Below are positions 1 to 64,000 of a DNA stretch of 64,000 nt, in pieces. The notes below the pieces were generated by a model that saw only the letters and a list, made by a program, of their open reading frames with translations, was not told where the DNA came from and did not search any database. The translations under genes and the position numbers were made by a program. Within the stretch, counting starts at the first letter, position 1, and each line of letters begins with the position of its first letter. The DNA comes from Variovorax sp. ZS18.2.2 (GTDB taxonomy: Bacteria; Pseudomonadota; Gammaproteobacteria; Burkholderiales; Burkholderiaceae_C), in contig NZ_JANLNM010000014.1 of assembly GCF_024701975.1 (NCBI RefSeq), positions 1-64,000 of the forward strand, read 5' to 3'.

Positions 1-113
1 ACCAACCGGCTTCTCAACTCTGCGTACTGCTCTGTCATCTCTACATGTCCATGTTGCTCTACATGGGCACGTAGCCTCACAGCTCATCGTTCACCGAACA
101 AGGGCGTGGTTAA

Positions 114-1097
114 TTGACCGCGTACGATCGTGTTGGAACGCCAGCTGCGGACGGGCAGTATTTGGATGACCTCATGTCAACGGATGAGGTGCTCGAAGAG
201 ATCGGCTTCGCCGCGTCACCCCAAGTATTCGCCGTCGTGGTGAGTTCGTTCTCCATTGAAAATTGGGTTGAAGCACCAGACGGGATCTGGGGAACGCTTC
301 CTCTTAATCGAGAACTGGATGGCGCCTGGCTGAACTTCTGCAACGTAGTTCGACACCGAACTCGGTTTCATTTCCATCGACGCACCTCCACTCATCCTGA
401 AGATGGGATTCAACCAGCCGACATGCTTTCGGCGATCGGACACGTCATCCGCAATGCAGACCTGGTGAAGGAAATACCACCCGGGCGGGAGTTCTTCAGA
501 GGCCGTGTTCTGAGGCCCAACGATAGTTGGTCGCCCGATGCGAATAACCTGGGGGCACCGCCGGAAAGTGTCGCGAGGTCGGGGCGCATGAATCCCACAG
601 GCATCCCATACTTGTACCTTGCCTTTGAACTTGACACCGCCCTCGCAGAAATGGGCCCGCTCGAGGCAAATGAAGTGATCCCAGTTGCGATCTTTCGCTC
701 GGAAGCTCCTCTACGGATCGTCGATTTCACCGATATACCGCCCATTCCTTCGCTCTTTGATCCCGAGCACAGCGCCTCATACGACCAACTGGCCTTCCTT
801 CGAAGCTTTGTCGATGAGATTTCGCAACCCGTCGACAGGCAACGCTTGCCGGACATTCACTACGTACCGACGCAAGTGATGTCTGAGTACCTCGCCCAAG
901 GTTTCGAGACAACCGACGACCGCCCCCTTGACGGTGTGATGTACCCGAGTGCCGCGCGCCCACGCGGCCGAAACATCGCGCTCTTTCCCTCTAGGGCGAC
1001 CCCTTCTGCCCCTTTTGGGGCGGTCGCATTTGCACAAGCACTGACGTGGGCCGAAGTCCTCGAACGAGCGCTCTTGCGCGAACCAACGGCACCTTGA
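114..1097 (+). CDS. RES-domain protein, probably 5'-truncated
   Basis: The C-terminal half carries a RES-type domain: FFRGRV near residue 151, a tyrosine/leucine-rich strand YLYLAFELDTALAEM near 200-214, and a late segment rich in Arg/Gly. RES domains are NAD+-degrading toxins (the MbcT/ParT group) whose key residues are Arg, Glu and Ser. The N-terminal 130 residues resemble the helical segment that precedes RES in HEPN/RES-associated proteins; those usually begin with a further 40-80 residues carrying a Cys-rich zinc finger, which is absent here. The frame opens with a TTG directly after an in-frame TAA, with no convincing ribosome site; an ATG at 174 is an alternative. Truncation is therefore likely. 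No Xre-type antitoxin is adjacent. Confidence 0.7.
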   Translation: MTAYDRVGTPAADGQYLDDLMSTDEVLEEIGFAASPQVFAVVVSSFSIENWVEAPDGIWGTLPLNRELDGAWLNFCNVVRHRTRFHFHRRTSTHPEDGIQPADMLSAIGHVIRNADLVKEIPPGREFFRGRVLRPNDSWSPDANNLGAPPESVARSGRMNPTGIPYLYLAFELDTALAEMGPLEANEVIPVAIFRSEAPLRIVDFTDIPPIPSLFDPEHSASYDQLAFLRSFVDEISQPVDRQRLPDIHYVPTQVMSEYLAQGFETTDDRPLDGVMYPSAARPRGRNIALFPSRATPSAPFGAVAFAQALTWAEVLERALLREPTAP

Positions 1098-1576
1098 CGG
1101 CGCCTTCAGCCTGACCGCGGTCCCGCGCAACTGGTCAGCATTGGCGATGCAAGGCTTTGGCCGATGCGGCAAGAACGAAGACGCCGAGCTACACGAGAAG
1201 CCGGACCAACCTTCCGATCGGTGATCGGATTACATTTGTGATGTAACTCGCCAGCGTTACCTCGATAGATGAGAAACCGCGGACTAGGGGCACTGCCTCA
1301 GCGCGCGCCAATGCCGGTGGCGGGATCGGGAGCGGGAGGATTGCAAACTCGCGCATGGGGCGGTTTTACGATCACTCACGGCTCATTCCGACGGGGAATT
1401 CAGAACTATGGAACTTACGCGCAATTGATTTCCGCGCTCTCGCACCCGTTCCAATTTACCTGGAAGCTCGAACTCTCGAGGGCGGGGCGTTGACTTCTCA
1501 TCGCGGTAGCGGCGACTCGCCGCTATCAGCGCAATCGGCAACAGCTCAAAGCATCCATTGAAGCGGAGGTGGTTCC
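1098..1576. other. Gap with no supported gene
   Basis: This 479-base stretch has only short overlapping frames on the plus strand (about 70 codons) with no ribosome site and no recognisable motif. The last 15 bases contain the GGAGGT ribosome site of the next gene. No terminator or repeat is obvious. Confidence 0.5.
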
Positions 1577-2407
1577 TTGAATGTCAGCAACGAAGATTTT
1601 CGGCAATGCGGCAAGATCATCACGCCCCACTCAGGCGACTTGCGAGTTCGCAGTGATCCGAACAACAAGATTCTCAAGGATGGCATCTACATCGTATTGC
1701 CGCGATTGAACAATAAATGGATCATGTCCATCTACCGAGACAGGTGCCTTGGCACCAATGAGCTTGAAGTCACCGTTGATCCGGTGGCAATGGCACAAAT
1801 GAGCAGTGTCACGGGGATTCAAGCCAACGTCTATGGCTGGTTGGAACACCAGCGAGACCAACTCCAGAACGAGACCGCCAGGAATCGAATAAAAGATTCC
1901 AGGATCAATACATTTGACATCGGCTTCACGCTCGCTGGAGCGCAAGAGTTCTTGCGCCGGCTCGCAAAGATGCTGGAATGGCCTTTCCCAACCTGGGAAA
2001 TCGACCCGGCGCACACGCGGTTCACGGCCGCCCGAAAAAGCGCGGTGGACCACATGATGGAGATGGCTTACCAGGCGGCTGCGGCAAGCGGTACCCAGCG
2101 GGTTGAGGTGGCAAAGAAAAAAGAAGTGCGCTTCGAGTCCAAAGAACAGTTCCGCGCGCACATCGAGGTTCTGCTGCGTGAGCCCGTGTGTGCGATCACG
2201 AAACTGCCACTCGACATCAGCTTCGCAGACTTGGAACTTGCGCCCTCACTGGATCGGCGCGATTCCAATGGGCATTACGAGTTGGGCAATCTGCAGGTGG
2301 TTGCCCGCTTCGTCAATCGCTGGAAGAGTGACGACGATCAAGCCAACTTCCAGCGGCTCATTGACCTGGTGCGGGGAGGTCCGGAACCGGCACCCTCCAT
2401 TTCCTAG
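1577..2407 (+). CDS. HNH-like nuclease domain protein, degenerate metal site
   Basis: A 276-aa protein. Near residues 208-255 it has the layout of an HNH finger: VCAITKLPLD, then SLDRRDSNGHYELGNLQVV, then NRWKSDDD. The Asp-Arg-x-Asp...Gly-Tyr...Gly-Asn-x-x-Val-Val...Asn..Lys core is typical of HNH endonucleases, but the usual paired cysteines are reduced to one and the leading His is not obvious, so activity is uncertain. The N-terminal 200 residues match nothing I recognise. The start is a TTG at 1577 preceded by GCGGAGGT at a good distance, which is better than any ATG nearby. It sits 59 nt before the next gene on the same strand, and the two may form an operon. Confidence 0.6.
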   Translation: MNVSNEDFRQCGKIITPHSGDLRVRSDPNNKILKDGIYIVLPRLNNKWIMSIYRDRCLGTNELEVTVDPVAMAQMSSVTGIQANVYGWLEHQRDQLQNETARNRIKDSRINTFDIGFTLAGAQEFLRRLAKMLEWPFPTWEIDPAHTRFTAARKSAVDHMMEMAYQAAAASGTQRVEVAKKKEVRFESKEQFRAHIEVLLREPVCAITKLPLDISFADLELAPSLDRRDSNGHYELGNLQVVARFVNRWKSDDDQANFQRLIDLVRGGPEPAPSIS

Positions 2408-2466
2408 ACGCTAGTGTATGTGTAGCATGAGTTGATGCATGAGGCGATTTTTTCCAGGGAGAAGCT

Positions 2467-3267
2467 GTGTCGACCTACCGCTACAGGCAATACCGCGCCG
2501 CGCTGAAAGTTGCCCCATTCAACGGGATGTTCATGCCGTATGGCTGGGGAGCACTTCCCCAAACACTGCCGTTCGAATGGATGCCGTATGCCGAAATGTT
2601 CAAAGAGTTCTCCCAAGAACTCGCTAACGTCATCAACGATCTGACTCGTTATACGCACCAGTTGGCGGCTTGGCGCGACGTGGTGGACAAGCTTGACAAC
2701 AATGGGAAGTTCGACGTCGCCCACGAGTTCGTCAACCCGCTCGCGACCATAGCGCTCAACTTGCCCTACGTCATTCGGTCACGCTTCATCTTTGCCGCGG
2801 CGCACCTCAGCCACCAAGCAAACCAGACCAAGCTACCAGAAGGGTGGGCGGACAACCTAGCCTTAGACGACAAAATCTACTTCGCGCAGGCAGAAGTGGT
2901 CGGAGGTCCGTGGAAGAAATGGAACAAACTCAAGACGAAGCTCGAACGGATCGGTGACAAAGGCTACCAGGCAAAGACCAAGAACTTCCGCCATACCTAT
3001 AACCACCGCTTCTCGCCACGGATCATTGTTGGTCAAACCAACATCGTCACGCGTAAAGTCAACGTCGAGACCAACCGGGTGAGCTACGGGTTCGGAGGCA
3101 CGGGGCCGCTGACACTGAAGCTGATTGTCGAACTGCTCGAGGAGGAGTGCCAACACTGCTACAAGGCCTTCCAGGCGTTCCAGAAGCTGGTTCAAGAGCA
3201 GGAGAAGGCCATCTCCGCTGCAGCATCCGCGACCCTTGCCGCGATGGCGGCGTTGGCCAAGTCTTAG
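2467..3267 (+). CDS. HEPN-like protein, unrecognised family
   Basis: A mostly helical 266-aa protein. Residues 178-183 read RHTYNH, within FRHTYNHRFSPRIIVGQ, which is an R-x4-H motif like the catalytic motif of HEPN ribonucleases and resembles the Cthe_2314 type of HEPN protein. The C-terminus is a long alanine-rich helix. The start is GTG at 2467 with AGGGAGAA just upstream. It lies downstream of the HNH-like gene and convergent with the helicase gene, in a neighbourhood of other conflict-type genes. The HEPN call rests on one motif and overall helicity, so it is tentative; a plain hypothetical protein is the alternative. Confidence 0.5.
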   Translation: MSTYRYRQYRAALKVAPFNGMFMPYGWGALPQTLPFEWMPYAEMFKEFSQELANVINDLTRYTHQLAAWRDVVDKLDNNGKFDVAHEFVNPLATIALNLPYVIRSRFIFAAAHLSHQANQTKLPEGWADNLALDDKIYFAQAEVVGGPWKKWNKLKTKLERIGDKGYQAKTKNFRHTYNHRFSPRIIVGQTNIVTRKVNVETNRVSYGFGGTGPLTLKLIVELLEEECQHCYKAFQAFQKLVQEQEKAISAAASATLAAMAALAKS

Positions 3268-3314
3268 GGCACGACCTTTCCTTTTGCTTAAGGGCGTCCC
3301 ACGCTCCACCCGCG

Positions 3315-6071
3315 CTATCGCTGTTTCGGCAAGCTCACAGTGTTCTTGCACAGCGGGTATCGATTGCACGCGAGAAATGGCCCCCACTTCCCGGGCCGCT
3401 GGACCATCGCCCCTTTTTGACACTTTGGACACACCTGCGTCGACGCGGCTTCGCCGGTGAGCGAGACGGCCTTCAAGCCTTGGTCTTTCATCAGTTCAAC
3501 CACGAATGGCGAAATCCGCCTGCGGGGCGCCACCAGCGTAACTCCCCGACGAGCCCGAGTAAGGGCGACGTAGAACAAGCGCCGTTCCTCTGCGTACTCG
3601 AAATCTTCGCCGTCAGGCATGGCCAGTCGAAGGACTGGGTCATCCAGGATGTTGCTCGGAAATCCCCTGATTCCCGAGGCCATTCTTGGCAGGATCACGT
3701 AGTCGGCTTCGAGCCCCTTGGAGCCGTGCACAGTCATGAAGTTGATGCGAAGCCGATCTGCCAATCCAGTCAACGACGGCAAGAAGTTCTTGTCCTTTTG
3801 ATACCGCCCAAGCACAAGCACGCTCAGGATGCCATCCTTATTGGTCGCGATCGTCCCCTCCTTGAGGTTCTTATACAAACCATCGAGCCGTCGTCGAATC
3901 GCAGTTGCGATTTCCTCTTCGTCGCCGACCTCGACGACTTCCAACGTCGGCGCGTGCTCTGTGGCATCGGAACGGACTTTCTTTTTCAGTTGACCTGGGT
4001 GCTTGAGGACAAACTGGCCTGACGCGTCGCAAAGTGATTGCGGACAGCGGAACGTGCGTTCCAGCCGCAGCACTTCAGCTTTGCCAAACCATCGCTGGAA
4101 CTGAGTCATCACTGAAAGATCGGCGCCCGCAAAACGGTTGATGCTTTGCCAATCGTCGCCGACGGCGAACAGACATCGCCCCGGCTGGGCCACGAGCGCC
4201 TGAACCAGTCGCGCCCGCGCCTTGCTCGCGTCCTGAAACTCGTCCACCATCACCAATTCGAAGGGGCTTTTCCAGCGGCCAACTTCAAGATGGTCGGCTG
4301 CCATGTTCAGCATGTCCTCGAAGTCGATGGCCTTTGCCTCGATTAGCCTGCGCTCCCATCCTTGGCGGATCGCATCAAACAGCCGCAGAAACAACGCGTG
4401 ACGAAAGTGGAAGCGCCCAGACGGCTCGGTCGCCAAGCGGTCCTGCAGCGCGGCGGCGTCGAGTCGGTTGCTTTTCGCGTGGCTCAAAAAGGTGCGAACT
4501 GTTTTCAGCAGATCCCCGCTGTCAACGATGCGACGCCCCTGGACTGGGCGATCAGGATTGGGATCCAGCACGATGCCTCGTGCGGTGAGCTCTTGGGCCA
4601 GATGCTTGAACGCTTCGCCGGACCACAGCTGGGCCATCGTGGTTTCGATGAGCGCGGTGTTCTGGTCGCGATGCAGCTGACGCTTCCAGCGCATGCCCTC
4701 TGCGTAGTTCACGAAGGCGTCGGGTGGATTCCCATCGGCATCGACGGCCCAATGCTCGTGAAACACGTTGATCGTTGGGTAGTAGAAATCGGGTCTGTAC
4801 TGCCGGTGCCTCGGGTCGGCGGTGTCCACTGGGTAGGCGGCTTCGTACTGGTATTCGACGCCGTTGTAGAACAACCAGTCTGCGATCAACCGTTCACCCT
4901 GACTCTTCACTACCTCCCCTTGCAGGGTTCTGAAGCCTGTCTTCGTGTTGTCTTGCTGGTCCCAGTCTTCCGGCGAATCTTCTTCCTTGCCAAATGCCGG
5001 CAGATCGCGCCCGAGGACCACACGGAAGAGATCCCATTCGGCACGAAACACGGGGTCGCGGTCCTTGAGCTCATCCACGATCTCCATAAGTTGATCGGCC
5101 TCCCGGCCTTCTTCCACCCACTGCGCAACCGAAGGGCGCTTGCCGGTTGCGTCTCCAATCACGTCAAGTCCGAAGCCGTGGAAGGTCCGGGCCACGATCC
5201 GGTCCGCGTCAAGTCCGAGTGGGGCGAGTCGTTGCCGAACGCGTGCCTGCAATTCTTTGGCCGCGCTGTTGTTGAAGGCCAGCAAAAGGATCTGATCGGG
5301 CTTCATCAATTGACGATGAAGGGCATACCCCGCCTTCGCCACCATCGTGGACGTCTTGCCCGACCCGGCCGACGCGATGACCTGCACGCGGTTGTCAAAA
5401 CACACGACGGCCCGAGATTGCTCCTCGGTCAACGGCGTCTTCTCTACCCGGTCGAAAAAATCTTTGCAGGCTTCCAGTTCACGCGCGAGATGGCGGTCGT
5501 TGACCCCGGCTGCGAATTTCTCGAGGGGCTGCTGCCAAAGGCCGACACCGTTGCGAATGGCTTCTGGCTGCGCCGCCAAGTGCGTCTTAACCTCAGGAAC
5601 GGTCAGGAGCTCGGTCAGGACACTCGTTGGCCGTGCGCCAACCCAGCGTGCCACGAATTCGGAAGTCAGCCAGCCCTTGTTTGAAAGCTGCGCTTTCGCG
5701 GCCGCAATGAGCTGCTGAGCCCATTCAACCACCGGCTGAATGGCGGCTGGGAACGCACCAAGCAGTTTTCGAACTTCGAGGTGCTGCCGATACGCCGCGC
5801 GGGCCTGTCCCAGGGCATGGTGCAAAGCGTTCGCAGCCTCTGCCGAGAGGCCATCGAGGCCCAATGCGGCACCACCAGGCAGGATGGCATTCAGACGCGA
5901 CCAGATGAACCCTCGGCTGATGGTCCAGCCTTCGGAGACCATCACGTTCATGCGCGCCGATTGCTCGTCGACGTGAAGAACGACATCAGGCTCCAGCAGT
6001 TCCAATCGCCACGAAGGCGCAGAGGTGAACGTCTTGCCCCACCACGAGGGGGCCCACGTTGTGCGACTCAC
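3315..6071 (-). CDS. UvrD/Rep-type helicase, helicase IV (HelD)-like, with C4 zinc finger
   Basis: A superfamily 1 DNA helicase of 918 aa. Walker A is ASAGSGKTS near residue 236; motif Ia-like LLAFNNSAAKEL follows; Walker B is VMVDEFQDAS in the second half; motif VI-like YVALTRARRG is near the end. Between them is an insertion with a YRPDFYYP strand and FHEHWAVD, matching the PD-(D/E)XK-like insertion of E. coli helicase IV. The last 45 residues form a topoisomerase-type zinc finger (CPKCQKG...LACNRYPLC). E. coli HelD is shorter (684 aa); the N-terminus here has an extra part. The start is GTG at 6071, before WAPSWWGKTF. It lies last in a minus-strand run after the exonuclease gene, with 191 nt between them. 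Role in repair or in defence cannot be told apart. Confidence 0.85.
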   Translation of the reverse strand: MSRTTWAPSWWGKTFTSAPSWRLELLEPDVVLHVDEQSARMNVMVSEGWTISRGFIWSRLNAILPGGAALGLDGLSAEAANALHHALGQARAAYRQHLEVRKLLGAFPAAIQPVVEWAQQLIAAAKAQLSNKGWLTSEFVARWVGARPTSVLTELLTVPEVKTHLAAQPEAIRNGVGLWQQPLEKFAAGVNDRHLARELEACKDFFDRVEKTPLTEEQSRAVVCFDNRVQVIASAGSGKTSTMVAKAGYALHRQLMKPDQILLLAFNNSAAKELQARVRQRLAPLGLDADRIVARTFHGFGLDVIGDATGKRPSVAQWVEEGREADQLMEIVDELKDRDPVFRAEWDLFRVVLGRDLPAFGKEEDSPEDWDQQDNTKTGFRTLQGEVVKSQGERLIADWLFYNGVEYQYEAAYPVDTADPRHRQYRPDFYYPTINVFHEHWAVDADGNPPDAFVNYAEGMRWKRQLHRDQNTALIETTMAQLWSGEAFKHLAQELTARGIVLDPNPDRPVQGRRIVDSGDLLKTVRTFLSHAKSNRLDAAALQDRLATEPSGRFHFRHALFLRLFDAIRQGWERRLIEAKAIDFEDMLNMAADHLEVGRWKSPFELVMVDEFQDASKARARLVQALVAQPGRCLFAVGDDWQSINRFAGADLSVMTQFQRWFGKAEVLRLERTFRCPQSLCDASGQFVLKHPGQLKKKVRSDATEHAPTLEVVEVGDEEEIATAIRRRLDGLYKNLKEGTIATNKDGILSVLVLGRYQKDKNFLPSLTGLADRLRINFMTVHGSKGLEADYVILPRMASGIRGFPSNILDDPVLRLAMPDGEDFEYAEERRLFYVALTRARRGVTLVAPRRRISPFVVELMKDQGLKAVSLTGEAASTQVCPKCQKGAMVQRPGKWGPFLACNRYPLCKNTVSLPKQR

Positions 6072-6262
6072 CGCCCTGGGCCTGAACCAAGACGCTCATT
6101 GCGCCCAAAGCCGGGGCGCACCCAAGCGCCCCCACTCGCAGGCTCGATCAACGCTTCCAGAAAATCGGTTCGGATCATGTTTGTTTTCTCCCTGCGACGG
6201 TCCAATTCAGAACGAGCATGCGATTCGAGTTCAAAACTGCACAGTACAAATTCGGCACCTGG

Positions 6263-6823
6263 TCACGGCGCGATCCGGGCCACTCCGAAAGCATACGGAA
6301 GCAGCCGGGTGATGTTCCGAGCATCGTCGATGCCGCGGTGGTGCGTGCCAGAAAATGTCAATCCAGCGAGGCGAATGGCGTCGCCAAGCCCCGGCTTTTT
6401 GGCCAACCCTTGCTTCTCCGTCAGAACCCGCTTCACGTTGACGTGAGGGGCACTGATTGGATACGGTACTTTGTGGAAATCGCAGTCTTGGCGCAGCTGC
6501 TTCAGGTCATAGTCGCCCCACGAGCAGAAGACAAAGCCGGTGTAGCGATAGAGCCAATGCTTGAACTCGGCAACTGCGTCTTTGAACGAGGGAGCGAGTT
6601 CGACGTCCCTCTGGGAAATCGACGTGAGGGCTATGCAGAAGGTCGTCAGCTTCGGGTGTCGAACAGGTCGAACAAAAATCTGAAACTCATCCTCGATCTC
6701 GAACGATCGCGCGTCCACCATCACGGCTCCGATTTCGATGATCTCCATGTGCTCACGGGGCACACTTCCCGTGTCGCAGCACGTGGCCTCAAAGTCGATG
6801 ACCAAGTATCGATCTGCCTGCAT
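6263..6823 (-). CDS. DEDDh 3'-5' exonuclease (ERI-1/KapD-like)
   Basis: A 186-aa single-domain exonuclease. Exo I motif is VIDFEATC near residues 8-15 (catalytic Asp and Glu), Exo II has SWGDYD around residue 101, and Exo III is HRGIDDARN near the end, giving the DEDDh set with His and Asp. The spacing and the ATC after the first motif resemble the ERI-1/3'hExo and KapD group, which trims RNA 3' ends. ATG start at 6823. It lies between the unrecognised 219-aa gene and the helicase IV-like gene on the same strand, and could act with the helicase on nucleic acid. Confidence 0.85.
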   Translation of the reverse strand: MQADRYLVIDFEATCCDTGSVPREHMEIIEIGAVMVDARSFEIEDEFQIFVRPVRHPKLTTFCIALTSISQRDVELAPSFKDAVAEFKHWLYRYTGFVFCSWGDYDLKQLRQDCDFHKVPYPISAPHVNVKRVLTEKQGLAKKPGLGDAIRLAGLTFSGTHHRGIDDARNITRLLPYAFGVARIAP

Positions 6824-6929
6824 TTTTCCCCCGTCGAAATGTGAACTTGTCTGCGGTTCGTCTTCGCGTGCCGTCTCGACGTTCGAATGATTGTGCCAAC
6901 ACTTCCCTGGGAAGCGCCGCTTTTTGGCC

Positions 6930-7589
6930 TCAGTAGGATGGCAGCAGCGGCGTCAGACAGTCTTCGAACCCGACATGCACGCGGTTCATCCGAGCTGCCA
7001 GAACGCGGTCTCCGGTCAGTATTGCCAGCATCATCGCAGCGATCGTGACAAGGCCGTTTGAGCATTCGATCAATTGCCAGACCAACTGCACCGGAAAGCC
7101 GTCTTGGTGACGTCGCAGTGCGTGCACGCCGACATGGACGAAGGAATTCAAGGCATGCCGCTGCATGTCTTCAAATCGACCCAGCATGGCTGCAGGTGCT
7201 GCAGCGGCCGGCACGGCAATCGACACTCCCCGCAGCTGCTTGATCATTTCTCGCGCTGCCGGCAGTTTCCGCGCAGCTTCGTCAGCTGCCGCGGTGAGCG
7301 GCGCCGCAGCCAAGGCCACTTGTCCATCTGAAGCCGCAAACAGCAGCCATGCCGAGCGCGTTGTCGATTCGAACTGAAGTCGCATCAGGGGCACCGCCGA
7401 CGAGACAAACCCGTCGGCAATCAGCGATCGCAGCGCGCGTGCGTGGTCGATTGAGAGAGAGGCGGCAGTGACGCTGAGTGCCAATTTTTCCGCCCCTTCA
7501 CCGTGCTCGGGGTAACGGTCGAGTTCGAGCATTCGAACGATGCTGTCGTCGAGTTCATCGGATCGGCGCAAGAGGTGTTCGATGTCCAT
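6930..7589 (-). CDS. Unrecognised alanine-rich helical protein
   Basis: I do not recognise a function. The 219-aa product starts MDIEHLLRRSDELDD and is helical throughout, with two moderately hydrophobic stretches (near SAWLLFAAS and VTIAAMMLAILTG) that could be buried or membrane-facing, and a FVHVGVHALRRH segment with spaced histidines. It may belong to the DUF6988-type group, but that is from memory. The ATG at 7589 was preferred; a TTG at 7658 would add 23 residues of low quality. Before the IS66 insertion the WYL gene stop would have been about 115 nt upstream of this ATG, so it may once have been in the same transcript. Confidence 0.6.
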   Translation of the reverse strand: MDIEHLLRRSDELDDSIVRMLELDRYPEHGEGAEKLALSVTAASLSIDHARALRSLIADGFVSSAVPLMRLQFESTTRSAWLLFAASDGQVALAAAPLTAAADEAARKLPAAREMIKQLRGVSIAVPAAAAPAAMLGRFEDMQRHALNSFVHVGVHALRRHQDGFPVQLVWQLIECSNGLVTIAAMMLAILTGDRVLAARMNRVHVGFEDCLTPLLPSY

Positions 7590-7703
7590 GCACCAAGGCT
7601 CGCACAAGGAGTTGGCCACTGCAACCGTCGCTGCGTTGCGAGCTGGTTCGCTCGACAATCTACGTTGTTGACCGGTTGCGAAACTGCTTCAACCCACTCA
7701 ACC

Positions 7704-7711
7704 CTTACATC
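7704..7711. repeat. Left 8-bp target duplication of IS66 element
   Basis: CTTACATC stands immediately before the left terminal sequence GTAAGCG and is repeated exactly after the right terminus at 10791-10798. An 8-bp duplication is the known length for the IS66 family. Confidence 0.95.
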
Positions 7712-7763
7712 GTAAGCGTACGGTCTGAACCACATTGCGATGAGCGCCTGAGCAGGCGAGCAT

Positions 7764-8180
7764 GTGTCCACAATGTTGAACAGCGGACACACCCCAGACT
7801 GGACTGGCCCGACAGTGGAACGGGTCATGACCAACGGCAAGCGCATCTTCACGCTGGCGTTCAGGCGCTGGCTGGTTGAGCAGACGCGCCAGCCTGGCGC
7901 ATCGGTTGCAGGCCTGGCGCTGCGGCACGGGATCAACGCCAACCAGTTGCGCCGTTGGATGTCGGTGGATCACAAGCTGGCGCATGGCAACAACGAGGTC
8001 GCCTTGCTCGCGGTCAACATCGAGGGTTCTACGGCCACGTCAATGGTGGCCGTCCCCGCCTCACCGCCGCCGCCAGGTCACATCGAACTCGAGGTCTTCG
8101 GCGCGCGACTGAAGTTGCATGGAGAAGTCGATGGCCTGCGCCTGCGCGTCGTGCTGGACGCATTGGCGCGGCGCTCATGA
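7764..8180 (+). CDS. tnpA: IS66 accessory protein TnpA
   Basis: A 138-aa protein with a helix-turn-helix region near residues 30-70 (FRRWLVEQTRQPGASVAG, then ALRHGINANQLRRW), the usual DNA-binding layout of IS66 OrfA. The start shown is GTG; an ATG at residue 22 is possible. It overlaps tnpB by 4 nt (ATGA), the translational coupling normal for this family. Confidence 0.9.
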   Translation: MSTMLNSGHTPDWTGPTVERVMTNGKRIFTLAFRRWLVEQTRQPGASVAGLALRHGINANQLRRWMSVDHKLAHGNNEVALLAVNIEGSTATSMVAVPASPPPPGHIELEVFGARLKLHGEVDGLRLRVVLDALARRS

Positions 8181-8524
8181 TTGGACTGCCGGCCAACACA
8201 CGTGTGTGGATCGTGGCAGGGCACACCGACATGCGTAAAGGATTCAACGGCCTCGCGGCGATGGTGCAGACGGCGCTGCAGGCCAATCCGTTCTGCGGTC
8301 ACGTCTTCGTCTTCCGCGGCCGGCGCGGCGACATGCTGAAGGTCCTGTGGTTCGATGGCCAGGGTCTGCTTCTCCTGGCCAAGCGTTTGGAGCGCGGCCG
8401 CTTCGTCTGGCCGCAGGCTGTGTCGGGCAAGGTCTCGCTCTCTGCGGCACAACTTTCGATGTTGCTCGAGGGCATTGACTGGCGCATGCCCACGCGCACC
8501 GACCGGCCCATGCTTGCTGCCTGA
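8177..8524 (+). CDS. tnpB: IS66 accessory protein TnpB
   Basis: A 115-aa protein of normal IS66 OrfB length. It contains VWIVAGHTDMRKGFNGL at residues 9-25 and VFRGRRGDMLKVLWFDGQG near 45-63, both hallmarks of the family. It starts inside the tnpA stop (ATGA). Needed with TnpA and TnpC for transposition in family members; the biochemical role is not settled. Confidence 0.95.
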   Translation: MIGLPANTRVWIVAGHTDMRKGFNGLAAMVQTALQANPFCGHVFVFRGRRGDMLKVLWFDGQGLLLLAKRLERGRFVWPQAVSGKVSLSAAQLSMLLEGIDWRMPTRTDRPMLAA

Positions 8525-8605
8525 GATCGTGTGAAATTCGTCCGTTAGAGGTCTGCGTCGTGATGGCCGGGCGAGGCGACATCGCACGGCGCACTGGCAT
8601 AGTCG

Positions 8606-10186
8606 ATGCCAGTGTCGAAGACCTCTAACATGCCTCCCACCGTTGACTCGCTGATGCGAGTCGTCGAGGCCCGTGACGCCGAAGTCGCACTACTGAAGCT
8701 GATGGTCGACAAGCTCAAGATGCAGTTGCTGCGGCAACTGCGCGCGCGGTTCGGCGCCTCCAGCGAGCAACTGAACGATCCGCAGATCGCGTTGATCGAA
8801 GGCCTGCCGGTGCACGAGTTGGCGGCGGTCGCGAAAACGCCAAAGGCACCTGCGGCCAACAGCGAAGGCTTCGATCGCAGCCTGCCGGCTCACTTGCCGC
8901 GCGAGGACAAGGTGTACAGGCCCCCAGCATCGAATGCACGGCATGATGCTGACGCCCAGGCCTGTGGCTGCAACGCCTGTGGTGGGCGTCTGCGTCAGAT
9001 CGGCCAGGACGTCTCGGAGCAACTCGAATACGTGCCTTCGCGCTTCAAGGTGATACGGCACGTGCGCCCCAAGCTCGCGTGCGTTGCATGCGAATCCATC
9101 TTCCAGGCGCCGGCACCAAGCCGACCGATCGCACGCGGTGTCGCTGGGCCCGGGCTGTTGGCCCACGTGATGGTGAGCAAGTATTGCGATCATCAGCCCC
9201 TGTACCGCCAGAGCCGCATCTATGCCCGAGAGGGTGTGGAGATCGTGCGCTCCACCATGTCGGGCTGGATCGGCCAGGGCGAGAGGCTGCTGGACCCGTT
9301 GGTCGCCGCACTGGGGCGCTACGTGCTGGCCGGCTCCAAACTCCACGCAGACGACACGCCAGTGGCCGTGCTGTCGCCCGGGCGCGGCCGCACCAAGACT
9401 GGACTACTGTGGGTCTACGTGCGCGACGACCGCGCATCGGGGAGCGCTGACGCGCCTGCGGCGTGGCTGCGTTATTCCCCCGACCGCAAGGGCGAACATC
9501 CTCAGGCGCACCTGAAGGACTTCAAGGGCGTCTTGCAGGCCGACGCGTATGCCGGCTTCGCCAAGCTCTACGCTGACGGCGGCATCGTCGAAGCATCTTG
9601 CTGGGCGCATGCCAGGAGGCCCTTCTGGGATCTGCATGAGAGTCAGGGGCAAGTTCCCGACTCGATCGCCGAACAGGCGTTGCGACGCATCGGCGCCCTG
9701 TATGCGATCGAGGCCGACATCCGTGGGCGATCACCCGAGGAGCGATGTCATGAACGCCAGACCCGAGCGGGACCGTTGCTCGAGGAGTTGTTCGCCTGGT
9801 TGAGGGGAATGCTCGGGCAGGTCTCGGTCAAGTCGGAACTCGGACGCGCCATTGGGTACACCCTCACTCGCCTTCGGTCATTGACGCGCTACCGTGATGA
9901 CGGGACCATCGAGATCGACAACAATGCCGCAGAGCGCGCTCTGCGCGGTGTGAGCCTTGGTCGCAAGAACTACATGTTCATGGGCTCTGACGCGGGTGGC
10001 GAGCGCGCCGCGGCAATTTATAGCCTGGTGGAATCGGCCAAGTTGAATGGGATCGATCCCGAGGCGTACCTGCGCGACGTGCTGTCGCGCATCGCCGACC
10101 ATCCCATCAACCGCATCGACGAGTTGTTGCCCTGGAACATTGGCGGCCAGCATGTCGAGCGGCCCAAGGAACGACTGGCTGCCTGA
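8606..10186 (+). CDS. tnpC: IS66 transposase TnpC
   Basis: A 526-aa DDE transposase. It has the N-terminal leucine-zipper-like helix ([16 protein letters not shown]), an [10 protein letters not shown] segment, a zinc-binding part with [10 protein letters not shown] and the later CVACE, and the DDE core: LHADDTPV near 247-254, [10 protein letters not shown] near 309-318 and a C-terminal [13 protein letters not shown] near 430-442 carrying the acidic residue. The start shown is the ATG at 8606; an ATG at 8630 is also possible. Frame intact from end to end. Confidence 0.95.
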
Positions 10187-10228
10187 AGACCTCGCGTCCG
10201 GCGCCGCAAACGCAAGGAGGACGACGAA

Positions 10229-10750
10229 GTGAATTCGCAAGGCCCCGACGCAAAGCTGATCGATGCGCTCAACCAGGCCAGCAGCCTACAGCTGTTCCAG
10301 CTGAGCGCCATCATCGATCGCATGCTGGCCGATCCACGGCGGGTCATCGCCGTGCGGACCCACATGAACCTCGGGCAGATCGTGCGCTTCATCGACTGGC
10401 GCGACGGCCAGATGCGCAGCGGCAAGGTGGTCGCCATGAGGGACACCCAGGTCACCTTGCACGAGGACAGCACGCGCAGAGAGTGGAAGTTGCCGTACGC
10501 GGCCATCGAGCCGCCGAATCCTGCGAGCCCAGTCGACACCACGTCGGCATCCGGCGCGGCACTGCCTCAACACAGGCCTGCGCGCGGCGACTTCCATCGC
10601 GGCGCGAGGGTCGCCTTCGACGACAAGTACCTCCAGCCTCAGGTGGGCATCATCGAGCGCATCAACCAGCGCACGGCCACCGTCGACATCGGCAGCGGGC
10701 AATCGTGGCGCGTCCCCTTCCACATGTTGCGTCAGGTCGTCGACATCTGA
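10229..10750 (+). CDS. IS66-linked passenger protein, function unknown
   Basis: This 173-aa gene lies inside the element, 42 nt after tnpC, with an AAGGAGGA ribosome site before a GTG start. The first part reads LFQLSAIIDRMLADPRRVI and GQIVRFIDWRDGQMRSGKVV, followed by a low-complexity linker and a second similar beta-rich half (VAFDDKYLQPQVGIIERI). The repeated GQIVRF...GKVV / GARVAF...GIIERI pattern suggests two SH3- or Tudor-like small barrels. Similar genes accompany some Burkholderiales IS66 elements, to my memory. It might help target or regulate transposition; that is a guess. Confidence 0.75.
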   Translation: MNSQGPDAKLIDALNQASSLQLFQLSAIIDRMLADPRRVIAVRTHMNLGQIVRFIDWRDGQMRSGKVVAMRDTQVTLHEDSTRREWKLPYAAIEPPNPASPVDTTSASGAALPQHRPARGDFHRGARVAFDDKYLQPQVGIIERINQRTATVDIGSGQSWRVPFHMLRQVVDI

Positions 10751-10790
10751 TCGCCGCCCCGAGTCAAGAGGGTAATGGGCGAACGCTTAC

Positions 10791-10798
10791 CTTACATC
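10791..10798. repeat. Right 8-bp target duplication of IS66 element
   Basis: CTTACATC, identical to 7704-7711. On the minus strand this copy supplies the TAA stop of the WYL pseudogene, so the insertion left the coding end of that gene unchanged. Confidence 0.95.
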
Positions 10799-11458
10799 GC
10801 ACGAATCTTTTTGCCGTTCCCTGCGCGAGGATCGACATAACCGGGAGCAAGCTCAGCTTCGCTCCCGTACAAATCCAACGGTTCCTTGAGCCACAGCGGA
10901 AAATCGCGAGCGGCAAGGCGGTGGTCTGGAGAACAGTCCACGCACCAGCGTCGGAGCATGTAGCCCGAATGCGCAGCTCGCACACGCACCTTGAGCACAC
11001 CGTCCACCATTGGGTAGTCCATCTTGACGATTTCGGGTCTGGGATGGTTCGGGTGCGCGACCAGTTCCAGCTCGATAACGCGGTTCCACAGCACGTCTTG
11101 CTCTACGGTCTCTTCCTTGAGCACAGGGCGGTCATCCAGCACCTTGGGATCTTGCATGCGCGTGAGCACGTAGTCCCGAAACTGGCGACGCTTTCGGTCG
11201 AATGCCCTCACCTGCCACATCAGACCGATGTCGACCAGCGCCAGAGGTACCAGTTCCTTGAGGGTGCGGCCACTTGCGACGGATGTGCAGTGAAGCCGCA
11301 CAGCCTGTCCCAAACGGATGGCCCCGGGTGATCGGCGCGATCACGGACGCCGCTGGCAGATTCAACGCAGTCGGGTATTCGCATCGCACCGTGGGCTGGG
11401 ACTGAGCACCTAGGGTCAGAGATGGGCCGAATCCGACATCCAGTCGTTTGATCAGCAA
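10792..11458 (-). pseudogene. WYL-domain transcriptional regulator, frameshifted and N-truncated
   Basis: The C-terminal 170 residues form a WYL domain with its WCX-like end: LVPLALVDIGLMWQVRAFD, FRDYVLTRM, then RAAHSGYMLRRWCVDCSPDH and LAPGYVDP. WYL domains bind nucleic acid or small ligands and often control defence loci. The upstream part (ending ASVIAPITR) is in another frame; removing one G from the CCCGGGG run at 11322-11328 joins the two as ITR-AIRLGQAV, which fits the family. The helix-turn-helix part expected at the N-terminus is missing, and the frame upstream runs into the end of the MBL-fold gene. The gene is therefore probably dead, unless the extra G is a sequencing error. Confidence 0.75.
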
Positions 11459-11535
11459 GAAACTGTGTCGGCGACGACCGAACTTGAGCAGAGCAGCCCT
11501 ATCTGGAAACCCAACCGATTGAACGGTGAGTCGTC

Positions 11536-12879
11536 TTAGCGCCAGACGTTCGTGATCGATTCGTCAACTTGTGTGAGCGCAGACTCACTAACTACCTGAA
11601 GCACATCGCACCTGCTCAACGCGCTTTCGACCTCTTCATGGGGATGGCCGTAGACGGAGCGCTTCGCAGGCGCAATAAACAATCGCACGCCCAAGCTAAA
11701 GCACGTCATCAGGGACAACAGCGGGCTGATGCCGTCAGTTGCATAGTTGTGCCTGGACCCGTGGTGAGGCACCAGGATAGTGGAGACTCGCGGCAGTTCC
11801 GCAAGAAAATGACTTGCAAAGTCCGTGACAACAGCTTGATCAGGGAAATGCATGTCGCCTGTGCCCAGCCAGCCCACACTTCTTGTCATCTGGACAGGCT
11901 GCAACCGTGGCGTCTCCCAGTCCGGCAGACCATGAACCTGCCTGGCGAAACTAAAGCGCCCATAGTCGTTCCCCCGCTCCCTCGGGCCCGAATACATGCA
12001 CAGCGACGCGCTGTTGTAGTGCTCGAGCTCTGTCAACTTGTACAGAGCTCCAATCAGCGCCTTGAGTGTCATACCGCGTTTGGCCTTCTCGCCTGTCCTG
12101 ACCTGCTCGAGTGCAGCGTCGCAGTCCGCCTCGCTGACAGACGTATTCAGCAACTTATTGACTTCGCCTTTCCATGACTTTATGCCGGTGCTGCCGCCCT
12201 TGCCCAAGTTTTTGATAAGCAGTTTTAGCGCATTGAGTACCGTCAAGTTCCAGATCACGCTAGCCTTAGCACTGTCCCACTCGCGGGAATAGAAGCGGAA
12301 CTGCCAGTCGACCTTCGCCAAAGTAAAAGAAGTGCCATCACCCAGCGTCGTTCCCTCTTTGGCTGTTCGAAGAACCTCTCGTACAGTTGCCGGCAGTGAT
12401 AGGGCCGGTGCCTGTTGTTGCTCGTCGCCAGGCCCGTCAGTCGGACCATGGATGATCATGACTGGCCGCCCGAAAGTGCCTTTGTACAGGCCGATTGCGG
12501 TGGTGATTCCCTCCTGAATCACGTCCGCATCGCGTCCCTGGGCCAATGCGACGAAGACCATCCAGTCAAAGTATTTCTGCCGCTCCTTTGCTTTCAGGTG
12601 TGGCAGGATGACATTGGCAAAAGTCTGCTTCGATGCGTGCAGTTGAGGGACGCCACTTATATGGTCCAGGTCTAAGTGCGAGATGACAAGCCAGTCATGC
12701 TCTCTGGGGCGTTCGTCCGCGAAGGCCGCAATCACGTCCTTACGATGCGTTTCGTTAGAGCCGCCACAGTCATAGACAACGCTGAAGCCTGGCTCCTCAT
12801 GCCAGCAATGAATCTGCGTGTGGTGAAAGCCACCTTGCCCAATCGGATACTGCGTCCTGTCGACTTTGAAGTTGTACAT
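11536..12879 (-). CDS. Metallo-beta-lactamase-fold hydrolase, conflict-associated type
   Basis: A 447-aa protein with an MBL fold: the metal motif SHLDLDHISG (HxDxDH) near residues 68-77, GTGDMHF in the second half supplying the bridging Asp, and VPHHGSRHNY further on. The order resembles the ComEC-type hydrolase domain. A 200-residue insertion, poorly conserved in appearance, lies between the first motifs and GTGDMHF. The start at 12879 was chosen because AGAGGGA stands 5-6 nt upstream; a frame start 12 codons earlier lacks a ribosome site. It is the first gene of the minus-strand run (MBL, WYL, 219-aa protein, exonuclease, helicase). Substrate unknown: nucleotide or nucleic-acid phosphodiester is likely. 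Confidence 0.75.
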   Translation of the reverse strand: MYNFKVDRTQYPIGQGGFHHTQIHCWHEEPGFSVVYDCGGSNETHRKDVIAAFADERPREHDWLVISHLDLDHISGVPQLHASKQTFANVILPHLKAKERQKYFDWMVFVALAQGRDADVIQEGITTAIGLYKGTFGRPVMIIHGPTDGPGDEQQQAPALSLPATVREVLRTAKEGTTLGDGTSFTLAKVDWQFRFYSREWDSAKASVIWNLTVLNALKLLIKNLGKGGSTGIKSWKGEVNKLLNTSVSEADCDAALEQVRTGEKAKRGMTLKALIGALYKLTELEHYNSASLCMYSGPRERGNDYGRFSFARQVHGLPDWETPRLQPVQMTRSVGWLGTGDMHFPDQAVVTDFASHFLAELPRVSTILVPHHGSRHNYATDGISPLLSLMTCFSLGVRLFIAPAKRSVYGHPHEEVESALSRCDVLQVVSESALTQVDESITNVWR

Positions 12880-13149
12880 CAATTCCCTCTTTGAAAAATA
12901 CGACTCTATATCCACGGGTTGGAATTCACCGCGCGCTTACCAAGCACATCGTAGGTCTGAATGTGGCTTCGCTAGCGAAAGGCTTAAAGGAGGTTCTCAT
13001 TGCACTCGCTCAGTCCCAGTACGGGGATCAGGTCAACCAGCATTGATCCTTCTGCCACGGCGCGATTGCGGTTGAGTCGCTGCCCCTTACCTGCCGCGCG
13101 TCGATTCACGGCGCCGCGATGGCCAATGAGTTCGGTCGCAGGCGACGAA

Positions 13150-14322
13150 TCAACGCGAGGGCGGCCGGGACACTGCGCCTGCAATGATCATCTTCTGAAT
13201 CTCTGACGTGCCCTCGTAGATGCGCAAGGCCCTGATTTGGCGGAACAGTTGCTCGGGCTCTGAGTCCGCAACGAGGCCAGCGGCCCCGAACAGCTGCACC
13301 ACGTCGTCCACGACGCGCGAAGCGCCGTCCGTGGCATGCAGCTTAGCCATGCTCGCATGGGCCGCCACATCGCGAACGCCTGTGTCGAATTCCCAGGCAG
13401 CGCGCGCCACGAGCAGTGCCGTGGTGTCGAGGTGCAAGGACATGCCGGACAGCTTTTCGATGGTGAACTGGGTCTGGATCAGCTTCGAGCCCGCCACGTT
13501 GCGCTGTCGCGACCAATCCGTGGCGCAGCGCATCGCACGGCGGCAGAAGCCGAGTGCCGCGGCGCCCACACTCACGCGGTAAAGATCGAGGATCTCGGTG
13601 GCGTATATGAAGCCCTTGCCTGGCTCTCCGATGAGCGCCGTTGCAGGCAGCAGGCACTGACTGAAATGGAGACTGGAGAACGCGCGCGGCGCGAGCAGGT
13701 CGATGCGTTCGGTACGCAATCCCGAGGTGCTGGCCGGGACCCAGAGAAAGCTAAGACCAAGTCCACCTGGTCCTTCCCCGGTGCGTGCAAGTACCGCATG
13801 GTGGTCGGCAATAGGTCCGTTCGAGATCCAAGTCTTGGTGCCGTCAAGCACATAGCCCGCGCCCTCGCGCACCGCCTGCGACTTGAGCGCTGCGAGATTG
13901 GACCCACTCTCGGACTCGGACAACGCCAACGCACCGATGCTCCGGCCTTCGCGCATCGCAGGGATGACGCAGGCTCGTTGCTCGGGCGAGCCGTACCAGG
14001 CAAGCGGTGCAGCGGCGAGGCCCTGAATCGAGAACGCGAAATCGAGTAGGTCGTCGAGGAAGGCCAGCGCTTCGCGGATCAGGCACAGCGAACGCACATC
14101 GGGGCGTTGCCGGCCACTGTCCGCCTCGACCGCGTGCCGCAGCCAACCGGCCTCGCCGAGCAGCCGTGTGTAGACGCGCCCCTTTTCCTCGACATCTAGC
14201 GCGCGATGTTCGTGCGGCAGTTGCCGATGCCGCTCAACCCAAGCTTCCAGGTCGGCCGCGAGCGCGTGGTGCCGTTCTTCGTAGAAGGGTAGTCGCAGGA
14301 TGGAGGGGTCAAACAGGGTCAT
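13150..14322 (-). CDS. Acyl-CoA dehydrogenase-like flavoenzyme
   Basis: A 390-aa FAD enzyme of normal family length. ALSESESGSN near residues 130-139 is the FAD/substrate loop, TKTWISNG follows, and RIYEGTSEIQ near the end holds the usual catalytic Glu. It would introduce a C2-C3 double bond into an acyl thioester, either on CoA or, given the cluster, on the carrier protein encoded upstream. Last gene of the 11-gene operon. The ATG at 14322 overlaps the phosphopantetheinyl transferase stop by 4 nt (ATGA); a much longer frame upstream is a shadow of that gene. Confidence 0.85.
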   Translation of the reverse strand: MTLFDPSILRLPFYEERHHALAADLEAWVERHRQLPHEHRALDVEEKGRVYTRLLGEAGWLRHAVEADSGRQRPDVRSLCLIREALAFLDDLLDFAFSIQGLAAAPLAWYGSPEQRACVIPAMREGRSIGALALSESESGSNLAALKSQAVREGAGYVLDGTKTWISNGPIADHHAVLARTGEGPGGLGLSFLWVPASTSGLRTERIDLLAPRAFSSLHFSQCLLPATALIGEPGKGFIYATEILDLYRVSVGAAALGFCRRAMRCATDWSRQRNVAGSKLIQTQFTIEKLSGMSLHLDTTALLVARAAWEFDTGVRDVAAHASMAKLHATDGASRVVDDVVQLFGAAGLVADSEPEQLFRQIRALRIYEGTSEIQKMIIAGAVSRPPSR

Positions 14323-15035
14323 GGCGTACAGGCTTCTCGAATAAGGGCGTCCGCGCACTTGGTGGCGGGCGGATGAAGGCCGCCGCGTTGGCGAGTGAGC
14401 GCGCCGGCCAATCCGCTTGGCAACCCGGGGAGATCGTTGAGGGTCCACCAGCCTGGTCGTCCTTCGGCATCCGATGCACGCAGGGTCACGGGTCCTGGCT
14501 CGCAGCCGACGCTCACCGAGGCCATCGACCGATGCAGGCCTGTGCCGATGGCCTTGAGCAAGGCTTCCTTGCGCGTCCAGAACTGCGCGAGTACATGCGT
14601 TGCACACGGTTCTTTGAGCTGGCTCCAGGCCTCTCTCTCCGCTGTAGAAAGAATCATCCGGGCCAACCCGTCCTTCCGACCCGCGAAACGATCGAGGCAC
14701 TCGATGTCGATGCCCACGGCGCACTCACCGACGGCGGCGGCCCAATGGCTGTCGGTGTGGCTGAGGCTGAAGCGCCATGGCAACGCATCTAGCATCGGCT
14801 TGTCCGCCGGACCGGTGACGGCGAATTTCAGGTCCGCCGGCGGCATCTCGAGTCGCTCTCCGAGCCACAGCCGAAGCGCCGCATGGCTGGCGCGGAAACG
14901 CTCGGCATCGGCCTGCCGGATGAAGCGGTTCGCACGATCGAGTTCATCGGAGGACAGAATGCGCTCGCACACCTCCAGCGGCCAGGCCTCGACATCGATG
15001 GGACGGCACGTCCAAGCTTCGATGCGCACCCTCAT
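14319..15035 (-). CDS. 4'-phosphopantetheinyl transferase, Sfp type
   Basis: A 238-aa enzyme that transfers phosphopantetheine from CoA to a serine of carrier proteins. Both signature motifs are present: GIDIE near residues 108-112 (Mg-binding) and FWTRKEALLKA near 151-161. A SLSHTDSHWAAAV segment, also conserved, precedes them. It overlaps its neighbours by 4 nt at both ends. The likely clients are the three carriers of the locus: the 86-aa and 95-aa stand-alone proteins and the T domain of the NRPS. Its presence inside the operon supports a carrier-based pathway under common control. Confidence 0.9.
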   Translation of the reverse strand: MRVRIEAWTCRPIDVEAWPLEVCERILSSDELDRANRFIRQADAERFRASHAALRLWLGERLEMPPADLKFAVTGPADKPMLDALPWRFSLSHTDSHWAAAVGECAVGIDIECLDRFAGRKDGLARMILSTAEREAWSQLKEPCATHVLAQFWTRKEALLKAIGTGLHRSMASVSVGCEPGPVTLRASDAEGRPGWWTLNDLPGLPSGLAGALTRQRGGLHPPATKCADALIREACTP

Positions 15036-15856
15036 TCTCCCTGTCCGAGCGGTAATTCCGTATCCGGTTCAGGTTCGAACTCACCGGCGTCGCATCCCAC
15101 GAGCGTGCGCCGCGCGAAGTAGGCGAATGCGGCTTCCGAACGCTTGCCTGCCAGAATCCAGTCGTGCGCCTCCCTGGCCAGCGCAGGGTTGAGTTCCTTG
15201 ATCGTTCCGACCGCTTCGGCCAGCAGCTGCAACCGGGCCGCGCGTTCGCATTGAATCGCCACGACGCAGGCCTCTTCGACCGAACGCCCGGTCGCCACAA
15301 GCCCGTGGTGCGCGAGCAGTGCCGCGCGTTTGCCGCCGAGCACGCCCGAGATCAATTCGCCCTCGCTGTTGCCGACCGGCACGCCCGGCCATTCGCCGAG
15401 GAAGGCGACGTCGTCGTAGAGCATACATGCGTCCATCTGCGCGATCTTGAGCGCACGACCGACCATCGACAGCGCACTGACGTGCAGCGGATGCGTATGG
15501 ACGATGCACTGCACATCGGGCCTGGCGCGGTAGATCCAGCTGTGGAAACGGTTGGCAGGGTTGGCCATGCCCGATCCGCCGAGCACCTCGAGGTCTTCAT
15601 CGACGACCAGCAGGTTGGAGGGCCATATTTCGTCGAAGCCGAGCCCGAGCCGCTGCGTGAAGTAAGTGCCCGGCTTGGGCGCGCGCGCCGTGATCTGGCC
15701 CGCCAGGCCAGAGTCATGCCCCTGGGAAAACAGGATGCGGCAGGTCAGCGCGACTTTCTGCCGCAAGCTCCAGCGAGGCGATTCGAGGTGCCGCTGCATC
15801 GACGCCTTGGCACGCAGCACCAGATCGTCCTTGCCGAGGGAGAAGGTCGTGGCCAT
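15032..15856 (-). CDS. Class II aldolase/adducin-family protein
   Basis: A 274-aa protein with the zinc-binding histidines of class II aldolases: IVHTHPLH near residues 122-129 and LLAHHGLVATG near 188-198, plus LGFDEIWPSN. Family members do retro-aldol cleavage, decarboxylation or epimerisation of sugar-like or acyl substrates; a decarboxylase or retro-aldolase acting on a tethered beta-hydroxy acid would suit this cluster, but this is inference. Start ATG at 15856, 28 nt after the oxygenase stop. The frame extends further upstream without support. Confidence 0.8.
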   Translation of the reverse strand: MATTFSLGKDDLVLRAKASMQRHLESPRWSLRQKVALTCRILFSQGHDSGLAGQITARAPKPGTYFTQRLGLGFDEIWPSNLLVVDEDLEVLGGSGMANPANRFHSWIYRARPDVQCIVHTHPLHVSALSMVGRALKIAQMDACMLYDDVAFLGEWPGVPVGNSEGELISGVLGGKRAALLAHHGLVATGRSVEEACVVAIQCERAARLQLLAEAVGTIKELNPALAREAHDWILAGKRSEAAFAYFARRTLVGCDAGEFEPEPDTELPLGQGE

Positions 15857-15884
15857 GCGCGGTTCTTTGCCTGTTCTTTCTGCG

Positions 15885-16601
15885 TCAGTGCGTCGGCGCC
15901 GTGGCCCTGTCGGCCGGTGCCGTTCTTGTTTGACATTGCGCCTCGATCGACTCGAAGAAATCGAGCCGCGCGTCCACCAGTGCATTGCCCGCGCTGAGCA
16001 TCCGCGCAATCTGGTCGGGATTCGTGCGCGCCAATTCGACCATGATGTTCTGCATCGTGTCGGCATGGCCGTCGTCGCATTCGACATGGATGCGGAAGAA
16101 CTCCACCGCATCGTCGGTGACACCGGCGGCCTTGAAGCCCTTGAGCAGGTCGGTGTAGATTGAGGGCACGAGCGCCTCCGCGCCCAGGCACAGTGCGCCG
16201 AGGCCGCGTGCCACGTTGGCGTCGCGGCAGTGATCGAACATCGTGTCGATCAGCCGGCGGGTCCCGAGCAAGGGGCGCTGGCCTTCCTGAGAAAGTTCGA
16301 AATGGATCAGCATGTTGCGATAGAGCACGCTGTGCGGCGTGGCGCTGTCCTCGGTCAGTCCGAGTTCCTCGCAAAGGTTCTCGGCCAGCCGCGAGACCTG
16401 TGTGTTGCTCGGCAGATTGGCCATCAGCGCGCAGAGGTAGCGTGTGAAGTAGCTGCTGTAGATGCCCTGCTGCACTAGGAACAGCTTGAGTTCGTTGAGT
16501 TCGACCTCTCCCTGCCGGCAACGCACGAGGAACCTGCTGTCGCGGATGCGATGGACCAGCTTCGACTTGAAATCTTCCAGCAGGGATAAATGCTCTTCCA
16601 T
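15885..16601 (-). CDS. Haem-oxygenase-like iron oxygenase (HDO/PqqC-like)
   Basis: A 238-aa all-helical protein. It has a NLCEELG helix near residues 88-94 and IHVECDDGHADTM near 172-184, which fits the Glu/His plus His-x-x-x-Asp-x-x-His iron ligands of haem-oxygenase-like di-iron oxidases (UndA, BesC, SznF, CADD). These enzymes do N-oxygenation, C-C fragmentation or decarboxylative desaturation of amino or fatty acids. ATG at 16601. The ferredoxin two genes upstream could supply electrons. Of all tailoring enzymes here this is the one most likely to give the product unusual chemistry. The exact reaction cannot be read from sequence. Confidence 0.75.
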   Translation of the reverse strand: MEEHLSLLEDFKSKLVHRIRDSRFLVRCRQGEVELNELKLFLVQQGIYSSYFTRYLCALMANLPSNTQVSRLAENLCEELGLTEDSATPHSVLYRNMLIHFELSQEGQRPLLGTRRLIDTMFDHCRDANVARGLGALCLGAEALVPSIYTDLLKGFKAAGVTDDAVEFFRIHVECDDGHADTMQNIMVELARTNPDQIARMLSAGNALVDARLDFFESIEAQCQTRTAPADRATAPTH

Positions 16602-16617
16602 CTTGTGCTCCTTGGAA

Positions 16618-17544
16618 TCAGATATGGTGGGTGATCGGCGCGCGGGCCAGGTACGCCGCCACGGCCGCCTGTAGGCTTGACGAGGTGTGCACGCCGAAAT
16701 GGCCGCTGCCCGGCACGCCGCGAAAAAGGGCCCCCGGGATGCAGCGCGCCACGGCCTGCGAGGTCTGGGCATGGATGATCGCGTCCTCGTCGCAATGCAG
16801 GACCAGTGTCGGCGGCCGGATGCGCGCGAGATGGCGCGACCAGTCGACCTCGAGGCATGCGGCCTGAAGCTGGGCGTAGCGGTAGGTTGACTCAGCGGTA
16901 TCGAAGGGAAGCCCGTTCAGCAGCGACAGCGCGGGATTGTCGTCGCCGCCTTCGGTGTCGGCGCCCTTTTGGAGCAGTGCACGAACCAGCGCGGCATAGC
17001 GGGTGCCGCCAGTCACCACCTTGGGCCACAGCGGCAACATGGTGCGCTGGTAGTCACTCTTTTCCAGCGCGTCGGGCAGTTCGATCGACGGACTGATGAG
17101 GCACAGGCGCTGCGTATCCAGCAGCCCATTCGCCACCGCGTACGCTGCGATGTTGGCGCCCGAGCAGAAGGCCACGATCGCATGAACGGCCTTGGCTGGG
17201 CGGGGCAAAACCGCCACCGCGTCGAGCGCCTGCTGCCGGATCGACAGATCGACTTCCGGATCGAAGGCATCGAAATCCGGCAGCCCGCGCGACTCCCATG
17301 TCACGACATGATGGTCGCGCGCCAGCCGCTTGGCCAGCGCCGCCATGAACAACACCGAGATGCCCAGCGCATTCACCAGCAGCACCGTCGGCTTGCGCTC
17401 GTCGCCGGCTTCGAACACTGCGAGCCGCACGTCGTCATCCGTGGTCGCGGTGCGTTGGCGAAAGACACCCGCGCCTTCGACGACAACGGCGAGCGAGCGA
17501 TGCGCTTCGCAAAGATAGGGCAGGCGATGGGTCTCGAGGGCCAT
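16618..17544 (-). CDS. Alpha/beta hydrolase
   Basis: A 308-aa hydrolase. The nucleophile elbow reads VAFCSGANIA near residues 118-127 (Ser in place, but flanked by Cys-x-Gly instead of Gly-x-Ser-x-Gly), an LVLHCDEDAIIH strand carries the acid residue, and SGHFGVH near the end carries the His. Such enzymes act as thioesterases or hydrolases in biosynthetic clusters. ATG at 17544, 13 nt after the ferredoxin stop. It could release or edit the acyl chain from the carrier protein, or cleave an intermediate. Confidence 0.75.
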   Translation of the reverse strand: MALETHRLPYLCEAHRSLAVVVEGAGVFRQRTATTDDDVRLAVFEAGDERKPTVLLVNALGISVLFMAALAKRLARDHHVVTWESRGLPDFDAFDPEVDLSIRQQALDAVAVLPRPAKAVHAIVAFCSGANIAAYAVANGLLDTQRLCLISPSIELPDALEKSDYQRTMLPLWPKVVTGGTRYAALVRALLQKGADTEGGDDNPALSLLNGLPFDTAESTYRYAQLQAACLEVDWSRHLARIRPPTLVLHCDEDAIIHAQTSQAVARCIPGALFRGVPGSGHFGVHTSSSLQAAVAAYLARAPITHHI

Positions 17545-17557
17545 GCGCGGCTTTGGC

Positions 17558-17881
17558 CTAGCGGACCAGTTCGGCGAGCTTCCCGGACACCGAAGCCCAG
17601 CGCTCCGCATCCGGCAACGGGTCTTTGCGATCGCAGATCATGGGCCAACTCTGCGCAAGCTCGCGGTTCAATTCCAGGTACTCGATCTGACCCGCATCGA
17701 GGCGGTCATGCGGCAGGATCGCCTGCACCGGGCACTCGGGTTCGCAGACGCCGCAATCGATGCAGACATCTGGATCGATCACGAGGAAATTGGGCCCCTC
17801 GTGAAAGCAGTCGACAGGGCACACAGACACGCAGTCGGTGTGTTTGCATTGGATGCATTTCTCGGTCACCACGTAGGGCAT
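17558..17881 (-). CDS. fdxA: Seven-iron ferredoxin, FdxA type
   Basis: A 107-aa ferredoxin with [17 protein letters not shown] at the start, CPVDCF, and then [13 protein letters not shown]: the cysteine set for one 3Fe-4S and one 4Fe-4S cluster, and normal length for FdxA. As a housekeeping protein FdxA is common, so this copy inside a biosynthetic operon is likely a dedicated electron donor, most plausibly for the haem-oxygenase-like enzyme. Gaps of 13-15 nt to both neighbours. Confidence 0.9.
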
Positions 17882-17896
17882 CGTCGTTCTCCTTGT

Positions 17897-19003
17897 TCAG
17901 ACGCTGGAAAGGGTGCTCGGTGCACCGCGCGCCGGTTGCGATGTGGCCGCGCGCTGCCGGATCGCGAAGCGTCCCAGCAACGGATGCATCACGACGGCAC
18001 CCACGGTGCACTCGCGCCGCATGTCGCCATTTCCTTCGACATGCAGAGGGGGCGTTTGCAGGAATGCGAAGCAGGCAGAGGCCGTCGCATCGGTCCCAAG
18101 CGAACGCAGCGCCGTCGTGCAGGCTTGTTCGCGTCGCAGCGACGAGGTGCGAGCAAACGGATTCAACTCGTCGCGCGAATGAAAATCGGGATGCAGGAAA
18201 TGATTTGCGTGAACACAAGAAGTCTTGTGCTCGGTGACGCGTACCGAATTGAGGATGTATTCGACCACCACCAGACGGCGACCATCGGTGATCATGAGCG
18301 CGCGCGAACTCGCGAGCGGCAGTTGCCGCAACAGTGCAATGCATTCGTCCACGCTCGCGCATTCGTCGAGCAGGTGCCGTATCGCCATGTAGCCCGGAAT
18401 GCCAGGTTGCCAGTCGCCGCCCAGCACAAGGTTGAGGCCGATCGCGAGGCCACGGTCGTTCATCCCTAAATAGCCGAGCAGGCCGGTGAAGCTCGCCATC
18501 AACAGTCGCCTACCGGACGCCGCGTGAGTCAAGTCCAGCACGCACAGTTCGGCATGGAGGTCGCCATTGAGGTCGATGGTTTGGCCCAGCACCGTCGATG
18601 TGCCGCCGAGACGGCCGAAGGTCGTGCAGTCTCCGGCGGCGGGCCGCACAGACTGGTAACCGGTGAGTTCGCGCCGCAGCTGCAGCAGATAGGCATCCGA
18701 CACCGAGATTTCCGCGCCGTGCGCGAGGCCATTCAGTTCCTGCGCCATACCGGGCAGCGATCGCTCGATCACCCGCATGTGGCGACCGATCTCGCGCCGT
18801 AGCGCCTGCACATCCCCCACATGCGCGGCAAGCACCTCAAGCCCAGCGAGGCGGCGGCCGAGGAAGCGGTGGATCGCGCCGCGTTGCGCGGTGCCGATCT
18901 GCACGCCCAACTCGAAGCGACTGCCGCTCGCACGCACTAGCGTGCCCGGCGCAAGTTCCGACGCGACAGACAGCAGGGGAGCCGCCAGCGCACTTTCAGT
19001 CAC
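17897..19003 (-). CDS. C45-type acyltransferase (isopenicillin N acyltransferase-like Ntn hydrolase)
   Basis: A 368-aa protein of the acyl-CoA:6-aminopenicillanate acyltransferase group. The autocatalytic site is GDCTTFG near residues 142-148, with Cys expected to become the N-terminal nucleophile after self-cleavage, followed by LGQTIDLNGD and GLLGYLGMNDRGLAIGLN, all typical. Enzymes of this group form or hydrolyse amides with acyl-CoA or acyl thioester donors. With no condensation domain in the locus, it is a good candidate for the amide-forming step that joins the acyl part and the amino acid part. Overlaps the GNAT gene by 8 nt. Confidence 0.85.
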   Translation of the reverse strand: MTESALAAPLLSVASELAPGTLVRASGSRFELGVQIGTAQRGAIHRFLGRRLAGLEVLAAHVGDVQALRREIGRHMRVIERSLPGMAQELNGLAHGAEISVSDAYLLQLRRELTGYQSVRPAAGDCTTFGRLGGTSTVLGQTIDLNGDLHAELCVLDLTHAASGRRLLMASFTGLLGYLGMNDRGLAIGLNLVLGGDWQPGIPGYMAIRHLLDECASVDECIALLRQLPLASSRALMITDGRRLVVVEYILNSVRVTEHKTSCVHANHFLHPDFHSRDELNPFARTSSLRREQACTTALRSLGTDATASACFAFLQTPPLHVEGNGDMRRECTVGAVVMHPLLGRFAIRQRAATSQPARGAPSTLSSV

Positions 19004-19586
19004 CGAATCGCTCCGTGCGCAACCGCGGCCACTCGGATTTCAGGATGCTGTAGTAAACCGCATCGCGTCGGCGCCCGCTTGGCATGTAGTTGAAGCTGCG
19101 GAAAGTGCCTTCCTCGGTCGCACCGATGCCTTCGAGACCACGCCGGGCGCGCGTGTTGAGGATGTCGGTCTTGAACTCCACGCGCTCACATTCGAGCGCA
19201 CCGAAGGCGTGTGCAAGCAGCAGGCCTTTGACCGAGCGATTGAGGCCAGTTCCGCGGTAGGCCTCGCCGAGCCAGGACCAGCCGATTTCCAGCCGACGGT
19301 CAGCGCCCGCGAGGTTGCCGAACGAAGTGCTGCCCGCGATCTGGCCGCTGCGCTTGTCGATGATCGAGAACACGATGCGCGTGCCGTTGAGCGTCTCCTG
19401 GATGCCCTTCTCAACAAAGGCGTCGAGGCTCGCCTCATCGGTGATGGTGGAGACGAAGTAGGTCCAGATGCCGGGGTCGAAGGCAATCCGGGCATAGCCC
19501 GGTTTGTCGTCGATCGCGATGCGGCGCAACCGCACGATCTCGTTCTCGAGCGTTGCGTCGCGCAGTGTCTGGTGGTTCCAATCCAT
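18996..19586 (-). CDS. GNAT N-acetyltransferase, RimJ/RimL type
   Basis: A 196-aa GNAT. It begins MDWNHQTLRDATLENE and shows the acetyl-CoA region ending RRLEIGWSWLGEAYRGTGLNRSVK in pieces: EIGWSW, YRGTGLN, and later FKTDILNTRARRGLEGIGA, typical of RimJ/RimL-like enzymes acting on amino groups. ATG at 19586 has AAGGGAG 6 nt upstream; the five preceding codons belong to the leader. Could acylate an amine in the pathway or serve self-protection by acetylation of the product. Confidence 0.85.
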   Translation of the reverse strand: MDWNHQTLRDATLENEIVRLRRIAIDDKPGYARIAFDPGIWTYFVSTITDEASLDAFVEKGIQETLNGTRIVFSIIDKRSGQIAGSTSFGNLAGADRRLEIGWSWLGEAYRGTGLNRSVKGLLLAHAFGALECERVEFKTDILNTRARRGLEGIGATEEGTFRSFNYMPSGRRRDAVYYSILKSEWPRLRTERFGD

Positions 19587-19609
19587 GGGGGCTCCCTTCA
19601 AGTGGTGGT

Positions 19610-19870
19610 TCAGGCAGTGGCTCTGGTGGACAGCGTGACGAGGATGTCGCGCGGCGTCTTCATCTTTCCGATGTCATCCTCGGCGAGCTCGGTCAGGGGG
19701 ATTCCGGCTTCCGCGCAGGTGCTGCTCATGAGCATGATCATGTCGAGCGAGGTCAGGCCGTAGCCGTACGTCAAGTCCTCGTCCATGTCCAATTGAAAGG
19801 CTGGGTTGTCCGCCTGCTTGAGCGCCTTGGTGAGGTTGGAGCGGACGATGGCTTCGAGGTTGTGATTCAT
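19610..19870 (-). CDS. Stand-alone acyl carrier protein
   Basis: An 86-aa carrier protein. The phosphopantetheine site lies in GYGLTSLDMIMLM near residues 36-48, with Ser40 or Ser41 as the modified residue (Asp of the usual DSL is Thr here). Starts inside the stop of the acyl-AMP ligase gene (ATGA), a tight coupling that marks ligase and carrier as partners: the ligase would load this protein. Confidence 0.85.
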   Translation of the reverse strand: MNHNLEAIVRSNLTKALKQADNPAFQLDMDEDLTYGYGLTSLDMIMLMSSTCAEAGIPLTELAEDDIGKMKTPRDILVTLSTRATA

Positions 19871-21441
19871 GGGACGGCTCCGTACAGGTTCTCGATGTCG
19901 CGTTGGAAAGACTTGTAAATTTCCTTACGACGGGGCTTGAACTGTGAGGTCAGCAAACCGCTCTCGACAGTGAGCGGCTTCGGCAGGATCAAAGTCTTCA
20001 TGACGCGCTCGTCAGGCGCCAGCGTCTCGTTGATGGCACGCACATGGCGGTGGATGGCCTCGCTGTCGGCGGGCGTGACCGCCGGCGACACCACGGCCAC
20101 GAGGTAGGCCTTGCCGGAGCCGTACAGCACGCACTCGGCGACCTCGCCGTTTTCCTTGATGCGCTCCTCGACCTTGCGTGTGGACACGTTGCGCCCGTTG
20201 GCCAGCACCACGAGGTCGTCGGCACGCCCGAGGATGTAGAGGAATCCGTCCTCGTCGATGCGCGCGAGATCGCCGGTGCGCACCTCGCCGTCGGGCATGA
20301 AGATCTTCTCGCTGTCGCCTGGCTCGCAGTATGCGTAGGCGGTGTTGACAGGATGATCGCTGCCGACGACCAGCACACCGTCGTCGTCGATCCGGACGCG
20401 CTTGCCAGGCAGTGGCTTGCCGACGCTGCCTACCCGCTCGCTACCCGGATGGTTCTTCGAGACGATGCAGGTCTCATTCATGCCATAACCTTCGTAAAGC
20501 GGAAAGCCGACTTCGTTGAAGAACTGCAGCGTCTGCGGGTTGGCGGGCGCCGAGCCGGTCCACATGTAGCGCACTTGCCGGCCGAGCACGGATTCGATCT
20601 GCGCGCGCCGCGCCGCGGGGTCACCGGCCTCGAGGCATTCGCGCTCGATCAGCCGCCTCAGACTTTCGTAGAAGCCCGGCACGCCCATCACGACGGTGGG
20701 ATCGGTCCTGCGGGCCGCATCCAATGCGAGTTCGAAAGGCACGACCGTGACGTCGTGGCCGAACGTCAGTGCCGAGTAGATCCAGTAGCGCTGCTGCAGC
20801 AGCGACAGTGGCATGAAAACCAGGATGTTGTCGCCGTCGCGGTGGTGGTACATCGCCTGCACCGCAGAGAGCGAGGCATCGATGCTGCCGACAGTGGCTT
20901 CGAGGCCCTTGGGCTCGCCGGTGCTGCCGGAGGTGAACTTGATCGTCGTGATGTCCTTCTGCGCGTAGACTGCGGTCTGCTCCCCGCGGTGCGGCGACGG
21001 ATCGCTCTCGCCCACGCGCAACAGAACTTCCGCGAGCAACGGACGAAGGTCGCGCGTGCCGGCCAAGTCGATGGCGACATCCGCCGGCGCATCCGAATAG
21101 AAGCCTTTGAGCCTGTAGCGATCGGCAAGCGGTGCAACGGAAGGAAACTTGCCAAACTCGAAGCCCGCCGTCACCAGACCGAGCTTGATCGACGCAAGAT
21201 CGAGCAGCACCCATTCGATGCCGTTGCGAGCCAGCACGCCCACGCGGTCGTGACGCTGGAAACCCACGTCCTGCAGGGCACGGGCCAGCCGCTGGGCTAG
21301 CGCATCGAGTTGCGCCAGCGTGAGGTCGACGAGCGCACCCTTGCGGAAGTAACGGATGTGATGCTTCACGCTCTTGTCGCCCGTGCGCGCCACCGCACCG
21401 ACCGCACCCACCAGCGGAACGCTTTCGCCGGAGGCAGCCAT
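19867..21441 (-). CDS. Acyl-AMP/acyl-CoA ligase (ANL superfamily)
   Basis: A 524-aa adenylating enzyme. The P-loop is TTIKFTSGSTGEPKG near residues 172-186; EGYGMNETCIVS gives the A5-type motif; RTGDLARIDEDGFLYILGR the hinge region; and NVSTRKVEERI the C-terminal part. The pattern is closer to long-chain acyl or aryl ligases than to amino-acid adenylation domains. Its stop overlaps the carrier gene start, and its ATG overlaps the stop of the 628-aa gene (TAATG). It would activate a carboxylic acid and load the 86-aa carrier protein. Acid identity unknown. Confidence 0.85.
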   Translation of the reverse strand: MAASGESVPLVGAVGAVARTGDKSVKHHIRYFRKGALVDLTLAQLDALAQRLARALQDVGFQRHDRVGVLARNGIEWVLLDLASIKLGLVTAGFEFGKFPSVAPLADRYRLKGFYSDAPADVAIDLAGTRDLRPLLAEVLLRVGESDPSPHRGEQTAVYAQKDITTIKFTSGSTGEPKGLEATVGSIDASLSAVQAMYHHRDGDNILVFMPLSLLQQRYWIYSALTFGHDVTVVPFELALDAARRTDPTVVMGVPGFYESLRRLIERECLEAGDPAARRAQIESVLGRQVRYMWTGSAPANPQTLQFFNEVGFPLYEGYGMNETCIVSKNHPGSERVGSVGKPLPGKRVRIDDDGVLVVGSDHPVNTAYAYCEPGDSEKIFMPDGEVRTGDLARIDEDGFLYILGRADDLVVLANGRNVSTRKVEERIKENGEVAECVLYGSGKAYLVAVVSPAVTPADSEAIHRHVRAINETLAPDERVMKTLILPKPLTVESGLLTSQFKPRRKEIYKSFQRDIENLYGAVP

Positions 21442-23327
21442 TAGGCCTGGGCCGCCATCAAGGCGGTCTTGGCGTCGGAGACGGGGGACGTCGCGCGGAT
21501 CTGCCCGCCGCTCGCGCCCGACTGCACAGCCTGCGGCGCGGGAATGTCCCAGTAGGTGCCGGCCTGGAAGCCTGTCCGCACCAACCGTTCAGCCCCAGGA
21601 CTCATCAGGTAGTGCGACAGTGCGGCATAGAGGGCCTCGAGCCACAACGTACGCCGACGTACGCGCAGGATGTCGCCGATCTCGAACTCGTCGCCCTCCA
21701 TGCGGACCACCCGGACGTCGTAGAAGCCCCGGTAGTAGCGGCTCGCGATGTTCAGCGATGGGCGCGACATGTCGGGCCCCGGGCTGCGGATCGAATACTT
21801 CACGCGCGCCCGGTTGTGCGCCGCGCGATGCATGTCCGAATGGATCGCGATGTCGGGAATGAGTGGCGGGTAGTACCAATGGCGCGACTTGAGGATCAGC
21901 GGCCGGTCGAGGTTGCCGGGAATGAAATGCCAGCGGTTGAACTGCATGCGCTTTTGCACCGACGAGGCGATCACTCCGGCCTCGGCTGTGCCCACGCGCT
22001 CGACCAGCTCACGCGAAACGAAGCAGGTGAAGAAGTCGGCCGGCGTCATCGCATGGATGCTCGCGATCAGCGCATCGTCGTCGTAGGTGACGAGCCGGCC
22101 GATGTCTCGTATCGAGCTCGACATGCCGTAGTCGGCCGAAGCGGCAACGACGGCGGAGCCGACGATGCGCTCCATGAGGTATTCGACCCAGCCTGTCACT
22201 GCGACGCTGCCACAGTTGCATCGCATACCGGCCGCGTCTCGCGCAATGGCGGCCTGCGCCAGTTGGGACATGCCAGCATGCTCCGAAGGAACGAAGGCGT
22301 CCGCGGGGCCGACCATTAAGCGGTAGTCATTGCGAAACTCGGTCCACCAGACGTCGACCGGTTCGTCCGACTCGGAGTGCTCGAGGATGCGCTCGACTTT
22401 TTGGAAATTAAGGCCGTAGATCCACCGGTAGCGCAGCCATGGCTTGCCGACCGCATGCAGTGTTTGCTCGCGAATGCGTCGAGCCCGATCGAATAGACCC
22501 AAATCGGGCGGCACCTGGATTTCGTTGCCGGCGGCGCTGTAGGCCTGCGCCAGTTCGTCGAGTCGCTGCAGCAGCCGCTCGGCGGCCAGCAGCGTGCCAT
22601 TGAATTCCTCGAAGCGCACCGAACGGCCCGAGAGGAAGAGCGCATGCAGCGAGGCGACCGCGAGCGACTCCTCGGTCGTCCACTGTTCGAAATTCTTCTC
22701 GCGCAGCAGGCTCAGGAAGCCGCGGCTGCGTTTGTCATCGATGAGATTGGTGTAGCGGTCCATCAGTGCGAAGAATCGGTCGCCGAGGTAGAAGCAGACC
22801 GACTCGACGTGCTCAACGTGGTCGATGACCTCATCGAGCACGTGTGCAATTTCGCCGCTGCGCTGCAGTTCTTCCAGCGCTGCTCGAATGACGCCATGAG
22901 CTTCAGCCTCGCGCTGTTGAAGCAGCGTGTGCGCAGCCTCGATCTCCTCGAGGACCGCCGCGCCAGCGTCGATGAACCCCAGGTCTTCGCAGTGATCGCC
23001 GGCCTCGTAGCTGATGCGCTCCTGCGATGCCGGTCGCAGATGCAGCCTGCCCAGCGTGTTGACGTAGAGTACCAGCGATGCTTCGGTGGGCTGGATCTGC
23101 AGTTCGCGATGGCGCTCGAGCACCGACAGCGCCGCGCGGTCGCGCAGGCCGATTGCGTTGATGGCATGTTCGATCGGATAGATGCCCCCATGGGTCAGCG
23201 CGCGCACCGCCGCATCGTGCGCACAGCCATGAGTGGGACTGTCCGCGACCACGTAGTGGCGCATGTCGAAGCCATAGAGGCTTCCCGGTTGGCCCTGCTG
23301 CGTCGGCGCATGCGCTCGTGGATCCAT
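21441..23327 (-). CDS. Unrecognised 628-aa protein, first gene of lux-box operon
   Basis: I do not recognise this protein. It is soluble-looking, with no signal peptide and no transmembrane segment. A long helical middle (residues 120-330) is followed by a C-terminal part with striking conserved-looking pieces: FNRWHFIPGNLDRP, SRHWYYPPLIPDI, and HSDMHRAAHNRARVKYSIRS, where His residues are spaced H-x3-H-x3-H, a possible metal site. A MRCNCGS pair of cysteines lies upstream. ATG at 23327 with ACGGAGAA before it; 24 more codons upstream lack support. It leads the 11-gene operon and overlaps the ligase gene, so it probably makes or modifies the acid that the ligase activates, or is a core enzyme of the pathway. 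Confidence 0.7.
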   Translation of the reverse strand: MDPRAHAPTQQGQPGSLYGFDMRHYVVADSPTHGCAHDAAVRALTHGGIYPIEHAINAIGLRDRAALSVLERHRELQIQPTEASLVLYVNTLGRLHLRPASQERISYEAGDHCEDLGFIDAGAAVLEEIEAAHTLLQQREAEAHGVIRAALEELQRSGEIAHVLDEVIDHVEHVESVCFYLGDRFFALMDRYTNLIDDKRSRGFLSLLREKNFEQWTTEESLAVASLHALFLSGRSVRFEEFNGTLLAAERLLQRLDELAQAYSAAGNEIQVPPDLGLFDRARRIREQTLHAVGKPWLRYRWIYGLNFQKVERILEHSESDEPVDVWWTEFRNDYRLMVGPADAFVPSEHAGMSQLAQAAIARDAAGMRCNCGSVAVTGWVEYLMERIVGSAVVAASADYGMSSSIRDIGRLVTYDDDALIASIHAMTPADFFTCFVSRELVERVGTAEAGVIASSVQKRMQFNRWHFIPGNLDRPLILKSRHWYYPPLIPDIAIHSDMHRAAHNRARVKYSIRSPGPDMSRPSLNIASRYYRGFYDVRVVRMEGDEFEIGDILRVRRRTLWLEALYAALSHYLMSPGAERLVRTGFQAGTYWDIPAPQAVQSGASGGQIRATSPVSDAKTALMAAQA

Positions 23328-23438
23328 TGCCGTTTCTCCGTGGGTTGAGGTGCGGATATGGCACGGAGCGATGACTCTCTCCGGCACCGATGAATCCATC
23401 CACCAGACTGCATTTCATGGGGGACGGCCGCTTCGTAC

Positions 23439-23458
23439 AACTACCAAGTTTCGTAGGC
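23439..23458 (-). promoter_or_regulatory. Lux-box-like element C, before operon 1
   Basis: Read on the minus strand: GCCTACGAAACTTGGTAGTT. It is an imperfect palindrome (CTAC...GTAG outer arms) and shares 15 of 20 positions with the luxI box, including the whole TGGTAGTT half towards the gene. Its centre is about 121 nt from the ATG at 23327; with a LuxR-type promoter the start of transcription would be near 23406. A TGAAAT -10-like sequence lies at about the right distance. Confidence 0.7.
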
Positions 23459-23554
23459 GATGCGTTTGAATGCTTTTTCAGATTTTTTCCGCGTGCGCGT
23501 TGTGCGCGGCTCGCCCTTCGGCAGCCACCGTTGCAGCGGCTGAGACTGCGTTGG

Positions 23555-24268
23555 CTAGCTCAAGAGCCCGAGCATTGCCGCGCGCACCACTGCGGCCGTC
23601 TTGTTTGGCACGCTGAGCTTGGTCAGCGCGTTCTTGACGTGGAAGTTCACCGTATTCACCGAGATGATCAGGATCGTCGAGATCTCGTCAGAAGTCTTGC
23701 CATCGGCCGACCACTTGAGGATCTCGATCTCGCGTTCCGTCAAAGTCTGCGAGGGTGGCTCCGGAAGATCGGCCGTGAGCACGCGCGAGAAGGCCTGGTG
23801 CGCGATGTTGGCAAGCCAACGCATCTTGATTTCGTTCGCGTCGAGCTCCGCGGCCGTGAGTTCCCCAGTCGAACGCGCGAGCGTCAGCATGCCGCGCATG
23901 GCGCGGCTGTCGAGGCTCGATTGCGCCCACCCCACGCGCAGACCAAAAGATCGTGCCTCGTCCCACAGCGCGGGCGCACCGGCGAACAGCACATCGCTCC
24001 AGACTACCGGGCTGAGTCTGTGCAGGCCGTGCGCCACTGTGGGGTCTTGCCGCAGGTAGTCGGCCTCGGCATAACGCGCCTGCCATGCCACAGGATAATC
24101 GTTGCGCATCACCGTCTTGGGACGCGACAGGGGCAACGACATCCGCATGCCATACGCGCAGTAGTCGAAGCCTAGGTCGCGCGACACGGCGGACAGTCGG
24201 TCGAAGACCGACTGCTCATGCTGCGCGCCTTCGAATCCATCCAGCCATTCACGCGCCCAATCCCTCAT
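23555..24268 (-). CDS. LuxR-family quorum-sensing regulator
   Basis: A 237-aa LuxR-type transcription factor. The N-terminal autoinducer-binding domain has the expected FDYCAYG, YPVAWQARYAEADYLRQDP and VVWSDV pieces with the conserved Tyr/Trp/Asp residues that hold the homoserine lactone. The C-terminal GerE helix-turn-helix is LTEREIEILKWSADGKTSDE followed by STILIISVNTVNFHVKNA. ATG at 24268 with GGGAG before it. It lies between operon 1 and the sugar-kinase gene, about 6 kb from luxI. Very likely the receptor acting at the three lux boxes. A standard arrangement puts luxR next to luxI; here a sugar-uptake set separates them. Confidence 0.92.
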   Translation of the reverse strand: MRDWAREWLDGFEGAQHEQSVFDRLSAVSRDLGFDYCAYGMRMSLPLSRPKTVMRNDYPVAWQARYAEADYLRQDPTVAHGLHRLSPVVWSDVLFAGAPALWDEARSFGLRVGWAQSSLDSRAMRGMLTLARSTGELTAAELDANEIKMRWLANIAHQAFSRVLTADLPEPPSQTLTEREIEILKWSADGKTSDEISTILIISVNTVNFHVKNALTKLSVPNKTAAVVRAAMLGLLS

Positions 24269-24495
24269 GCTTTTCTCCCAGGACTATCGACGTTCGTTGG
24301 TCTTGCCGCTCACAACACCGGGTCGCGGCATCGTAGTGAAAGTACCCGTTCTCGCGTCCTCTATGCCTGCGCGTCGCAGGGCCATCACGCCAGAGCCGGT
24401 CTCGGAGTCTTGCGAATTTCAGTACTGCCAAGTGTGTGAGGACGTGCTCTTGTTTATGAGTCGGATCTCCGTTCGCAGGTTCGTGGCACAAGGCC

Positions 24496-25983
24496 CTAGC
24501 TTCGATAGACCGGCTTCAGCGCTTCATAGGCCGCCACGTAGCGCCGCATCATTCGTCGATAGCGCCCGGCCATCGATGGGTCGGGCACGAACACGCGCTC
24601 GACGCGCACCAGGCGCTGCACTCCCTGCGCGAGGGAATCGAAAATGCCGGCGCCCACGCCGCCCATGATCGCGGCCCCCACCACGCCGGTGTCGAGGCAG
24701 GCCACGCGCTGCAGCGGCACACCGAGCGCATCGGCGCGAAGCTGCGACCAGAAGTCCGAGCGCGCGCCGCCACCGCCGAGAAAGAGCTGGGGGCAACGAG
24801 CGCCCGCGGCCATCTGCAGTGCATCGAACACCAATCGGGCCGAACAGGCCACGCCCTCGAGCGCCGCGAGCGCGAACTCGGGCATGCCGGTGCCGGCGTT
24901 CATGCCCAGAAAGCTGCCGCGCGCAGCCATATCCCACAGCGGCGCACGCTCGCCTTGCAAGTGCGGCAGGAACAGCAGCTGCTCGTGCGGCTCGCGCGAG
25001 GCCGACTCAGCAGCTTTGAGCACCGCCTCGGGTGTCTGCCGCAACAGCGTCGCGAGCCAGCGCAGCGTGTCGCCACCGCTTTGCGTCGGTCCGGCCTGAA
25101 CATGCAGGCCGTCAACCGGCAGGAAGCTCACAATACCCGGCGCGCCGCTCGGTGCGCTGCTGATCTGCGCCAGGATCTCGCTGGTGCCGCTGGTGTAGGC
25201 TCCCTCGCCCGGCATCGATGCGCCCGCGCCGAGCAGGCCGCTGAAGGCGTCCATGGTGCCGGTGACGAACAGCACTGATGAACCCGCCAGCCGCGCATGC
25301 GTGCCGAACCCCACCACCGCGCGGTAGGGCGACAGCGGCGGCAGGCGCTTGGCCGCGCCGGGCACCAGAGCGATCAGTGAGTCGATGGCACAGCCTGCGC
25401 CGTCAACGAAATCGAAGCAGCTCAACGGATCGGCGGTCCAGCGGCCCGTGAGATGGCGCAGCACGAAGTCCTTCGGCGACACGACCATGGCGGTACGCTG
25501 CCAGACGTCGGGCCGATGCTTACTCATCCACTCCATACGCGCGAGCGTGTGGCTCGCACTCACCGTCATGTTCGACTTCCACCAGCGCTCGCGCTGCGCA
25601 GGGTCGATCTGCGCGTCGAGCGCCGCCGCCGCGTCAGTGGCGCGCGTGTCCTGCCAGACGATGGCCTGCGCCAGCGGCCGGCCATCGGCATCGACGAAGG
25701 CATGGGTGTTGACCTGGCTGCAGGCACCCACGGCGGCCACGTCGCGCCACGAAAGACCATGTGCGAACAGGCGATCGACCACGGTCCACACGCCGTCGAG
25801 CCAGTCCTGCGGATTTTGTTCGACGTGACCAGGGTGCGGCCGTGTGGTGGGATAGGCGACGCTGGCCAGTGCGATCGCTTCACCCGATGCACTGAACAGG
25901 CCGCCCTTGATCGACGTGGTGCCGATGTCGATGCCCATGAGGCAGCCCTGCAGCGGCGTCTTGCGGTGGGCCGTCTCTTGCAT
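24496..25983 (-). CDS. FGGY-family carbohydrate kinase
   Basis: A 495-aa sugar kinase, xylulokinase-like. MGIDIGTTSIKGGLF near residues 16-30 is the phosphate-1 loop; AIVWQDTRA and the FGGY signature region with FLPHLQGERAPLWD and ALEGVACSARLVFDAL follow; QLFLGGGGARSDFWSQLRAD is the adenosine motif. It phosphorylates a sugar or polyol brought in by the divergent ABC transporter. ATG at 25983 with GGAAG upstream. It follows the MarR gene by 28 nt on the same strand. Confidence 0.9.
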   Translation of the reverse strand: MQETAHRKTPLQGCLMGIDIGTTSIKGGLFSASGEAIALASVAYPTTRPHPGHVEQNPQDWLDGVWTVVDRLFAHGLSWRDVAAVGACSQVNTHAFVDADGRPLAQAIVWQDTRATDAAAALDAQIDPAQRERWWKSNMTVSASHTLARMEWMSKHRPDVWQRTAMVVSPKDFVLRHLTGRWTADPLSCFDFVDGAGCAIDSLIALVPGAAKRLPPLSPYRAVVGFGTHARLAGSSVLFVTGTMDAFSGLLGAGASMPGEGAYTSGTSEILAQISSAPSGAPGIVSFLPVDGLHVQAGPTQSGGDTLRWLATLLRQTPEAVLKAAESASREPHEQLLFLPHLQGERAPLWDMAARGSFLGMNAGTGMPEFALAALEGVACSARLVFDALQMAAGARCPQLFLGGGGARSDFWSQLRADALGVPLQRVACLDTGVVGAAIMGGVGAGIFDSLAQGVQRLVRVERVFVPDPSMAGRYRRMMRRYVAAYEALKPVYRS

Positions 25984-26011
25984 CACGCGCTTCCGTTGCT
26001 TCTCGCTGCCA

Positions 26012-26446
26012 TCACGCGCCGACCAGCCGCAGCAGCAAGGCGTGCAGCTGTGCCGCTTCCTTGTCGTTGAGTGCCGACTGAATCGCGCGGTCGGAACTGG
26101 TGGCCGCGCGCACCAGCCGCGTGAGCAACTTTCTGCCCGCGGGTGTCACGTCGACGAGGTAGGCACGGCGGTTGTTGGCGTCGTGCCCGCGCTCGACCGC
26201 ATCGATCTTCTCGAGTTCGTCGATCAACAGCACCATCGTCGTGCGGTCGAGCGCAAGCGCACTGCCGATCGCAGTTTGCGACTGCGGGCCACGCTCGGCC
26301 AGATAGCACAGTACGGTGTAGTGCTTGGCGTTGATGCCGTGGGTCGTGAGCCGCGCGCGAAAGTCGTCGCGTGCCACGGCGGCGGCCCTCCCGAGCAGGA
26401 AACCGGTGGATTGCATCAGCACGGGCGGCATATCGAGAGGATTCAC
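26012..26446 (-). CDS. MarR-family transcriptional regulator
   Basis: A 144-aa winged-helix protein. The recognition region is SQTAIGSALALDRTTMVLL near residues 56-74 and the wing has GHDANNRRAYLVDVTPAG, which carries the DxRx-type wing typical of MarR. First gene of a two-gene unit with the kinase, divergent from the ABC transporter genes. It probably controls both directions from the 227-nt gap between them. Confidence 0.9.
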   Translation of the reverse strand: MNPLDMPPVLMQSTGFLLGRAAAVARDDFRARLTTHGINAKHYTVLCYLAERGPQSQTAIGSALALDRTTMVLLIDELEKIDAVERGHDANNRRAYLVDVTPAGRKLLTRLVRAATSSDRAIQSALNDKEAAQLHALLLRLVGA

Positions 26447-26542
26447 GCTCGTCCTTCAGGAAACGGCAGGCGTCGTGGGTTCGTTCGATTGGCTGCATAC
26501 AGCGGGTTTGCCGCGGTTGCGACCGACACTTTTCATCTTTAT

Positions 26543-26562
26543 TATCAGCATCGCTGACGATA
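26543..26562. promoter_or_regulatory. Candidate MarR operator
   Basis: TATCAGCATCGCTGACGATA is an imperfect inverted repeat (TATC/GATA outer arms and TCAGC/GCTGA inner arms) in the AT-richer centre of the divergent gap between the MarR gene and the ABC transporter genes. Placement fits a MarR-type operator. No other copy was found to confirm it. Confidence 0.35.
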
Positions 26563-26673
26563 TAGACAAGATGACATTCCTTCCCCCTCCCATCGAAGTC
26601 GACACGCGCCTGTCGATGGACATTGGTGCGGGTGCCGGCGCATAGCGCGTCCCCGCATCAATCGGGCCGCACC

Positions 26674-28197
26674 ATGTCGCTGCACGTTGCCGATGTCAGC
26701 AAGCGCTTCGGGCTGACGCAGGCACTCGACGCGGTCACGCTCGACATTCCGGCAGGTTGCGTCACGGCATTGATCGGCGAGAACGGTGCCGGCAAATCGA
26801 CCCTCATCAAGATACTGACAGGCGCCTATGCAGCCGACAGCGGTGCCCTGCGCTGGAGCGGCCGGCCCCTGAACCTGCGCGGCCCGCTTGACGCGCGTGC
26901 GGCGGGCATCGCGGTGCTGCACCAGGAGCCGCAACTGGTTGATTCGCTCGACGGCGTCGAGAACCTCTTCATGGGCCGCAGCGATTTCGGCCACTGCGCC
27001 GGCATCCTCTCGCGCCCCGCGCTGCGCCGCCGTGCGCAAGCGGTGCTCGATCGCCTTGGCTTTGCACTGCCGCTTGATCGGATGGTGCGCGACATGTCGC
27101 CGGCGCAGCGCACGCTGCTCGCGCTCACACGGTGCCTGCTCGAGACGCCAGTGCTGCTGATTCTCGACGAACCCACGGCTTCGCTGACGGCCGTCGAAGC
27201 CGCGTGGCTGGCGCGCGCGGTGGAGGGAGTGCGTGCCAAGGGCACTGCCGTGGTGTTCGTGTCGCACCGGCTCGACGAGGTGCTGGCGATGGCAGACCGC
27301 GTGGTCGTGATGCGCAACGGCCGCGTGGTGACGGCGCTTGACTGCGCGGGCCAGACCCACGATTCGCTGATAGCGCTAATGTCGGGTCCGCAGGCTGCCG
27401 CGTGCCACGGCGCCGAGCCGCGGCACGCAGGTGGCTTCGGCGCCTGCCGCCTGGCGGTCGATGCGCTCGCCACGCGCGATGGTCGCGTGCGCGGCGTTTC
27501 GCTGCGGGCTCACGCGGGCGAGATCGTTGGCCTCTATGGGCTTGCAGGTGCAGGCCGCACCGAACTGCTCGAAGCCATCTACGGCGCGCGCACGCTCGCC
27601 GGCGGCATGGTCGAGGTCGATGGCCAAGTACAGCGGCGCATGTCGCCGTCCGCGTCACTGCGTGCTGGCATGTGCCTCATCCCTGAAGACCGCAAGCGCC
27701 ATGCGTTGATGCCGCAGCGCTCGCTGTTGCACAACTTGAGCTTGTCGCACATCGGCCGCTTTGCGCGCGCCGGCCTCGTGAGCACGCGGCGCGAGCGCGC
27801 GGCCGGTGATGCCGCCGTGGCGCGCCACCAGATCCGCGCCACCAACCTCGAACAGCCAATCGGCGAACTCTCGGGCGGCAACCAGCAGAAGGCAGTGTTC
27901 GCGCGGGCCATTGGCATCGCGCCCGGCGTGCTGCTGTGCGACGAGCCCACGCAGGCGGTCGACGTGCTGACGCGGCGCGCGATCCACGGGCTGATCCGCG
28001 AACACGCCGCGCGCGGCGGCACTGCGCTGGTCGTGACCTCCGACCTCGACGAACTGGTGGGCCTGGCCGACCGCGTGCTCGTGATGCGCGAAGGCCGCAT
28101 CGCGCAGGCGTTCGATACGGCGCCTTTTTCCACAGCATCGATCCTCCACGCCTGCTTTGCCGCGAACCGCGCGGCGCCCGGAGCCACTTCGCCATGA
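26674..28197 (+). CDS. Sugar ABC transporter ATP-binding protein, two ABC domains
   Basis: A 507-aa RbsA/MglA-type ATPase with tandem ABC domains. The first has GENGAGKSTLIKIL near residues 31-44 and LLILDEPTASLT; the second has a degenerate Walker A (LYGLAGAGRTELLEA) and LSGGNQQKAVFARAI with LLCDEPTQAVD. This intact first / degenerate second pattern is normal for the family. ATG at 26674 is preferred since the protein then begins at the conserved MSLHVADVSKRFG. Overlaps the permease gene by 4 nt (ATGA). Confidence 0.93.
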   Translation: MSLHVADVSKRFGLTQALDAVTLDIPAGCVTALIGENGAGKSTLIKILTGAYAADSGALRWSGRPLNLRGPLDARAAGIAVLHQEPQLVDSLDGVENLFMGRSDFGHCAGILSRPALRRRAQAVLDRLGFALPLDRMVRDMSPAQRTLLALTRCLLETPVLLILDEPTASLTAVEAAWLARAVEGVRAKGTAVVFVSHRLDEVLAMADRVVVMRNGRVVTALDCAGQTHDSLIALMSGPQAAACHGAEPRHAGGFGACRLAVDALATRDGRVRGVSLRAHAGEIVGLYGLAGAGRTELLEAIYGARTLAGGMVEVDGQVQRRMSPSASLRAGMCLIPEDRKRHALMPQRSLLHNLSLSHIGRFARAGLVSTRRERAAGDAAVARHQIRATNLEQPIGELSGGNQQKAVFARAIGIAPGVLLCDEPTQAVDVLTRRAIHGLIREHAARGGTALVVTSDLDELVGLADRVLVMREGRIAQAFDTAPFSTASILHACFAANRAAPGATSP

Positions 28198-29165
28198 CCC
28201 CCTCGACGACTTCCGCCGCGGCGACACGGGGCGCGCTGCAGCGCCGCCTGCGCGCCTACAGCGCGCTGATTGCGCTCGCGGCGATCTGCATCGTGTTCGG
28301 CGTCCTGAGTCCCGACGGCTTCGCCACCCTCGGCAACGCGGCGAACGTGCTGCGGCAGATTTCGTTCCTGGTGCTGGTTGCGGTTGGCGCCACCTTCGTG
28401 ATGTCGGTGTCGGAGTACGACCTGTCGGTGGGCGCAACCGCCAGCCTGGGCGGCGTGCTGGCCGCCAAGCTGGCGGTAGCCGGCGTGGGCGTGCCCGCGC
28501 AGCTGGCGATCACGCTGGCGGCCGGTTTCGGGGTCGGCGTGTTCAACGGGCTGGTGGTCACGCGCTTTCGGGTGTTGTCGTTCATCACGACGCTGGCCAC
28601 GGGCACGCTGATCGGCGGCGCGATCTTCTGGATCACCGACGGCGCCACGGTGTTCGAGAACATCCCCGATGCCTTCGGCGTGCTGGGCCGCGGCGAATGG
28701 TTGTCGCTGTCGTATCCGGCGTGGATCATGCTGGCCACTGCGGCCGGGGCCGCCTTTACGATGCGTCAGACGGTGTTCGGCCGCCAGCTGCAGGCCATCG
28801 GCGGCAACACCCAGGCCGCCTTCCTGGCCGGCATCCACGTGGCACGCTACAAGACGCTGGCCTTCGGCCTATGCGCGGCGCTCTCGGCGCTGGCAGGCCT
28901 GTTGCTGGCCTCGCGCCTCGGCTCAGCGCAGCCAACGGGCGGCAATGCTTTGTTCCTGCCGGCCTATGCCGCGGTGTTCCTCGGCGTTGCAGCGAGCCGC
29001 GAGGGCGTGCCCAACGTGGGCGGTGCGCTGGTGGGCGCCGCAATCCTCGGCGTCCTGGCCAACGGGCTCACGATCCTCAACAGCCCGACGTACCTGCAGG
29101 ACATGCTGACCGGCGCAATCGTGATCGGCGCGGTCATCTTCCAGCAGATTGGACGCGAGCGCTGA
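28194..29165 (+). CDS. Sugar ABC transporter permease
   Basis: A 323-aa inner-membrane permease of the RbsC type with about eight to ten hydrophobic segments, beginning with YSALIALAAICIVFGVLSP. It has the EYDLSVGATASLGG motif near residues 77-90 and the GGNTQAAFLAGI coupling-helix region typical for ribose/xylose-type transporters. Coupled to the ATPase gene by ATGA overlap. Single permease, so probably a homodimer. Confidence 0.93.
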   Translation: MTPSTTSAAATRGALQRRLRAYSALIALAAICIVFGVLSPDGFATLGNAANVLRQISFLVLVAVGATFVMSVSEYDLSVGATASLGGVLAAKLAVAGVGVPAQLAITLAAGFGVGVFNGLVVTRFRVLSFITTLATGTLIGGAIFWITDGATVFENIPDAFGVLGRGEWLSLSYPAWIMLATAAGAAFTMRQTVFGRQLQAIGGNTQAAFLAGIHVARYKTLAFGLCAALSALAGLLLASRLGSAQPTGGNALFLPAYAAVFLGVAASREGVPNVGGALVGAAILGVLANGLTILNSPTYLQDMLTGAIVIGAVIFQQIGRER

Positions 29166-29214
29166 AGAACAGCACGACTCGCCGCCTTCCCACCACCCTT
29201 TGAGGAGTCGTCTC

Positions 29215-30165
29215 ATGAAACGCCACAGTCTCGACCGCAGAAACCTCGCCTTGCGCCTCGGCGCGGTGCCGCTCGCCATGCTGGGCGCCGCATGGTCGCT
29301 TCCAGGCTTCACCGCGCAAGAAGGCAAGCGACTGGCGATCATCACGCCCTACCAGTCGTCGCCCACCACCACCGAGATGATCAAGTCGGTGGTGGCCTAT
29401 GGCGCTACGCAGGGCTGGAAGACCAACGTCGTCGACACGCGCGGCGACATGGGCCAGATGGTGGCGCGCTTTGAGGACGCGGTGTCGTCGAAGGTCGATG
29501 CCATCGTCGTCGTGAGCATCGACGCAGCGCGCATCAAGGCCCAGGTGAAGGCGGCGCAGGCCGCGAAGATCGCGGTGTTCGGCTGTGATTCCACCTACGT
29601 GACCGGCATGACCGCCACCGCGGTAAGCGACGACGCGGCCATGTCGCGCCTCATCACCAACCGACTGTTCGAGGCCATGGGCGACCAGGGCAACGTGGTG
29701 GTGTTCACGCACCGGCCGCATCCGGGTGTGCTGCTGCGCACCAACGAGTTCTTCGACTTGCTCAAGCAGCACCCGAAGATCAAGCTGCTGACCGAGAAGC
29801 ACGTGGACGTACCCGGCCCGATCGAGAGCGCGCGCAAGTCGATGGAAAGCCTGTTGCTCGCCAACCCGCAGAAAGGCTCGATCGTCGGCGTGTGGACCGC
29901 CTTCGACGACGCGGCCATCGGTGCCACGCAGGCCATCATGGCGGCCGGACGCAACGAGATCGTGGTGACCGGCGTCGACGGTGCCACGCAGGCGGTCGAC
30001 CTGATCCGCAAGAAGTCGCCGCTGGTCGCGACCGTCAAGCAGGACTTCGTGGAAATGGGGCGGCGCGTCGGCGAGCAGATCACGCGCAGCTTTAACGGCC
30101 AGCCGGCCACGGCGACCCGCATCGATGTGCCGGCCAAGCTCTTGACGGCGGCTAACCTGTCTTGA
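29215..30165 (+). CDS. Sugar ABC transporter periplasmic binding protein
   Basis: A 316-aa type I binding protein (ribose/LacI-like). A signal-like N-terminus MKRHSLDRRNLALRLGAVPL with an Arg-rich start (possibly Tat-like RRN) is followed by KRLAIITPYQSSPTTTEM and VDAIVVVSIDAARIKAQ. Ends with DVPAKLLTAANL, typical of the family. TGAGGAG ribosome site 7 nt before ATG. Third gene of the transporter operon. Substrate likely a pentose or polyol; it cannot be set from sequence. Confidence 0.9.
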   Translation: MKRHSLDRRNLALRLGAVPLAMLGAAWSLPGFTAQEGKRLAIITPYQSSPTTTEMIKSVVAYGATQGWKTNVVDTRGDMGQMVARFEDAVSSKVDAIVVVSIDAARIKAQVKAAQAAKIAVFGCDSTYVTGMTATAVSDDAAMSRLITNRLFEAMGDQGNVVVFTHRPHPGVLLRTNEFFDLLKQHPKIKLLTEKHVDVPGPIESARKSMESLLLANPQKGSIVGVWTAFDDAAIGATQAIMAAGRNEIVVTGVDGATQAVDLIRKKSPLVATVKQDFVEMGRRVGEQITRSFNGQPATATRIDVPAKLLTAANLS

Positions 30166-30200
30166 ATCTGCGGCCCCGGCCGGCGCCTCGCATCCGCCCT

Positions 30201-30220
30201 GCCTACCAATTCTGGTAGTT
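30201..30220 (+). promoter_or_regulatory. Lux-box-like element A, luxI promoter
   Basis: GCCTACCAATTCTGGTAGTT, with a clean CTACCA...TGGTAG inverted repeat. It has the length and half-site form of lux boxes. A TGCAAT -10-like hexamer at 30242-30247 lies 21 nt downstream, and a lux box centred at -42.5 puts transcription start near 30253, before the GTG start of luxI at 30279. Confidence 0.8.
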
Positions 30221-30278
30221 ACGCTACACAGGCCAAGCCTGTGCAATGCGCCGACGTCTGTCACAAGGGAGAGGCGCC

Positions 30279-30851
30279 GTGGAAATTCTTGCAGGTAGGG
30301 CCGATGCGCTGGCACCGGGGCTGATGAGCGGGCTTGCGCGCTACCGCCACCGCGTGTTCGTCGAGAAGCTGGGCTGGAATCTCGCTTGCCCCGACGGCGC
30401 CGAACTCGACCAGTTCGATCGTGCCGACACCCTTTACCTGGTCGCTCGCCGGGACGACGGCGAACTGGTGGGCACCGCACGGCTGCTGCCGACGCATCGC
30501 CCTTATCTGCTCGGCGATGTGTTCCCACAGCTCATGGGTGCCTCGCCGCTGCCGAACACGCCCGACGTGTGGGAGCTCTCGCGCTTTGCGGCGGTTGACT
30601 TCGATGCCAGAGCCGCCGGCCCACTGAGCCAGTTCTCGTCGGTGATCACGATCGACCTGCTGCGCAAGGCGCTGTCGCTGGCAGCGCGCAAGGGCGTGCG
30701 GCGGCTGATCTCGGTTTCGCCACTGGGCGTGGAGCGGCTGCTGCGCACCGCCGGTTTTCGCGCGCGGCGCGCGGGGCCGCCGCTGGTGATCAACGGACAG
30801 TCGATCTTCGCGTGCTGGATTGAGGTGCAGGGCCAGCCATTGAACGATTGA
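30279..30851 (+). CDS. luxI: LuxI-family acyl-homoserine-lactone synthase
   Basis: A 190-aa AHL synthase of normal length. All family residues are visible: Arg23 and Phe27 (RHRVF), Trp33 (LGW), Asp44 and Asp47 (ELDQFDRAD), Arg68 (GTARLLPT), Phe82, and Glu99/Arg102 (WELSRFAA). It makes the signal from S-adenosylmethionine and an acyl thioester. The GTG at 30279 is preferred because AAGGGAGAGG is 4-6 nt upstream and because the ATG at 30246 would lie before the predicted transcription start. Autoinduction through the lux box just upstream is likely. Convergent with the EamA gene 21 nt away. Confidence 0.93.
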   Translation: MEILAGRADALAPGLMSGLARYRHRVFVEKLGWNLACPDGAELDQFDRADTLYLVARRDDGELVGTARLLPTHRPYLLGDVFPQLMGASPLPNTPDVWELSRFAAVDFDARAAGPLSQFSSVITIDLLRKALSLAARKGVRRLISVSPLGVERLLRTAGFRARRAGPPLVINGQSIFACWIEVQGQPLND

Positions 30852-30872
30852 TCGCGCCACGGTGCGCCGCGC

Positions 30873-31808
30873 TCAGGTCTTGCCGCGTACCATTCCCAGT
30901 GCGATGCCACCGAGAATCAGCGCCATCGCACCGAGCAGCGTGGCGCCGACGGTTTCGCCCAGTGCCAATGCCGAACACACGATGCCGATCACAGGTACGC
31001 CCAGCAGGCCGAGCGAGGTGGTGGTCGCGGGCAAGGCGCGGTTGACCATGGTCACGGCCCAGTAGGCCAACGCAATGCCGAACAGGCCGCCGTAAAGCAG
31101 CAGCGCACCGAGTTCGAAACTCCATGCGATGCGTGGCACGCCCTCCAGGGCCCAGGCCATCGGCAGCAGCAGGAGGCTGGCGAGTAACGCCTGCCAGAAC
31201 ACGAGTTCGAAAGGCGGCGTCACCCACTTGTGGGCGCGTACGTAGAGGATGCTCGCAGCCCAGCAGAGCGCGGCCAGTAACACAATTGCGTTGCCGATCA
31301 CCGCGCGCCGGTCGTGCCAGTCGAAGGTCAATGGATTGAAGATCAGCAACAACCCCACAAGACCGACGGCGATACCGAGCAACCGCCAGCGCGTGGGCGT
31401 CTCGCCCAACAACAGCCAGGCGCCTGGCACCACCCACAGCGGCGTGGTGTAGGCCAGCACCACCGAACGCCCAGCGCTCACGTGCTGCAGCCCGATGCTG
31501 CACAGCACGGAGAAGACCGTCATGTGCAGCACGCCGACGCTCAGGATCACCGGGACGTCCGCGCGCCGCGGCAACACCAGCCGCCGGCTCAAGAGGCAGA
31601 GCACCAGCAGCGCCAGCGCACCTAATGTGGAGCGCAGCGCAACGGTCCACACCGGCGGCAGGTAGGCGAGCGTGGCTTTCCCGATCGGCCAGTTGATGCC
31701 CCAGGCGAGCGCGACAGCCGCCAACAGCCAGAGCGCTTGGCGCGGGCGCATCGGCGCGGCGGCGATGAGGGCCACAGGGTTGGGGGGGCTGTGGAGTGCT
31801 GTTTTCAT
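30873..31808 (-). CDS. EamA/DMT-family transporter
   Basis: A 311-aa inner-membrane protein with ten hydrophobic segments in two repeats, beginning LWLLAAVALAWGINWPIGKA and ending GATLLGAMALILGGIALGM. Proteins of this family export amino acids, metabolites or drugs. Last gene of operon 2, 21 nt after the TRAP binding protein, so it is a candidate exporter of the product or of an intermediate. Confidence 0.9.
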   Translation of the reverse strand: MKTALHSPPNPVALIAAAPMRPRQALWLLAAVALAWGINWPIGKATLAYLPPVWTVALRSTLGALALLVLCLLSRRLVLPRRADVPVILSVGVLHMTVFSVLCSIGLQHVSAGRSVVLAYTTPLWVVPGAWLLLGETPTRWRLLGIAVGLVGLLLIFNPLTFDWHDRRAVIGNAIVLLAALCWAASILYVRAHKWVTPPFELVFWQALLASLLLLPMAWALEGVPRIAWSFELGALLLYGGLFGIALAYWAVTMVNRALPATTTSLGLLGVPVIGIVCSALALGETVGATLLGAMALILGGIALGMVRGKT

Positions 31809-31829
31809 TGGACCTCGACAGTCTGGGTT

Positions 31830-32945
31830 CTAGTTTTTGCAGAGACTCGAGGATTCGCCCGCTGTTTTCCTGGCACGTTCATAGTCCGCGAGCATGGCCG
31901 CGCCCGCCGGGCCGGCCTGAGTCTTCCAGTTTTCGATCACGCTGCCGCCGGCCTCCTGCAGCTCGCGGCGGATCTCCGGCGCGGCCACGGCATGGACGAT
32001 CACGCCGTTGGACGCCATCGCGCGGCGGTTAGCCTGGGCTCGATCACGCATGACGTCCCACAGAGCGGTCTCAGTGTCGGCCGCCGCCCGGTCCACCGCA
32101 GACTTCAGCGCCTGCGGCAGCTTGTCGTAGGCCGTCTTGTTGACGACTGTGAAGGACAGGGGCGCCGCGTAATTCAGATCGGTGAAGTGCGGCAGGTGCT
32201 CCCACAGCCGCCGGCCCGCGCCGCCGTCGCCTGAGGACATCACGGCCGTGATGTCGCCGCTCTTGATACGCGGCATCGCCTCACCGAAGGGAACGTTGAC
32301 TGCGTAGACACCAAGCGAGCCCATCAGCGCCGCTGAGGTCGCGTCGTAGGTGCGCACGCGCAACCGCTTCAGATCGCTCATCGTATCAACAGCCCAGGCA
32401 GACCAAAGACCAGTGGCTGGCCACGGTGTGGAGTACAGCAGGTGCACGCCCTTGGCCTCGAAGGCGCTCGCATAGGTCTGGCGCGTCACGCTCTGCAGGC
32501 AGCGGGTATCAGTGGCCGACGAAGTTACGAAGGGCAACGACACCAGATTGAACACCGGCTCGACTTCACCGAGTGGCCCACCGTGGACATCTCCCACCTG
32601 GACTTCGCCCGCGGTCACGGCCCCCAGCATCGCGATTGCGCCGAGCGGATGGTCGTAGTGGGGCTTGATCTGCAGCGCGCCCTTCGAATGCTCGGCCAAG
32701 CGCTTACCGAAGGTGTCGAGGCCGACGCCGGGCATGGTGGTTGCAGGGTATTCGGAGCCCGCGACCCAAGTGACACCGTCACTGCCGCCGCCGGAATTGC
32801 CAGCGCTGTTCGCAGGTTGGGCGCCCGCCATCGAGGTCACGAGCATAGAGGTCATCATCAGGAGAGAACTATTCACCGAGCCACCTTGGATCAAAGAAAG
32901 AATAGACGCCCCGGGATGAGTCGCGGGAAGCGCCTCAACTGTCAC
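31830..32945 (-). CDS. TRAP transporter solute-binding protein (DctP-like), orphan
   Basis: A 371-aa protein if translation begins at the GTG overlapping the NRPS stop (GTGA). Another GTG at 32876 with AAGGTGG 4 nt upstream would give an N-terminus MNSSLLMMTSMLVTSMAGAQ, a hydrophobic leader ending in a possible cleavage site but lacking the usual positive charges. The body is DctP-like: FGKRLAEHSKGALQIKPHYD, NLVSLPFV, LKRLRVRTYDATSAAL and VPFGEAMPRIKSGDI. No DctQ or DctM membrane gene is near. It may bind the product or a precursor in the periplasm, or may be a leftover. Confidence 0.75.
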   Translation of the reverse strand: MTVEALPATHPGASILSLIQGGSVNSSLLMMTSMLVTSMAGAQPANSAGNSGGGSDGVTWVAGSEYPATTMPGVGLDTFGKRLAEHSKGALQIKPHYDHPLGAIAMLGAVTAGEVQVGDVHGGPLGEVEPVFNLVSLPFVTSSATDTRCLQSVTRQTYASAFEAKGVHLLYSTPWPATGLWSAWAVDTMSDLKRLRVRTYDATSAALMGSLGVYAVNVPFGEAMPRIKSGDITAVMSSGDGGAGRRLWEHLPHFTDLNYAAPLSFTVVNKTAYDKLPQALKSAVDRAAADTETALWDVMRDRAQANRRAMASNGVIVHAVAAPEIRRELQEAGGSVIENWKTQAGPAGAAMLADYERARKTAGESSSLCKN

Positions 32946-35521
32946 AACAGCGGCGAGAGAACCTCCGCCAGTGTAGACGCCATGGCAGGCTGGCCCAGTC
33001 CCAGGTGGGTGCAGGCCAGCTCGACGGTGATCGGATCGCTCGACAGCAGGAGTGACCAGTCGAAAGATTCTCCCACCATTTGCAGCCCCGGCATGGGCAC
33101 CGTCGCGCGCACGTAGAGCATTTGCACATCAATGGGCTGGGGCACGTAGCGCCGCCCGATCGAGATGCAGTTTCGAACCAGGCGGGCCAGCCTTTGCGCA
33201 TGCGCGAGATTGAACTCGGCCGGCACCGCGCGCTCGAACTGCGCGACGCGTACCAGGTCTTCGAGCGTCGCGATCTCCCCGCGCACGTCGCGATGCGGCG
33301 ATGCGGGGTCGAGCAACTGATTGGCGAGTGCCTTCACCGCCGCCGCGTCGCCGGGCGGGCCATGGTCTTGCGAGGGCACCGGTGTATCGAGCAACGCAAG
33401 TAGTGAAATCTCCTCGCCCTCGCTTTCTAGCTGGGCTGCAAGCTCGTAGGCGACCAGCCCACCAAAGGACCAGCCCAACACCCGGTACGGCCCATGTGGC
33501 TGGACGGCGCGAATCGCGCTCTTGTAGCGCGATGCCATCGCCTCGACCGAACTCGCGAGGGTCTCGCCGGCTTCCAGCCCGGAGGCCTGGATGCCGAAGA
33601 CCGGAACGTCGACAGGCAGGCGATCGGCCAGCGCCTTGTAGCGAAACGCGGTGCCGCCCACAGGGTGGACGCAATACAGCGGCGGTACACCTTCGCCCTG
33701 CTTCAATGTCACGAGCGGTTCGTAATGCGGATCGACTTGCGGCGCGCGCAGCCTTGCGGCCAGCGCCTCGATGGTCGGATGCTCGAACAGCGTGCGGACC
33801 GGCAGTTGCGTGCCGAATGCTCGATTGACTTGCTGCACCACGCTGGAGGCGGCTAGCGAAGTGCCTCCACTCAGGAAGAAGTCGCTGCGCCGGCCGATGG
33901 CCGGCGCAGCGAGCACCGCGCCCCAGATGCGCTTCAGTATGACTTCGACGTTGTCGCCGCTGGCCGGGTCGACATAGTCGTCTTCCTCTTCCTCCTTCAC
34001 CGCGATGTTGGAGGGCTTCGGCAGGCCTTGCCGACTTACCTTGCCGTTCGGCTCTACCGGCAGGGCATCCATCACCATGATGCGCGACGGCACCATGTAG
34101 TGCGGCAAGTGGCGCCGCAGATGGGTTAGCAGCTCGGGCACCAGCGACGAGCTCGCCTTGTCGCTAGCGACATAACCCACCAGCCGGCTTTGAGCGTTGG
34201 CCTCCCAGACCGTCGCGACGGCCTGGCGCACATCGCCATGTCGCATCAGCGTCGCCTCGATCTCGCCGATCTCAATGCGATAGCCGTTGAGCTTGACCTG
34301 ATGGTCGATGCGGCCGAGGAACTCGAGGCTGCCGTCGTCGAGCCAGCGGCCCAGATCGCCGGTGCGATAGATGCGCTCGCCGGTCGATGCAAGGCCGTCG
34401 ACAAACTTTTCGGCCGTCAGCTCCGGCCGATTCAGGTAGCCGCGCGCCAGTTGAACGCCGCCAATGCAGATTTCCCCGGTGGCATCGCCTTCGACCCGGT
34501 GGAAATTCTTGTCGAGGATGTAGATGCGCACGTTCGAAATCGGTGAACCAATCGGCACGATCCCATCGTCGCGCGCCGTCGCATGCCAGCACGTCACGCC
34601 GATGGAGGCCTCGGTCGGTCCGTAGACGTTGTGCAGTGGGGCGTCGCTCTGCTGCATGAAGGCCTCGACGGTGCGCGGAAACAGCGTCTCACCGCCGCAG
34701 AACGCATGGCGCAGCGAGCGAAAACCGCGTACCCCCCCCGTGTCCAGGAAGCGCTGGAGCATCGAGGGCAGGAAGTGGCTGATGGTGATGCATTCGCGCT
34801 CGATCAGTCTCGCCATATAAGGCGGATCGAGATGCCCGTCGGGTTTGGCAAGAACCGCGCAGGCGCCACTTATCAGCGGCAGAAACATCTCCCAGATCGA
34901 GACGTCGAAGCTCGCGGGCGTCTTCTGCAGCACCCGGTCGGTGGCTGCGACGTCGAAGGTTTCGCGCATCCAGCACAACCGATTCATGATGCCGGCATGC
35001 GTGCACATCACTCCTTTGGGCATGCCGGTGGAGCCCGAGGTATAGATGACGTAGGCGAGGCTCGGCGGATTCTCTCCGGCATCAGGCATGGCCGCAGCAT
35101 TGCTGTCTTCGTCGATTCCGTCGCTTTCGTCGCAACCGATCAACAGCGCGCGAGCCTTGCTGCGCGGCAGGTCGGGCAACAGTGCGGCATCCGTGATGGC
35201 GATCTCCGCGCCTGAATCCTCGAGCATGTAGGCGAGTCTCTCGATCGGATAGGACACGTCGAGCGGCAGATAGGCGCCGCCGGCCTTGAGGATGGCGAGC
35301 ACGGCGACGATGAAGTCGATCGAGCGGTTCAGGTAGACCGCCGCAATGCGCGGGGCGCAGGAGTCGGATGTGTCAAGCGCGCCGATGCGGCGCGCAAGCG
35401 CGTCCGCGCGCCGTTCGAGTTCGCCATAGCGGATGGTGCCGTGCGGGTCCTGCACGGCCACGGCATCGGGTGTCTCAGCGACTTGTCGCGCGAAGGCGCC
35501 GTGCAGGGTCTGCGGCTGCAT
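32942..35521 (-). CDS. Single-module NRPS: adenylation-carrier-thioesterase
   Basis: An 859-aa protein with domains A (about 1-510), T (about 520-595) and TE (about 620-859), and no condensation domain. A3 is YVIYTSGSTGMPKG; A4 FDVSIWEMF; A5 NVYGPTEASIG; A7 YRTGDLGRWLDDG; T has FFLSGGTSLAAS; TE has GWSFGGLVAYEL. By alignment to GrsA I read specificity residues D-V-W-H-F-G-V-I-G-(K): the DVWH start is shared with serine codes, the rest is not a match I know. Thus a small hydroxyl or related amino acid is plausible. ATG at 35521, 17 nt after the esterase gene; a longer upstream frame is a shadow. Its stop is coupled to the TRAP gene. Confidence 0.9.
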   Translation of the reverse strand: MQPQTLHGAFARQVAETPDAVAVQDPHGTIRYGELERRADALARRIGALDTSDSCAPRIAAVYLNRSIDFIVAVLAILKAGGAYLPLDVSYPIERLAYMLEDSGAEIAITDAALLPDLPRSKARALLIGCDESDGIDEDSNAAAMPDAGENPPSLAYVIYTSGSTGMPKGVMCTHAGIMNRLCWMRETFDVAATDRVLQKTPASFDVSIWEMFLPLISGACAVLAKPDGHLDPPYMARLIERECITISHFLPSMLQRFLDTGGVRGFRSLRHAFCGGETLFPRTVEAFMQQSDAPLHNVYGPTEASIGVTCWHATARDDGIVPIGSPISNVRIYILDKNFHRVEGDATGEICIGGVQLARGYLNRPELTAEKFVDGLASTGERIYRTGDLGRWLDDGSLEFLGRIDHQVKLNGYRIEIGEIEATLMRHGDVRQAVATVWEANAQSRLVGYVASDKASSSLVPELLTHLRRHLPHYMVPSRIMVMDALPVEPNGKVSRQGLPKPSNIAVKEEEEDDYVDPASGDNVEVILKRIWGAVLAAPAIGRRSDFFLSGGTSLAASSVVQQVNRAFGTQLPVRTLFEHPTIEALAARLRAPQVDPHYEPLVTLKQGEGVPPLYCVHPVGGTAFRYKALADRLPVDVPVFGIQASGLEAGETLASSVEAMASRYKSAIRAVQPHGPYRVLGWSFGGLVAYELAAQLESEGEEISLLALLDTPVPSQDHGPPGDAAAVKALANQLLDPASPHRDVRGEIATLEDLVRVAQFERAVPAEFNLAHAQRLARLVRNCISIGRRYVPQPIDVQMLYVRATVPMPGLQMVGESFDWSLLLSSDPITVELACTHLGLGQPAMASTLAEVLSPLL

Positions 35522-35538
35522 GCGTCCGTCCGCCCGCG

Positions 35539-36213
35539 CTAGCGCGCGATCTCCTGCCGGTCCAGCAGACCTGATAGCCATTCGGACGACTCGTTTAGGA
35601 TTTCTGCGGTGAAGCCGTGGCCGATGCCGGGGCGCTCGCGATAGTCGATCTCGACCCCGAATTTTTTCAGTCGGTCGCGTGTCGCACGCGCCATCGGCAA
35701 AGGCACGATGGGGTTGTCTATGCCGTGGTATTCGAGCAGCTTCATGCCAGCCAACGCCTTGCGTGAGTCCTCCGAGGGAACCACCCGCGACAGCGCGCGC
35801 CCGTTGATGTTCACGAGCCCCTGGATCAGTCTCGGCTTCGACAGCAGCACCGACAACGCCATCGTGCCGCCCTGGCTGTGCCCGAGGATGTACATCGCGC
35901 TGGGCGCGCGTTCCACAGCCAGCGCATCGAGGTAGGCCAGCAGTGTTTTCAGGCTGTGCGTCTCCTCGTCCTCGCTGACGATCGGCCCGTCCGGCGTGCG
36001 TTCGAAGTAGAACCACCTGTGGGCGCCCGGCCCTATTCGCAGCGGCGCGCGCGGAGCGACAACCGCAAAGCGCGGATCGAACAGTGCCTCGTGCCTGAAC
36101 AGATGTTGTTCATAGGAAGCGAATCCATGCAGCAACACGAGCAGCGGCACGTTTGTCTGGCGACCAAGCGAAGACTCGCGCGCGACCTGCAGGAGGGAGT
36201 CGTCGGCCGACAT
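35539..36213 (-). CDS. Carboxylesterase/dienelactone-hydrolase-like protein
   Basis: A 224-aa alpha/beta hydrolase of the small carboxylesterase type. It shows LLVLLHGFASYEQHLF near residues 24-39, the nucleophile GHSQGG near 113-118, and a C-terminal PGIGHGFTAE with the His. Its start overlaps the carrier gene stop (TGATG). Possible roles are release of product, editing of the carrier, or lactone opening. Such enzymes also resist their own product in some clusters. Confidence 0.85.
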   Translation of the reverse strand: MSADDSLLQVARESSLGRQTNVPLLVLLHGFASYEQHLFRHEALFDPRFAVVAPRAPLRIGPGAHRWFYFERTPDGPIVSEDEETHSLKTLLAYLDALAVERAPSAMYILGHSQGGTMALSVLLSKPRLIQGLVNINGRALSRVVPSEDSRKALAGMKLLEYHGIDNPIVPLPMARATRDRLKKFGVEIDYRERPGIGHGFTAEILNESSEWLSGLLDRQEIAR

Positions 36214-36500
36214 CAGTGCTCTCTTGCGAGTGTTTCGCGCTTGCCGAAGCTGGCGCCAAGGAAGCGCACGAAATCGCCCACGGTATGGAACTTGGCGTTG
36301 AATACCTCGCTGTCGTCGAAGCTCAGCCCGAAGCGCTCCTCGAGCGCGACGAAGGCATGCAGGAATGTGACCGAGGAGATGCCGAGGCCTCCGGCAGCGA
36401 GCGGCGTCTCGTCGGAGACATCCGCAGGCTGCGGCGAGTCGACTTTTCTGCCCAGACAGAGCGCTTCGATGGCGGCAGTGCGGATTTCGAACTCGGTCAT
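36213..36500 (-). CDS. Second stand-alone carrier protein
   Basis: A 95-aa carrier protein. The site for phosphopantetheine is GGLGISSVTFLHAFVAL near residues 37-53, with Ser42 or Ser43. The following EERFGLSFDDSEV is typical helix III. Overlaps the TrpB-like gene by 4 nt (ATGA) and the esterase by 1 nt. Which enzyme loads it is open; the NRPS A domain or the operon 1 ligase are both possible. Confidence 0.85.
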   Translation of the reverse strand: MTEFEIRTAAIEALCLGRKVDSPQPADVSDETPLAAGGLGISSVTFLHAFVALEERFGLSFDDSEVFNAKFHTVGDFVRFLGASFGKRETLAREH

Positions 36501-37873
36501 GAAAGCTCCTGGGCCACGGCTTGGGATTCGTCGATGTCAGGCAACAGCGAGCGCGAACGCTGGATTTCTTCTTCGCTGACTTCCACGTTCTCCATGCTGC
36601 CGTCGAGGTATTCGGCATAGGCGGCGAGATCGAACATTCCATGGCCGCTGAGGCAAAACAGGATGGTCGGGGAACGCCCTTCCTCGCGCGCTCGGATTGC
36701 TTCCTGGATTGCGCCATGCACCGCATGCGCGGACTCGGGCGCAGGAAGAATGCCTTCCAGCTGTGAGAACAGCACGGCGCTTTCGAACACATCGCGCTGC
36801 GCGTAGGCCACCGCGTCGATCTGCTTGTGGTGATAGAGCGCGCTGATGAGCTTCGAACAGGCGTGGTAGCGCAAGCCGCCTGCATGCATGCCCGCAGGCT
36901 TGAACTGGTGCCCCAGCGTGTACATTTTCTGCAGCGGCGTCACGCCGGAACCGTCGGTGTAGTCGTAGCGATAGACGCCGCGCGTCAATTTGGGACAGGC
37001 CTGCGGCTCGACGCTGACGCAGCGCACATTCCGCTCGCCGCGCAGGCGCTCTCCGAGGAACGGAAAAGCGATGCCGCCGAAGTTGCTGCCTGCACCCAGC
37101 GAAGCAACCACGATGTCGGGGGGGTGCCCGAGCTCGAGCAGTTGCTGGCGCGCCTCGATGCCGATCACCGTGGAATGCAAGATCGAGTAGTTCTCGCCGC
37201 TGCCGACGCTGAGTTGCGAGCCCTCGTTGGCGTGGGCGTCCTCAAGCGCCTCGGTCACAGCGAAGGCGATGTTGCCGGAGTCCATGCCGCTGGCCGCAAG
37301 CCGGCTGCCGAAGTGGGTCTGGGTACTCGGGCTCGACAGCACGTTGGCGCCATAGAGTTGCATGATCGTACGGCGGTAGGGCTTGGCGCGATAGCTACTC
37401 CCCACCATGTAGACACGGCAGTCCATACCGAAGGCACGGCAGCCGATGGCCAGCGCGGTGCCCCACTGGCCGGCGCCAGTGCCGGTCGTGAGTCGCGTCG
37501 CACCGGCTGCCTTGTAGTAGTGGGCCTGTGCGATGGCGGTACTGAGCTTGTGGCTGCCGCTCGCGTTGCCGCCCTCGTACTTGAAGTAGATGCGTGCGGT
37601 GGTGCCCAGGTGCGCCTCGAGGTGCAGTGCGCGCTTTAGCGGCGTGGTGCGCCAGGCACGGTAGTGGTCGAGTACCTCGTCAGGGATCGGGATGTCGCGC
37701 TGTCGCGTGGTGTTCTGCCGTACCAGCGACAGCGGGATCTGCATCTTCATCCCCGACTGCGTGGCCTCCTCGCTGCGCGGCGGTTGGATGTCGGGCGGCA
37801 ACTCGAACGGCAGGTCGCCGATGATGTTGTACCAGTGGGTCGGAAGACCCTTCGCATCGACGCGGAAGCTCAT
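36497..37873 (-). CDS. TrpB-like PLP enzyme (TrpB2 type)
   Basis: A 458-aa fold-type II PLP enzyme. The Schiff-base lysine lies in GNASGSHKLSTA near residue 110; TGTGAGQWGTALA binds the substrate carboxylate; GAGSNFGG binds phosphate; SVEPQACPKLTRGVY and the C-terminal CLSGHGMFD follow. The long N-terminus and the overall pattern fit TrpB2 proteins more than standard TrpB, and no trpA is near. TrpB2 enzymes do beta-replacement on serine-type substrates. In this operon it may build the amino acid used by the NRPS. ATG at 37873 with GGAG 8 nt upstream. First gene of operon 2. Confidence 0.85.
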   Translation of the reverse strand: MSFRVDAKGLPTHWYNIIGDLPFELPPDIQPPRSEEATQSGMKMQIPLSLVRQNTTRQRDIPIPDEVLDHYRAWRTTPLKRALHLEAHLGTTARIYFKYEGGNASGSHKLSTAIAQAHYYKAAGATRLTTGTGAGQWGTALAIGCRAFGMDCRVYMVGSSYRAKPYRRTIMQLYGANVLSSPSTQTHFGSRLAASGMDSGNIAFAVTEALEDAHANEGSQLSVGSGENYSILHSTVIGIEARQQLLELGHPPDIVVASLGAGSNFGGIAFPFLGERLRGERNVRCVSVEPQACPKLTRGVYRYDYTDGSGVTPLQKMYTLGHQFKPAGMHAGGLRYHACSKLISALYHHKQIDAVAYAQRDVFESAVLFSQLEGILPAPESAHAVHGAIQEAIRAREEGRSPTILFCLSGHGMFDLAAYAEYLDGSMENVEVSEEEIQRSRSLLPDIDESQAVAQELS

Positions 37874-38016
37874 TGGCGGCACTCCATGTGGGTTGTCCGT
37901 TGCGTAGCGGCGTTACGGTGTCCACGCGGACATTGGCGTGGATGCCATCAAGGTCCGCACTGCGCGAAACCCGATGCCGGCACCCGGCCAAGATACGGCA
38001 AGAGTGCGATCTGCCC

Positions 38017-38036
38017 ACCTGCCAATAGTGGTAGTT
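38017..38036 (+). promoter_or_regulatory. Lux-box-like element B, divergent gap of operon 2 and NTF2-like gene
   Basis: ACCTGCCAATAGTGGTAGTT shares the CC-T/G-CCAA core and the TGGTAGTT half with the luxI box; the next four bases ACGC are also shared. It is centred 71 nt before the plus-strand ATG at 38098 and 153 nt before the minus-strand ATG at 37873. Its orientation fits the NTF2-like gene, but lux boxes are near-symmetric and no other box was found before operon 2, so it may serve both. Confidence 0.7.
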
Positions 38037-38097
38037 ACGCGGAGTGCGACGGTAGCGATAGAACTGGACCCACGCTCTCACCAGATAAAGGAAACAC

Positions 38098-38520
38098 ATG
38101 CCGACGCGCACATGGGCCCTGGCGTTCGCCAACGACTGGTGCGACGCGTGGAATCGCCGCGACCTCGACGCGGTGATGGCTCACTATGCCGACGAGGTAG
38201 AACTCAACTCACCGCTGGTCGTGCGCCGCTGGGGCATCGAAAGTGGCTGGCTGCGTGGCAAGGATCGACTGCGCGAGAATTTCGCGCGCGGCATGCAGAC
38301 GCCAGGTCTGCATTTCACTTTCGTCAACGTGCTGCTCGGAGCGCAATCGCTTTGCGTGATCTACCAGCGCGAGACCGGCGCACTCGTGACCGATCTGATT
38401 GAACTCGACGCCAGTGATCTTGCCGTGCGGGTAGTCGCCTGCCACGAGAACGGGGTACCTGCGCCCCAACAGCAGCCGACCTTGGCCGCCAGTGAGGGCA
38501 CGTCGGTCGGTCGCGAATAA
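38098..38520 (+). CDS. NTF2-like/SnoaL-like small protein
   Basis: A 140-aa protein with the cone-shaped NTF2 fold pattern: WALAFANDWCDAWNRRDLDA, then VMAHYADEVELNSPLV, then LRENFARGMQTPGLHFTF and VTDLIELD. SnoaL-like proteins include small cyclases and isomerases. Divergent from operon 2, with the lux-box-like element between, so it probably belongs to the quorum-controlled set. No catalytic residues can be assigned with confidence. Confidence 0.8.
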   Translation: MPTRTWALAFANDWCDAWNRRDLDAVMAHYADEVELNSPLVVRRWGIESGWLRGKDRLRENFARGMQTPGLHFTFVNVLLGAQSLCVIYQRETGALVTDLIELDASDLAVRVVACHENGVPAPQQQPTLAASEGTSVGRE

Positions 38521-38882
38521 GCGCATTCGGCAGCCCTAGCACACGCTCGAAATCTCGGCGCGAGGCTTCGCGGCAGACCGCCTCTGCTAGTTCGGTTACG
38601 TGGGTGCCTGCACGCCTCACTTGAGCATCAGGAAGCGTTCGCAAGCCGTGACACTCGTCGATCACCGCCTTGCCCACGGAGGCGACATGGGAGACGGTAA
38701 AAAAGCCCTAAGATGACAAGTTGCTGGCTGGCTGGCTGTGCTTGTTCTGCCACAAAAGTAATTGATCCTGTCGCAAAATTCGCACTACGCATTCGCCTGA
38801 TAGGAGCGAGCTGCGGGTTGACGAAACGTATCGAACTTGGGGAGTTTTATCTTTATTAGCGGGCATTGCCCCGTTCTCGTGA
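38521..38882. other. Gap with no supported gene, end of the biosynthetic locus
   Basis: This 362-base stretch contains no convincing gene. It becomes AT-richer after 38690 and holds a short GGCT tandem near 38723-38738. It marks the change from the high-GC biosynthetic locus to accessory genes with lower GC. Confidence 0.5.
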
Positions 38883-38888
38883 TTGACC

Positions 38889-39182
38889 ATGTTTTCTGTT
38901 TTTACTCAAGTGAAGCATTCGGCCATCGGCAAATCTGAAAACCGCGTCCGTCTTGGCGAATTTGAAATCGCTTTCAGCGACGAAGTGTTGGTCATCGAAA
39001 GCCGTAACCTGACGCACGTGTCGTCTCGCATCACGCCGAAGAAAACACGCATCGTGGTCCGCGACGACGACCTGCTGATCGACTTTTGGGAAGAGAGGGG
39101 CGGTGCCATCAGCATCGGAGCGACCAGCGACGAGTTGATCACCGCGCAGGTGTACTTTCGCGATCACGGCTTCGCGGTGTGA
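38889..39182 (+). CDS. Small hypothetical protein
   Basis: A 97-aa protein, not recognised. It is beta-rich with many charged residues (VRLGEFEIAFSDEVLVIESR, TRIVVRDDDLLIDFWEERGG) and no signal or membrane part. The ATG at 38889 has a TTG two codons earlier as an alternative; no strong ribosome site. Codon use looks real. Confidence 0.5.
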   Translation: MFSVFTQVKHSAIGKSENRVRLGEFEIAFSDEVLVIESRNLTHVSSRITPKKTRIVVRDDDLLIDFWEERGGAISIGATSDELITAQVYFRDHGFAV

Positions 39183-39475
39183 TCTAGCTGGTGTAGCAAT
39201 AGGTTCTGGTCAAGAAGCAGCTCAATGCTGCAATCGTGGTTCCACCGAATAAGTCGAACACCTCGAAAGACTTCGGTAAGCCAGGAGCGCTGCAATGCAG
39301 TGTCAAGGCATTCGACGAGATGGGGTAGAGCGACCAAGAAGAAAACCTCGGTCTTCTGGTATCTCTCGTTCATGCTCGGAAAGGACTCGTCCGAAGAAGC
39401 GCTCGCGCAAGCCGTGGCGTATCTATAGAGAAACGCGGCATCATGGCGATTCATGGCGACAAGGTGACTCACCAC
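39164..39475 (-). CDS. Doubtful small hypothetical protein
   Basis: An open frame of 103 codons that overlaps the 3' end of the preceding plus-strand gene. The inner part from NERYQKTEVFFLVALPHLVE to LIRWNHDCSIELLLDQNLL reads like protein, and might begin at an internal Met (residue 35). No ribosome site or known motif. Listed because the 400-base region otherwise has no gene. Confidence 0.3.
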   Translation of the reverse strand: MVSHLVAMNRHDAAFLYRYATACASASSDESFPSMNERYQKTEVFFLVALPHLVECLDTALQRSWLTEVFRGVRLIRWNHDCSIELLLDQNLLLHQLDHTAKP

Positions 39476-39590
39476 TCCAGCAAACCGCCGCGCGAAAAAG
39501 CTCCGACGGGTCGGTCAAGATGTGCGTTGGACGCGCGACTACGGCCCCGATCGCACCAGCAGGTGCGAAAACGGGAAGCGTACCGCCTGC

Positions 39591-39974
39591 TCAACCGGGT
39601 GAAGCGTCTATCGGTACTGGCCGGACGAGCAACAGGCTGGGGTCGACCTCCAGGCTTTCTGCCAGTTTTTCGATGTTGTCCACGGACACGTTGACTGTGG
39701 CGCGTTCGACTTGGCTGACGAAAGTGCGATCCAGATCCGCCGCAAAGCCAAGGCGCTCTTGAGAAAGCCCTTTCTCGACTCGAAAAACGCGAACGTTGAA
39801 GGCAACGACTTCGCGCAGTGATCGCAGCGGCTTCGAATGATCGGGACCTTTTAATGGAGGTGGCACCCCCCGATGCTTCCGATATGATGCGAATGCATCT
39901 ACGGATTTTGCGTCACCTATTGATCGAATCTCGGGCGCGGTGCCTCGGTCCTCTATCAGCCGGGCCTCATGCAA
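39591..39974 (-). CDS. XRE-family transcriptional regulator
   Basis: A helix-turn-helix protein. The HTH is FNVRVFRVEKGLSQERLGFA and then DRTFVSQVERATVNVSVDNI, followed by EKLAESLEVDPSLLL, a classic XRE/Cro layout of about 70 residues at the C-terminus. The first 50 residues of the frame are not family-like, so the true start may lie nearer 39830. No antitoxin partner was found beside it. Confidence 0.7.
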   Translation of the reverse strand: MHEARLIEDRGTAPEIRSIGDAKSVDAFASYRKHRGVPPPLKGPDHSKPLRSLREVVAFNVRVFRVEKGLSQERLGFAADLDRTFVSQVERATVNVSVDNIEKLAESLEVDPSLLLVRPVPIDASPG

Positions 39975-40022
39975 CTTCTTTTCTGACCATCACGGCTCTT
40001 CCACAGCCCGCGCTCGCGAAAA

Positions 40023-41150
40023 ATGCAACCTTCGAGACCGCGTCTCCCAAACGTAGACCCTCGTCAACCAGAGGCCACCGGGCGGGACAACCAAGAGATT
40101 CCGTACATGTTCGCGGTAACCGGGGCCCTGACCCTGGCCATTGCATTGGTGATTGGTTCGACAGTCGCGATCGCGCGTGGAGCGCCGCTCACCTCAAACC
40201 TGCTTCGCGCTGGCCTCATCGGCGTCTGCAACTGGCTCTTTGTCGCCGCCTTGGCTTGGCCAGTCGCAATGCGGCGGGCTCGGCTTGGCCGGCAAGCCCA
40301 AGTGCTGTCCGGCTGGCCTTACTTGGTACTCGCCATCGTTGTTGGAACGCCGGCCGCCTTCGTTTGCGGTGACACGCTAGCGACATGGTTGCTTGGCAGT
40401 TCTGCGCCCACCCTCCTCCAACGCACAGTTGCCCAAAATCCGGCTCTTCTGTACGTTGTGTTTTTGCCCTGCATCGTGGTGACGTTGGTGTTGGCCGCGC
40501 TGCAGACGATCGCGGAACGTAACGGCGCAGCGAGATCGGCGCGGTTTCTCGCCATGGAGGCCGAGCTCCGACTCCTGGAATCCCAACTCGACCCGCACAT
40601 GCTCTTCAACTGCCTGGCCAGCCTGCGAGAGCTGATGGACTCCGACCAGCAACAAGCCCATCTCATGTTCGAAAACCTCATCCGTTTTTTGCGGGCGAAT
40701 CTCTCCGGATCCCGGCGCGCGCTGCATCTTGTCAAGGACGAGTTCGCTCGCCTTTCGGACTTCCTTGAGCTCATGAGGATGCGCCTGGGTGATCGGCTTT
40801 CATTTCGTCTCGATCTGCCAGAGGCTCTGTCAGACGTCCAGATGCCGGCGCTTCTTCTGCAGCCACTCGTCGAGAACGCGCTCCGACACGGAATCGCGAC
40901 CTCGGTCACCGGCGGCCACTTGCACGTGAGTGCGGTGCAGGAAGGCACACATTTGGTCCTCAGCGTTCGTAATTCAGGCGCTGATTTCAATGGCGGAGGA
41001 GACGCTTCCGATGGGTTCGGCCTTCACCACGTTCGTGAGCGCCTGCAGGCCATCTACGGCCCTCAGGCTCTATTCGAGATCACGTCGGAGAGGATCGGTC
41101 AGCCTGGTGCGATTGCGACGGTACGCTTGCCCATGGAGCATCGACCATGA
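40023..41150 (+). CDS. LytS/YehU-type sensor histidine kinase
   Basis: A 375-aa membrane sensor. Four hydrophobic segments fill residues 28-165 (for example MFAVTGALTLAIALVIGS and ALLYVVFLPCIVVTLVLAA). The kinase begins with LESQLDPHMLFNCLASLREL, the His-kinase PF06580-type motif with the phospho-accepting His, and has ALLLQPLVENALRHGI (N box) and DGFGLHHVRERL (G box). Partner of the next gene, which starts inside its stop (ATGA). The signal is unknown. Confidence 0.9.
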   Translation: MQPSRPRLPNVDPRQPEATGRDNQEIPYMFAVTGALTLAIALVIGSTVAIARGAPLTSNLLRAGLIGVCNWLFVAALAWPVAMRRARLGRQAQVLSGWPYLVLAIVVGTPAAFVCGDTLATWLLGSSAPTLLQRTVAQNPALLYVVFLPCIVVTLVLAALQTIAERNGAARSARFLAMEAELRLLESQLDPHMLFNCLASLRELMDSDQQQAHLMFENLIRFLRANLSGSRRALHLVKDEFARLSDFLELMRMRLGDRLSFRLDLPEALSDVQMPALLLQPLVENALRHGIATSVTGGHLHVSAVQEGTHLVLSVRNSGADFNGGGDASDGFGLHHVRERLQAIYGPQALFEITSERIGQPGAIATVRLPMEHRP

Positions 41151-41908
41151 GGGCCACCGCGCTCATCGCCGACGACGAAGCGTTGCCAGCAGCAAGACTC
41201 GCGCGCGAACTGCGACGCTGCTGGCCTGGGCTCGAGATTGTGGACACAGTGGCGAATGGAATCGCTGCGGTGAGTCAAATCAAGCGCCTCCGGCCTGACG
41301 TCGTCTTTTTGGATGTTGAGATGCCTGGGCACCGCGGGCTGGAAGTTGCCGCAATCATTGCCGAGGATTTGGGCCCCGATTCAAAATCGCCGTTGACGGT
41401 CTTCGTCACAGCCCATGACGACTTCGCTGTCGAGGCATTCGAGCACGCGGCTTTCGACTACGTTCTCAAGCCGATCGAGCGCAACCGGCTTGAGCGGACG
41501 TGCGCGCGTTTACGGGAGGAACTCAGGTCCCAGAGCGTCCTCGATGACGCGCTGCAACGCATCGATCCGAGCGAGCCTTTGCCAAAGCTCGATCGAATTC
41601 AAGCCGCCGAGGGGTCGGTCGTGCACATGGTCCCGATCGAAGACGTGCTCTATTTTGAGGCCGCCGACAAATATATTCGTGTCGTCACGAGCAAGCGTGA
41701 ACACCTGATCCGAAGCACGCTCGCCGAACTGTTTGGCCGGCTTGACCCGGCGGAGTTCTGGCAGGTGCGCCGCGGGACCGTTGTGCGAGCGGCGGCCATC
41801 GTCACAGCAGAACGGCAACCGTCCGGAACTCTCGCTTTGACGCTCCGAGGCCAGACACGGAAGCTCATCGCGACGAGGCAGTTCGCGCATCTGTTCCGTT
41901 CGATGTAG
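41147..41908 (+). CDS. LytTR-type response regulator
   Basis: A 253-aa regulator. The receiver has ALIADDEALPAARL, the phospho-Asp in VVFLDVEMPG near residue 56, and FDYVLKPIERNRL. The LytTR DNA-binding domain runs from about 150 (VHMVPIEDVLYFEAADKYIR) to the end (QTRKLIATRQFAHLF). ATGA overlap with the kinase gene. No obvious target operon lies next to it on the same strand except the small secreted-protein genes downstream. Confidence 0.92.
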   Translation: MRATALIADDEALPAARLARELRRCWPGLEIVDTVANGIAAVSQIKRLRPDVVFLDVEMPGHRGLEVAAIIAEDLGPDSKSPLTVFVTAHDDFAVEAFEHAAFDYVLKPIERNRLERTCARLREELRSQSVLDDALQRIDPSEPLPKLDRIQAAEGSVVHMVPIEDVLYFEAADKYIRVVTSKREHLIRSTLAELFGRLDPAEFWQVRRGTVVRAAAIVTAERQPSGTLALTLRGQTRKLIATRQFAHLFRSM

Positions 41909-42084
41909 GTGCCTCCGAGCAGTTGCATCGGAATTCGCGGCGGGCACGTGTGAGTTCGCGCCACTTCTGCGACGACTCGTCGCAATCCGATGGCCGACTT
42001 TTAGAGCGCTTGGCAAAGTGGCACTGAGGACGCCGGATCTCGCCGAGATCAGGTCTGACCTCGGCGTACCAAGAGATCGAACTG

Positions 42085-42510
42085 ATGCTTTTCTTTCGAC
42101 TGAGCCGAATGTGCGGCTCGAAGTTTCCCTCCACGTCGATTGCGGTCGCGTTGATTGCCGTAGCCCATGCAGTCACTGCGCTGGCTCACCCCGGCGCGGA
42201 GCTGCGAATCCCTCCTCCGAAGCCAGTGATGAGCTATGTCCAACTCAAGAAGGAGACATGGAGGCTCGCGTCCGACCGCAACGAGCTCGTCGATGCCGTC
42301 GTGGCCCGCCGGGTTCGATTGAATTTGCGGCCCTTCGGCGGCGGCAGCGATGCGTTCTTTGTGGACAGACAAGACCAGATCGGTTTTGTCTGCCGCAGCA
42401 AGTCACGCGGCTTTAAGGGTGGCGCGGTGGTCAGCGTGATCATCACGTACGAAAGTGGCGGTGACCAGGGCGACTTCTTCACGCTGGACCACTGCGAGGT
42501 TTCTCGCTAA
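42085..42510 (+). CDS. Hypothetical exported protein
   Basis: A 141-aa protein. Residues 15-35 (STSIAVALIAVAHAVTALAH) look like a signal peptide with cleavage after ALA. The mature part is not recognised: RLNLRPFGGGSDAFFVDR, then FVCRSKSRGFKGGAVV, then ITYESGG, with two cysteines that could form a disulphide. Same strand as the lipoprotein gene that follows. Confidence 0.55.
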   Translation: MLFFRLSRMCGSKFPSTSIAVALIAVAHAVTALAHPGAELRIPPPKPVMSYVQLKKETWRLASDRNELVDAVVARRVRLNLRPFGGGSDAFFVDRQDQIGFVCRSKSRGFKGGAVVSVIITYESGGDQGDFFTLDHCEVSR

Positions 42511-42548
42511 ACGAAGTTCGCCCCGCCAGGTCATGCCTCAAACACCTC

Positions 42549-42899
42549 ATGAAACAGAACACCTCATTCTCCCAGGCGCATCGCGGCTTCGTGGCTGTCG
42601 CACTCGCTTCGTTGACGGCAACATTAGTCGGCTGCAGCGGTGAACCGTCTGCCGGCGACATCGACAAGACCGTGCGCTCCTACATGTCGGAGAGCCAGAC
42701 GCAACTGCAGAAGCTCAGCGGCACGAAGAACAGCCTCGGCGAAATCCACAACGTCAAGAAGCTCGGTTGCAAATCTGATACGGACGCCTCTTGGCGTTGC
42801 GACGTTGAACTCGATGTCACACAGTTTCAAAATCGGACGAAAGGGCCTGCTTCGTTTCGCTTCATAAAAGGCTCTGACGGCTGGACGTTGGCCCGGTAG
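42549..42899 (+). CDS. Small lipoprotein, function unknown
   Basis: A 116-aa protein with a signal peptide ending in a lipobox, LTATLVGC near residues 22-29, so Cys29 should be lipidated. The mature part EPSAGDIDKTVRSYMSES...is followed by CKSDTDASWRCDVELD, a likely disulphide. It resembles small periplasmic lipoproteins found with YD-repeat or secretion loci only in general form. ATG at 42549. Confidence 0.65.
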   Translation: MKQNTSFSQAHRGFVAVALASLTATLVGCSGEPSAGDIDKTVRSYMSESQTQLQKLSGTKNSLGEIHNVKKLGCKSDTDASWRCDVELDVTQFQNRTKGPASFRFIKGSDGWTLAR

Positions 42900-42919
42900 G
42901 CAAGGAAAGGGTCACACGC

Positions 42920-43567
42920 GTGCCGATCACAACCATCGTTCTCCCCGGCAACCGGCGGATCTGGCTCGAGGTTAAGCAGGGAATCGTCATCGAAGCGACT
43001 GAGTCGTTAGTCTCGCTCGTTCATGAGGGCCGAGACCGGCGCCAGTTCGTCGGAGGCACAGCGACCATTCGTCCAGGACGCTTGCATTCAGAGTTGGTGT
43101 CCGTTCACAAAGTGTGGCTGCGCGATGCCAATGGTCAAGAGTCGGCGCATGACCTGACCCACTTCCCCGTGGATTCGCGCGTAGGCCACTCTGTGGCACT
43201 GGTGTATGGCGCCGCACAGGGGGTCGAGACCGGCGAGTTTTTTGGCGCACTCAATGTCACAACCGGCAAGTTCAACTTTGACGAGTCGATCCATTGTGAT
43301 CGTCTGCGGAAATTCGGCCTCTACCTTCCATCGAAGTTCTATCGGACGCGCCTGCAGTGGGGCCTGGCTATCGGCGCCGCCATAGGTCTGCTGTGCAGCT
43401 TCTCCAACGGCATGGACTTTTCCTTTTTCATTGCCGGGTCGATCCTCGGTTTCATCTTGTCGTTGGCAGTCGCGCTCGCGCAAGCGGTGGTCAAACAGGT
43501 TCAAGGCCAGCGGCTTGTTCCCCAGCTGAATCACCGTGCGTTGGCGATTCTCCTGAGCAAGAGCTAG
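42920..43567 (+). CDS. Hypothetical membrane protein
   Basis: A 215-aa protein, not recognised. The first 140 residues are beta-rich and soluble (IVLPGNRRIWLEVKQGIVIE at the start), then two membrane segments, LQWGLAIGAAIGLLCSF and FFIAGSILGFILSLAVAL, and a short basic tail. GTG start at 42920 with AAGGAAAGG upstream. Follows the lipoprotein by 20 nt. Confidence 0.6.
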   Translation: MPITTIVLPGNRRIWLEVKQGIVIEATESLVSLVHEGRDRRQFVGGTATIRPGRLHSELVSVHKVWLRDANGQESAHDLTHFPVDSRVGHSVALVYGAAQGVETGEFFGALNVTTGKFNFDESIHCDRLRKFGLYLPSKFYRTRLQWGLAIGAAIGLLCSFSNGMDFSFFIAGSILGFILSLAVALAQAVVKQVQGQRLVPQLNHRALAILLSKS

Positions 43568-43587
43568 TCATCACGCACAACCCATTC

Positions 43588-44379
43588 ATGCCCAGCATCA
43601 AGAAAAGGCGGCTCTTGAGTTCGGATCCTGAGCCTCTGCCAGGCGCGTCTGAAGACCGGCCGAAGATCCTCTTCTTCGGGGATCCCCACGGCGACTTTGA
43701 GCCCGTGCTTGAAGCCGTTAAATGCCAGCAGCCCGACGCCATCATCCTTCTGGGAGACCTGCAAGCGCGGCGACCTCTGCACCTCGAACTGGCGCCGATC
43801 CTCGACAAAACGGCGGTATGGTTCGTCCACGGCAATCACGATACCGACAGCGACGAGGACTTCGACAATGTCTTCCATTCGGAGCTCGCAGACCGAAACC
43901 TCGATGGGGAGGTTCAGACCATCGCGGGGTACCGAGTCGCTGGGCTGGGCGGCGTCTTCCGAGACAAGGTTTGGAACCCGGCCATGCCACTGGAACAGGC
44001 GGCCTTTGCCTCGGACCGGGCGATGGCTTCTCATGCGCGAGGCGGCAGGTCTGGCATCGAGGTTGACTTGAAGTCGACTTGGCGTGGCGGCATTTTGCGT
44101 AAGCACCATTCGAGCATCTTCCCGGACGTCTATCAGCGGCTTTGCACGCTGAGAGCGGACATCCTGGTGACACACGAGGCGCCCGCGGCCCATGCCCACG
44201 GATTCACTGCCATCGACGAACTGGCCAACCGCCTCGGTGCCACCTTGGTGGTGCATGGTCATCACCACGAATCGATCAACTACCTCGAAGCCGGCCTCAT
44301 CACCGTCGATTCGCCATTTCTTGTGCATGGTGTCGACAAGGGTGACTTCCTCGCGTGGCCGCCGAAAGCCCCGGAATGA
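43588..44379 (+). CDS. Metallophosphoesterase
   Basis: A 263-aa calcineurin-like phosphoesterase. ILFFGDPHGDF (GDxHG), AIILLGDLQ (GD), VWFVHGNHDTD (GNHD), ILVTHEAP and LVVHGHHHES (GHxH) are all present in order, so the two-metal site is complete. ATG at 43588. It overlaps the start of a broken second phosphoesterase. Substrate could be a cyclic nucleotide, protein or nucleic acid. Confidence 0.85.
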   Translation: MPSIKKRRLLSSDPEPLPGASEDRPKILFFGDPHGDFEPVLEAVKCQQPDAIILLGDLQARRPLHLELAPILDKTAVWFVHGNHDTDSDEDFDNVFHSELADRNLDGEVQTIAGYRVAGLGGVFRDKVWNPAMPLEQAAFASDRAMASHARGGRSGIEVDLKSTWRGGILRKHHSSIFPDVYQRLCTLRADILVTHEAPAAHAHGFTAIDELANRLGATLVVHGHHHESINYLEAGLITVDSPFLVHGVDKGDFLAWPPKAPE

Positions 44380-44609
44380 CGTGGCTCGTTCTTTCCGATC
44401 TTCATCTCGACTTCGGGCATTTTTTTGTGCCGGACGTTGACTTCGACGCGGTCGTACTCGGAGGCGACACGAGGCAGCAATGCATCGGGTCGAATGGCGA
44501 CATACGAACTCGGCTCAGCATGCCCGCGACGGCGTACTGCGGGCCCCGATTAATTGACCGATTGAGGACGACAAATGGCATTGGACACGAACGAGCCGAC
44601 GCAGGATGA
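44376..44609 (+). pseudogene. Truncated metallophosphoesterase fragment
   Basis: The frame begins inside the previous stop (ATGA) with MTWLVLSDLHLDFGHF and FDAVVLGGDT, the D-x-H and GD motifs of a calcineurin-like phosphoesterase. After about 33 residues the similarity ends and the remaining codons are not family-like; the GNHD and GHxH motifs are absent. It is the 5' remnant of a second phosphoesterase gene removed by deletion up to the next gene. Confidence 0.65.
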
Positions 44610-45099
44610 CGAACAGCTGATGGCACTGTGCGCTTTGAAAGCGCGCCACCTTTACATGTTCAACGGTCAGCACATTGGTCTCGCTTTTTACCGAGGGTGG
44701 TTACCTGATTTCATCGGCGCATGTGCTGAGATCGATCGGCTTCTGGGGAGCAACAAGCGAGGCTTTCATTTCCGCCAGATCAAAGAAAAGTATGGGTGGG
44801 CCAGGTACTACTGGGCAACGGACAACGTAACTCCCGTTCGCCTGAGTGTCGTCGCAGGCAGCAGTGTGCTGGAGCGTCAGCTCGGCGTCGACGGTGGCGA
44901 TGACGTGAACGAACAGATCAGCAAGATCCTGCAGATTGCCGAGGAGCTGTCAAGACAAAAATGCATCGTGTGTTCAGCACCCGCCGAGATACGCTCGTTT
45001 GCGGGATGGCTCGTCTGTGCCTGCGAGCGGCACAGTCTTGACCACATGCCGAGAGATCGTTTCTTCGCCGCTGCTCACCTGCACGAGGCCGCCGAGTAG
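44575..45099 (+). CDS. Hypothetical protein with C-terminal zinc-ribbon-like motif
   Basis: A 174-aa protein. The N-terminal part is unrecognised (LYMFNGQHIGLAFYRGWLPD, then FRQIKEKYGWARYYW). Near residues 138-161 it has CIVCSAPAEIRSFAGWLVCACERH: CxxC and CxC spaced 14 residues, followed by Glu-x-His, a likely zinc ribbon. The same signature occurs in the 50-aa gene at 46212. ATG with GAGG upstream. Confidence 0.6.
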   Translation: MALDTNEPTQDDEQLMALCALKARHLYMFNGQHIGLAFYRGWLPDFIGACAEIDRLLGSNKRGFHFRQIKEKYGWARYYWATDNVTPVRLSVVAGSSVLERQLGVDGGDDVNEQISKILQIAEELSRQKCIVCSAPAEIRSFAGWLVCACERHSLDHMPRDRFFAAAHLHEAAE

Positions 45100-45112
45100 G
45101 CCGGCACTGAAG

Positions 45113-45439
45113 ATGTACTGGAGTTTGCGGAACAAGACCGAAGACATCGACCGCGCGCTGGCGGCATGCAACACTCGGTGGGCGCGAATGGCTGCGCTCG
45201 AGCTCGGTGTTCGCCTCTCGCACACGTCATCCGCTCTGCGGCTGCAGGCGGGCAGCATGGGTCCCGAGGAACAAGCAGATGCCGACGATCAGCCGACTGA
45301 AGAGATTCTCTTCATATTCGAACAAGAGCTGGAGCGATTGCTCGATCTCCTCAAAGAGAATCAGGCGGCGGGCGCGTCCGAGGTTGTACAGAAGTTGTTC
45401 CTGCTTCTTGACGCGCTCGACCACAAAGGCGGCCAGTGA
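45113..45439 (+). CDS. Small helical hypothetical protein
   Basis: A 108-aa helical protein, acidic in the second half (EEILFIFEQELERLLDLLKE, a likely coiled coil). ATG at 45113; the frame continues upstream without support. Its stop overlaps the GTG of the phosphatase gene (GTGA), so the two are probably translated together. Confidence 0.55.
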   Translation: MYWSLRNKTEDIDRALAACNTRWARMAALELGVRLSHTSSALRLQAGSMGPEEQADADDQPTEEILFIFEQELERLLDLLKENQAAGASEVVQKLFLLLDALDHKGGQ

Positions 45440-46185
45440 CGACGGACCGCAAGCACGTGGATGGCCCACAGGTTCTTCATTTCGAACGCAATCGACAGGG
45501 CCGCGACTTTGTCGTGGGTGACGTGCATGGTTGCTTTGGCGCTCTGCAGGAAGCGCTCGATGCAATCGGTTTTATGCCCGAGTGCGATCGGCTGTTCTGC
45601 ACAGGCGATCTGGTAGATCGAGGCCGAGAATCTCATTTGGTTACTGCGTGGCTTGACCAACCATGGTTTGCTTCAGCGTTGGGTAATCACGACCTGATGG
45701 CGTTCGAGTACGCGCTATGTGAGCCGAGCGCACTATCGAGTTCGAGCCTTGCTAATCACGGAGGTGGTTGGATGCTTGAATTGCCGAAGGCCGAACAGAC
45801 CCGAATCGGAGAACGACTTCGTGCTCTTCCGTTGACGATCGAAATCGAAACCGAAGCTGGTCCAGTTGGTCTCGTTCATGCCGATTTCCCGTTTGACGAT
45901 TGGCGAAAGGTTGAGACGCTCTTTAGCGAAGACGATAGGCAGATCTGTTTGTGGTCGACGATGCGTTTCGACCGCGTGTACCGGAAAGCAGTCGCCAATG
46001 TTCGGGCTTTGGTGCATGGCCACCTGACCCTCTCGACCGCGCAAAAACTCGGGAACGTTCATTTCATCGACACAGGCGGGTGGTTGGTTGGCGAAGGGCA
46101 TTTCACTTTCGTCGAACTCGAGTCCCTCAATCTGATCAAGGGACCAGGCCCAAACGCTTCGTTTGGAGCTCCACGGAATCGTTGA
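45436..46185 (+). CDS. PPP-type serine/threonine phosphatase-like metallophosphoesterase
   Basis: A 249-aa protein close to bacterial PrpA/PP-lambda. FVVGDVHGCFGAL near residues 25-37 (GDxHG), LFCTGDLVDRGRES (GDxVDRG), ASALGNHDLMAFE (GNHD), VHADFPFDDW, and a C-terminal LVHGHLTLS and FIDTGGW all match. It should hydrolyse phospho-Ser/Thr/Tyr or small phosphoesters. Start GTG at 45436 in the stop of the previous gene. Confidence 0.88.
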   Translation: MTTDRKHVDGPQVLHFERNRQGRDFVVGDVHGCFGALQEALDAIGFMPECDRLFCTGDLVDRGRESHLVTAWLDQPWFASALGNHDLMAFEYALCEPSALSSSSLANHGGGWMLELPKAEQTRIGERLRALPLTIEIETEAGPVGLVHADFPFDDWRKVETLFSEDDRQICLWSTMRFDRVYRKAVANVRALVHGHLTLSTAQKLGNVHFIDTGGWLVGEGHFTFVELESLNLIKGPGPNASFGAPRNR

Positions 46186-46211
46186 GCGACGGCTTCTGAA
46201 AAGGAAAAGCG

Positions 46212-46364
46212 ATGCACGACGCCGCAAAAGAAACGGAGACCGCGTGCATGCGCTGCGGTGCATCCGCCCAGATCAATCGACATGGTCGGTGGTACGCATG
46301 TCTTTGCGAGGTCCATGCTGAACAGCCGCGGTCAGAAGATCGCAGACGAGGAACGAAGAAATGA
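46212..46364 (+). CDS. 50-aa zinc-ribbon microprotein
   Basis: A short gene starting ATG at 46212 with AAGGAAAAG upstream and ending TGA at 46364. The product has CMRCGASAQINRHGRWYACL then CEVH, the same CxxC-x-A-x-A...W-x-x-C-x-C-E-x-H signature as the 174-aa protein at 44575. Its stop overlaps the ATG of the next gene (ATGA), which supports translation. Likely a zinc-binding small protein of unknown role. Confidence 0.6.
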   Translation: MHDAAKETETACMRCGASAQINRHGRWYACLCEVHAEQPRSEDRRRGTKK

Positions 46365-46594
46365 CGCTTCCGTACGAACGTCGAAGAGCGCTGCAGTGGG
46401 CTGGTGAGACCCTTCGCGATCTGCGCTCCCCCCACAAAGACGTCGAGCTCTGGGGAGCTCCCGTGCCCGAAAAACTGCGGCAGTTGGCTATTCGGATTCT
46501 TCGTCACTACCCTGAACCTTGGCAGATCGCCGCGGCAACCCGGATGGACGACGTTGCCGTCAGTGATTGGATCGCCGGAGAACCGGATCGTTGA
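46361..46594 (+). CDS. BPSL0761-type small hypothetical protein
   Basis: A 77-aa protein beginning MTLPYERRRALQWAGETLRD and continuing VPEKLRQLAIRILRHYPEPW, matching from memory the BPSL0761 family, a small protein common in accessory regions of Burkholderia and relatives. Function unknown. ATGA overlap with the 50-aa gene. Confidence 0.7.
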   Translation: MTLPYERRRALQWAGETLRDLRSPHKDVELWGAPVPEKLRQLAIRILRHYPEPWQIAAATRMDDVAVSDWIAGEPDR

Positions 46595-46697
46595 GGGAGC
46601 AGTCGAGCAGGCAGTCATCAATGACGGTGGTGCGCAGCTCTTTGTAGCGCAGCGGCTGCGGCATCCCCAGTCTGCTCATAGGCAGACCAAGGTCGAG

Positions 46698-46907
46698 ATG
46701 GAGACCGAGTGGTCGATCAGGCAGAGCATCGATGCGAGCGCGAAGCTCCAGACGTTGCAGATGGAACGCGCGGATGACCATCACCGGAAGTTGATCGACA
46801 GCATCGCGCAGACGGTCGAGGAGTCCAGTGCATTCGCACAGGGCAGAAAACTGGCTGAGCGTCACCCATTCCTGAGCTACTGGGACCGTCGATTGTTCGG
46901 ACGGTGA
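46698..46907 (+). CDS. Possible small helical protein
   Basis: A 69-aa candidate from ATG at 46698 in a frame open from further upstream. The product METEWSIRQSIDASAKLQTL... is helical and ends PFLSYWDRRLFGR. No clear ribosome site. It may be the start-less tail of a longer gene; evidence is only the open frame and amino-acid make-up. Confidence 0.35.
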   Translation: METEWSIRQSIDASAKLQTLQMERADDHHRKLIDSIAQTVEESSAFAQGRKLAERHPFLSYWDRRLFGR

Positions 46908-46971
46908 TGGACAAGGCCCAGCGGGGAAGTAAGCTCCGTCCTCAACGGAGGGTTGTCGCCAGACCTTAAAT

Positions 46972-47400
46972 TCAAACAGCCTCTCTGCTCATTGATTCCA
47001 GTTGCATCTCACTTGCCAGCAAGATGATCGTCGCGCCATAGACGGGTTCAACAACAAGTAGCTTCAACGCACCCGAACTGATCAACCCGAGTTTTTCCTT
47101 CAAAGGCTCCCACTCAAGGTCCGAGGGACTTGGGTTTTTGCCTCGCATCAAGAAAAACAAGTTATCGGTGATTGCGGATACGTTCTCTTGAAAATCTGCT
47201 GCAGCGAAGCAATGGACTCTGTCAACAATGTTCGAGAGCCTTAGCTCATTCGCAACGAAGTCTTCCACTCCGGAGACGGTGATTTTCTTTCGTTCTTTAC
47301 CTTCCCAGGCGCAGGTAAGCTCGATACAGACTTTCCTGTCTTTAGCCGAGACATGAACTGAGTCAACAGTCGACTCGACAAGCGTTTCCAATCCATTCAT
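46972..47400 (-). CDS. Probable immunity protein of the RHS toxin
   Basis: A 142-aa soluble protein, not recognised by family (MNGLETLVESTVDSVHVSAK at the start, FFLMRGKNPSPSDLEWEPLK later). It begins 1 nt after the RHS stop, and its AAGGAGG ribosome site lies inside the last RHS codons with 7 nt spacing, an optimal arrangement. In polymorphic toxin loci the gene directly after the toxin encodes its specific inhibitor; that is the basis for the call. Confidence 0.7.
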   Translation of the reverse strand: MNGLETLVESTVDSVHVSAKDRKVCIELTCAWEGKERKKITVSGVEDFVANELRLSNIVDRVHCFAAADFQENVSAITDNLFFLMRGKNPSPSDLEWEPLKEKLGLISSGALKLLVVEPVYGATIILLASEMQLESMSREAV

Positions 47401-47401
47401 A

Positions 47402-50400
47402 TCAGTTTCCTCCTTGTGGCCACGGGGAGTAATCACGTCCAGGATGCTCTCTGGCGCCGCCATCCCATTCGTGAACATGCGGGCGCTCATGGCCTTGATG
47501 CGGCTTGTCGTAATCTCTGGCCGGCTTTCCATCTGGTCCATATTCTCGCGTGCGATGATTGCCGTCGATGACTGAGCCAGGATCAGCGCGATTAGGCACA
47601 TCCTTCGCTCGACCGCCATCTGAGAACATCCGATCTCTCAACCAGTCCGTAGCTTTGATGCAAGCATCAACCACAGGTTGTGGCAGAAGTTTCGGCCATG
47701 GGATGTATTTCGGCCTAGATGGTCCAAAGTCAGGGTCCAATGGCGGTGTCGGCGCCGAACTGCATGCAATCCCTCCTGGGATCGGACGACATCCTTGAAG
47801 GCCACTTGGATCGACGTAGCCCAAGGGATTTCCACCCACATAGCCAAATCGATTCCAGCCTCCATCAAGCCCGATAGGGTCACCCTGCGTATAGCGACCA
47901 ACTCTCGGGTCATACGTCCGATACCCGTTGTAGAACAACCCCGATTCCTCATCCGCATACTGCCCCGGATACCGCAGGTTGAACTTCACCTCCGAAATCC
48001 CCGTCGTGCCCGGATTTGGCATCGTCTCCAGATTCGCAAACCGGTTCTTCGCAAGCGTCGGCTTGTCTTCCCCGAACGCGCTGTAGCTCCATTGCCAGAC
48101 GGCTTGGCCGCTTGCGTTCGTGAGCCTGCGCGGCGTGTTCAGGTGATCGCTGTGCACCGCATACGTCGCGCCATCGATCACCACCGCAATCGGCAACGGC
48201 CCATTGGCCGTTGGCAGGTAGATGTACTGCGCCTGGCCCGCGCTCTGCGTACCGCCACTGCCCACCTCCGCGATCAGCGTGCCCTGCTCGTCGTAGACAT
48301 ACGCATAGCCCAGTTGCTCTGCCTGCGTGGTCGACGGGCTCCACAGCTTGGTGAAGAACGCGATCAGACTCTGCATAAAGCCCGGGTCGGCCTCGTCACC
48401 CTGGCTGGGCGGGTACAGCGGCTCGGTCTTGAAAACGCGCTGGCCCAGCGCGTTGTGCGCGTAGCGCGTCGTCGGACTGACGTCGGTGGCACCCGTCGTG
48501 GCAGTGCTCAGGCGCCCTTCGGCGTCATAGCCGTAGCTGCGCAGACCATCGCCGACCAGATCGCCATTGGCGTTGTAGCCGTAGACCACATTGGTGGCGG
48601 TGCCACCCGCGGTCTGACTGAAGTCCGCAAGGCGATTGCTCCCAGACGCAACGCTGTAGCTGCGCGCAGTGGTTAGTCCGCCCAGCGTGCGAGTGCTGCT
48701 GGTCCGATTGCCGTTGGCGTCGTAGCCGAATCCAGCCGTGTTGCCCGTCGCATCGAAGCTCGCGATACGCCCGACACTGTCATAGCCCACGCTCCAGGTG
48801 ACGTTGGTGCCGGCGATGGTGTCGTGGGTCGGGTCGGCGTCGGCAGGGCCGTACAGGTACTGGGTGAGACTGCTGATGCGTCCCGCAGCGTCATAGACGT
48901 AGCTCCCCGTCTCGGTCGCCGTCAGGCGACCGGCAGTGTCGTAGCTGCGGCTGCCTGAAAGCTGCGGACTCGCAAAGGCCCAGGTCCAGGCCGTGGGCTG
49001 CCCCAGCGGATTCCAGGCGACGCCAGTCACCAGCGGACTGCCATTCCAGTTCAAAGTCGACAGGCGGCCGGTGGCGTCGTAGATGTAGGCGAGTGTCGCC
49101 CCATTGGGATAACCGATGCTCGCCAGCGTGGCGCTGGGGTTGTAGGCGTAGCTGACCTGCTGAATGCTGCCATTGGCAAGCGTCTGCTTCTTGAGCGTGA
49201 CACGTCCGAAGACATCGCGCGTGTACTCGGTGGTGCCGCTGCGGTCGATGATCTCGGAGAGATAGCCTTTGCTGTTGGCGGTGAGGTCGTAGCGCAGGGT
49301 CGTGGTCTTGCCATCGGCGAAGACGAGTGCCGTGGGGCGCCCCAGGGCATCCCGCGTGATCGTGGTGGCTTGCCCGAGTGCATCGACGATCTGGCTGGGC
49401 AATCCCAGGCTGTCGTACTGCTGGCTGCGGGCACCGCTGTCCGTGCTGGCTTCCGACGTCGCGTTGCCCAAGGCATCGCGGTTGTAGGTGGTGGCAACCG
49501 CCTTGAAGTCGCTGGCCTGGGTGACGGCATCGAGCGCGTTGTAGCCCAGGCTGGCACTGGCGTTGGCGGCATCGGTGACGGTCTTGACCCGCCGCAGCGC
49601 GTCCAGGCTCCAACTCGTGCTCTGGTTCAGCCCGTTGGTCTGCGCGATGCGATCGCCGTTGGCGTCGTAAGCAAAGCTCTCGTTTTGGTTTCCTCCCTCC
49701 GTCTGGGTGGCGATGCGGTTGAGCTTGTTGACGGTGCGCGCGGTCGTCCATGCCACGGCGCTGGAGCCATTGAGGATCTGCTCGGCCAGCCGGTTACCCG
49801 CCGCATCGAGGGTGTAGACGCCGCTCTCGCCGCGGCTATTGCTCCAGCCCGTCAGGCGCTGGGCCGCGTCATAGGTGTAGCTGGTGACCAGACCCGCAGG
49901 CAGCGAGATCGTCGCGAGCGTGCCCGCAGGGTGATAGGTGAAGGCCGTGGTCTGAGCGGCAGCGCTGCCGACGGTGCGCGACAACAGGCGGTCGAACGCA
50001 TCCCACACGAAGGTGGTGACCAGACCATTGGGGTCCGTCTGGTTCGCGAGGCGGTTGGCGGCATCGTAGGTATAGGCCGTGACATGACCCAACGCGTTGG
50101 TTGCGCTCAACACGTTTCCGCGTGTGTCGTACGCGTAAGTGGTGATAGCCCCGTTGGCTTCGGTGTACGTCTGGACCCACCCTTCGGGCGTGTAGGTCCG
50201 CTGGCTGGTGCGAGCGGCACCCGATGTGCCGCCGGTGTCTGCCACCGTTTCCGTGAGCAGCTTGCCCACCGTGTCGTAGGTGTAGCTCACATCCTTGCCA
50301 GCCTGGCTGAGCAGCGTCGGTACCGGCAGCGCGGTATCCCAGGTCGTGGCGATGGCCCGCTGCTCGGGCGTGCCGAAAGCCTCCGTTCGCGTGGCTTCCA

Positions 50401-51241
50401 GGCCCCGTGTGTTGTAGGTGAAATTGGTGACGCTGCCGGTCGCGTTGGTCTGGCTCGACAGCAAGCCGCGAGTGTCATAGGTGAACGACGAGTTGCTGGC
50501 GGGGCAGCCCGGTGCCGGCTCGCCCTGGATCTGGGAGATACGCTTGACGCCATTGACGATGACGTAGTGGTACGTCGTCGCGCGCCCGACCGAATCGGTC
50601 ACGGTGGTCGTCCCGTTGGCGTTGTAGGCCACCTGCGTGAGTTCGGCATTGCCGGCGTGCGTGGTGCTGATGGCCCGGCCCAAGGTGTCGTAGGCGTAGG
50701 TGGCGTAGCGCGTGCCCGACTCGTCGCTCACACCCGTGAGAAAGCGCGGATACGTGGTGTTCTCGTAGTGATAGGTGCGGGTCTTGACATCCGCACCCGC
50801 CGTCTTGACGGCAGACGTGAGCCGGTTCTGTGCGTCGTAGTTGTAGGCAACGCTGAAGTTGGGGGTCGTCAGCGAGAGCGGCTGCAGGTGCGCGTCCTCG
50901 GTGAAGCTCAGGCTGTTGCCGAAGCCATCCGCCACGGTGACCGCGCCATTGGCACCATAGGTCAACGTGTGTGCCCAGCCGTACGGATGAGTCTGCTTGG
51001 TCAGGCGACCGCTGGCATTGAACTCGTACTGCGTGTTGTCCGGATCGACGTAGCGCCAGCCTGCGCCGTTCTGCGACAGCGTGCCCAGTTCATCGGGATC
51101 GGCCGTGATGGTCGAGCCGCTGCGTGCGAACGGTGACTCCCGGCCGTTGGCGTGCAGCAGCACGACCTCGCTGGCGGTGACCCGCAGGCGCGTGGCGTAC
51201 CGACGCGTAGCTCCATAGCCCGAAGAAAGACAGGTCGGCAA
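47402..51241 (-). CDS. RHS/YD-repeat polymorphic toxin, N-terminally truncated
   Basis: A 1279-aa protein made of dozens of YD repeats (for example YDANGDRIAQTNGLNQS, YDALNR-like units), then the RHS core RYTQGDPIGLDGGWNRFGYV ending DPSGL near residue 1148. The final 131 residues are the variable toxin tail, with the motif REYGPDGKPARDYDKPH and HERPHVHEW near the end, rich in His and Asp and possibly a nuclease; I cannot name the toxin class. The frame starts at a TTG and joins, at about 51207, the beginning of an unrelated gene in another frame. The usual N-terminal secretion or PAAR/VgrG-adaptor part is missing, so delivery is doubtful; it may be a displaced toxin cassette. Confidence 0.85.
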   Translation of the reverse strand: MPTCLSSGYGATRRYATRLRVTASEVVLLHANGRESPFARSGSTITADPDELGTLSQNGAGWRYVDPDNTQYEFNASGRLTKQTHPYGWAHTLTYGANGAVTVADGFGNSLSFTEDAHLQPLSLTTPNFSVAYNYDAQNRLTSAVKTAGADVKTRTYHYENTTYPRFLTGVSDESGTRYATYAYDTLGRAISTTHAGNAELTQVAYNANGTTTVTDSVGRATTYHYVIVNGVKRISQIQGEPAPGCPASNSSFTYDTRGLLSSQTNATGSVTNFTYNTRGLEATRTEAFGTPEQRAIATTWDTALPVPTLLSQAGKDVSYTYDTVGKLLTETVADTGGTSGAARTSQRTYTPEGWVQTYTEANGAITTYAYDTRGNVLSATNALGHVTAYTYDAANRLANQTDPNGLVTTFVWDAFDRLLSRTVGSAAAQTTAFTYHPAGTLATISLPAGLVTSYTYDAAQRLTGWSNSRGESGVYTLDAAGNRLAEQILNGSSAVAWTTARTVNKLNRIATQTEGGNQNESFAYDANGDRIAQTNGLNQSTSWSLDALRRVKTVTDAANASASLGYNALDAVTQASDFKAVATTYNRDALGNATSEASTDSGARSQQYDSLGLPSQIVDALGQATTITRDALGRPTALVFADGKTTTLRYDLTANSKGYLSEIIDRSGTTEYTRDVFGRVTLKKQTLANGSIQQVSYAYNPSATLASIGYPNGATLAYIYDATGRLSTLNWNGSPLVTGVAWNPLGQPTAWTWAFASPQLSGSRSYDTAGRLTATETGSYVYDAAGRISSLTQYLYGPADADPTHDTIAGTNVTWSVGYDSVGRIASFDATGNTAGFGYDANGNRTSSTRTLGGLTTARSYSVASGSNRLADFSQTAGGTATNVVYGYNANGDLVGDGLRSYGYDAEGRLSTATTGATDVSPTTRYAHNALGQRVFKTEPLYPPSQGDEADPGFMQSLIAFFTKLWSPSTTQAEQLGYAYVYDEQGTLIAEVGSGGTQSAGQAQYIYLPTANGPLPIAVVIDGATYAVHSDHLNTPRRLTNASGQAVWQWSYSAFGEDKPTLAKNRFANLETMPNPGTTGISEVKFNLRYPGQYADEESGLFYNGYRTYDPRVGRYTQGDPIGLDGGWNRFGYVGGNPLGYVDPSGLQGCRPIPGGIACSSAPTPPLDPDFGPSRPKYIPWPKLLPQPVVDACIKATDWLRDRMFSDGGRAKDVPNRADPGSVIDGNHRTREYGPDGKPARDYDKPHQGHERPHVHEWDGGAREHPGRDYSPWPQGGN

Positions 51242-51302
51242 GCTTCGCCAGCTCTCGCTCCCCGGGTGTCGTTCCTTCTCTTTTGTAAATTGGCTTCAAC
51301 AT
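51207..51302 (-). pseudogene. 5' remnant of an unrelated gene fused to the RHS gene
   Basis: An ATG at 51302 with a GAAGGAG ribosome site opens MLKPIYKREGTTPGERELAK then LADLSFFGLWSY, after which the frame runs out of register through RHS sequence. From memory this start resembles hypothetical proteins beginning TPGER..LA..SF..LWSYPN, often found in conflict loci. About 32 codons are left. It marks a recombination breakpoint. Confidence 0.5.
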
Positions 51303-51392
51303 CGTGGTCGGTGCTCCTTCTCAGGCATGTGACTTCACCAAGACGGTGCGGCTGTCACGCGTGCGGCATTGACGTTGTCGGCAATGGGTAGG

Positions 51393-52655
51393 TCATGCGA
51401 ATGGCGCTCGGCCGAAGCTCGCCTTTGCTTGCACGAGCACGAGGCAGCGCTCCCTTGCGCGCGTCACAGCGTTGTACAGAAGCCGACGTTTCTGGTCGTC
51501 GCTGCCCCCAATGGCCGCCGGCCAAAGCACGATCACGTTGTCGAACTCTCGGTTCTTTGCGCCATGAACCGTCATGCCTCTCCAGCCTTTTTCATCCTCT
51601 TTTCGTGTCCGGCGCCGCTGCGCAAATCCTTGCTCAATCGCCTGTTCAATCTCGTACTTGGAAAAAGTGGCCTTGCCCCGAGCTCTCCTTTGCGTGGCCA
51701 TCCAATCAGAAAGATCCCTTGTGGCTCGGAAGTCACCCGCAGCATTCAGAAGAGCGACGACAGATGGAATGTCGTTCACATCGCGAAGAGCAATCTTGGC
51801 AAGAAAACTGGCGGCGGCCTTTGCCTCCGTCTCCTCCCACAAGATCGAATAGGGGCCAGATCCCTTCGTTGTCTTGTTCTGAGCAGCCCATGCCACGGCT
51901 GCCTGAGCAAACGCGCCCAAAGTGGGTGTGATCACGGCGACACTCTTGCCCCCACCGTACCACTGCAGATTCCCATTGAGCCAAGCGCCCGCGAGCGGTG
52001 GTTTCGAAGTCAATGTGACCTTGAAAGCCTTACCCGATTCGGGAGGCTCTCCTTTCCGAATTGCAGCGGCTGCATCAAGTAACTCAGCGATGTTTGTGCG
52101 TCGCGGTTGAATGAGCTCCTCTACAGGACACACCTGAGCGAGCCATGCGCATGCAGGATTAGGGCGCAGTTCCTCCTTTAGGCATTGGAACTCGTCCGCG
52201 GCAGCAAAGACCTCCAATCTGCTTGCCAAGCCTTCGACTATGCGAAGGCGGTTTGCCGTCATGTCTTGTGCCTCGTCCAGCAAGAGGATTGGAAAGGTGG
52301 CGGCCACCCAACCGCAAACCTCTTTGATCTGCAAGAGTGCCCCAGCTGCATCACACACTCGTTCGTATTGATCCTGTTCAATGTCAGCGAATCCAAGCGT
52401 GGCAGCGAGAGACGACCATCTCCGAACCAGGCGCCGAGCAAAGCTGTCGATCGTCGAGCAATCTGTTCGCCCTCTCAGGGCTTTCAGTCGTCCCAGCCGT
52501 TCTTCCAGACGTCGGCGAGAGCCGTGCATGAACGTCAATGCCAACACTTTCTGCCCGTCCCTCAGAGGCGTTCCATTCAAGTGGTCGTCCAGCGATTGCA
52601 TTAACTGATGCGTCTTGCCACAACCGGCGCCACCGCTGAATGCTCGAACTGTCAC
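51393..52655 (-). CDS. gajB: UvrD-like helicase, Gabija GajB-like
   Basis: A 420-aa SF1 helicase. Walker A is SGGAGCGKTH near residues 8-17, ALTFMHGSRRRLEER is motif Ia, ILLLDEAQDM is motif II, and the end YNAVTRARERCLVLVQ is motif VI, so the core is whole though shorter than B. cereus GajB (494 aa). The GTG start at 52655 overlaps the stop of the OLD nuclease gene (GTGA). OLD nuclease followed by UvrD helicase is the two-gene layout of the Gabija anti-phage system and of class 2 OLD loci. Confidence 0.8.
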   Translation of the reverse strand: MTVRAFSGGAGCGKTHQLMQSLDDHLNGTPLRDGQKVLALTFMHGSRRRLEERLGRLKALRGRTDCSTIDSFARRLVRRWSSLAATLGFADIEQDQYERVCDAAGALLQIKEVCGWVAATFPILLLDEAQDMTANRLRIVEGLASRLEVFAAADEFQCLKEELRPNPACAWLAQVCPVEELIQPRRTNIAELLDAAAAIRKGEPPESGKAFKVTLTSKPPLAGAWLNGNLQWYGGGKSVAVITPTLGAFAQAAVAWAAQNKTTKGSGPYSILWEETEAKAAASFLAKIALRDVNDIPSVVALLNAAGDFRATRDLSDWMATQRRARGKATFSKYEIEQAIEQGFAQRRRTRKEDEKGWRGMTVHGAKNREFDNVIVLWPAAIGGSDDQKRRLLYNAVTRARERCLVLVQAKASFGRAPFA

Positions 52656-54442
52656 GGCTGAAAGACCCACACCCCATTGGCGTCGCGGACGAACCGTTGT
52701 GTCGCGGTGGACCCCGCACAGGCGCACGCAAGGCCGCTGAGCAGGTCGGCAGCGCGAGCCCGACAAGCTGGCGTGCTCGCGATTCCCTCCGCCACGAGTT
52801 CGTAAGCGATGATGTCGACCTTTTTCGTTTTAAGGTAGGCAACGACGTCAGCGGCGGACGTAAGAGGTGCCTGAGACAACTCAGTGAGCTTGGCGACGAC
52901 TGCAACTTCATCTGCGGCCAGAATCCAGCCCACCGTGTCCTCAATCATTGCCCCATCGTTCCAACGAATCACCGCCGCCGGTGGGATTGGAGTTGCCACC
53001 AGACGTCTCACATAGAGAAGTCCTTCTCCGTCCCCATCGACAAGGCAAGACACATTCCTGTGCAGTCTGGCCATCAGCTGATGGGTCTCAACCACCTTGG
53101 CGTCCTCGGTTGGAACGACCCCGACCTCGATGCCGAAGGGGCGGGTCATGGAGTCGATCCAGCCAGCGGTCATCATCAGCGGCTTCAAGATGCATCGAAG
53201 CAGTTGGAAGTCGGCTCTTCCTTCGGGAATGAGCAGAGATGGCTGCATCAGCGCGCCGAGCACATCGGTCCGGCTGTGTTGAAAGAATTTGCGTTGCCAG
53301 TTTTGGGCCGCAGCCGGAAGAGGCGCCTCAAGAAACGGTTCGGCGGATAAAACACCGTCGTGCTTCTTCAAGACCAGCACAGAGGTGGGGTCCGCCATGC
53401 TTGCCACCAGAGGCGAATGGGTTGTCACAAACGTCTGTGTCGAGAGCGCCTGCACACGATGGACCAGCCGCTGCTGAGCCGATGGAGGCAGATGAATTTC
53501 TGGTTCTTCCAAAGCCATCAGAAACTCGCCCCCTGCCGTTGCGCGCGCGCGCCCCAGTTCGAGCAGCAGGAGCACGCCTTGCATCGAAACCAGTCCACTG
53601 CCCTGCCTAGAGGCGGGGATGCTGATCCCATCCGCCGAAGCGAAATGGGCTGACACGGCCTCCATGACAGAGCGGCTGTCTGTCCCCGTCAGTCGAAGCT
53701 GAACTTGCGGCGCGTTTGGGAAGGAAAGGGCCAGTTCCTTGTTGAGGTTCTGAATCAATGGTTCGATGCCAGGATCGGTATCGATTGGCTGGTCCGGCGC
53801 GCGGAGACGATCGCGTTCGGCCAGCAGGGCACCAGCAGGTTGCGCAGCCGCCGCAAGGACGGCACGCTTGAACAACTCATTGCCCCACGAGAAGACTTTG
53901 TCCCAGGTGCGGCTTGCTCGAACAAGATAGAAGCTCAGCTCTTGAATGAGTTTTCCCGGTACGACTGCCGGGGTGTCCTCTGCGAAGGGGTCGACGGGGT
54001 CATCATGATCGTGAAAGTAACGGAGCATCTCCACGGCGAGTGACTCATGGTCGAACCTGGCCTGGACAGCAATCTGGCAGCACAGCTTCCAGGCTTGGTT
54101 GTCCCGAAGCGGATGTACCGTGCCGGTCATCTCGTCCAGCCATTTGACGACCGCTCTTCCCTCCCGAAACCACTGACTACTTTGTTCAGGGTCGTCGTTG
54201 GAGAAATCAGTGATGGTGGCAACGAGCTTGATGCGATCCGCCGGCAGAGGGCAGGATCCGTAAAAGTCATGCTCGGTTAGCTCTCGAACAAGTCGATCTC
54301 GCCCCAGAACAAGGGTCAGCGCTTCGATCAGTGTCGTCTTACCGGTGTTGTTGTCTCCAACAAGAACTGGGTGCTTTCCGAAGCGAACAAAGCCGTTGCG
54401 AATCCCGCGAAAATTCTCGATCTTTATCGTGGCCACTCTCAT
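52652..54442 (-). CDS. gajA: OLD-family ATPase-TOPRIM nuclease, Gabija GajA-like
   Basis: A 596-aa protein. The ABC-type ATPase has MRVATIKIENFRGI at the start, Walker A GDNNTGKTT at 29-37, and FLMALEEPEIHLPPSAQQRL as Walker B region with THSPLVASM as the switch His. The C-terminal TOPRIM nuclease has LLIPEGRADFQLLR (Glu) and CLVDGDGEGL (Asp-x-Asp). Length matches GajA (578 aa). In Gabija GajA nicks DNA when nucleotide levels fall during infection. ATG at 54442, 55 nt after the upstream gene. Confidence 0.82.
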   Translation of the reverse strand: MRVATIKIENFRGIRNGFVRFGKHPVLVGDNNTGKTTLIEALTLVLGRDRLVRELTEHDFYGSCPLPADRIKLVATITDFSNDDPEQSSQWFREGRAVVKWLDEMTGTVHPLRDNQAWKLCCQIAVQARFDHESLAVEMLRYFHDHDDPVDPFAEDTPAVVPGKLIQELSFYLVRASRTWDKVFSWGNELFKRAVLAAAAQPAGALLAERDRLRAPDQPIDTDPGIEPLIQNLNKELALSFPNAPQVQLRLTGTDSRSVMEAVSAHFASADGISIPASRQGSGLVSMQGVLLLLELGRARATAGGEFLMALEEPEIHLPPSAQQRLVHRVQALSTQTFVTTHSPLVASMADPTSVLVLKKHDGVLSAEPFLEAPLPAAAQNWQRKFFQHSRTDVLGALMQPSLLIPEGRADFQLLRCILKPLMMTAGWIDSMTRPFGIEVGVVPTEDAKVVETHQLMARLHRNVSCLVDGDGEGLLYVRRLVATPIPPAAVIRWNDGAMIEDTVGWILAADEVAVVAKLTELSQAPLTSAADVVAYLKTKKVDIIAYELVAEGIASTPACRARAADLLSGLACACAGSTATQRFVRDANGVWVFQP

Positions 54443-54497
54443 CTGATGCTCTTTTCATATGACGCCCGACGCGGGCGTACGGCGTCTTCATGACGCC

Positions 54498-56021
54498 CTA
54501 CACGGTCGCTTGCGACTTGCGTCCGGCAAGGTACCCGTCGAGCGCTTCTACCCGACGGAACGTCTTCTTGACCGCCGGCAACGTTATCGCTTTTGAATCA
54601 AGCAGCAGACCGACCTGGTCCTCCCAACGCACGACTCGCTGGGCACGAATCGCGTCCATCAGCTCGCCGTAGGCGACGTCGCCTGGAGGCAGGTTGTCAG
54701 AGCCGGGAACGTACATGTCGCACGTTTGCACTGTCTTCTTGTCCCTGCCTTCAACGTAGCCCACGCCGAACACGGCTATGAGGTGCTTGAGAAGCGTTTG
54801 CTCCTTACCGAAGAAGCCCATGCCCGTGACGTTACGAAGTCCTTCCGCGACGTCAGCACCGTGCGTCCCGCAGATGAACAGGACATCATCTGCATAGGCG
54901 CCGAGCAACTCGATGTCCGAATGCACCGGCGCCACAATCATCCGGCGATAGCCCTGTGCATAGGCCGTTTCGATGGAAGGCAGGAACGGCAGCGCTTTCA
55001 CCGGGTCCGGGACCATGAAGTCTTTGGCCGGTGTGCCGCGCTTGCGCGGCATGATGCGACAGGCCATGCCCATATCCTGCGTTACGGCGAGGAGCGAGGT
55101 GACGAGGTCGATGGCCCACCAATGGTCATCGATGACCGAAGTGCCCGCCACGAGCAGGCCTGCCTGGCGGCCGCGAAGTGCGCGCCGAAGATGAGGCAGG
55201 ACAATGGCAGGAATGGCGTCAGTAGTGGCGGTGTTCGGAACCGGGGTCGGCCAAGGCCGCGGCGGCGAGAACGGCTCCTGGCGCAGCAGTTCACCGTCTT
55301 CAGTCACGATGCCCATGAGCGCTTCGGTGCAGTCCTCGCCCTCTTCTTGACGCATGTCGACCGCCAACTGAACGTCGGCCAGCAAATCCTCTGGTGTCGG
55401 GGTGTCCATCAGGACGGCGACGCGATGACCCGAGTCGAGCGCGCGGATACAGGCCATCCGAAGCCGCGACGCGCAGTCGTCCCAAGATTGCTGGTTCAAG
55501 TGCAGCGGGCCCAGCACCAGGAGCGTTCCACTGGGAACGCGCTGCAGTCCACGGGACCACAAGCCTTGCTCGTCCAGGTCGATGCTGCCTTCCCAGTGGT
55601 CGCCCGCGCGCTCGGCGTAGACCAATGCACCATCGGAAGCTTCGCTGTAGTTGGCAAGCAGTGCGTTGATTGCATCCTGCGATGTGGCGATGTACACACC
55701 AGCCCGCGGGCCGGAAGGCCAGATTTCCGGCGGCGCCTGCGCCTCTTGTACATCCGGCGGCGCCAGCGCTTTGAGTAACGTACTTGGCGCAAGGTCCAAC
55801 TGGTAGCGACTCTTCAAACGGTATGCGAGCCGGATGGTCGACGTCGTGTTGAGTTCGGTGGCAACGACTCGGTCAGGGAACGCCATCACCTCGGGCCAAT
55901 TGCGCAGGCCAGGCAGCGCCGCGATAACGTCGAGGGATTGCGAGTGCCCGATGGGCACGTTGTGCTGCTCGAGCAACCCGCGAACGAGACCAGCCAGCAG
56001 CTTCAGCTGTGGGACATTCAT
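54498..56021 (-). CDS. Unrecognised 507-aa protein upstream of the Gabija-like pair
   Basis: A soluble 507-aa protein. The first 60 residues (LLEQHNVPIGHSQSLDVIAA, then LPGLRNWPEVMAF) match the helical N-terminal unit seen on some glyoxalase-superfamily and plasmid proteins. The middle (300-430) has alternating strands and helices (AGLLVAGTSVIDDHWWAIDL, MIVAPVHSDIELLGAYADDV, LFICGTHGADVAEGLRN), a Rossmann-like or P-loop-like layout without a clear Walker A. ATG at 56021 with GAGGAG upstream. Same strand and 55 nt before gajA, so it may be a third component of that system. Confidence 0.65.
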   Translation of the reverse strand: MNVPQLKLLAGLVRGLLEQHNVPIGHSQSLDVIAALPGLRNWPEVMAFPDRVVATELNTTSTIRLAYRLKSRYQLDLAPSTLLKALAPPDVQEAQAPPEIWPSGPRAGVYIATSQDAINALLANYSEASDGALVYAERAGDHWEGSIDLDEQGLWSRGLQRVPSGTLLVLGPLHLNQQSWDDCASRLRMACIRALDSGHRVAVLMDTPTPEDLLADVQLAVDMRQEEGEDCTEALMGIVTEDGELLRQEPFSPPRPWPTPVPNTATTDAIPAIVLPHLRRALRGRQAGLLVAGTSVIDDHWWAIDLVTSLLAVTQDMGMACRIMPRKRGTPAKDFMVPDPVKALPFLPSIETAYAQGYRRMIVAPVHSDIELLGAYADDVLFICGTHGADVAEGLRNVTGMGFFGKEQTLLKHLIAVFGVGYVEGRDKKTVQTCDMYVPGSDNLPPGDVAYGELMDAIRAQRVVRWEDQVGLLLDSKAITLPAVKKTFRRVEALDGYLAGRKSQATV

Positions 56022-56492
56022 GTTTCACTCCTCGGGCGGTCTCTAGCCGGTGCACGCGTTGCGGGCCGCCCGATGGAAAACACAAATGGGGGGAGGCTCG
56101 GTACTTCAATCCGTCTTCGTCGTACCCCGGAGGGCGCGTGCGGCAGGCGACGGCAACCAAGCCAAAAGATAACACGTAGACGCCACCTGCGGCTAGAGAT
56201 CGTCAGCCCGTGTACTGCGCAGGTCTCAACTGCGACCATCCCCTGTTCTAGCGCCGGACTTCACCCATGGGGCCATGATCCTTGCGATCATGGGCCGACA
56301 ACTTCGGCGCGGCGGCCTTCGCTGATCGAGCGACACCGAGACGTCGTCGCTTTCGAAGATGGTCCGACTCCGGCGTCCCGCCGGCGCGGTCCGACTTTTC
56401 CGTGATTGCAGACAGGATGCATCCGAGCACGCTTTACAGCAAGTCCTGGAGGATCGCGCGTCGCCAATCTAGAACGTGGCCGACGACACGGG
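56022..56492. other. Gap with no supported gene
   Basis: This 471-base stretch between the 507-aa gene and the nuclease-like gene holds only short frames without ribosome sites. It is expected to contain the promoter of the 507-aa gene and Gabija-like pair, but no clear -35/-10 pair or terminator hairpin was seen. Confidence 0.5.
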
Positions 56493-57536
56493 CTAACCCC
56501 GAATCAACGGCTCGTAGTTTGGCTCGATTTGGAACAGCCAAAGACGGAGAACCTCACCGCGGTACGCGTCGTCAAAGCCAGGCGCCAATTCGGCAGGTTC
56601 GAGTTGTGGAGTAAGCCTCACAACTTCATCGTCAGTGGTGGTCAGCCACTTGTAGTAGCTGGAAATCATCCCAGCGAGCGTACCCAGGCTCTCAAACGCT
56701 TGATCGGGCGACTTGTCGCCGGCCTGCCTTGCCGCAATCTCAACGTATGCAACTCTTTCGCCATTCATCGTCGCGATGGGCATCTCGTCCTCCCAGGCGG
56801 AATGGAACATGAGGTAGAACGCGATCTGTTGCTCCCGCTCGTTCAAGATTTCTTTGTTCTCGATATAGAAACTTAGAGCACTGATCGTGAAGCTTGCTTG
56901 ATTGTTTTTTTGTATTGAGCTGGGGCGATCGGAGGCTGCATGTATTCGGCAGACCAAAGGAGGGATGGTCGCCACCATCCGGTCGCCAAAATCACCGGCG
57001 ATGCTCCTCTGATACGCATCAACGAAGCGCAGGATGATTGTTCCGTTTTTGGTTTCAAAATCTTCGACCTTATTGATGGTCCACGTTCTCAGGTCGTTCC
57101 AATAGACGGCAATCAACAGAGGATGCCCTTTGAGTTTGGCGTAGTGCTTGAGCCTGGACAAGTAGGCGTTGCCGAAGGTGACGGGTGTGTGGATCGTCTT
57201 GGGCTCAGTGTTCTTAACCTCAACGAAGAATCTTTGACCGGTCTTGAGCGACACGAAGTAATCCGGCGCCTGCACTTCAATTCCGGCATACAAGGGGGCA
57301 GATACATCTTCCGCGGTAATCAAGTCTGCCTTTCCAAGCGACGCGACCACATACTCAAACATGCGTTCAGCCCTTCGGGCATACATCAATGAACGGTTCT
57401 CTCTGGCTAGTTTCGTGGCCACTTCGAATGAGAATTTCTCGCTCAACCGATCCAACGGCAGATTGAACTCTCGCCCCACTTGGTCAGCCAAGTCCACCGC
57501 GCCAAACCTGGACGGTTGCCGTTTCACACGCTTCAT
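56493..57536 (-). CDS. PD-(D/E)XK nuclease-like protein
   Basis: A 347-aa protein. Around residues 86-107 it has APDYFVSLKTGQRFFVEVKN, that is Asp followed by Glu-x-Lys with spacing typical of the PD-(D/E)XK nuclease fold, with an earlier helix (RRAERMFEYVVASLGKADLI) and strands LLIAVYWNDLRTW and EDFETKNGTIIL after it. The C-terminal 150 residues are unrecognised. ATG at 57536 chosen; a GTG six codons upstream is possible. It resembles stand-alone restriction-like proteins of defence islands. Same strand as the Gabija-like genes. Confidence 0.65.
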   Translation of the reverse strand: MKRVKRQPSRFGAVDLADQVGREFNLPLDRLSEKFSFEVATKLARENRSLMYARRAERMFEYVVASLGKADLITAEDVSAPLYAGIEVQAPDYFVSLKTGQRFFVEVKNTEPKTIHTPVTFGNAYLSRLKHYAKLKGHPLLIAVYWNDLRTWTINKVEDFETKNGTIILRFVDAYQRSIAGDFGDRMVATIPPLVCRIHAASDRPSSIQKNNQASFTISALSFYIENKEILNEREQQIAFYLMFHSAWEDEMPIATMNGERVAYVEIAARQAGDKSPDQAFESLGTLAGMISSYYKWLTTTDDEVVRLTPQLEPAELAPGFDDAYRGEVLRLWLFQIEPNYEPLIRG

Positions 57537-57612
57537 TTCAGGCTCTTTCTGCACAAAGGCGATCCCGTTCTCATTTGCACCCTCAATGACTGAGCTTGCA
57601 TCGGCGGAGGCA

Positions 57613-58098
57613 TCACGTCCGCATGCATGCGCTAGGCCCGAGCGGGCCTGCTTGCGGTCGCCGCCGAATGAGCGCCAAGTTGGCCGTCATCATGGCCGCA
57701 ACCAGCGTGACCAGCCACGAGAAGTACACCCATAACAAGAACACGGGGAGCGCCGCGAACGCTCCATACAGCGCCTTGCACGCCGGCAACTTGACGAGGT
57801 AGGTGGTGAAGCCGCGCTTGCCGAGTTCGAAAGCCACGCTGGCGATCAAGCCACCCGCGAAGGCGTCACGCAGCCGTATCTTGGTGTTCGGAACGAGGCA
57901 GAACATGCTCGTCAGAACAGTGACACCGAGCAGGAGCGGACCGAGATCGAGGACGAATGCGAGCGAGTGTGGCAGCGTGCCGATTAGGTCCATAGAAATG
58001 GCTGACTGCTCTTGAACAACTTGCAGGAATCCCACGAAGGTGAAGTTGATCCTATACTCACGACGCCTTGGCAATATGCACAGATTATCAACAATCAA
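57613..58098 (-). pseudogene. YihY/BrkB-family membrane protein, C-terminal fragment
   Basis: From about residue 37 the frame matches the last 120 residues of YihY/BrkB-type proteins: LGPLLLGVTVLTSMFCLVPN, LRDAFAGGLIASVAFELGKR, LYGAFAALPVFLLWVYFSW, each with membrane segments. The first 150 residues expected in a full protein are missing and the opening codons of the frame are not family-like. The break lies near 58000. Confidence 0.75.
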
Positions 58099-58200
58099 TT
58101 AACATGTTATTCACAGCAAAATTCGCAGACTGACGCGCCCCTCACGGGGCTTGCCTTTCCGACTACTTTGAACATTCAAAACAACACTGAAGGTTCCCCG
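58010..58200. other. AT-rich junction between two gene fragments
   Basis: About 150 of these bases are clearly AT-richer than their surroundings (for example CAACAATCAATTAACATG and TTTGAACATTCAAAACAACA). To the left is the broken yihY, to the right the broken comM, both cut at their 5' ends. It reads as the scar or end of an inserted element. No clean inverted repeats or target duplication could be paired within the window. Confidence 0.5.
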
Positions 58201-58202
58201 TC

Positions 58203-58794
58203 CGAGTTCGCGCGCTCCGCATTGGAAGCGCTGCGCGAGCCGCTGGAGACCGGCACGATCACGATCGTCCGTGCTGCGCGTCGCGCCGAATTCCCCGCAC
58301 GCTTCCAGTTGATCGCGGCGATGAACCCCTGCCCTTGCGGCTACCTCGGTTCGTCGCTGAAGTCCTGCCGCTGCACGCCGGACCAGGTCTCGCGCTACCA
58401 GAGCAAGCTCAGCGGGCCGCTGCTGGACCGCATCGACCTGCACATCGAAGTGCCTGCGGTGTCGGCGCAGCAGCTGCTCAATTCACCCCCGGGCGAATCG
58501 ACCGAGAGCATCCGCAGCCGCGTGGTGGCGGCACGCGAACGCGCCATGCAGCGCCAGGGCCACGCCAACCAGAACCTGCAGGGCAGCGCGATCGACAAGC
58601 ATGCGGAGCTGGATGCCACGGCGCTGAAGTTCATCTACAACGCGGCCGCCAAGCTCGGCTGGTCGGCGCGCAGCACGCACCGCGCGCTGAAGGTGGCGCG
58701 CACGATTGCCGACTTGGCTTCGTCGGAGACGGTGCAGGTCGTGCATGTGGCAGAGGCGGTGCAATACCGCAGGGGGTTGCATGGCGTGGCGTGA
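58203..58794 (+). pseudogene. comM: ComM/YifB Mg-chelatase-like ATPase, C-terminal fragment
   Basis: From EFARSALEALREPLETG the product matches the C-terminal 40 percent of ComM: FQLIAAMNPCPCGYLGSS, CRCTPDQVSRYQSKLSGPLL, DRIDLHIEVPAVS, and the end with SARSTHRALKVARTIADL. Walker A and the N-terminal Lon-like part are missing; full ComM is about 500 aa. The frame runs upstream without family similarity. ComM is a known integration site for genomic islands in other bacteria, so this half may mark one edge of an island. Confidence 0.8.
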
Positions 58795-58804
58795 ACCCAC
58801 CGGA

Positions 58805-59992
58805 CTACAGCAAGCCGCGCGCCCCCAGATTCCGCATCAACGCGCTCAAACCGAACGTCCACCTCGGCGCCTTGTCCGAATGCACGACGCGGTTGAACAA
58901 CGCGCCCAGTTCCGGCGCACCGACGCGCACGTGGTCGCCCACGACGTGGGTAAATCCTTGCCCAGGGCCGTGACGGTCTTGCGTCGGCGCAAACATGGTG
59001 CCGAGAAACAGCATGAAGCCATCGGGATAGTCATGGTGAATACCAACAGCCTGCGACACGATGTCCAGCGGATCTCGGCTGATCTTCGTGAGCGAGCTCG
59101 AGCCTTCGAGCACGAAGCCTTCGGGCCCGGTCACTTCCAACGCCACGGTGATGCGCCGCACATCGGCAATTCCGAAGTGATCGTCGAAGAGGCGGATGAA
59201 CGGACCGATCGCGCACGAGGCGTTGTTGTCCTTCGCCTTGCCGAGCAGCAGGGCGCTGCGGCCTTCGAAGTCGCGCAGGTTGACGTCGTTGCCGAGCGCG
59301 GCGCCCAGCGTTTCGCCGCGGCTGTTCACGGCGAGCACGACTTCGGGCTCGGGGTTGTTCCAGACCGAGCCCGAGTGGATGCCCACGTCGGCGCCGGTGC
59401 CCACAGCGGCGAGCACCGGGGCCTTGGTGAAGATCTCGGCATCGGGGCCGATGCCGACTTCGAGGTACTGCGACCACACGCCCTGTGCGATCAGCACCTC
59501 CTTGACGCGCGCGGCCTCGGGCGAGCCGGGCACGATGTCCGCGAGGTTGTCGCCGAGCACCTTGCCGATGGCCGCGCGCGTGGCCTCGGCTTTCGACGCA
59601 TCGCCGCGGGCCTGCTCCTCGATCACGCGTTCGAGCAGGCTCGCCACGAAGGTCACGCCGCTGGCCTTGATGACCTGCAGGTCGCACGGCGCGAGCAGCC
59701 AGGGCCTGGCGTTGTCACGCGCGGTCTCGTCGCTGTTGGCGAGCACGGCATCGAGCGCGGCGATGCGCGGCGCCTTGCCGCTCTTCAGCGCTTCGCGCAC
59801 GGCGGCGGATGGCGAGCCCTTGGCTTCGAGCAGGTCGCTCATGGTCGGCGCGAGCTTCGAGAGGTCATGCAGGCCGCCTTCGTGCACGGCCACCAGCACC
59901 GGGCCCACATCGGGTTGCCAGATGCGGCCGACCAGGGTGGCGCGTTCGGCGTCGCTGGGGAGGCTGGTCGAGGGCGAGAGGTTCAGGGCCAT
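58805..59992 (-). CDS. Fumarylacetoacetate hydrolase-family protein
   Basis: A 395-aa enzyme. The FAH fold is visible through IHSGSVWNNPEPEVVLAVNS near residues 205-224 (metal ligands Glu-x-Glu), GNDVNLRDFEGRS, and a later GFMLFLGTMFAP. It is longer than simple FAH proteins owing to an N-terminal 150-residue part (ASLLERVIEEQARGDASKA). Probably acts on a sugar-acid or keto-acid intermediate. The nearby molybdenum hydroxylase may be in the same catabolic set. Convergent with the comM fragment. Confidence 0.85.
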   Translation of the reverse strand: MALNLSPSTSLPSDAERATLVGRIWQPDVGPVLVAVHEGGLHDLSKLAPTMSDLLEAKGSPSAAVREALKSGKAPRIAALDAVLANSDETARDNARPWLLAPCDLQVIKASGVTFVASLLERVIEEQARGDASKAEATRAAIGKVLGDNLADIVPGSPEAARVKEVLIAQGVWSQYLEVGIGPDAEIFTKAPVLAAVGTGADVGIHSGSVWNNPEPEVVLAVNSRGETLGAALGNDVNLRDFEGRSALLLGKAKDNNASCAIGPFIRLFDDHFGIADVRRITVALEVTGPEGFVLEGSSSLTKISRDPLDIVSQAVGIHHDYPDGFMLFLGTMFAPTQDRHGPGQGFTHVVGDHVRVGAPELGALFNRVVHSDKAPRWTFGLSALMRNLGARGLL

Positions 59993-60111
59993 GGTGCTGT
60001 GTGTCTCCGTTGATGGTGTTCAGTGCAGCGCGCGAGCGAACGATGGGGCCGATGCGCGACGCCGCATCGTAGCGTCGGCGGTGCGCTCGCGGGCGCACCG
60101 GGGCACTCCGC

Positions 60112-63100
60112 TCAGTGCCCCGCGCCGTGCGCCTTGGCGGCGCGTGCGCGCGCCACCTGCCCTGGCAGATCGGTCCACGCGGGCTCCTGCGGCGCGAAGC
60201 GCGCGCGCATGTAGCCGGCCAGCTCGGCGATCTGCCGGTCGTCGAGCGCTTCACGAAACGCGGGCATGAAGCCGATGTCGCGGTTCGCGGGCTCGCGCAC
60301 GCCGTCGAGGATGGTGCGCAGCAGGTTGTCGGGCCGCGCGCTCGTGAGGCTGCTGTTGAGCGCGAGCGGCGTGTTCACGCCCAGCAGCGTGGGGCCGTTG
60401 CCGTCGTGGTGGCATGAGGCGCAGGCGCTGTCGAACATGCGCTGCGCGGGGCCGAGCAGCTGGCCTTGCGTGCGGGCTGCGTTGTCGATGGCTTGTTGCG
60501 CGAGGGCTTGTGGCTCCGCTGCCGGCACGGGGTTAAACGAGCCGAGATAGACGGCCATCGCGCGCACGTCGGCATCGGGCACCTGGCCGAGTTCGCGCAC
60601 CACCTCGGCCATCGGGCCGCCGGCGATGCCGTGGCGTTGCGTGTGGCCGTTGCGCAGGTACCGGTAAAGCTCATCGGCGTCCCACGGCACGGCGGACTTC
60701 GACAGGTGCGTGAGCGCAGGTGCCTCCCAGCCATCGACCATCGCGCCCGAGAGGAATGCACTGCCGCCCTGCTCCGCTCCGAGCGCATTGCGCGGCGTGT
60801 GGCAGGCGCCGCAGTGGCCGAGGCCGTTGACGAGGTAGGCGCCGCGGTTCCATTCGGCGCTTTGCGTGGCGACGGGCTGCAGGGGCGCGGGGTCGTGGAA
60901 GAGCGCGTTCCATCCGGCCATGAGCGGCCGCATGCTGAACGGGAACTTGAGCTCGGACTTCGGCGTTTCCGCACGCACCGCTGGCATCGACATGAAGTAC
61001 GCATAGAGCGCCTGCAGGTCGTCGTCGCTGGTCTTGGCGAACGCGGTGTAGGGGAACGCCGGATACAGGTGATGCCCGTCGCGCGAGACGCCTTCGCGCA
61101 TCGCGCGCTGGAACGCGCTGAACGACCAGCGGCCCAGGCCCGTGTCGGCATCGGGCGTGAGGTTGGTGGTGTAGAGCGTGCCGAAGGGCGTGTCCATCGC
61201 GCGGCCACCTGCGTTGGCCGCGCCGCCGGGTGCGGTGTGGCAGACCGCACAATCGCCGAGCGCGGCGAGCACGCGGCCGCGCTCGATGGTGGACTCGCTG
61301 TAGACCGGTGCGGTGAGCGAGACGGGCGCGATGACGGAGCGCCAGCCGAGCAGGCCGGCGACGACGCCGATGCCGCCGATGAAGAGCGCGGCGCCGGTGG
61401 CCCACACACCTTTGCGTCGAGGCCAGATGGCTTCTGTATTGCTCCTTCCCCCTCTGGGGGAAGGTTGGGATGGGGGCACGGCAGCGTCACCACTCGAGCG
61501 CCGCAGGGCCCCCCCCCCGCCCCGCCCCCCGGGGGGGGGGGGGCAACCCCCCGGGGAGTGCAGCCCCCCCCCGGGCCGCGGGGAGCGGGGCGCCCCGGGC
61601 GCCGCCCCCCCCCCGGCAGCGTCACCACTCGAGCGCCGCATGCCCCCACCCCCGCCCTCCCCCAGAGGGGGAGGGAGCAAACCCCGGTTCAGTTCAGCCA
61701 GCACCGTCTCCGGCGTGAACGGCGGCGCCCTGAACCGCACCCCTGTCGCATCGAAGATCGCATTCGCAATCGCCGCCGTCCCCGGCACCGACGACGATTC
61801 GCCCGCACCCAGCGACGGCTCGCCCGGCCGCGGCATGTGCATCACCTCGATCACCGGCACGTCGCGGAAATTGATGATCGGGTAGCTGCCCCACTCGCGG
61901 CTCGCGACCACACCGGTCGGCAGCACGCCCGGCAACTGCGCGCCGCCCGAAGGCGAGCCCTGCTGCGGCGCGAACTTCACCTCTTCCATCAGCGCGCGGC
62001 TCGTGGTCTGGATCACGTTGCCATGCACCTGGTGCTCGACGCCCGCGGGGTTGACCATCAGCCCCGCGTCGTGCCCCACCACCACGCGGCGCACATGCAC
62101 CTCGCCGGTCTTGCGGTTGACCTCGACGTCGGCCACCCACGCGGCCCACGCGGCGCCGAAGCCCGGCCACTTGCTGTGGATGTAGCGTGCGTACGCGAAG
62201 CCCTGGCCGAAGAGGATGTCGCCGCCTTCGCCGAGCCCGCCGTCCGCGTTCTCCTGCGGACCGGTGCGCATGCGCCAGCCGGCCTTCTGTGCGGTGGCCT
62301 GAACCAGCTCGACCGCGCGCGGATCGTCCAGGTGGCGCAAGCGGAACTGCACCGGATCGACCCCCGCTGCCGTCGCCAGCTCGTCGATGTACGACTCGTG
62401 CGCAAACGAACTCGGCAGCGCCGACACGCCGCGCAGCCACGAGGCGCGGACGATCGGCGCCATGTCGTTGACCTTCACGCGCAAGTTGTCGTAGCTGTAC
62501 GGCGGGCGCGCGGTGCGGTCGCCCATCTCGTAGGCCTGCGCGACCGGCTCGATGGTGCGCGTGAGCAGCAGCGCGAGCGTGGGGGCGCCGTTCGATGGGT
62601 AGGAGGTCTCGAAGTCGTAGGCGGCGATGCGGCCGTCGGCCATCAATCCGCCATCGACCTCCATCAGCTGCGCCGCGCCCTTGGGCTCCCACGCATGCTC
62701 TTGCTCGCGCGTGAGCTGCACGCGCACCGGCATGCCGACGGCGCGTGCGAGCAATGCGGCATCGGCGGCCACGTCGTCGGCGCCATTGCGGCCGTAGCAG
62801 CCCGCGGCTTCCATGCGGACCACGTCGACCTGCACGTCGTCCACGCCCATGAGCTTGGCCAGATCGGCGCGCAGCACATGCGGGTTCTGCGAGCCCGCCC
62901 ACACACGCAACTGCATGCCGCTTCCGTCGGCCGGCTGCCAGTCGGCGAGCGCGCACGAGGGGCCGATGGAAGCATGCATCTGGTACGGCCAGACGTAGGT
63001 GCGCTGCATCGGCTGCGCCGCGGACGCCATGGCGCCATCGACATCGCCTTCGTCGACCAGCAAACGCTGCGTCAAAGGGTTGTCGCGCAAGGCCTGCGCG

Positions 63101-64000
63101 AGATCGCCGAGGTCAGGCATGCCCGGCCACGGCTTCCATGTGACGCGCAGCTCGCGCAGCGCCTGCTCGGCGTGCTCTTCGCGCTCAGCCACGATGCCGA
63201 CGAAATCGCGAACCACGACGACGGCGCGAATGCCGGGGATGTGCGCGATCGACGATTCATCGACCGCTTCGAGCGTGTTGCCGATGAACTCGCCGTGGTC
63301 CGCGCCCGCGTACGGCGGGCGCACGACGCGGCCGTGCAGCATGCCGGGCACGCGCATGTCGTGCACGAACACGAGCTCGCCCGCGAGCTTGGCGGGAATG
63401 TCCACGCGCGCCTGGCGTGTGCCGACGATGCGGTAGTCGGCCGGGTCCTTGGGCTTCGCAGCGGGGTCGAGGCGCAGCACCGTGCGCTGGCCGGCCACGA
63501 GGTCCGCATAGTTGACGTGGTGGTCCGGCGTCTCGATGACGCGCACCACGCCATTGCGCACCTGCAGCGCATCGACCGCGACGCCCAGGCGTTCGGCCGC
63601 GCGCGCCAGCAGCCAGGCGCGCGCCTGCGCGGCGGCAAGGCGCAGCGGTTGCGCGTGGATCTGGATCGACGCGCTCGCGATCGTCGCGCCCTGGTTCGGC
63701 ACGCGCGCGGTGTCGCCCAGCATCATGCGCACGCAGGGCATGCCGAGGTCGAGTTCTTCGGCCACGATCTGCGACAACGCGGTCTGGATGCCGGTGCCGA
63801 GATCGACGTGGCCGTTGAGCGCGGAGACGCTGCCGTCGTCCCACACCGCGATCAGGATCTCGTCGCCTTCGATGGGGTTGCCGGCGATCACCGCGGGCTG
63901 GCCGTTAGCGGGTGCCAGTGCGGCGGGCGTCTCGCGCACCACGAGCAGCACGCCATCGGCAGCGAGGAACTCCGCGCGGGTCTGCGGCAGGTCGGCGCGG
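60112..64000 (-). CDS. Molybdopterin hydroxylase large subunit fused to three-haem cytochrome c (partial)
   Basis: The gene runs off the right edge, so its start is outside. The N-terminal 750 residues seen are a xanthine-dehydrogenase/aldehyde-oxidase-type molybdenum subunit (LNGHVDLGTGIQTALSQ, YGRNGADDVAADAAL, the final LGAGESSSVPGTAAIANAIF with the active Glu). After a Gly/Pro-rich linker and a membrane anchor (ALFIGGIGVVAGLLGW) comes a cytochrome c part with three haem sites: CAVCH, CGACH and CASCH. Such enzymes hydroxylate aldehydes or N-heterocycles and send electrons to the respiratory chain through the cytochrome. The linker is swollen by a GC-rich repeat insertion (see 61441-61680). 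Confidence 0.88.
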   Translation of the reverse strand, partial: RADLPQTRAEFLAADGVLLVVRETPAALAPANGQPAVIAGNPIEGDEILIAVWDDGSVSALNGHVDLGTGIQTALSQIVAEELDLGMPCVRMMLGDTARVPNQGATIASASIQIHAQPLRLAAAQARAWLLARAAERLGVAVDALQVRNGVVRVIETPDHHVNYADLVAGQRTVLRLDPAAKPKDPADYRIVGTRQARVDIPAKLAGELVFVHDMRVPGMLHGRVVRPPYAGADHGEFIGNTLEAVDESSIAHIPGIRAVVVVRDFVGIVAEREEHAEQALRELRVTWKPWPGMPDLGDLAQALRDNPLTQRLLVDEGDVDGAMASAAQPMQRTYVWPYQMHASIGPSCALADWQPADGSGMQLRVWAGSQNPHVLRADLAKLMGVDDVQVDVVRMEAAGCYGRNGADDVAADAALLARAVGMPVRVQLTREQEHAWEPKGAAQLMEVDGGLMADGRIAAYDFETSYPSNGAPTLALLLTRTIEPVAQAYEMGDRTARPPYSYDNLRVKVNDMAPIVRASWLRGVSALPSSFAHESYIDELATAAGVDPVQFRLRHLDDPRAVELVQATAQKAGWRMRTGPQENADGGLGEGGDILFGQGFAYARYIHSKWPGFGAAWAAWVADVEVNRKTGEVHVRRVVVGHDAGLMVNPAGVEHQVHGNVIQTTSRALMEEVKFAPQQGSPSGGAQLPGVLPTGVVASREWGSYPIINFRDVPVIEVMHMPRPGEPSLGAGESSSVPGTAAIANAIFDATGVRFRAPPFTPETVLAELNRGLLPPPLGEGGGGGMRRSSGDAAGGGAAPGAPRSPRPGGGLHSPGGCPPPPGGRGGGGALRRSSGDAAVPPSQPSPRGGRSNTEAIWPRRKGVWATGAALFIGGIGVVAGLLGWRSVIAPVSLTAPVYSESTIERGRVLAALGDCAVCHTAPGGAANAGGRAMDTPFGTLYTTNLTPDADTGLGRWSFSAFQRAMREGVSRDGHHLYPAFPYTAFAKTSDDDLQALYAYFMSMPAVRAETPKSELKFPFSMRPLMAGWNALFHDPAPLQPVATQSAEWNRGAYLVNGLGHCGACHTPRNALGAEQGGSAFLSGAMVDGWEAPALTHLSKSAVPWDADELYRYLRNGHTQRHGIAGGPMAEVVRELGQVPDADVRAMAVYLGSFNPVPAAEPQALAQQAIDNAARTQGQLLGPAQRMFDSACASCHHDGNGPTLLGVNTPLALNSSLTSARPDNLLRTILDGVREPANRDIGFMPAFREALDDRQIAELAGYMRARFAPQEPAWTDLPGQVARARAAKAHGAGH
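61441..61680. repeat. GC-rich repeat inserted in the hydroxylase/cytochrome linker
   Basis: Two identical 27-bp copies, at 61479-61505 and 61614-61640 (beginning CGGCAGCGTCACCACTCGAG), flank a 108-base block of C and G homopolymers. Inverted outer arms are seen as CCCCTCTGGGGGAAGG and CCCAGAGGGGGAGGG. On the coding strand both copies give RRSSGDAA. The layout is that of a dispersed palindromic repeat of the REP type. Long G and C runs make sequence errors possible. Confidence 0.7.

Follow-up and report, generated by a model that had tools for sequence, protein, structure and literature searches.

We report on a locus within a 64,000-nucleotide stretch of Variovorax DNA (the window) which, taken as a whole and judged from its sequence, is best explained as an AHL-controlled pathway to a metabolite containing an N-N bond; we put the probability of this reading at roughly 0.78. 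The locus appears to unite a heme hydrazine synthase with a module that builds a hydrazonoacetyl-carrier protein.

Results

The first-pass annotation described an 11-gene operon, a 6-gene operon, luxR, luxI and an NTF2-like gene, all of which are present in the order claimed. Operon 1 runs on the minus strand from 23327 to 13150 and encodes, in order, a KinJ-like protein of 628 aa, a ligase, the carrier protein ACP1, a GNAT, a C45 peptidase, a 7Fe ferredoxin, an alpha/beta hydrolase, a haem-oxygenase-like dinuclear-metal oxidase (HDO), a class II aldolase, an Sfp-type phosphopantetheinyl transferase (PPTase) and an acyl-CoA dehydrogenase. With the likely ATG/GTG starts the widest gap, between HDO and aldolase, measures 28 nt, and at five junctions neighbouring genes overlap by 1-8 nt, as the earlier description of its spacing had it (gaps of 28 nt or less, with overlapping junctions); all of its reading frames are intact and closely packed. 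Operon 2 (37882 to 30873, minus strand) comprises genes for TrpB2, ACP2, an esterase, an A-T-TE NRPS, a DctP-type binding protein and an EamA transporter, while a sugar ABC importer, an FGGY kinase and a MarR gene lie between luxR and luxI (24496-30165). Families were assigned with Pfam, for which 20 locus proteins were scanned, and for ten proteins also with NCBIfam. The earlier gene list was accurate in what it named and omitted the ferredoxin, GNAT and dehydrogenase, which belong to the genes that identify the pathway. The gene set exceeds chance, because seven further genomes (Burkholderia, Ramlibacter, Telmatospirillum and Oxalobacteraceae) also have a set headed by the 628-aa gene, one of them only part of it, and the original reading of the region as a specialised-metabolite locus is supported.

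The 628-aa protein (21441-23327, minus strand) has no match in Pfam, NCBIfam or the PDB. A tblastn search finds seven homologues on Streptomyces plasmids at 27-29% identity; further comparisons put identity to the Streptomyces homologues at just 23-28%, and the BLAST alignments span only the C-terminal two thirds. The comparison with the KinJ family was made through Streptomyces cassette homologues standing in for KinJ: hhalign of the window protein and seven relatives against four of these hydrazino-cassette proteins gives a probability of 99.9 (E = 4.7e-35, 493 columns). Residues R460, M461, N464, H467, H504, R514 and R539 (window numbering) are identical in 11/11 aligned sequences and match the spacing of KinJ R497, M498, N501, H504, H541, R551 and R570 in three aligned Streptomyces proteins; H541 is the heme ligand of KinJ, and two of the KinJ arginines are numbered one lower in another passage of the same paper (PMC12154649). 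KinJ C468, which affects heme loading and was shown to do so for one member rather than as a family-defining feature (PMC12154649), is not kept; by spacing the window has Thr434 at this position, beside C435, a residue that is Ala in the relatives L005-L007. A structure model was poor (pLDDT 56) and played no part in our conclusions. With these seven active-site residues in register, the protein belongs to the KinJ/FzmP/NegJ heme hydrazine synthases, and heme binding and hydrazine formation are predicted.

In all four of the seven Streptomyces records that were opened, a ferredoxin gene lies directly 5' of the KinJ homologue. The operon 1 ferredoxin (17558-17881, minus strand; Pfam Fer4 and DUF3470), which shares 70-75% identity with those of six of the seven relatives, would be the expected partner and electron donor of the synthase, and is of the 7Fe type given for Burkholderia clusters (PMC12154649). 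The window enzyme thus shares with KinJ, FzmP and NegJ of kinamycin, fosfazinomycin and negamycin biosynthesis (PMC12154649) its family, the heme-ligand His, the active-site Arg, Met, Asn and His residues, and an operon ferredoxin. It differs in lacking C468, in its predicted substrate, glycine, and in being coupled to a carrier-protein hydrazone module rather than to a glutamine-synthetase/lyase/amidase cassette; in the four opened Streptomyces cassettes the KinJ homologue is followed by glutamine-synthetase-like, purB-like and GNAT genes, with an amidase in two and a C45 gene in two.

For this hydrazone module, azs-like clusters of plasmids stood in for the azs, tri and dob sequences. The five MetRS-type records opened all carry ligase and GNAT homologues (46-59%) beside a SidA-type N-hydroxylase, an FAD oxidoreductase and a class I tRNA ligase, and four of the five a C45 homologue (46-49%). 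The operon 1 AMP-dependent ligase (19867-21441; AzsP/Tri29/DobC role), predicted to load succinyl-hydrazinoacetate on ACP1, is 46-52% identical to the ligases of all five, identity falling to 33% beyond the first 15 rows of plasmid matches (best 30 of 1722 records). ACP1 itself (19610-19870; AzsQ/Tri30/DobQ role) shows 31-34% identity to the carrier proteins of three of the four MetRS-type clusters tried, and 41-49% in six of the seven relatives. The GNAT (18996-19586; AzsS/Tri31/DobB role), a predicted N-succinyltransferase of hydrazinoacetate, is 56-59% identical to those of 5/5 MetRS-type hydrazone clusters and of one kin-type cassette, L046, and is unmatched by the shorter GNAT of kin-type cassette L044. 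The predicted desuccinylase is a C45 peptidase (17897-19003; AzsT/Tri14/DobA role; NF040521, 201 bits against a cut-off of 85) which retains the GDCT motif and is 44-49% identical to five cluster C45 proteins outside Burkholderia. The acyl-CoA-dehydrogenase-like flavoenzyme (13150-14322; AzsF/Tri22/DobM role), predicted to oxidise hydrazine to hydrazone, is 51-53% identical to those of L048 and L049, weakly matches that of L051, and is unmatched by that of L047 and the second of L049. The PPTase (14319-15035; Pfam ACPS; AzsU/Tri15 role) is 27-28% identical to those of L047 and L049. All six genes are on the minus strand. GNAT, adenylase, carrier protein, dehydrogenase and C45 homologues therefore occur together in operon 1, and by homology the corresponding genes are akin to those of the module converting hydrazinoacetic acid to hydrazonoacetyl-carrier protein in the azaserine, triacsin and 4-diazo-3-oxobutanoate pathways. 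The reactions of this module are published (PMC13061610, PMC10445470), with disagreement on the order of hydrazone oxidation and succinyl removal. No lysine N-hydroxylase, FAD oxidase or MetRS-cupin was found among the 20 Pfam-scanned locus proteins, which hold the KinJ-type pair instead; the hydrazine synthase probably takes the place of these enzymes.

KinJ and FzmP accept L-Asp alone among the amino acids tested (PMC12154649), and two Streptomyces kin-type cassettes likewise carry a C45 gene beside a GNAT gene. Both points would suit a window enzyme that converts aspartate to hydrazinosuccinate, with the rest of the operon processing that product or a piece of it. We consider this very improbable: glycine is the substrate of the family member NegJ (PMC12154649), and it is the hydrazinoacetate module to which the ligase, carrier and dehydrogenase find their matches. 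Glycine is the preferred substrate because the purB-like and glutamine-synthetase-like genes present in 4/4 opened KinJ-homologue cassettes are missing from both window operons, and the downstream enzymes are predicted to act on hydrazinoacetate.

Three further enzymes are encoded on the minus strand in operon 1. The HDO (15885-16601; PF14518) has BesC as its best PDB match (7twa, E = 3.6e-7), is found in six of the seven relatives, and is a candidate N-oxidase of the hydrazone, a role proposed for such enzymes in the azaserine pathway (PMC10445470) and in the N-nitroglycine pathway (PMC13274452). The alpha/beta hydrolase (16618-17544; Abhydrolase_6), a candidate release enzyme, also recurs in six relatives, and the class II aldolase family protein (15032-15856; PRK07090; NF005484, 419.6 bits against a cut-off of 261) in four. 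Neither operon includes a nitrite-forming CreDE pair.

Operon 2 opens with a TrpB2-like PLP enzyme (36497-37882; NF009057, 585.6 bits against a cut-off of 366) that may convert serine to a beta-substituted alanine. It is followed on the same minus strand by ACP2 (36213-36500; PP-binding), an esterase/phospholipase-like alpha/beta hydrolase (35539-36213; Abhydrolase_2), an EntF-like A-T-TE NRPS with no C domain (32942-35521, with its start at 35521 or 35581; Pfam and alignment to EntF), a DctP-type solute-binding protein (31830-32945; DctP) and an EamA-type transporter, a candidate exporter (30873-31808; EamA). At the positions that we take to form the A-domain pocket, alignment to EntF gives D-V-W-H-F-G-V-I-G-K against D-V-W-H-F-S-L-V-D-K, a presumably serine-like pocket. 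The NTF2/SnoaL-like protein (38098-38520; SnoaL_2) is encoded on the plus strand.

The AHL receptor LuxR (23555-24268, minus strand; Autoind_bind and GerE) has a 50-57% identical copy adjoining the KinJ-like gene in four of the seven relatives, and the AHL synthase LuxI lies at 30246-30851 (plus strand; Autoind_synth). A pattern search places lux-box-like sites 5' of operon 1 (23439-23456, minus strand), 5' of luxI (30203-30220, plus strand) and between trpB2 and the NTF2-like gene (38019-38036, plus strand). These are the only three sites in the 7.23-Mb genome, a count that is not independent because the pattern was drawn from the window's own sites and two relatives; the pattern occurs in none of 100 shuffles of the window, nor in its exact form within 24496-30165. 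The same motif stands 5' of the KinJ-like gene in 5/7 relatives. The prediction that both operons and the NTF2-like gene form one AHL regulon with a common operator, as judged by its sequence, is thus supported.

The earlier proposal of a single pathway under AHL control fares differently in its two parts: the common regulon stands; failure of the two operons to co-occur in related genomes, named beforehand as grounds for refutation, is what the searchable data show (0/7). Operon 2 was recognised in none of the relatives, the best other match to ACP2 in 299 family genomes scores 30.8 bits, and the sugar importer separates the operons, as might be expected if two unrelated pathways adjoin, operon 1 making an N-N product and operon 2 another metabolite with only the regulator in common. 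We nevertheless regard this as unlikely, since the lux-box motif occurs at three places only, both operons among them, the sole PPTase of the two operons sits in operon 1, and an azaserine-type pathway requires an A domain of this serine-like kind.

Within the genus, the 628-aa gene was found in one of 101 genomes, that of the window itself, whose 16S sequence matches Variovorax paradoxus at 99.2%. A close comparison is a type II polyketide cluster on plasmid plas2 of Burkholderia stagnalis YJ-2 (L043), which shares in identical order LuxR, the lux-box motif, the KinJ-like gene, ligase, ACP1, GNAT, C45, FdxA, hydrolase, HDO, aldolase and dehydrogenase; it has in addition a ketosynthase pair, an AurF-type oxidase and SDR, dehydratase, FNR and MFS genes, lacks operon 2, and has no luxI annotated within 20 kb in an incomplete annotation. 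The ketosynthase pair and AurF-type oxidase occur in the same six of seven relatives (family checked for one) and neither is in the window's operons; the six ketosynthase matches of the window genome (31-38%) all lie on other contigs, and a search for a Dob3/AurF-type diazo-forming oxidase, positive in 6/7 relatives, finds none in this genome. The window might accordingly be a reduced descendant of such a Burkholderia-type diazo polyketide cluster that lost these genes and is left making only a small acid with a hydrazone or diazo group, operon 2 being incidental. We hold this to be improbable given the intact, close-packed frames of operon 1 and the common regulatory motif at operon 2; the partial relative L010, a 12.5-kb contig starting inside the KinJ-like gene, likewise shows no ketosynthase.

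Discussion

Operon 1 recombines two modules already described, a KinJ-type hydrazine synthase and the hydrazonoacetyl-carrier module known from azaserine, triacsin and dob, so the earlier statement that the gene set matches none of the described clusters is no more than half correct; the complete 25-kb set in its present form had no second instance in the searches made. Compared with azs, tri and dob (PMC10445470, PMC13061610), the window holds the GNAT, ligase, carrier, dehydrogenase, C45 and PPTase, and shares with azs an HDO-fold oxidase and an A domain with a serine-like pocket. Its hydrazinoacetate source is of the KinJ type rather than lysine N-hydroxylase, FAD oxidase and MetRS-cupin; it lacks AzsD, the Cy domain, PKS and Dob3, and adds A-T-TE, ACP2, TrpB2, aldolase and AHL control. 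Neither an AzsD-type ketosynthase III nor a Cy-A-CP NRPS is encoded in the two operons, whose NRPS is A-T-TE with no C or Cy domain. For nng, the N-nitroglycine cluster of Streptomyces noursei (PMC13274452), the progression from hydrazinoacetate through hydrazonoacetyl to serine is alike by description, the genes reported as needed include an HDO and an alpha/beta hydrolase, both types being present in the window, and the differences are the same as for azaserine.

Our comparisons suggest a model for the pathway. By analogy with its family, the KinJ-type enzyme with its 7Fe ferredoxin would couple nitrite with glycine at its amino group to give hydrazinoacetic acid. The next steps are modelled on biochemically proven homologues: the GNAT would N-succinylate this product, the ligase would load it on ACP1, which the PPTase converts to the holo form, the flavoenzyme would oxidise the bound hydrazine to a hydrazone, and the C45 peptidase would strip the succinyl group to leave hydrazonoacetyl-ACP1. 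The last stage has no known enzyme, because there is no counterpart of AzsD, which transfers acyl groups between carriers, or of the ester-making Cy domain of azaserine. Here operon 2 may provide the acceptor, serine or a TrpB2-made beta-substituted alanine, with the A-T-TE protein holding it. This acceptor could receive the hydrazonoacetyl unit, perhaps via ACP2, oxidation by the HDO might turn the terminal nitrogen into a diazo, nitramine or related function, and the hydrolases may free a product that EamA exports. The end product is possibly an azaserine- or N-nitroglycine-like amino-acid derivative. More tentatively, and with less than even confidence, we propose a PKS-free, AHL-controlled hybrid whose hydrazonoacetyl module is fed by a nitrite-dependent heme hydrazine synthase and whose non-standard alanine acceptor comes from the C-domain-less A-T-TE protein and TrpB2. 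Its product would be a novel amino acid bearing a diazo, nitramine or hydrazone group, reached through an unprecedented acyl transfer, with the HDO as nitrogen oxidase.

Reactive N-N metabolites such as azaserine, kinamycin, triacsin and diazoacetone are rare, biologically potent and known mostly from actinomycetes. The locus points to a union, in Gram-negative bacteria, of two modules described apart from each other (heme hydrazine synthase and hydrazonoacetyl carrier), tied to AHL signalling and with two further branches: type II polyketide in the relatives and NRPS/PLP in the window. Strained-alkyne capture of diazo groups (PMC13061610) offers a simple probe for the product at high cell density. 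Kenney et al. (PMC12154649) noted that some KinJ homologues adjoin genes for azaserine, triacsin and N-nitroglycine, and that one hydrazine source may be able to substitute for the other; this locus makes such interchangeability directly testable.

Gene content and setting of the locus

The first-pass annotation had described two carrier-protein operons in a quorum-sensing locus (13150-38520), and every gene that it named was borne out by ORF listing and translation of the window. Operon 1 occupies the minus strand between 23327 and 13150 and, with likely starts, its neighbouring genes overlap by 1-8 nt or lie no more than 28 nt apart; operon 2 spans 37882 to 30873. Gene families across the locus were assigned by Pfam, and those of ten proteins also by NCBIfam. 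In several searches the queries for the alpha/beta hydrolase, the haem-oxygenase-like oxidase (HDO) and the aldolase started a few codons ahead of the likely start, and that for the A-T-TE protein up to 34 codons ahead. The host genome comprises 7,230,224 bases in 30 contigs; its 16S rRNA shares 99.2% identity over 1500 bases with a record of Variovorax paradoxus, which makes Variovorax the most likely host genus.

An IS66-type transposase (8606-10186) lies close to the locus on its low-coordinate side, and the immediately flanking DNA (10-14 kb and 38-48 kb) has a G+C content of about 56-61%, against 63-68% within the cluster; together these features suggest that the locus was acquired. Between luxR and luxI, at 24496-30165, family assignment places a sugar-type ABC importer with an FGGY kinase and a MarR regulator; the exact lux-box motif described below does not occur in this region, and the importer is probably a bystander. 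Further along, at 47402-51241, the window encodes a 1279-residue RHS-repeat protein with strong AT skew.

A KinJ-like protein at the head of operon 1

The 628-residue protein that leads operon 1 matches no Pfam family, NCBIfam family or PDB entry, and its structure prediction from an eight-row alignment reached a mean pLDDT of 56 and a pTM of 0.53. Among annotated plasmids it matches eight records, one from Burkholderia stagnalis and seven from Streptomyces, the latter at 27-29% identity in alignments that cover 54-65% of the query. Of the Streptomyces records, four of seven were examined; all four carry a ferredoxin gene directly upstream of the homologue and glutamine-synthetase-like, purB-like and GNAT genes downstream, while the last member of the set is an amidase in two and a C45 peptidase in two (L046:6907-13872 and L052:4088-11029). 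Since the C45 peptidase sits where the other two cassettes have the amidase, the two enzymes may perform the same deacylation. The genes of this plasmid set identify it as the hydrazino cassette that PMC12154649 describes for kinamycin and fosfazinomycin. In that paper KinJ and FzmP are shown to be heme enzymes which, together with a ferredoxin, convert aspartate and nitrite to hydrazinosuccinate, and NegJ is cited as forming hydrazinoacetate from glycine.

Profile comparison of eight Gram-negative with four Streptomyces proteins gave a probability of 99.9 over 493 columns. The KinJ residues named in PMC12154649 lie, relative to M498, at -1 (R), +3 (N), +6 (H), +43 (H541), +53 (R) and +72 (R), and their spacing is identical in three aligned Streptomyces proteins. 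In the window protein the aligned residues are R460, M461, N464, H467, H504, R514 and R539, which are kept in 11 of 11 sequences; R539 stands at +78, behind a six-residue insertion. KinJ C468 is not kept, its counterpart in the window protein being Thr434. The same paper notes 7Fe ferredoxins in Burkholderia clusters and KinJ homologues that adjoin azaserine, triacsin and N-nitroglycine genes, so that a swap of hydrazine sources has already been remarked in print (PMC12154649).

A probable hydrazonoacetyl carrier module

The ligase of operon 1 matches 1722 plasmid records, and identities among the 30 listed fall sharply, from 48-60% in the best 15 to only 33% in the 16th. The same break is seen for the C45 peptidase (67 plasmid records; among 30 listed, 16 at 43% identity or more and 14 at 30% or less). 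Besides B. stagnalis, the records examined were of the MetRS type, from S. lavendulae, S. meliloti SM11, Streptomyces NBC_00158, S. hirsutus and Streptomyces NBC_00868. Just upstream, all five carry genes for a SidA-type monooxygenase, an FAD oxidoreductase and a class I tRNA ligase, and in three of the five an NRPS gene lies between these and the ligase. The window proteins resemble their plasmid counterparts at 46-52% identity for the ligase and 56-59% for the GNAT (five of five each), 46-49% for the C45 peptidase (four of four) and 31-34% for the carrier protein (three of the four tried). The C45 gene is present in four of the five clusters; that of S. hirsutus has an alpha/beta hydrolase in its position. 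The dehydrogenase is 51-53% identical in two clusters and a weak 30% in one; the S. lavendulae cluster gave no match to it, and no dehydrogenase is annotated in the S. hirsutus stretch.

In hydrazinoacetate chemistry, as set out in PMC13061610 and PMC10445470, a GNAT succinylates, an adenylase loads, a flavoenzyme oxidises and a C45 peptidase desuccinylates. The window differs from the plasmid clusters in the source of the hydrazine: its KinJ-type gene immediately precedes that of the ligase, whereas the plasmids have three hydrazinoacetate genes in that place.

The S. meliloti cluster (L048) is an azaserine-like hydrazonoacetyl/NRPS cluster that encodes a 767-residue HDO-domain protein; its host is a legume symbiont and its plasmid, pSmeSM11b, is typed as conjugative. 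Two Streptomyces hydrazonoacetyl clusters (L047 and L049) adjoin genes for a seryl-tRNA ligase, a VlmB-like protein and a flavin reductase, which resemble a valanimycin-type set.

Several described systems were considered for the locus and rejected: diazeniumdiolate (fragin/leudiazen) clusters, ralfuranone-type A-T-TE synthetases, fluopsin and cispentacin, and 1-alkene-forming HDO pathways each leave the KinJ-like protein with its GNAT/ligase/C45 set unexplained. Relevant papers among those listed by literature searches are a preprint by Kenney et al., a review of N-N compounds (PMC11705231), one paper on diazo capture and those on azaserine and N-nitroglycine. The passages of them that the analysis covered, within the open-licence literature, describe neither a Variovorax cluster nor AHL control nor the operon 2 set; supplementary tables may already list some of these clusters.

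Relatives of operon 1

The gene for the 628-residue protein is rare and occurs in one of 101 genomes of the genus, the window's own, and in two of 299 drawn from the family, the second being a MAG. A scan of 84,980 species, one genome each, yielded seven loci; it used two short peptide patterns, which distant relatives can escape, and genomes near the window's may be absent from it. The seven are from two Ramlibacter MAGs (L004 and L010), Burkholderia stagnalis (L005), Burkholderia sp. SRS-46 (L006), B. ubonensis (L007), a Telmatospirillum MAG (L008) and an Oxalobacteraceae strain (L009). By tblastn within the stretches examined, the ligase is matched in all seven. ACP1, the GNAT, the C45 peptidase, the ferredoxin and the alpha/beta hydrolase are each matched in six, the exception being L010, whose contig starts inside the KinJ-like gene. 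HDO is matched in six (not L009), the aldolase in four (not L007, L009 or L010) and the dehydrogenase in five, where L005 is counted on the evidence of another B. stagnalis strain (L043), the L007 stretch was covered to its end and L010 lacks a match. The second half of the L004 cluster lies on a separate contig (L090).

A ketosynthase pair accompanies the core in six of the seven relatives, and the AurF-type diiron oxygenase of L043 (PF11583) is matched in the same six genomes; by sequence or coordinates it adjoins the cluster in L005-L009, and in the L004 genome L090 carries it together with the second half. This oxygenase has no match in the window's genome, whose six ketosynthase matches (31-38% identity, one within a 1621-residue frame) are on other contigs. 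On these grounds the relatives, unlike the window, look like type II polyketide clusters primed by a hydrazonoacetyl unit.

In L043:18914-38959, as in L004-L009, a KinJ-type synthase, the hydrazonoacetyl module, the ketosynthase pair, reductase/dehydratase genes and the AurF-type oxidase stand together, and the clusters of L043 and L004-L007 are headed by LuxR. We regard this cluster type as a candidate diazo polyketide of Gram-negative bacteria. A Ramlibacter stretch, apparently the L010 contig, combines the KinJ-like protein, ligase and HDO with an RND efflux set and two cupins, one JmjC-like and one small (L003:4006-6387), so that this core is seen in a third arrangement.

Operon 2

The A-T-TE protein aligns with E. 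coli EntF minus its C domain. At the specificity positions of the A domain, in what we take to be the numbering of the published code, it reads D V W H F G V I G K where EntF has D V W H F S L V D K, which suggests a preference for serine or for a serine-like residue with a larger side chain. TrpB2 enzymes convert serine to beta-substituted alanines, and the TrpB2 of operon 2 may thus prepare the A-T-TE substrate.

Co-occurrence of the two operons in related genomes, which the single pathway proposed in the first-pass annotation would call for, was not found: operon 2 as a unit is recognised in none of the seven relatives. No orthologue of the A-T-TE protein was recognised among whole-genome and plasmid matches, which are NRPSs of all sorts; in the relatives' genomes the matches listed reach at most 46% identity, many within much larger NRPSs, and on plasmids one of 2973 records, outside the best 15 listed, falls at 60-80%. 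Among the plasmid records listed, none exceeds 60% identity for TrpB2 (15 of 113) or for the esterase (12 of 82). Among the relatives, only the L008 genome has a TrpB2-type match (45%, on another contig), and L008 has an ACP2 match at 34%. In the 299 family genomes ACP2 is matched in 60, its own included, at 27-39% identity, the best other match scoring 30.8 bits.

Probable regulation by AHL

An 18-base lux-box-like pattern, CTNCNAANNNTGGTAGTT, was read by eye from intergenic sequences (three window sites, L004 and L005); a general palindrome scan of the window did not list such a motif among its matches. Of the three window sites, one precedes operon 1, one precedes luxI and one falls between trpB2 and the NTF2 gene. 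They are the only matches in the whole host genome, where a reversed control pattern has one, and compare with none in 100 shuffles of the window; these counts are only descriptive, as the pattern was derived from the same sites, yet two of the source sites come from other genera. Allowing up to two mismatches, the palindromic core has five matches in the window against 0.5 expected, the additional ones at 36854, inside trpB2, and 54086. Sites independent of the pattern building precede the KinJ-like gene in L006, L007 and L008 (two), and L009 and L010 have no such site. A LuxR 50-57% identical to the window's is encoded upstream of the KinJ-like gene in L004-L007, and LuxI is matched in the genomes of five of the seven relatives, weakly in that of L009 (3e-5).

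In the genomes of L005 and L006 the best LuxI, 49-51% identical to that of the window, is encoded on the same contig as the cluster, about 45 kb off. At L093:7706-12400, and at the same place in L094, its neighbours are genes for an alpha/beta hydrolase (28% to the window's) and an adenylation domain (34% to that of the A-T-TE protein), together with a match to a carrier domain. We considered this neighbourhood as operon 2 and rejected it, because the two stretches (19 kb each) hold neither the lux-box pattern nor any match to TrpB2, ACP2 or the esterase.

Proposed pathway

Our analysis suggests a model in which nitrite and glycine would be joined to hydrazinoacetate, which would be N-succinylated and loaded on ACP1; the bound unit would then be oxidised and desuccinylated, and the resulting hydrazonoacetyl unit passed to an amino acid held on the A-T-TE protein. 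HDO would carry out an N-oxidation, and the product would be hydrolysed and exported. The proposed role of HDO as a nitrogen oxidase has a parallel in the N-nitroglycine pathway, for which knock-outs by other authors are reported to show that NngH, described as an HDO homologue, and the alpha/beta hydrolase NngA are needed; the same paper also proposes that the HDO oxidises a hydrazonoacetyl-serine unit (PMC13274452).

That the pathway reaches the hydrazonoacetyl-ACP1 stage is, in our judgement, very likely, and that the locus forms one regulon and one pathway is reasonably probable. An end product like azaserine or N-nitroglycine is a tentative and rather doubtful suggestion. For the reading up to a carrier-bound hydrazone made under AHL control, we estimate a probability of roughly 0.8.
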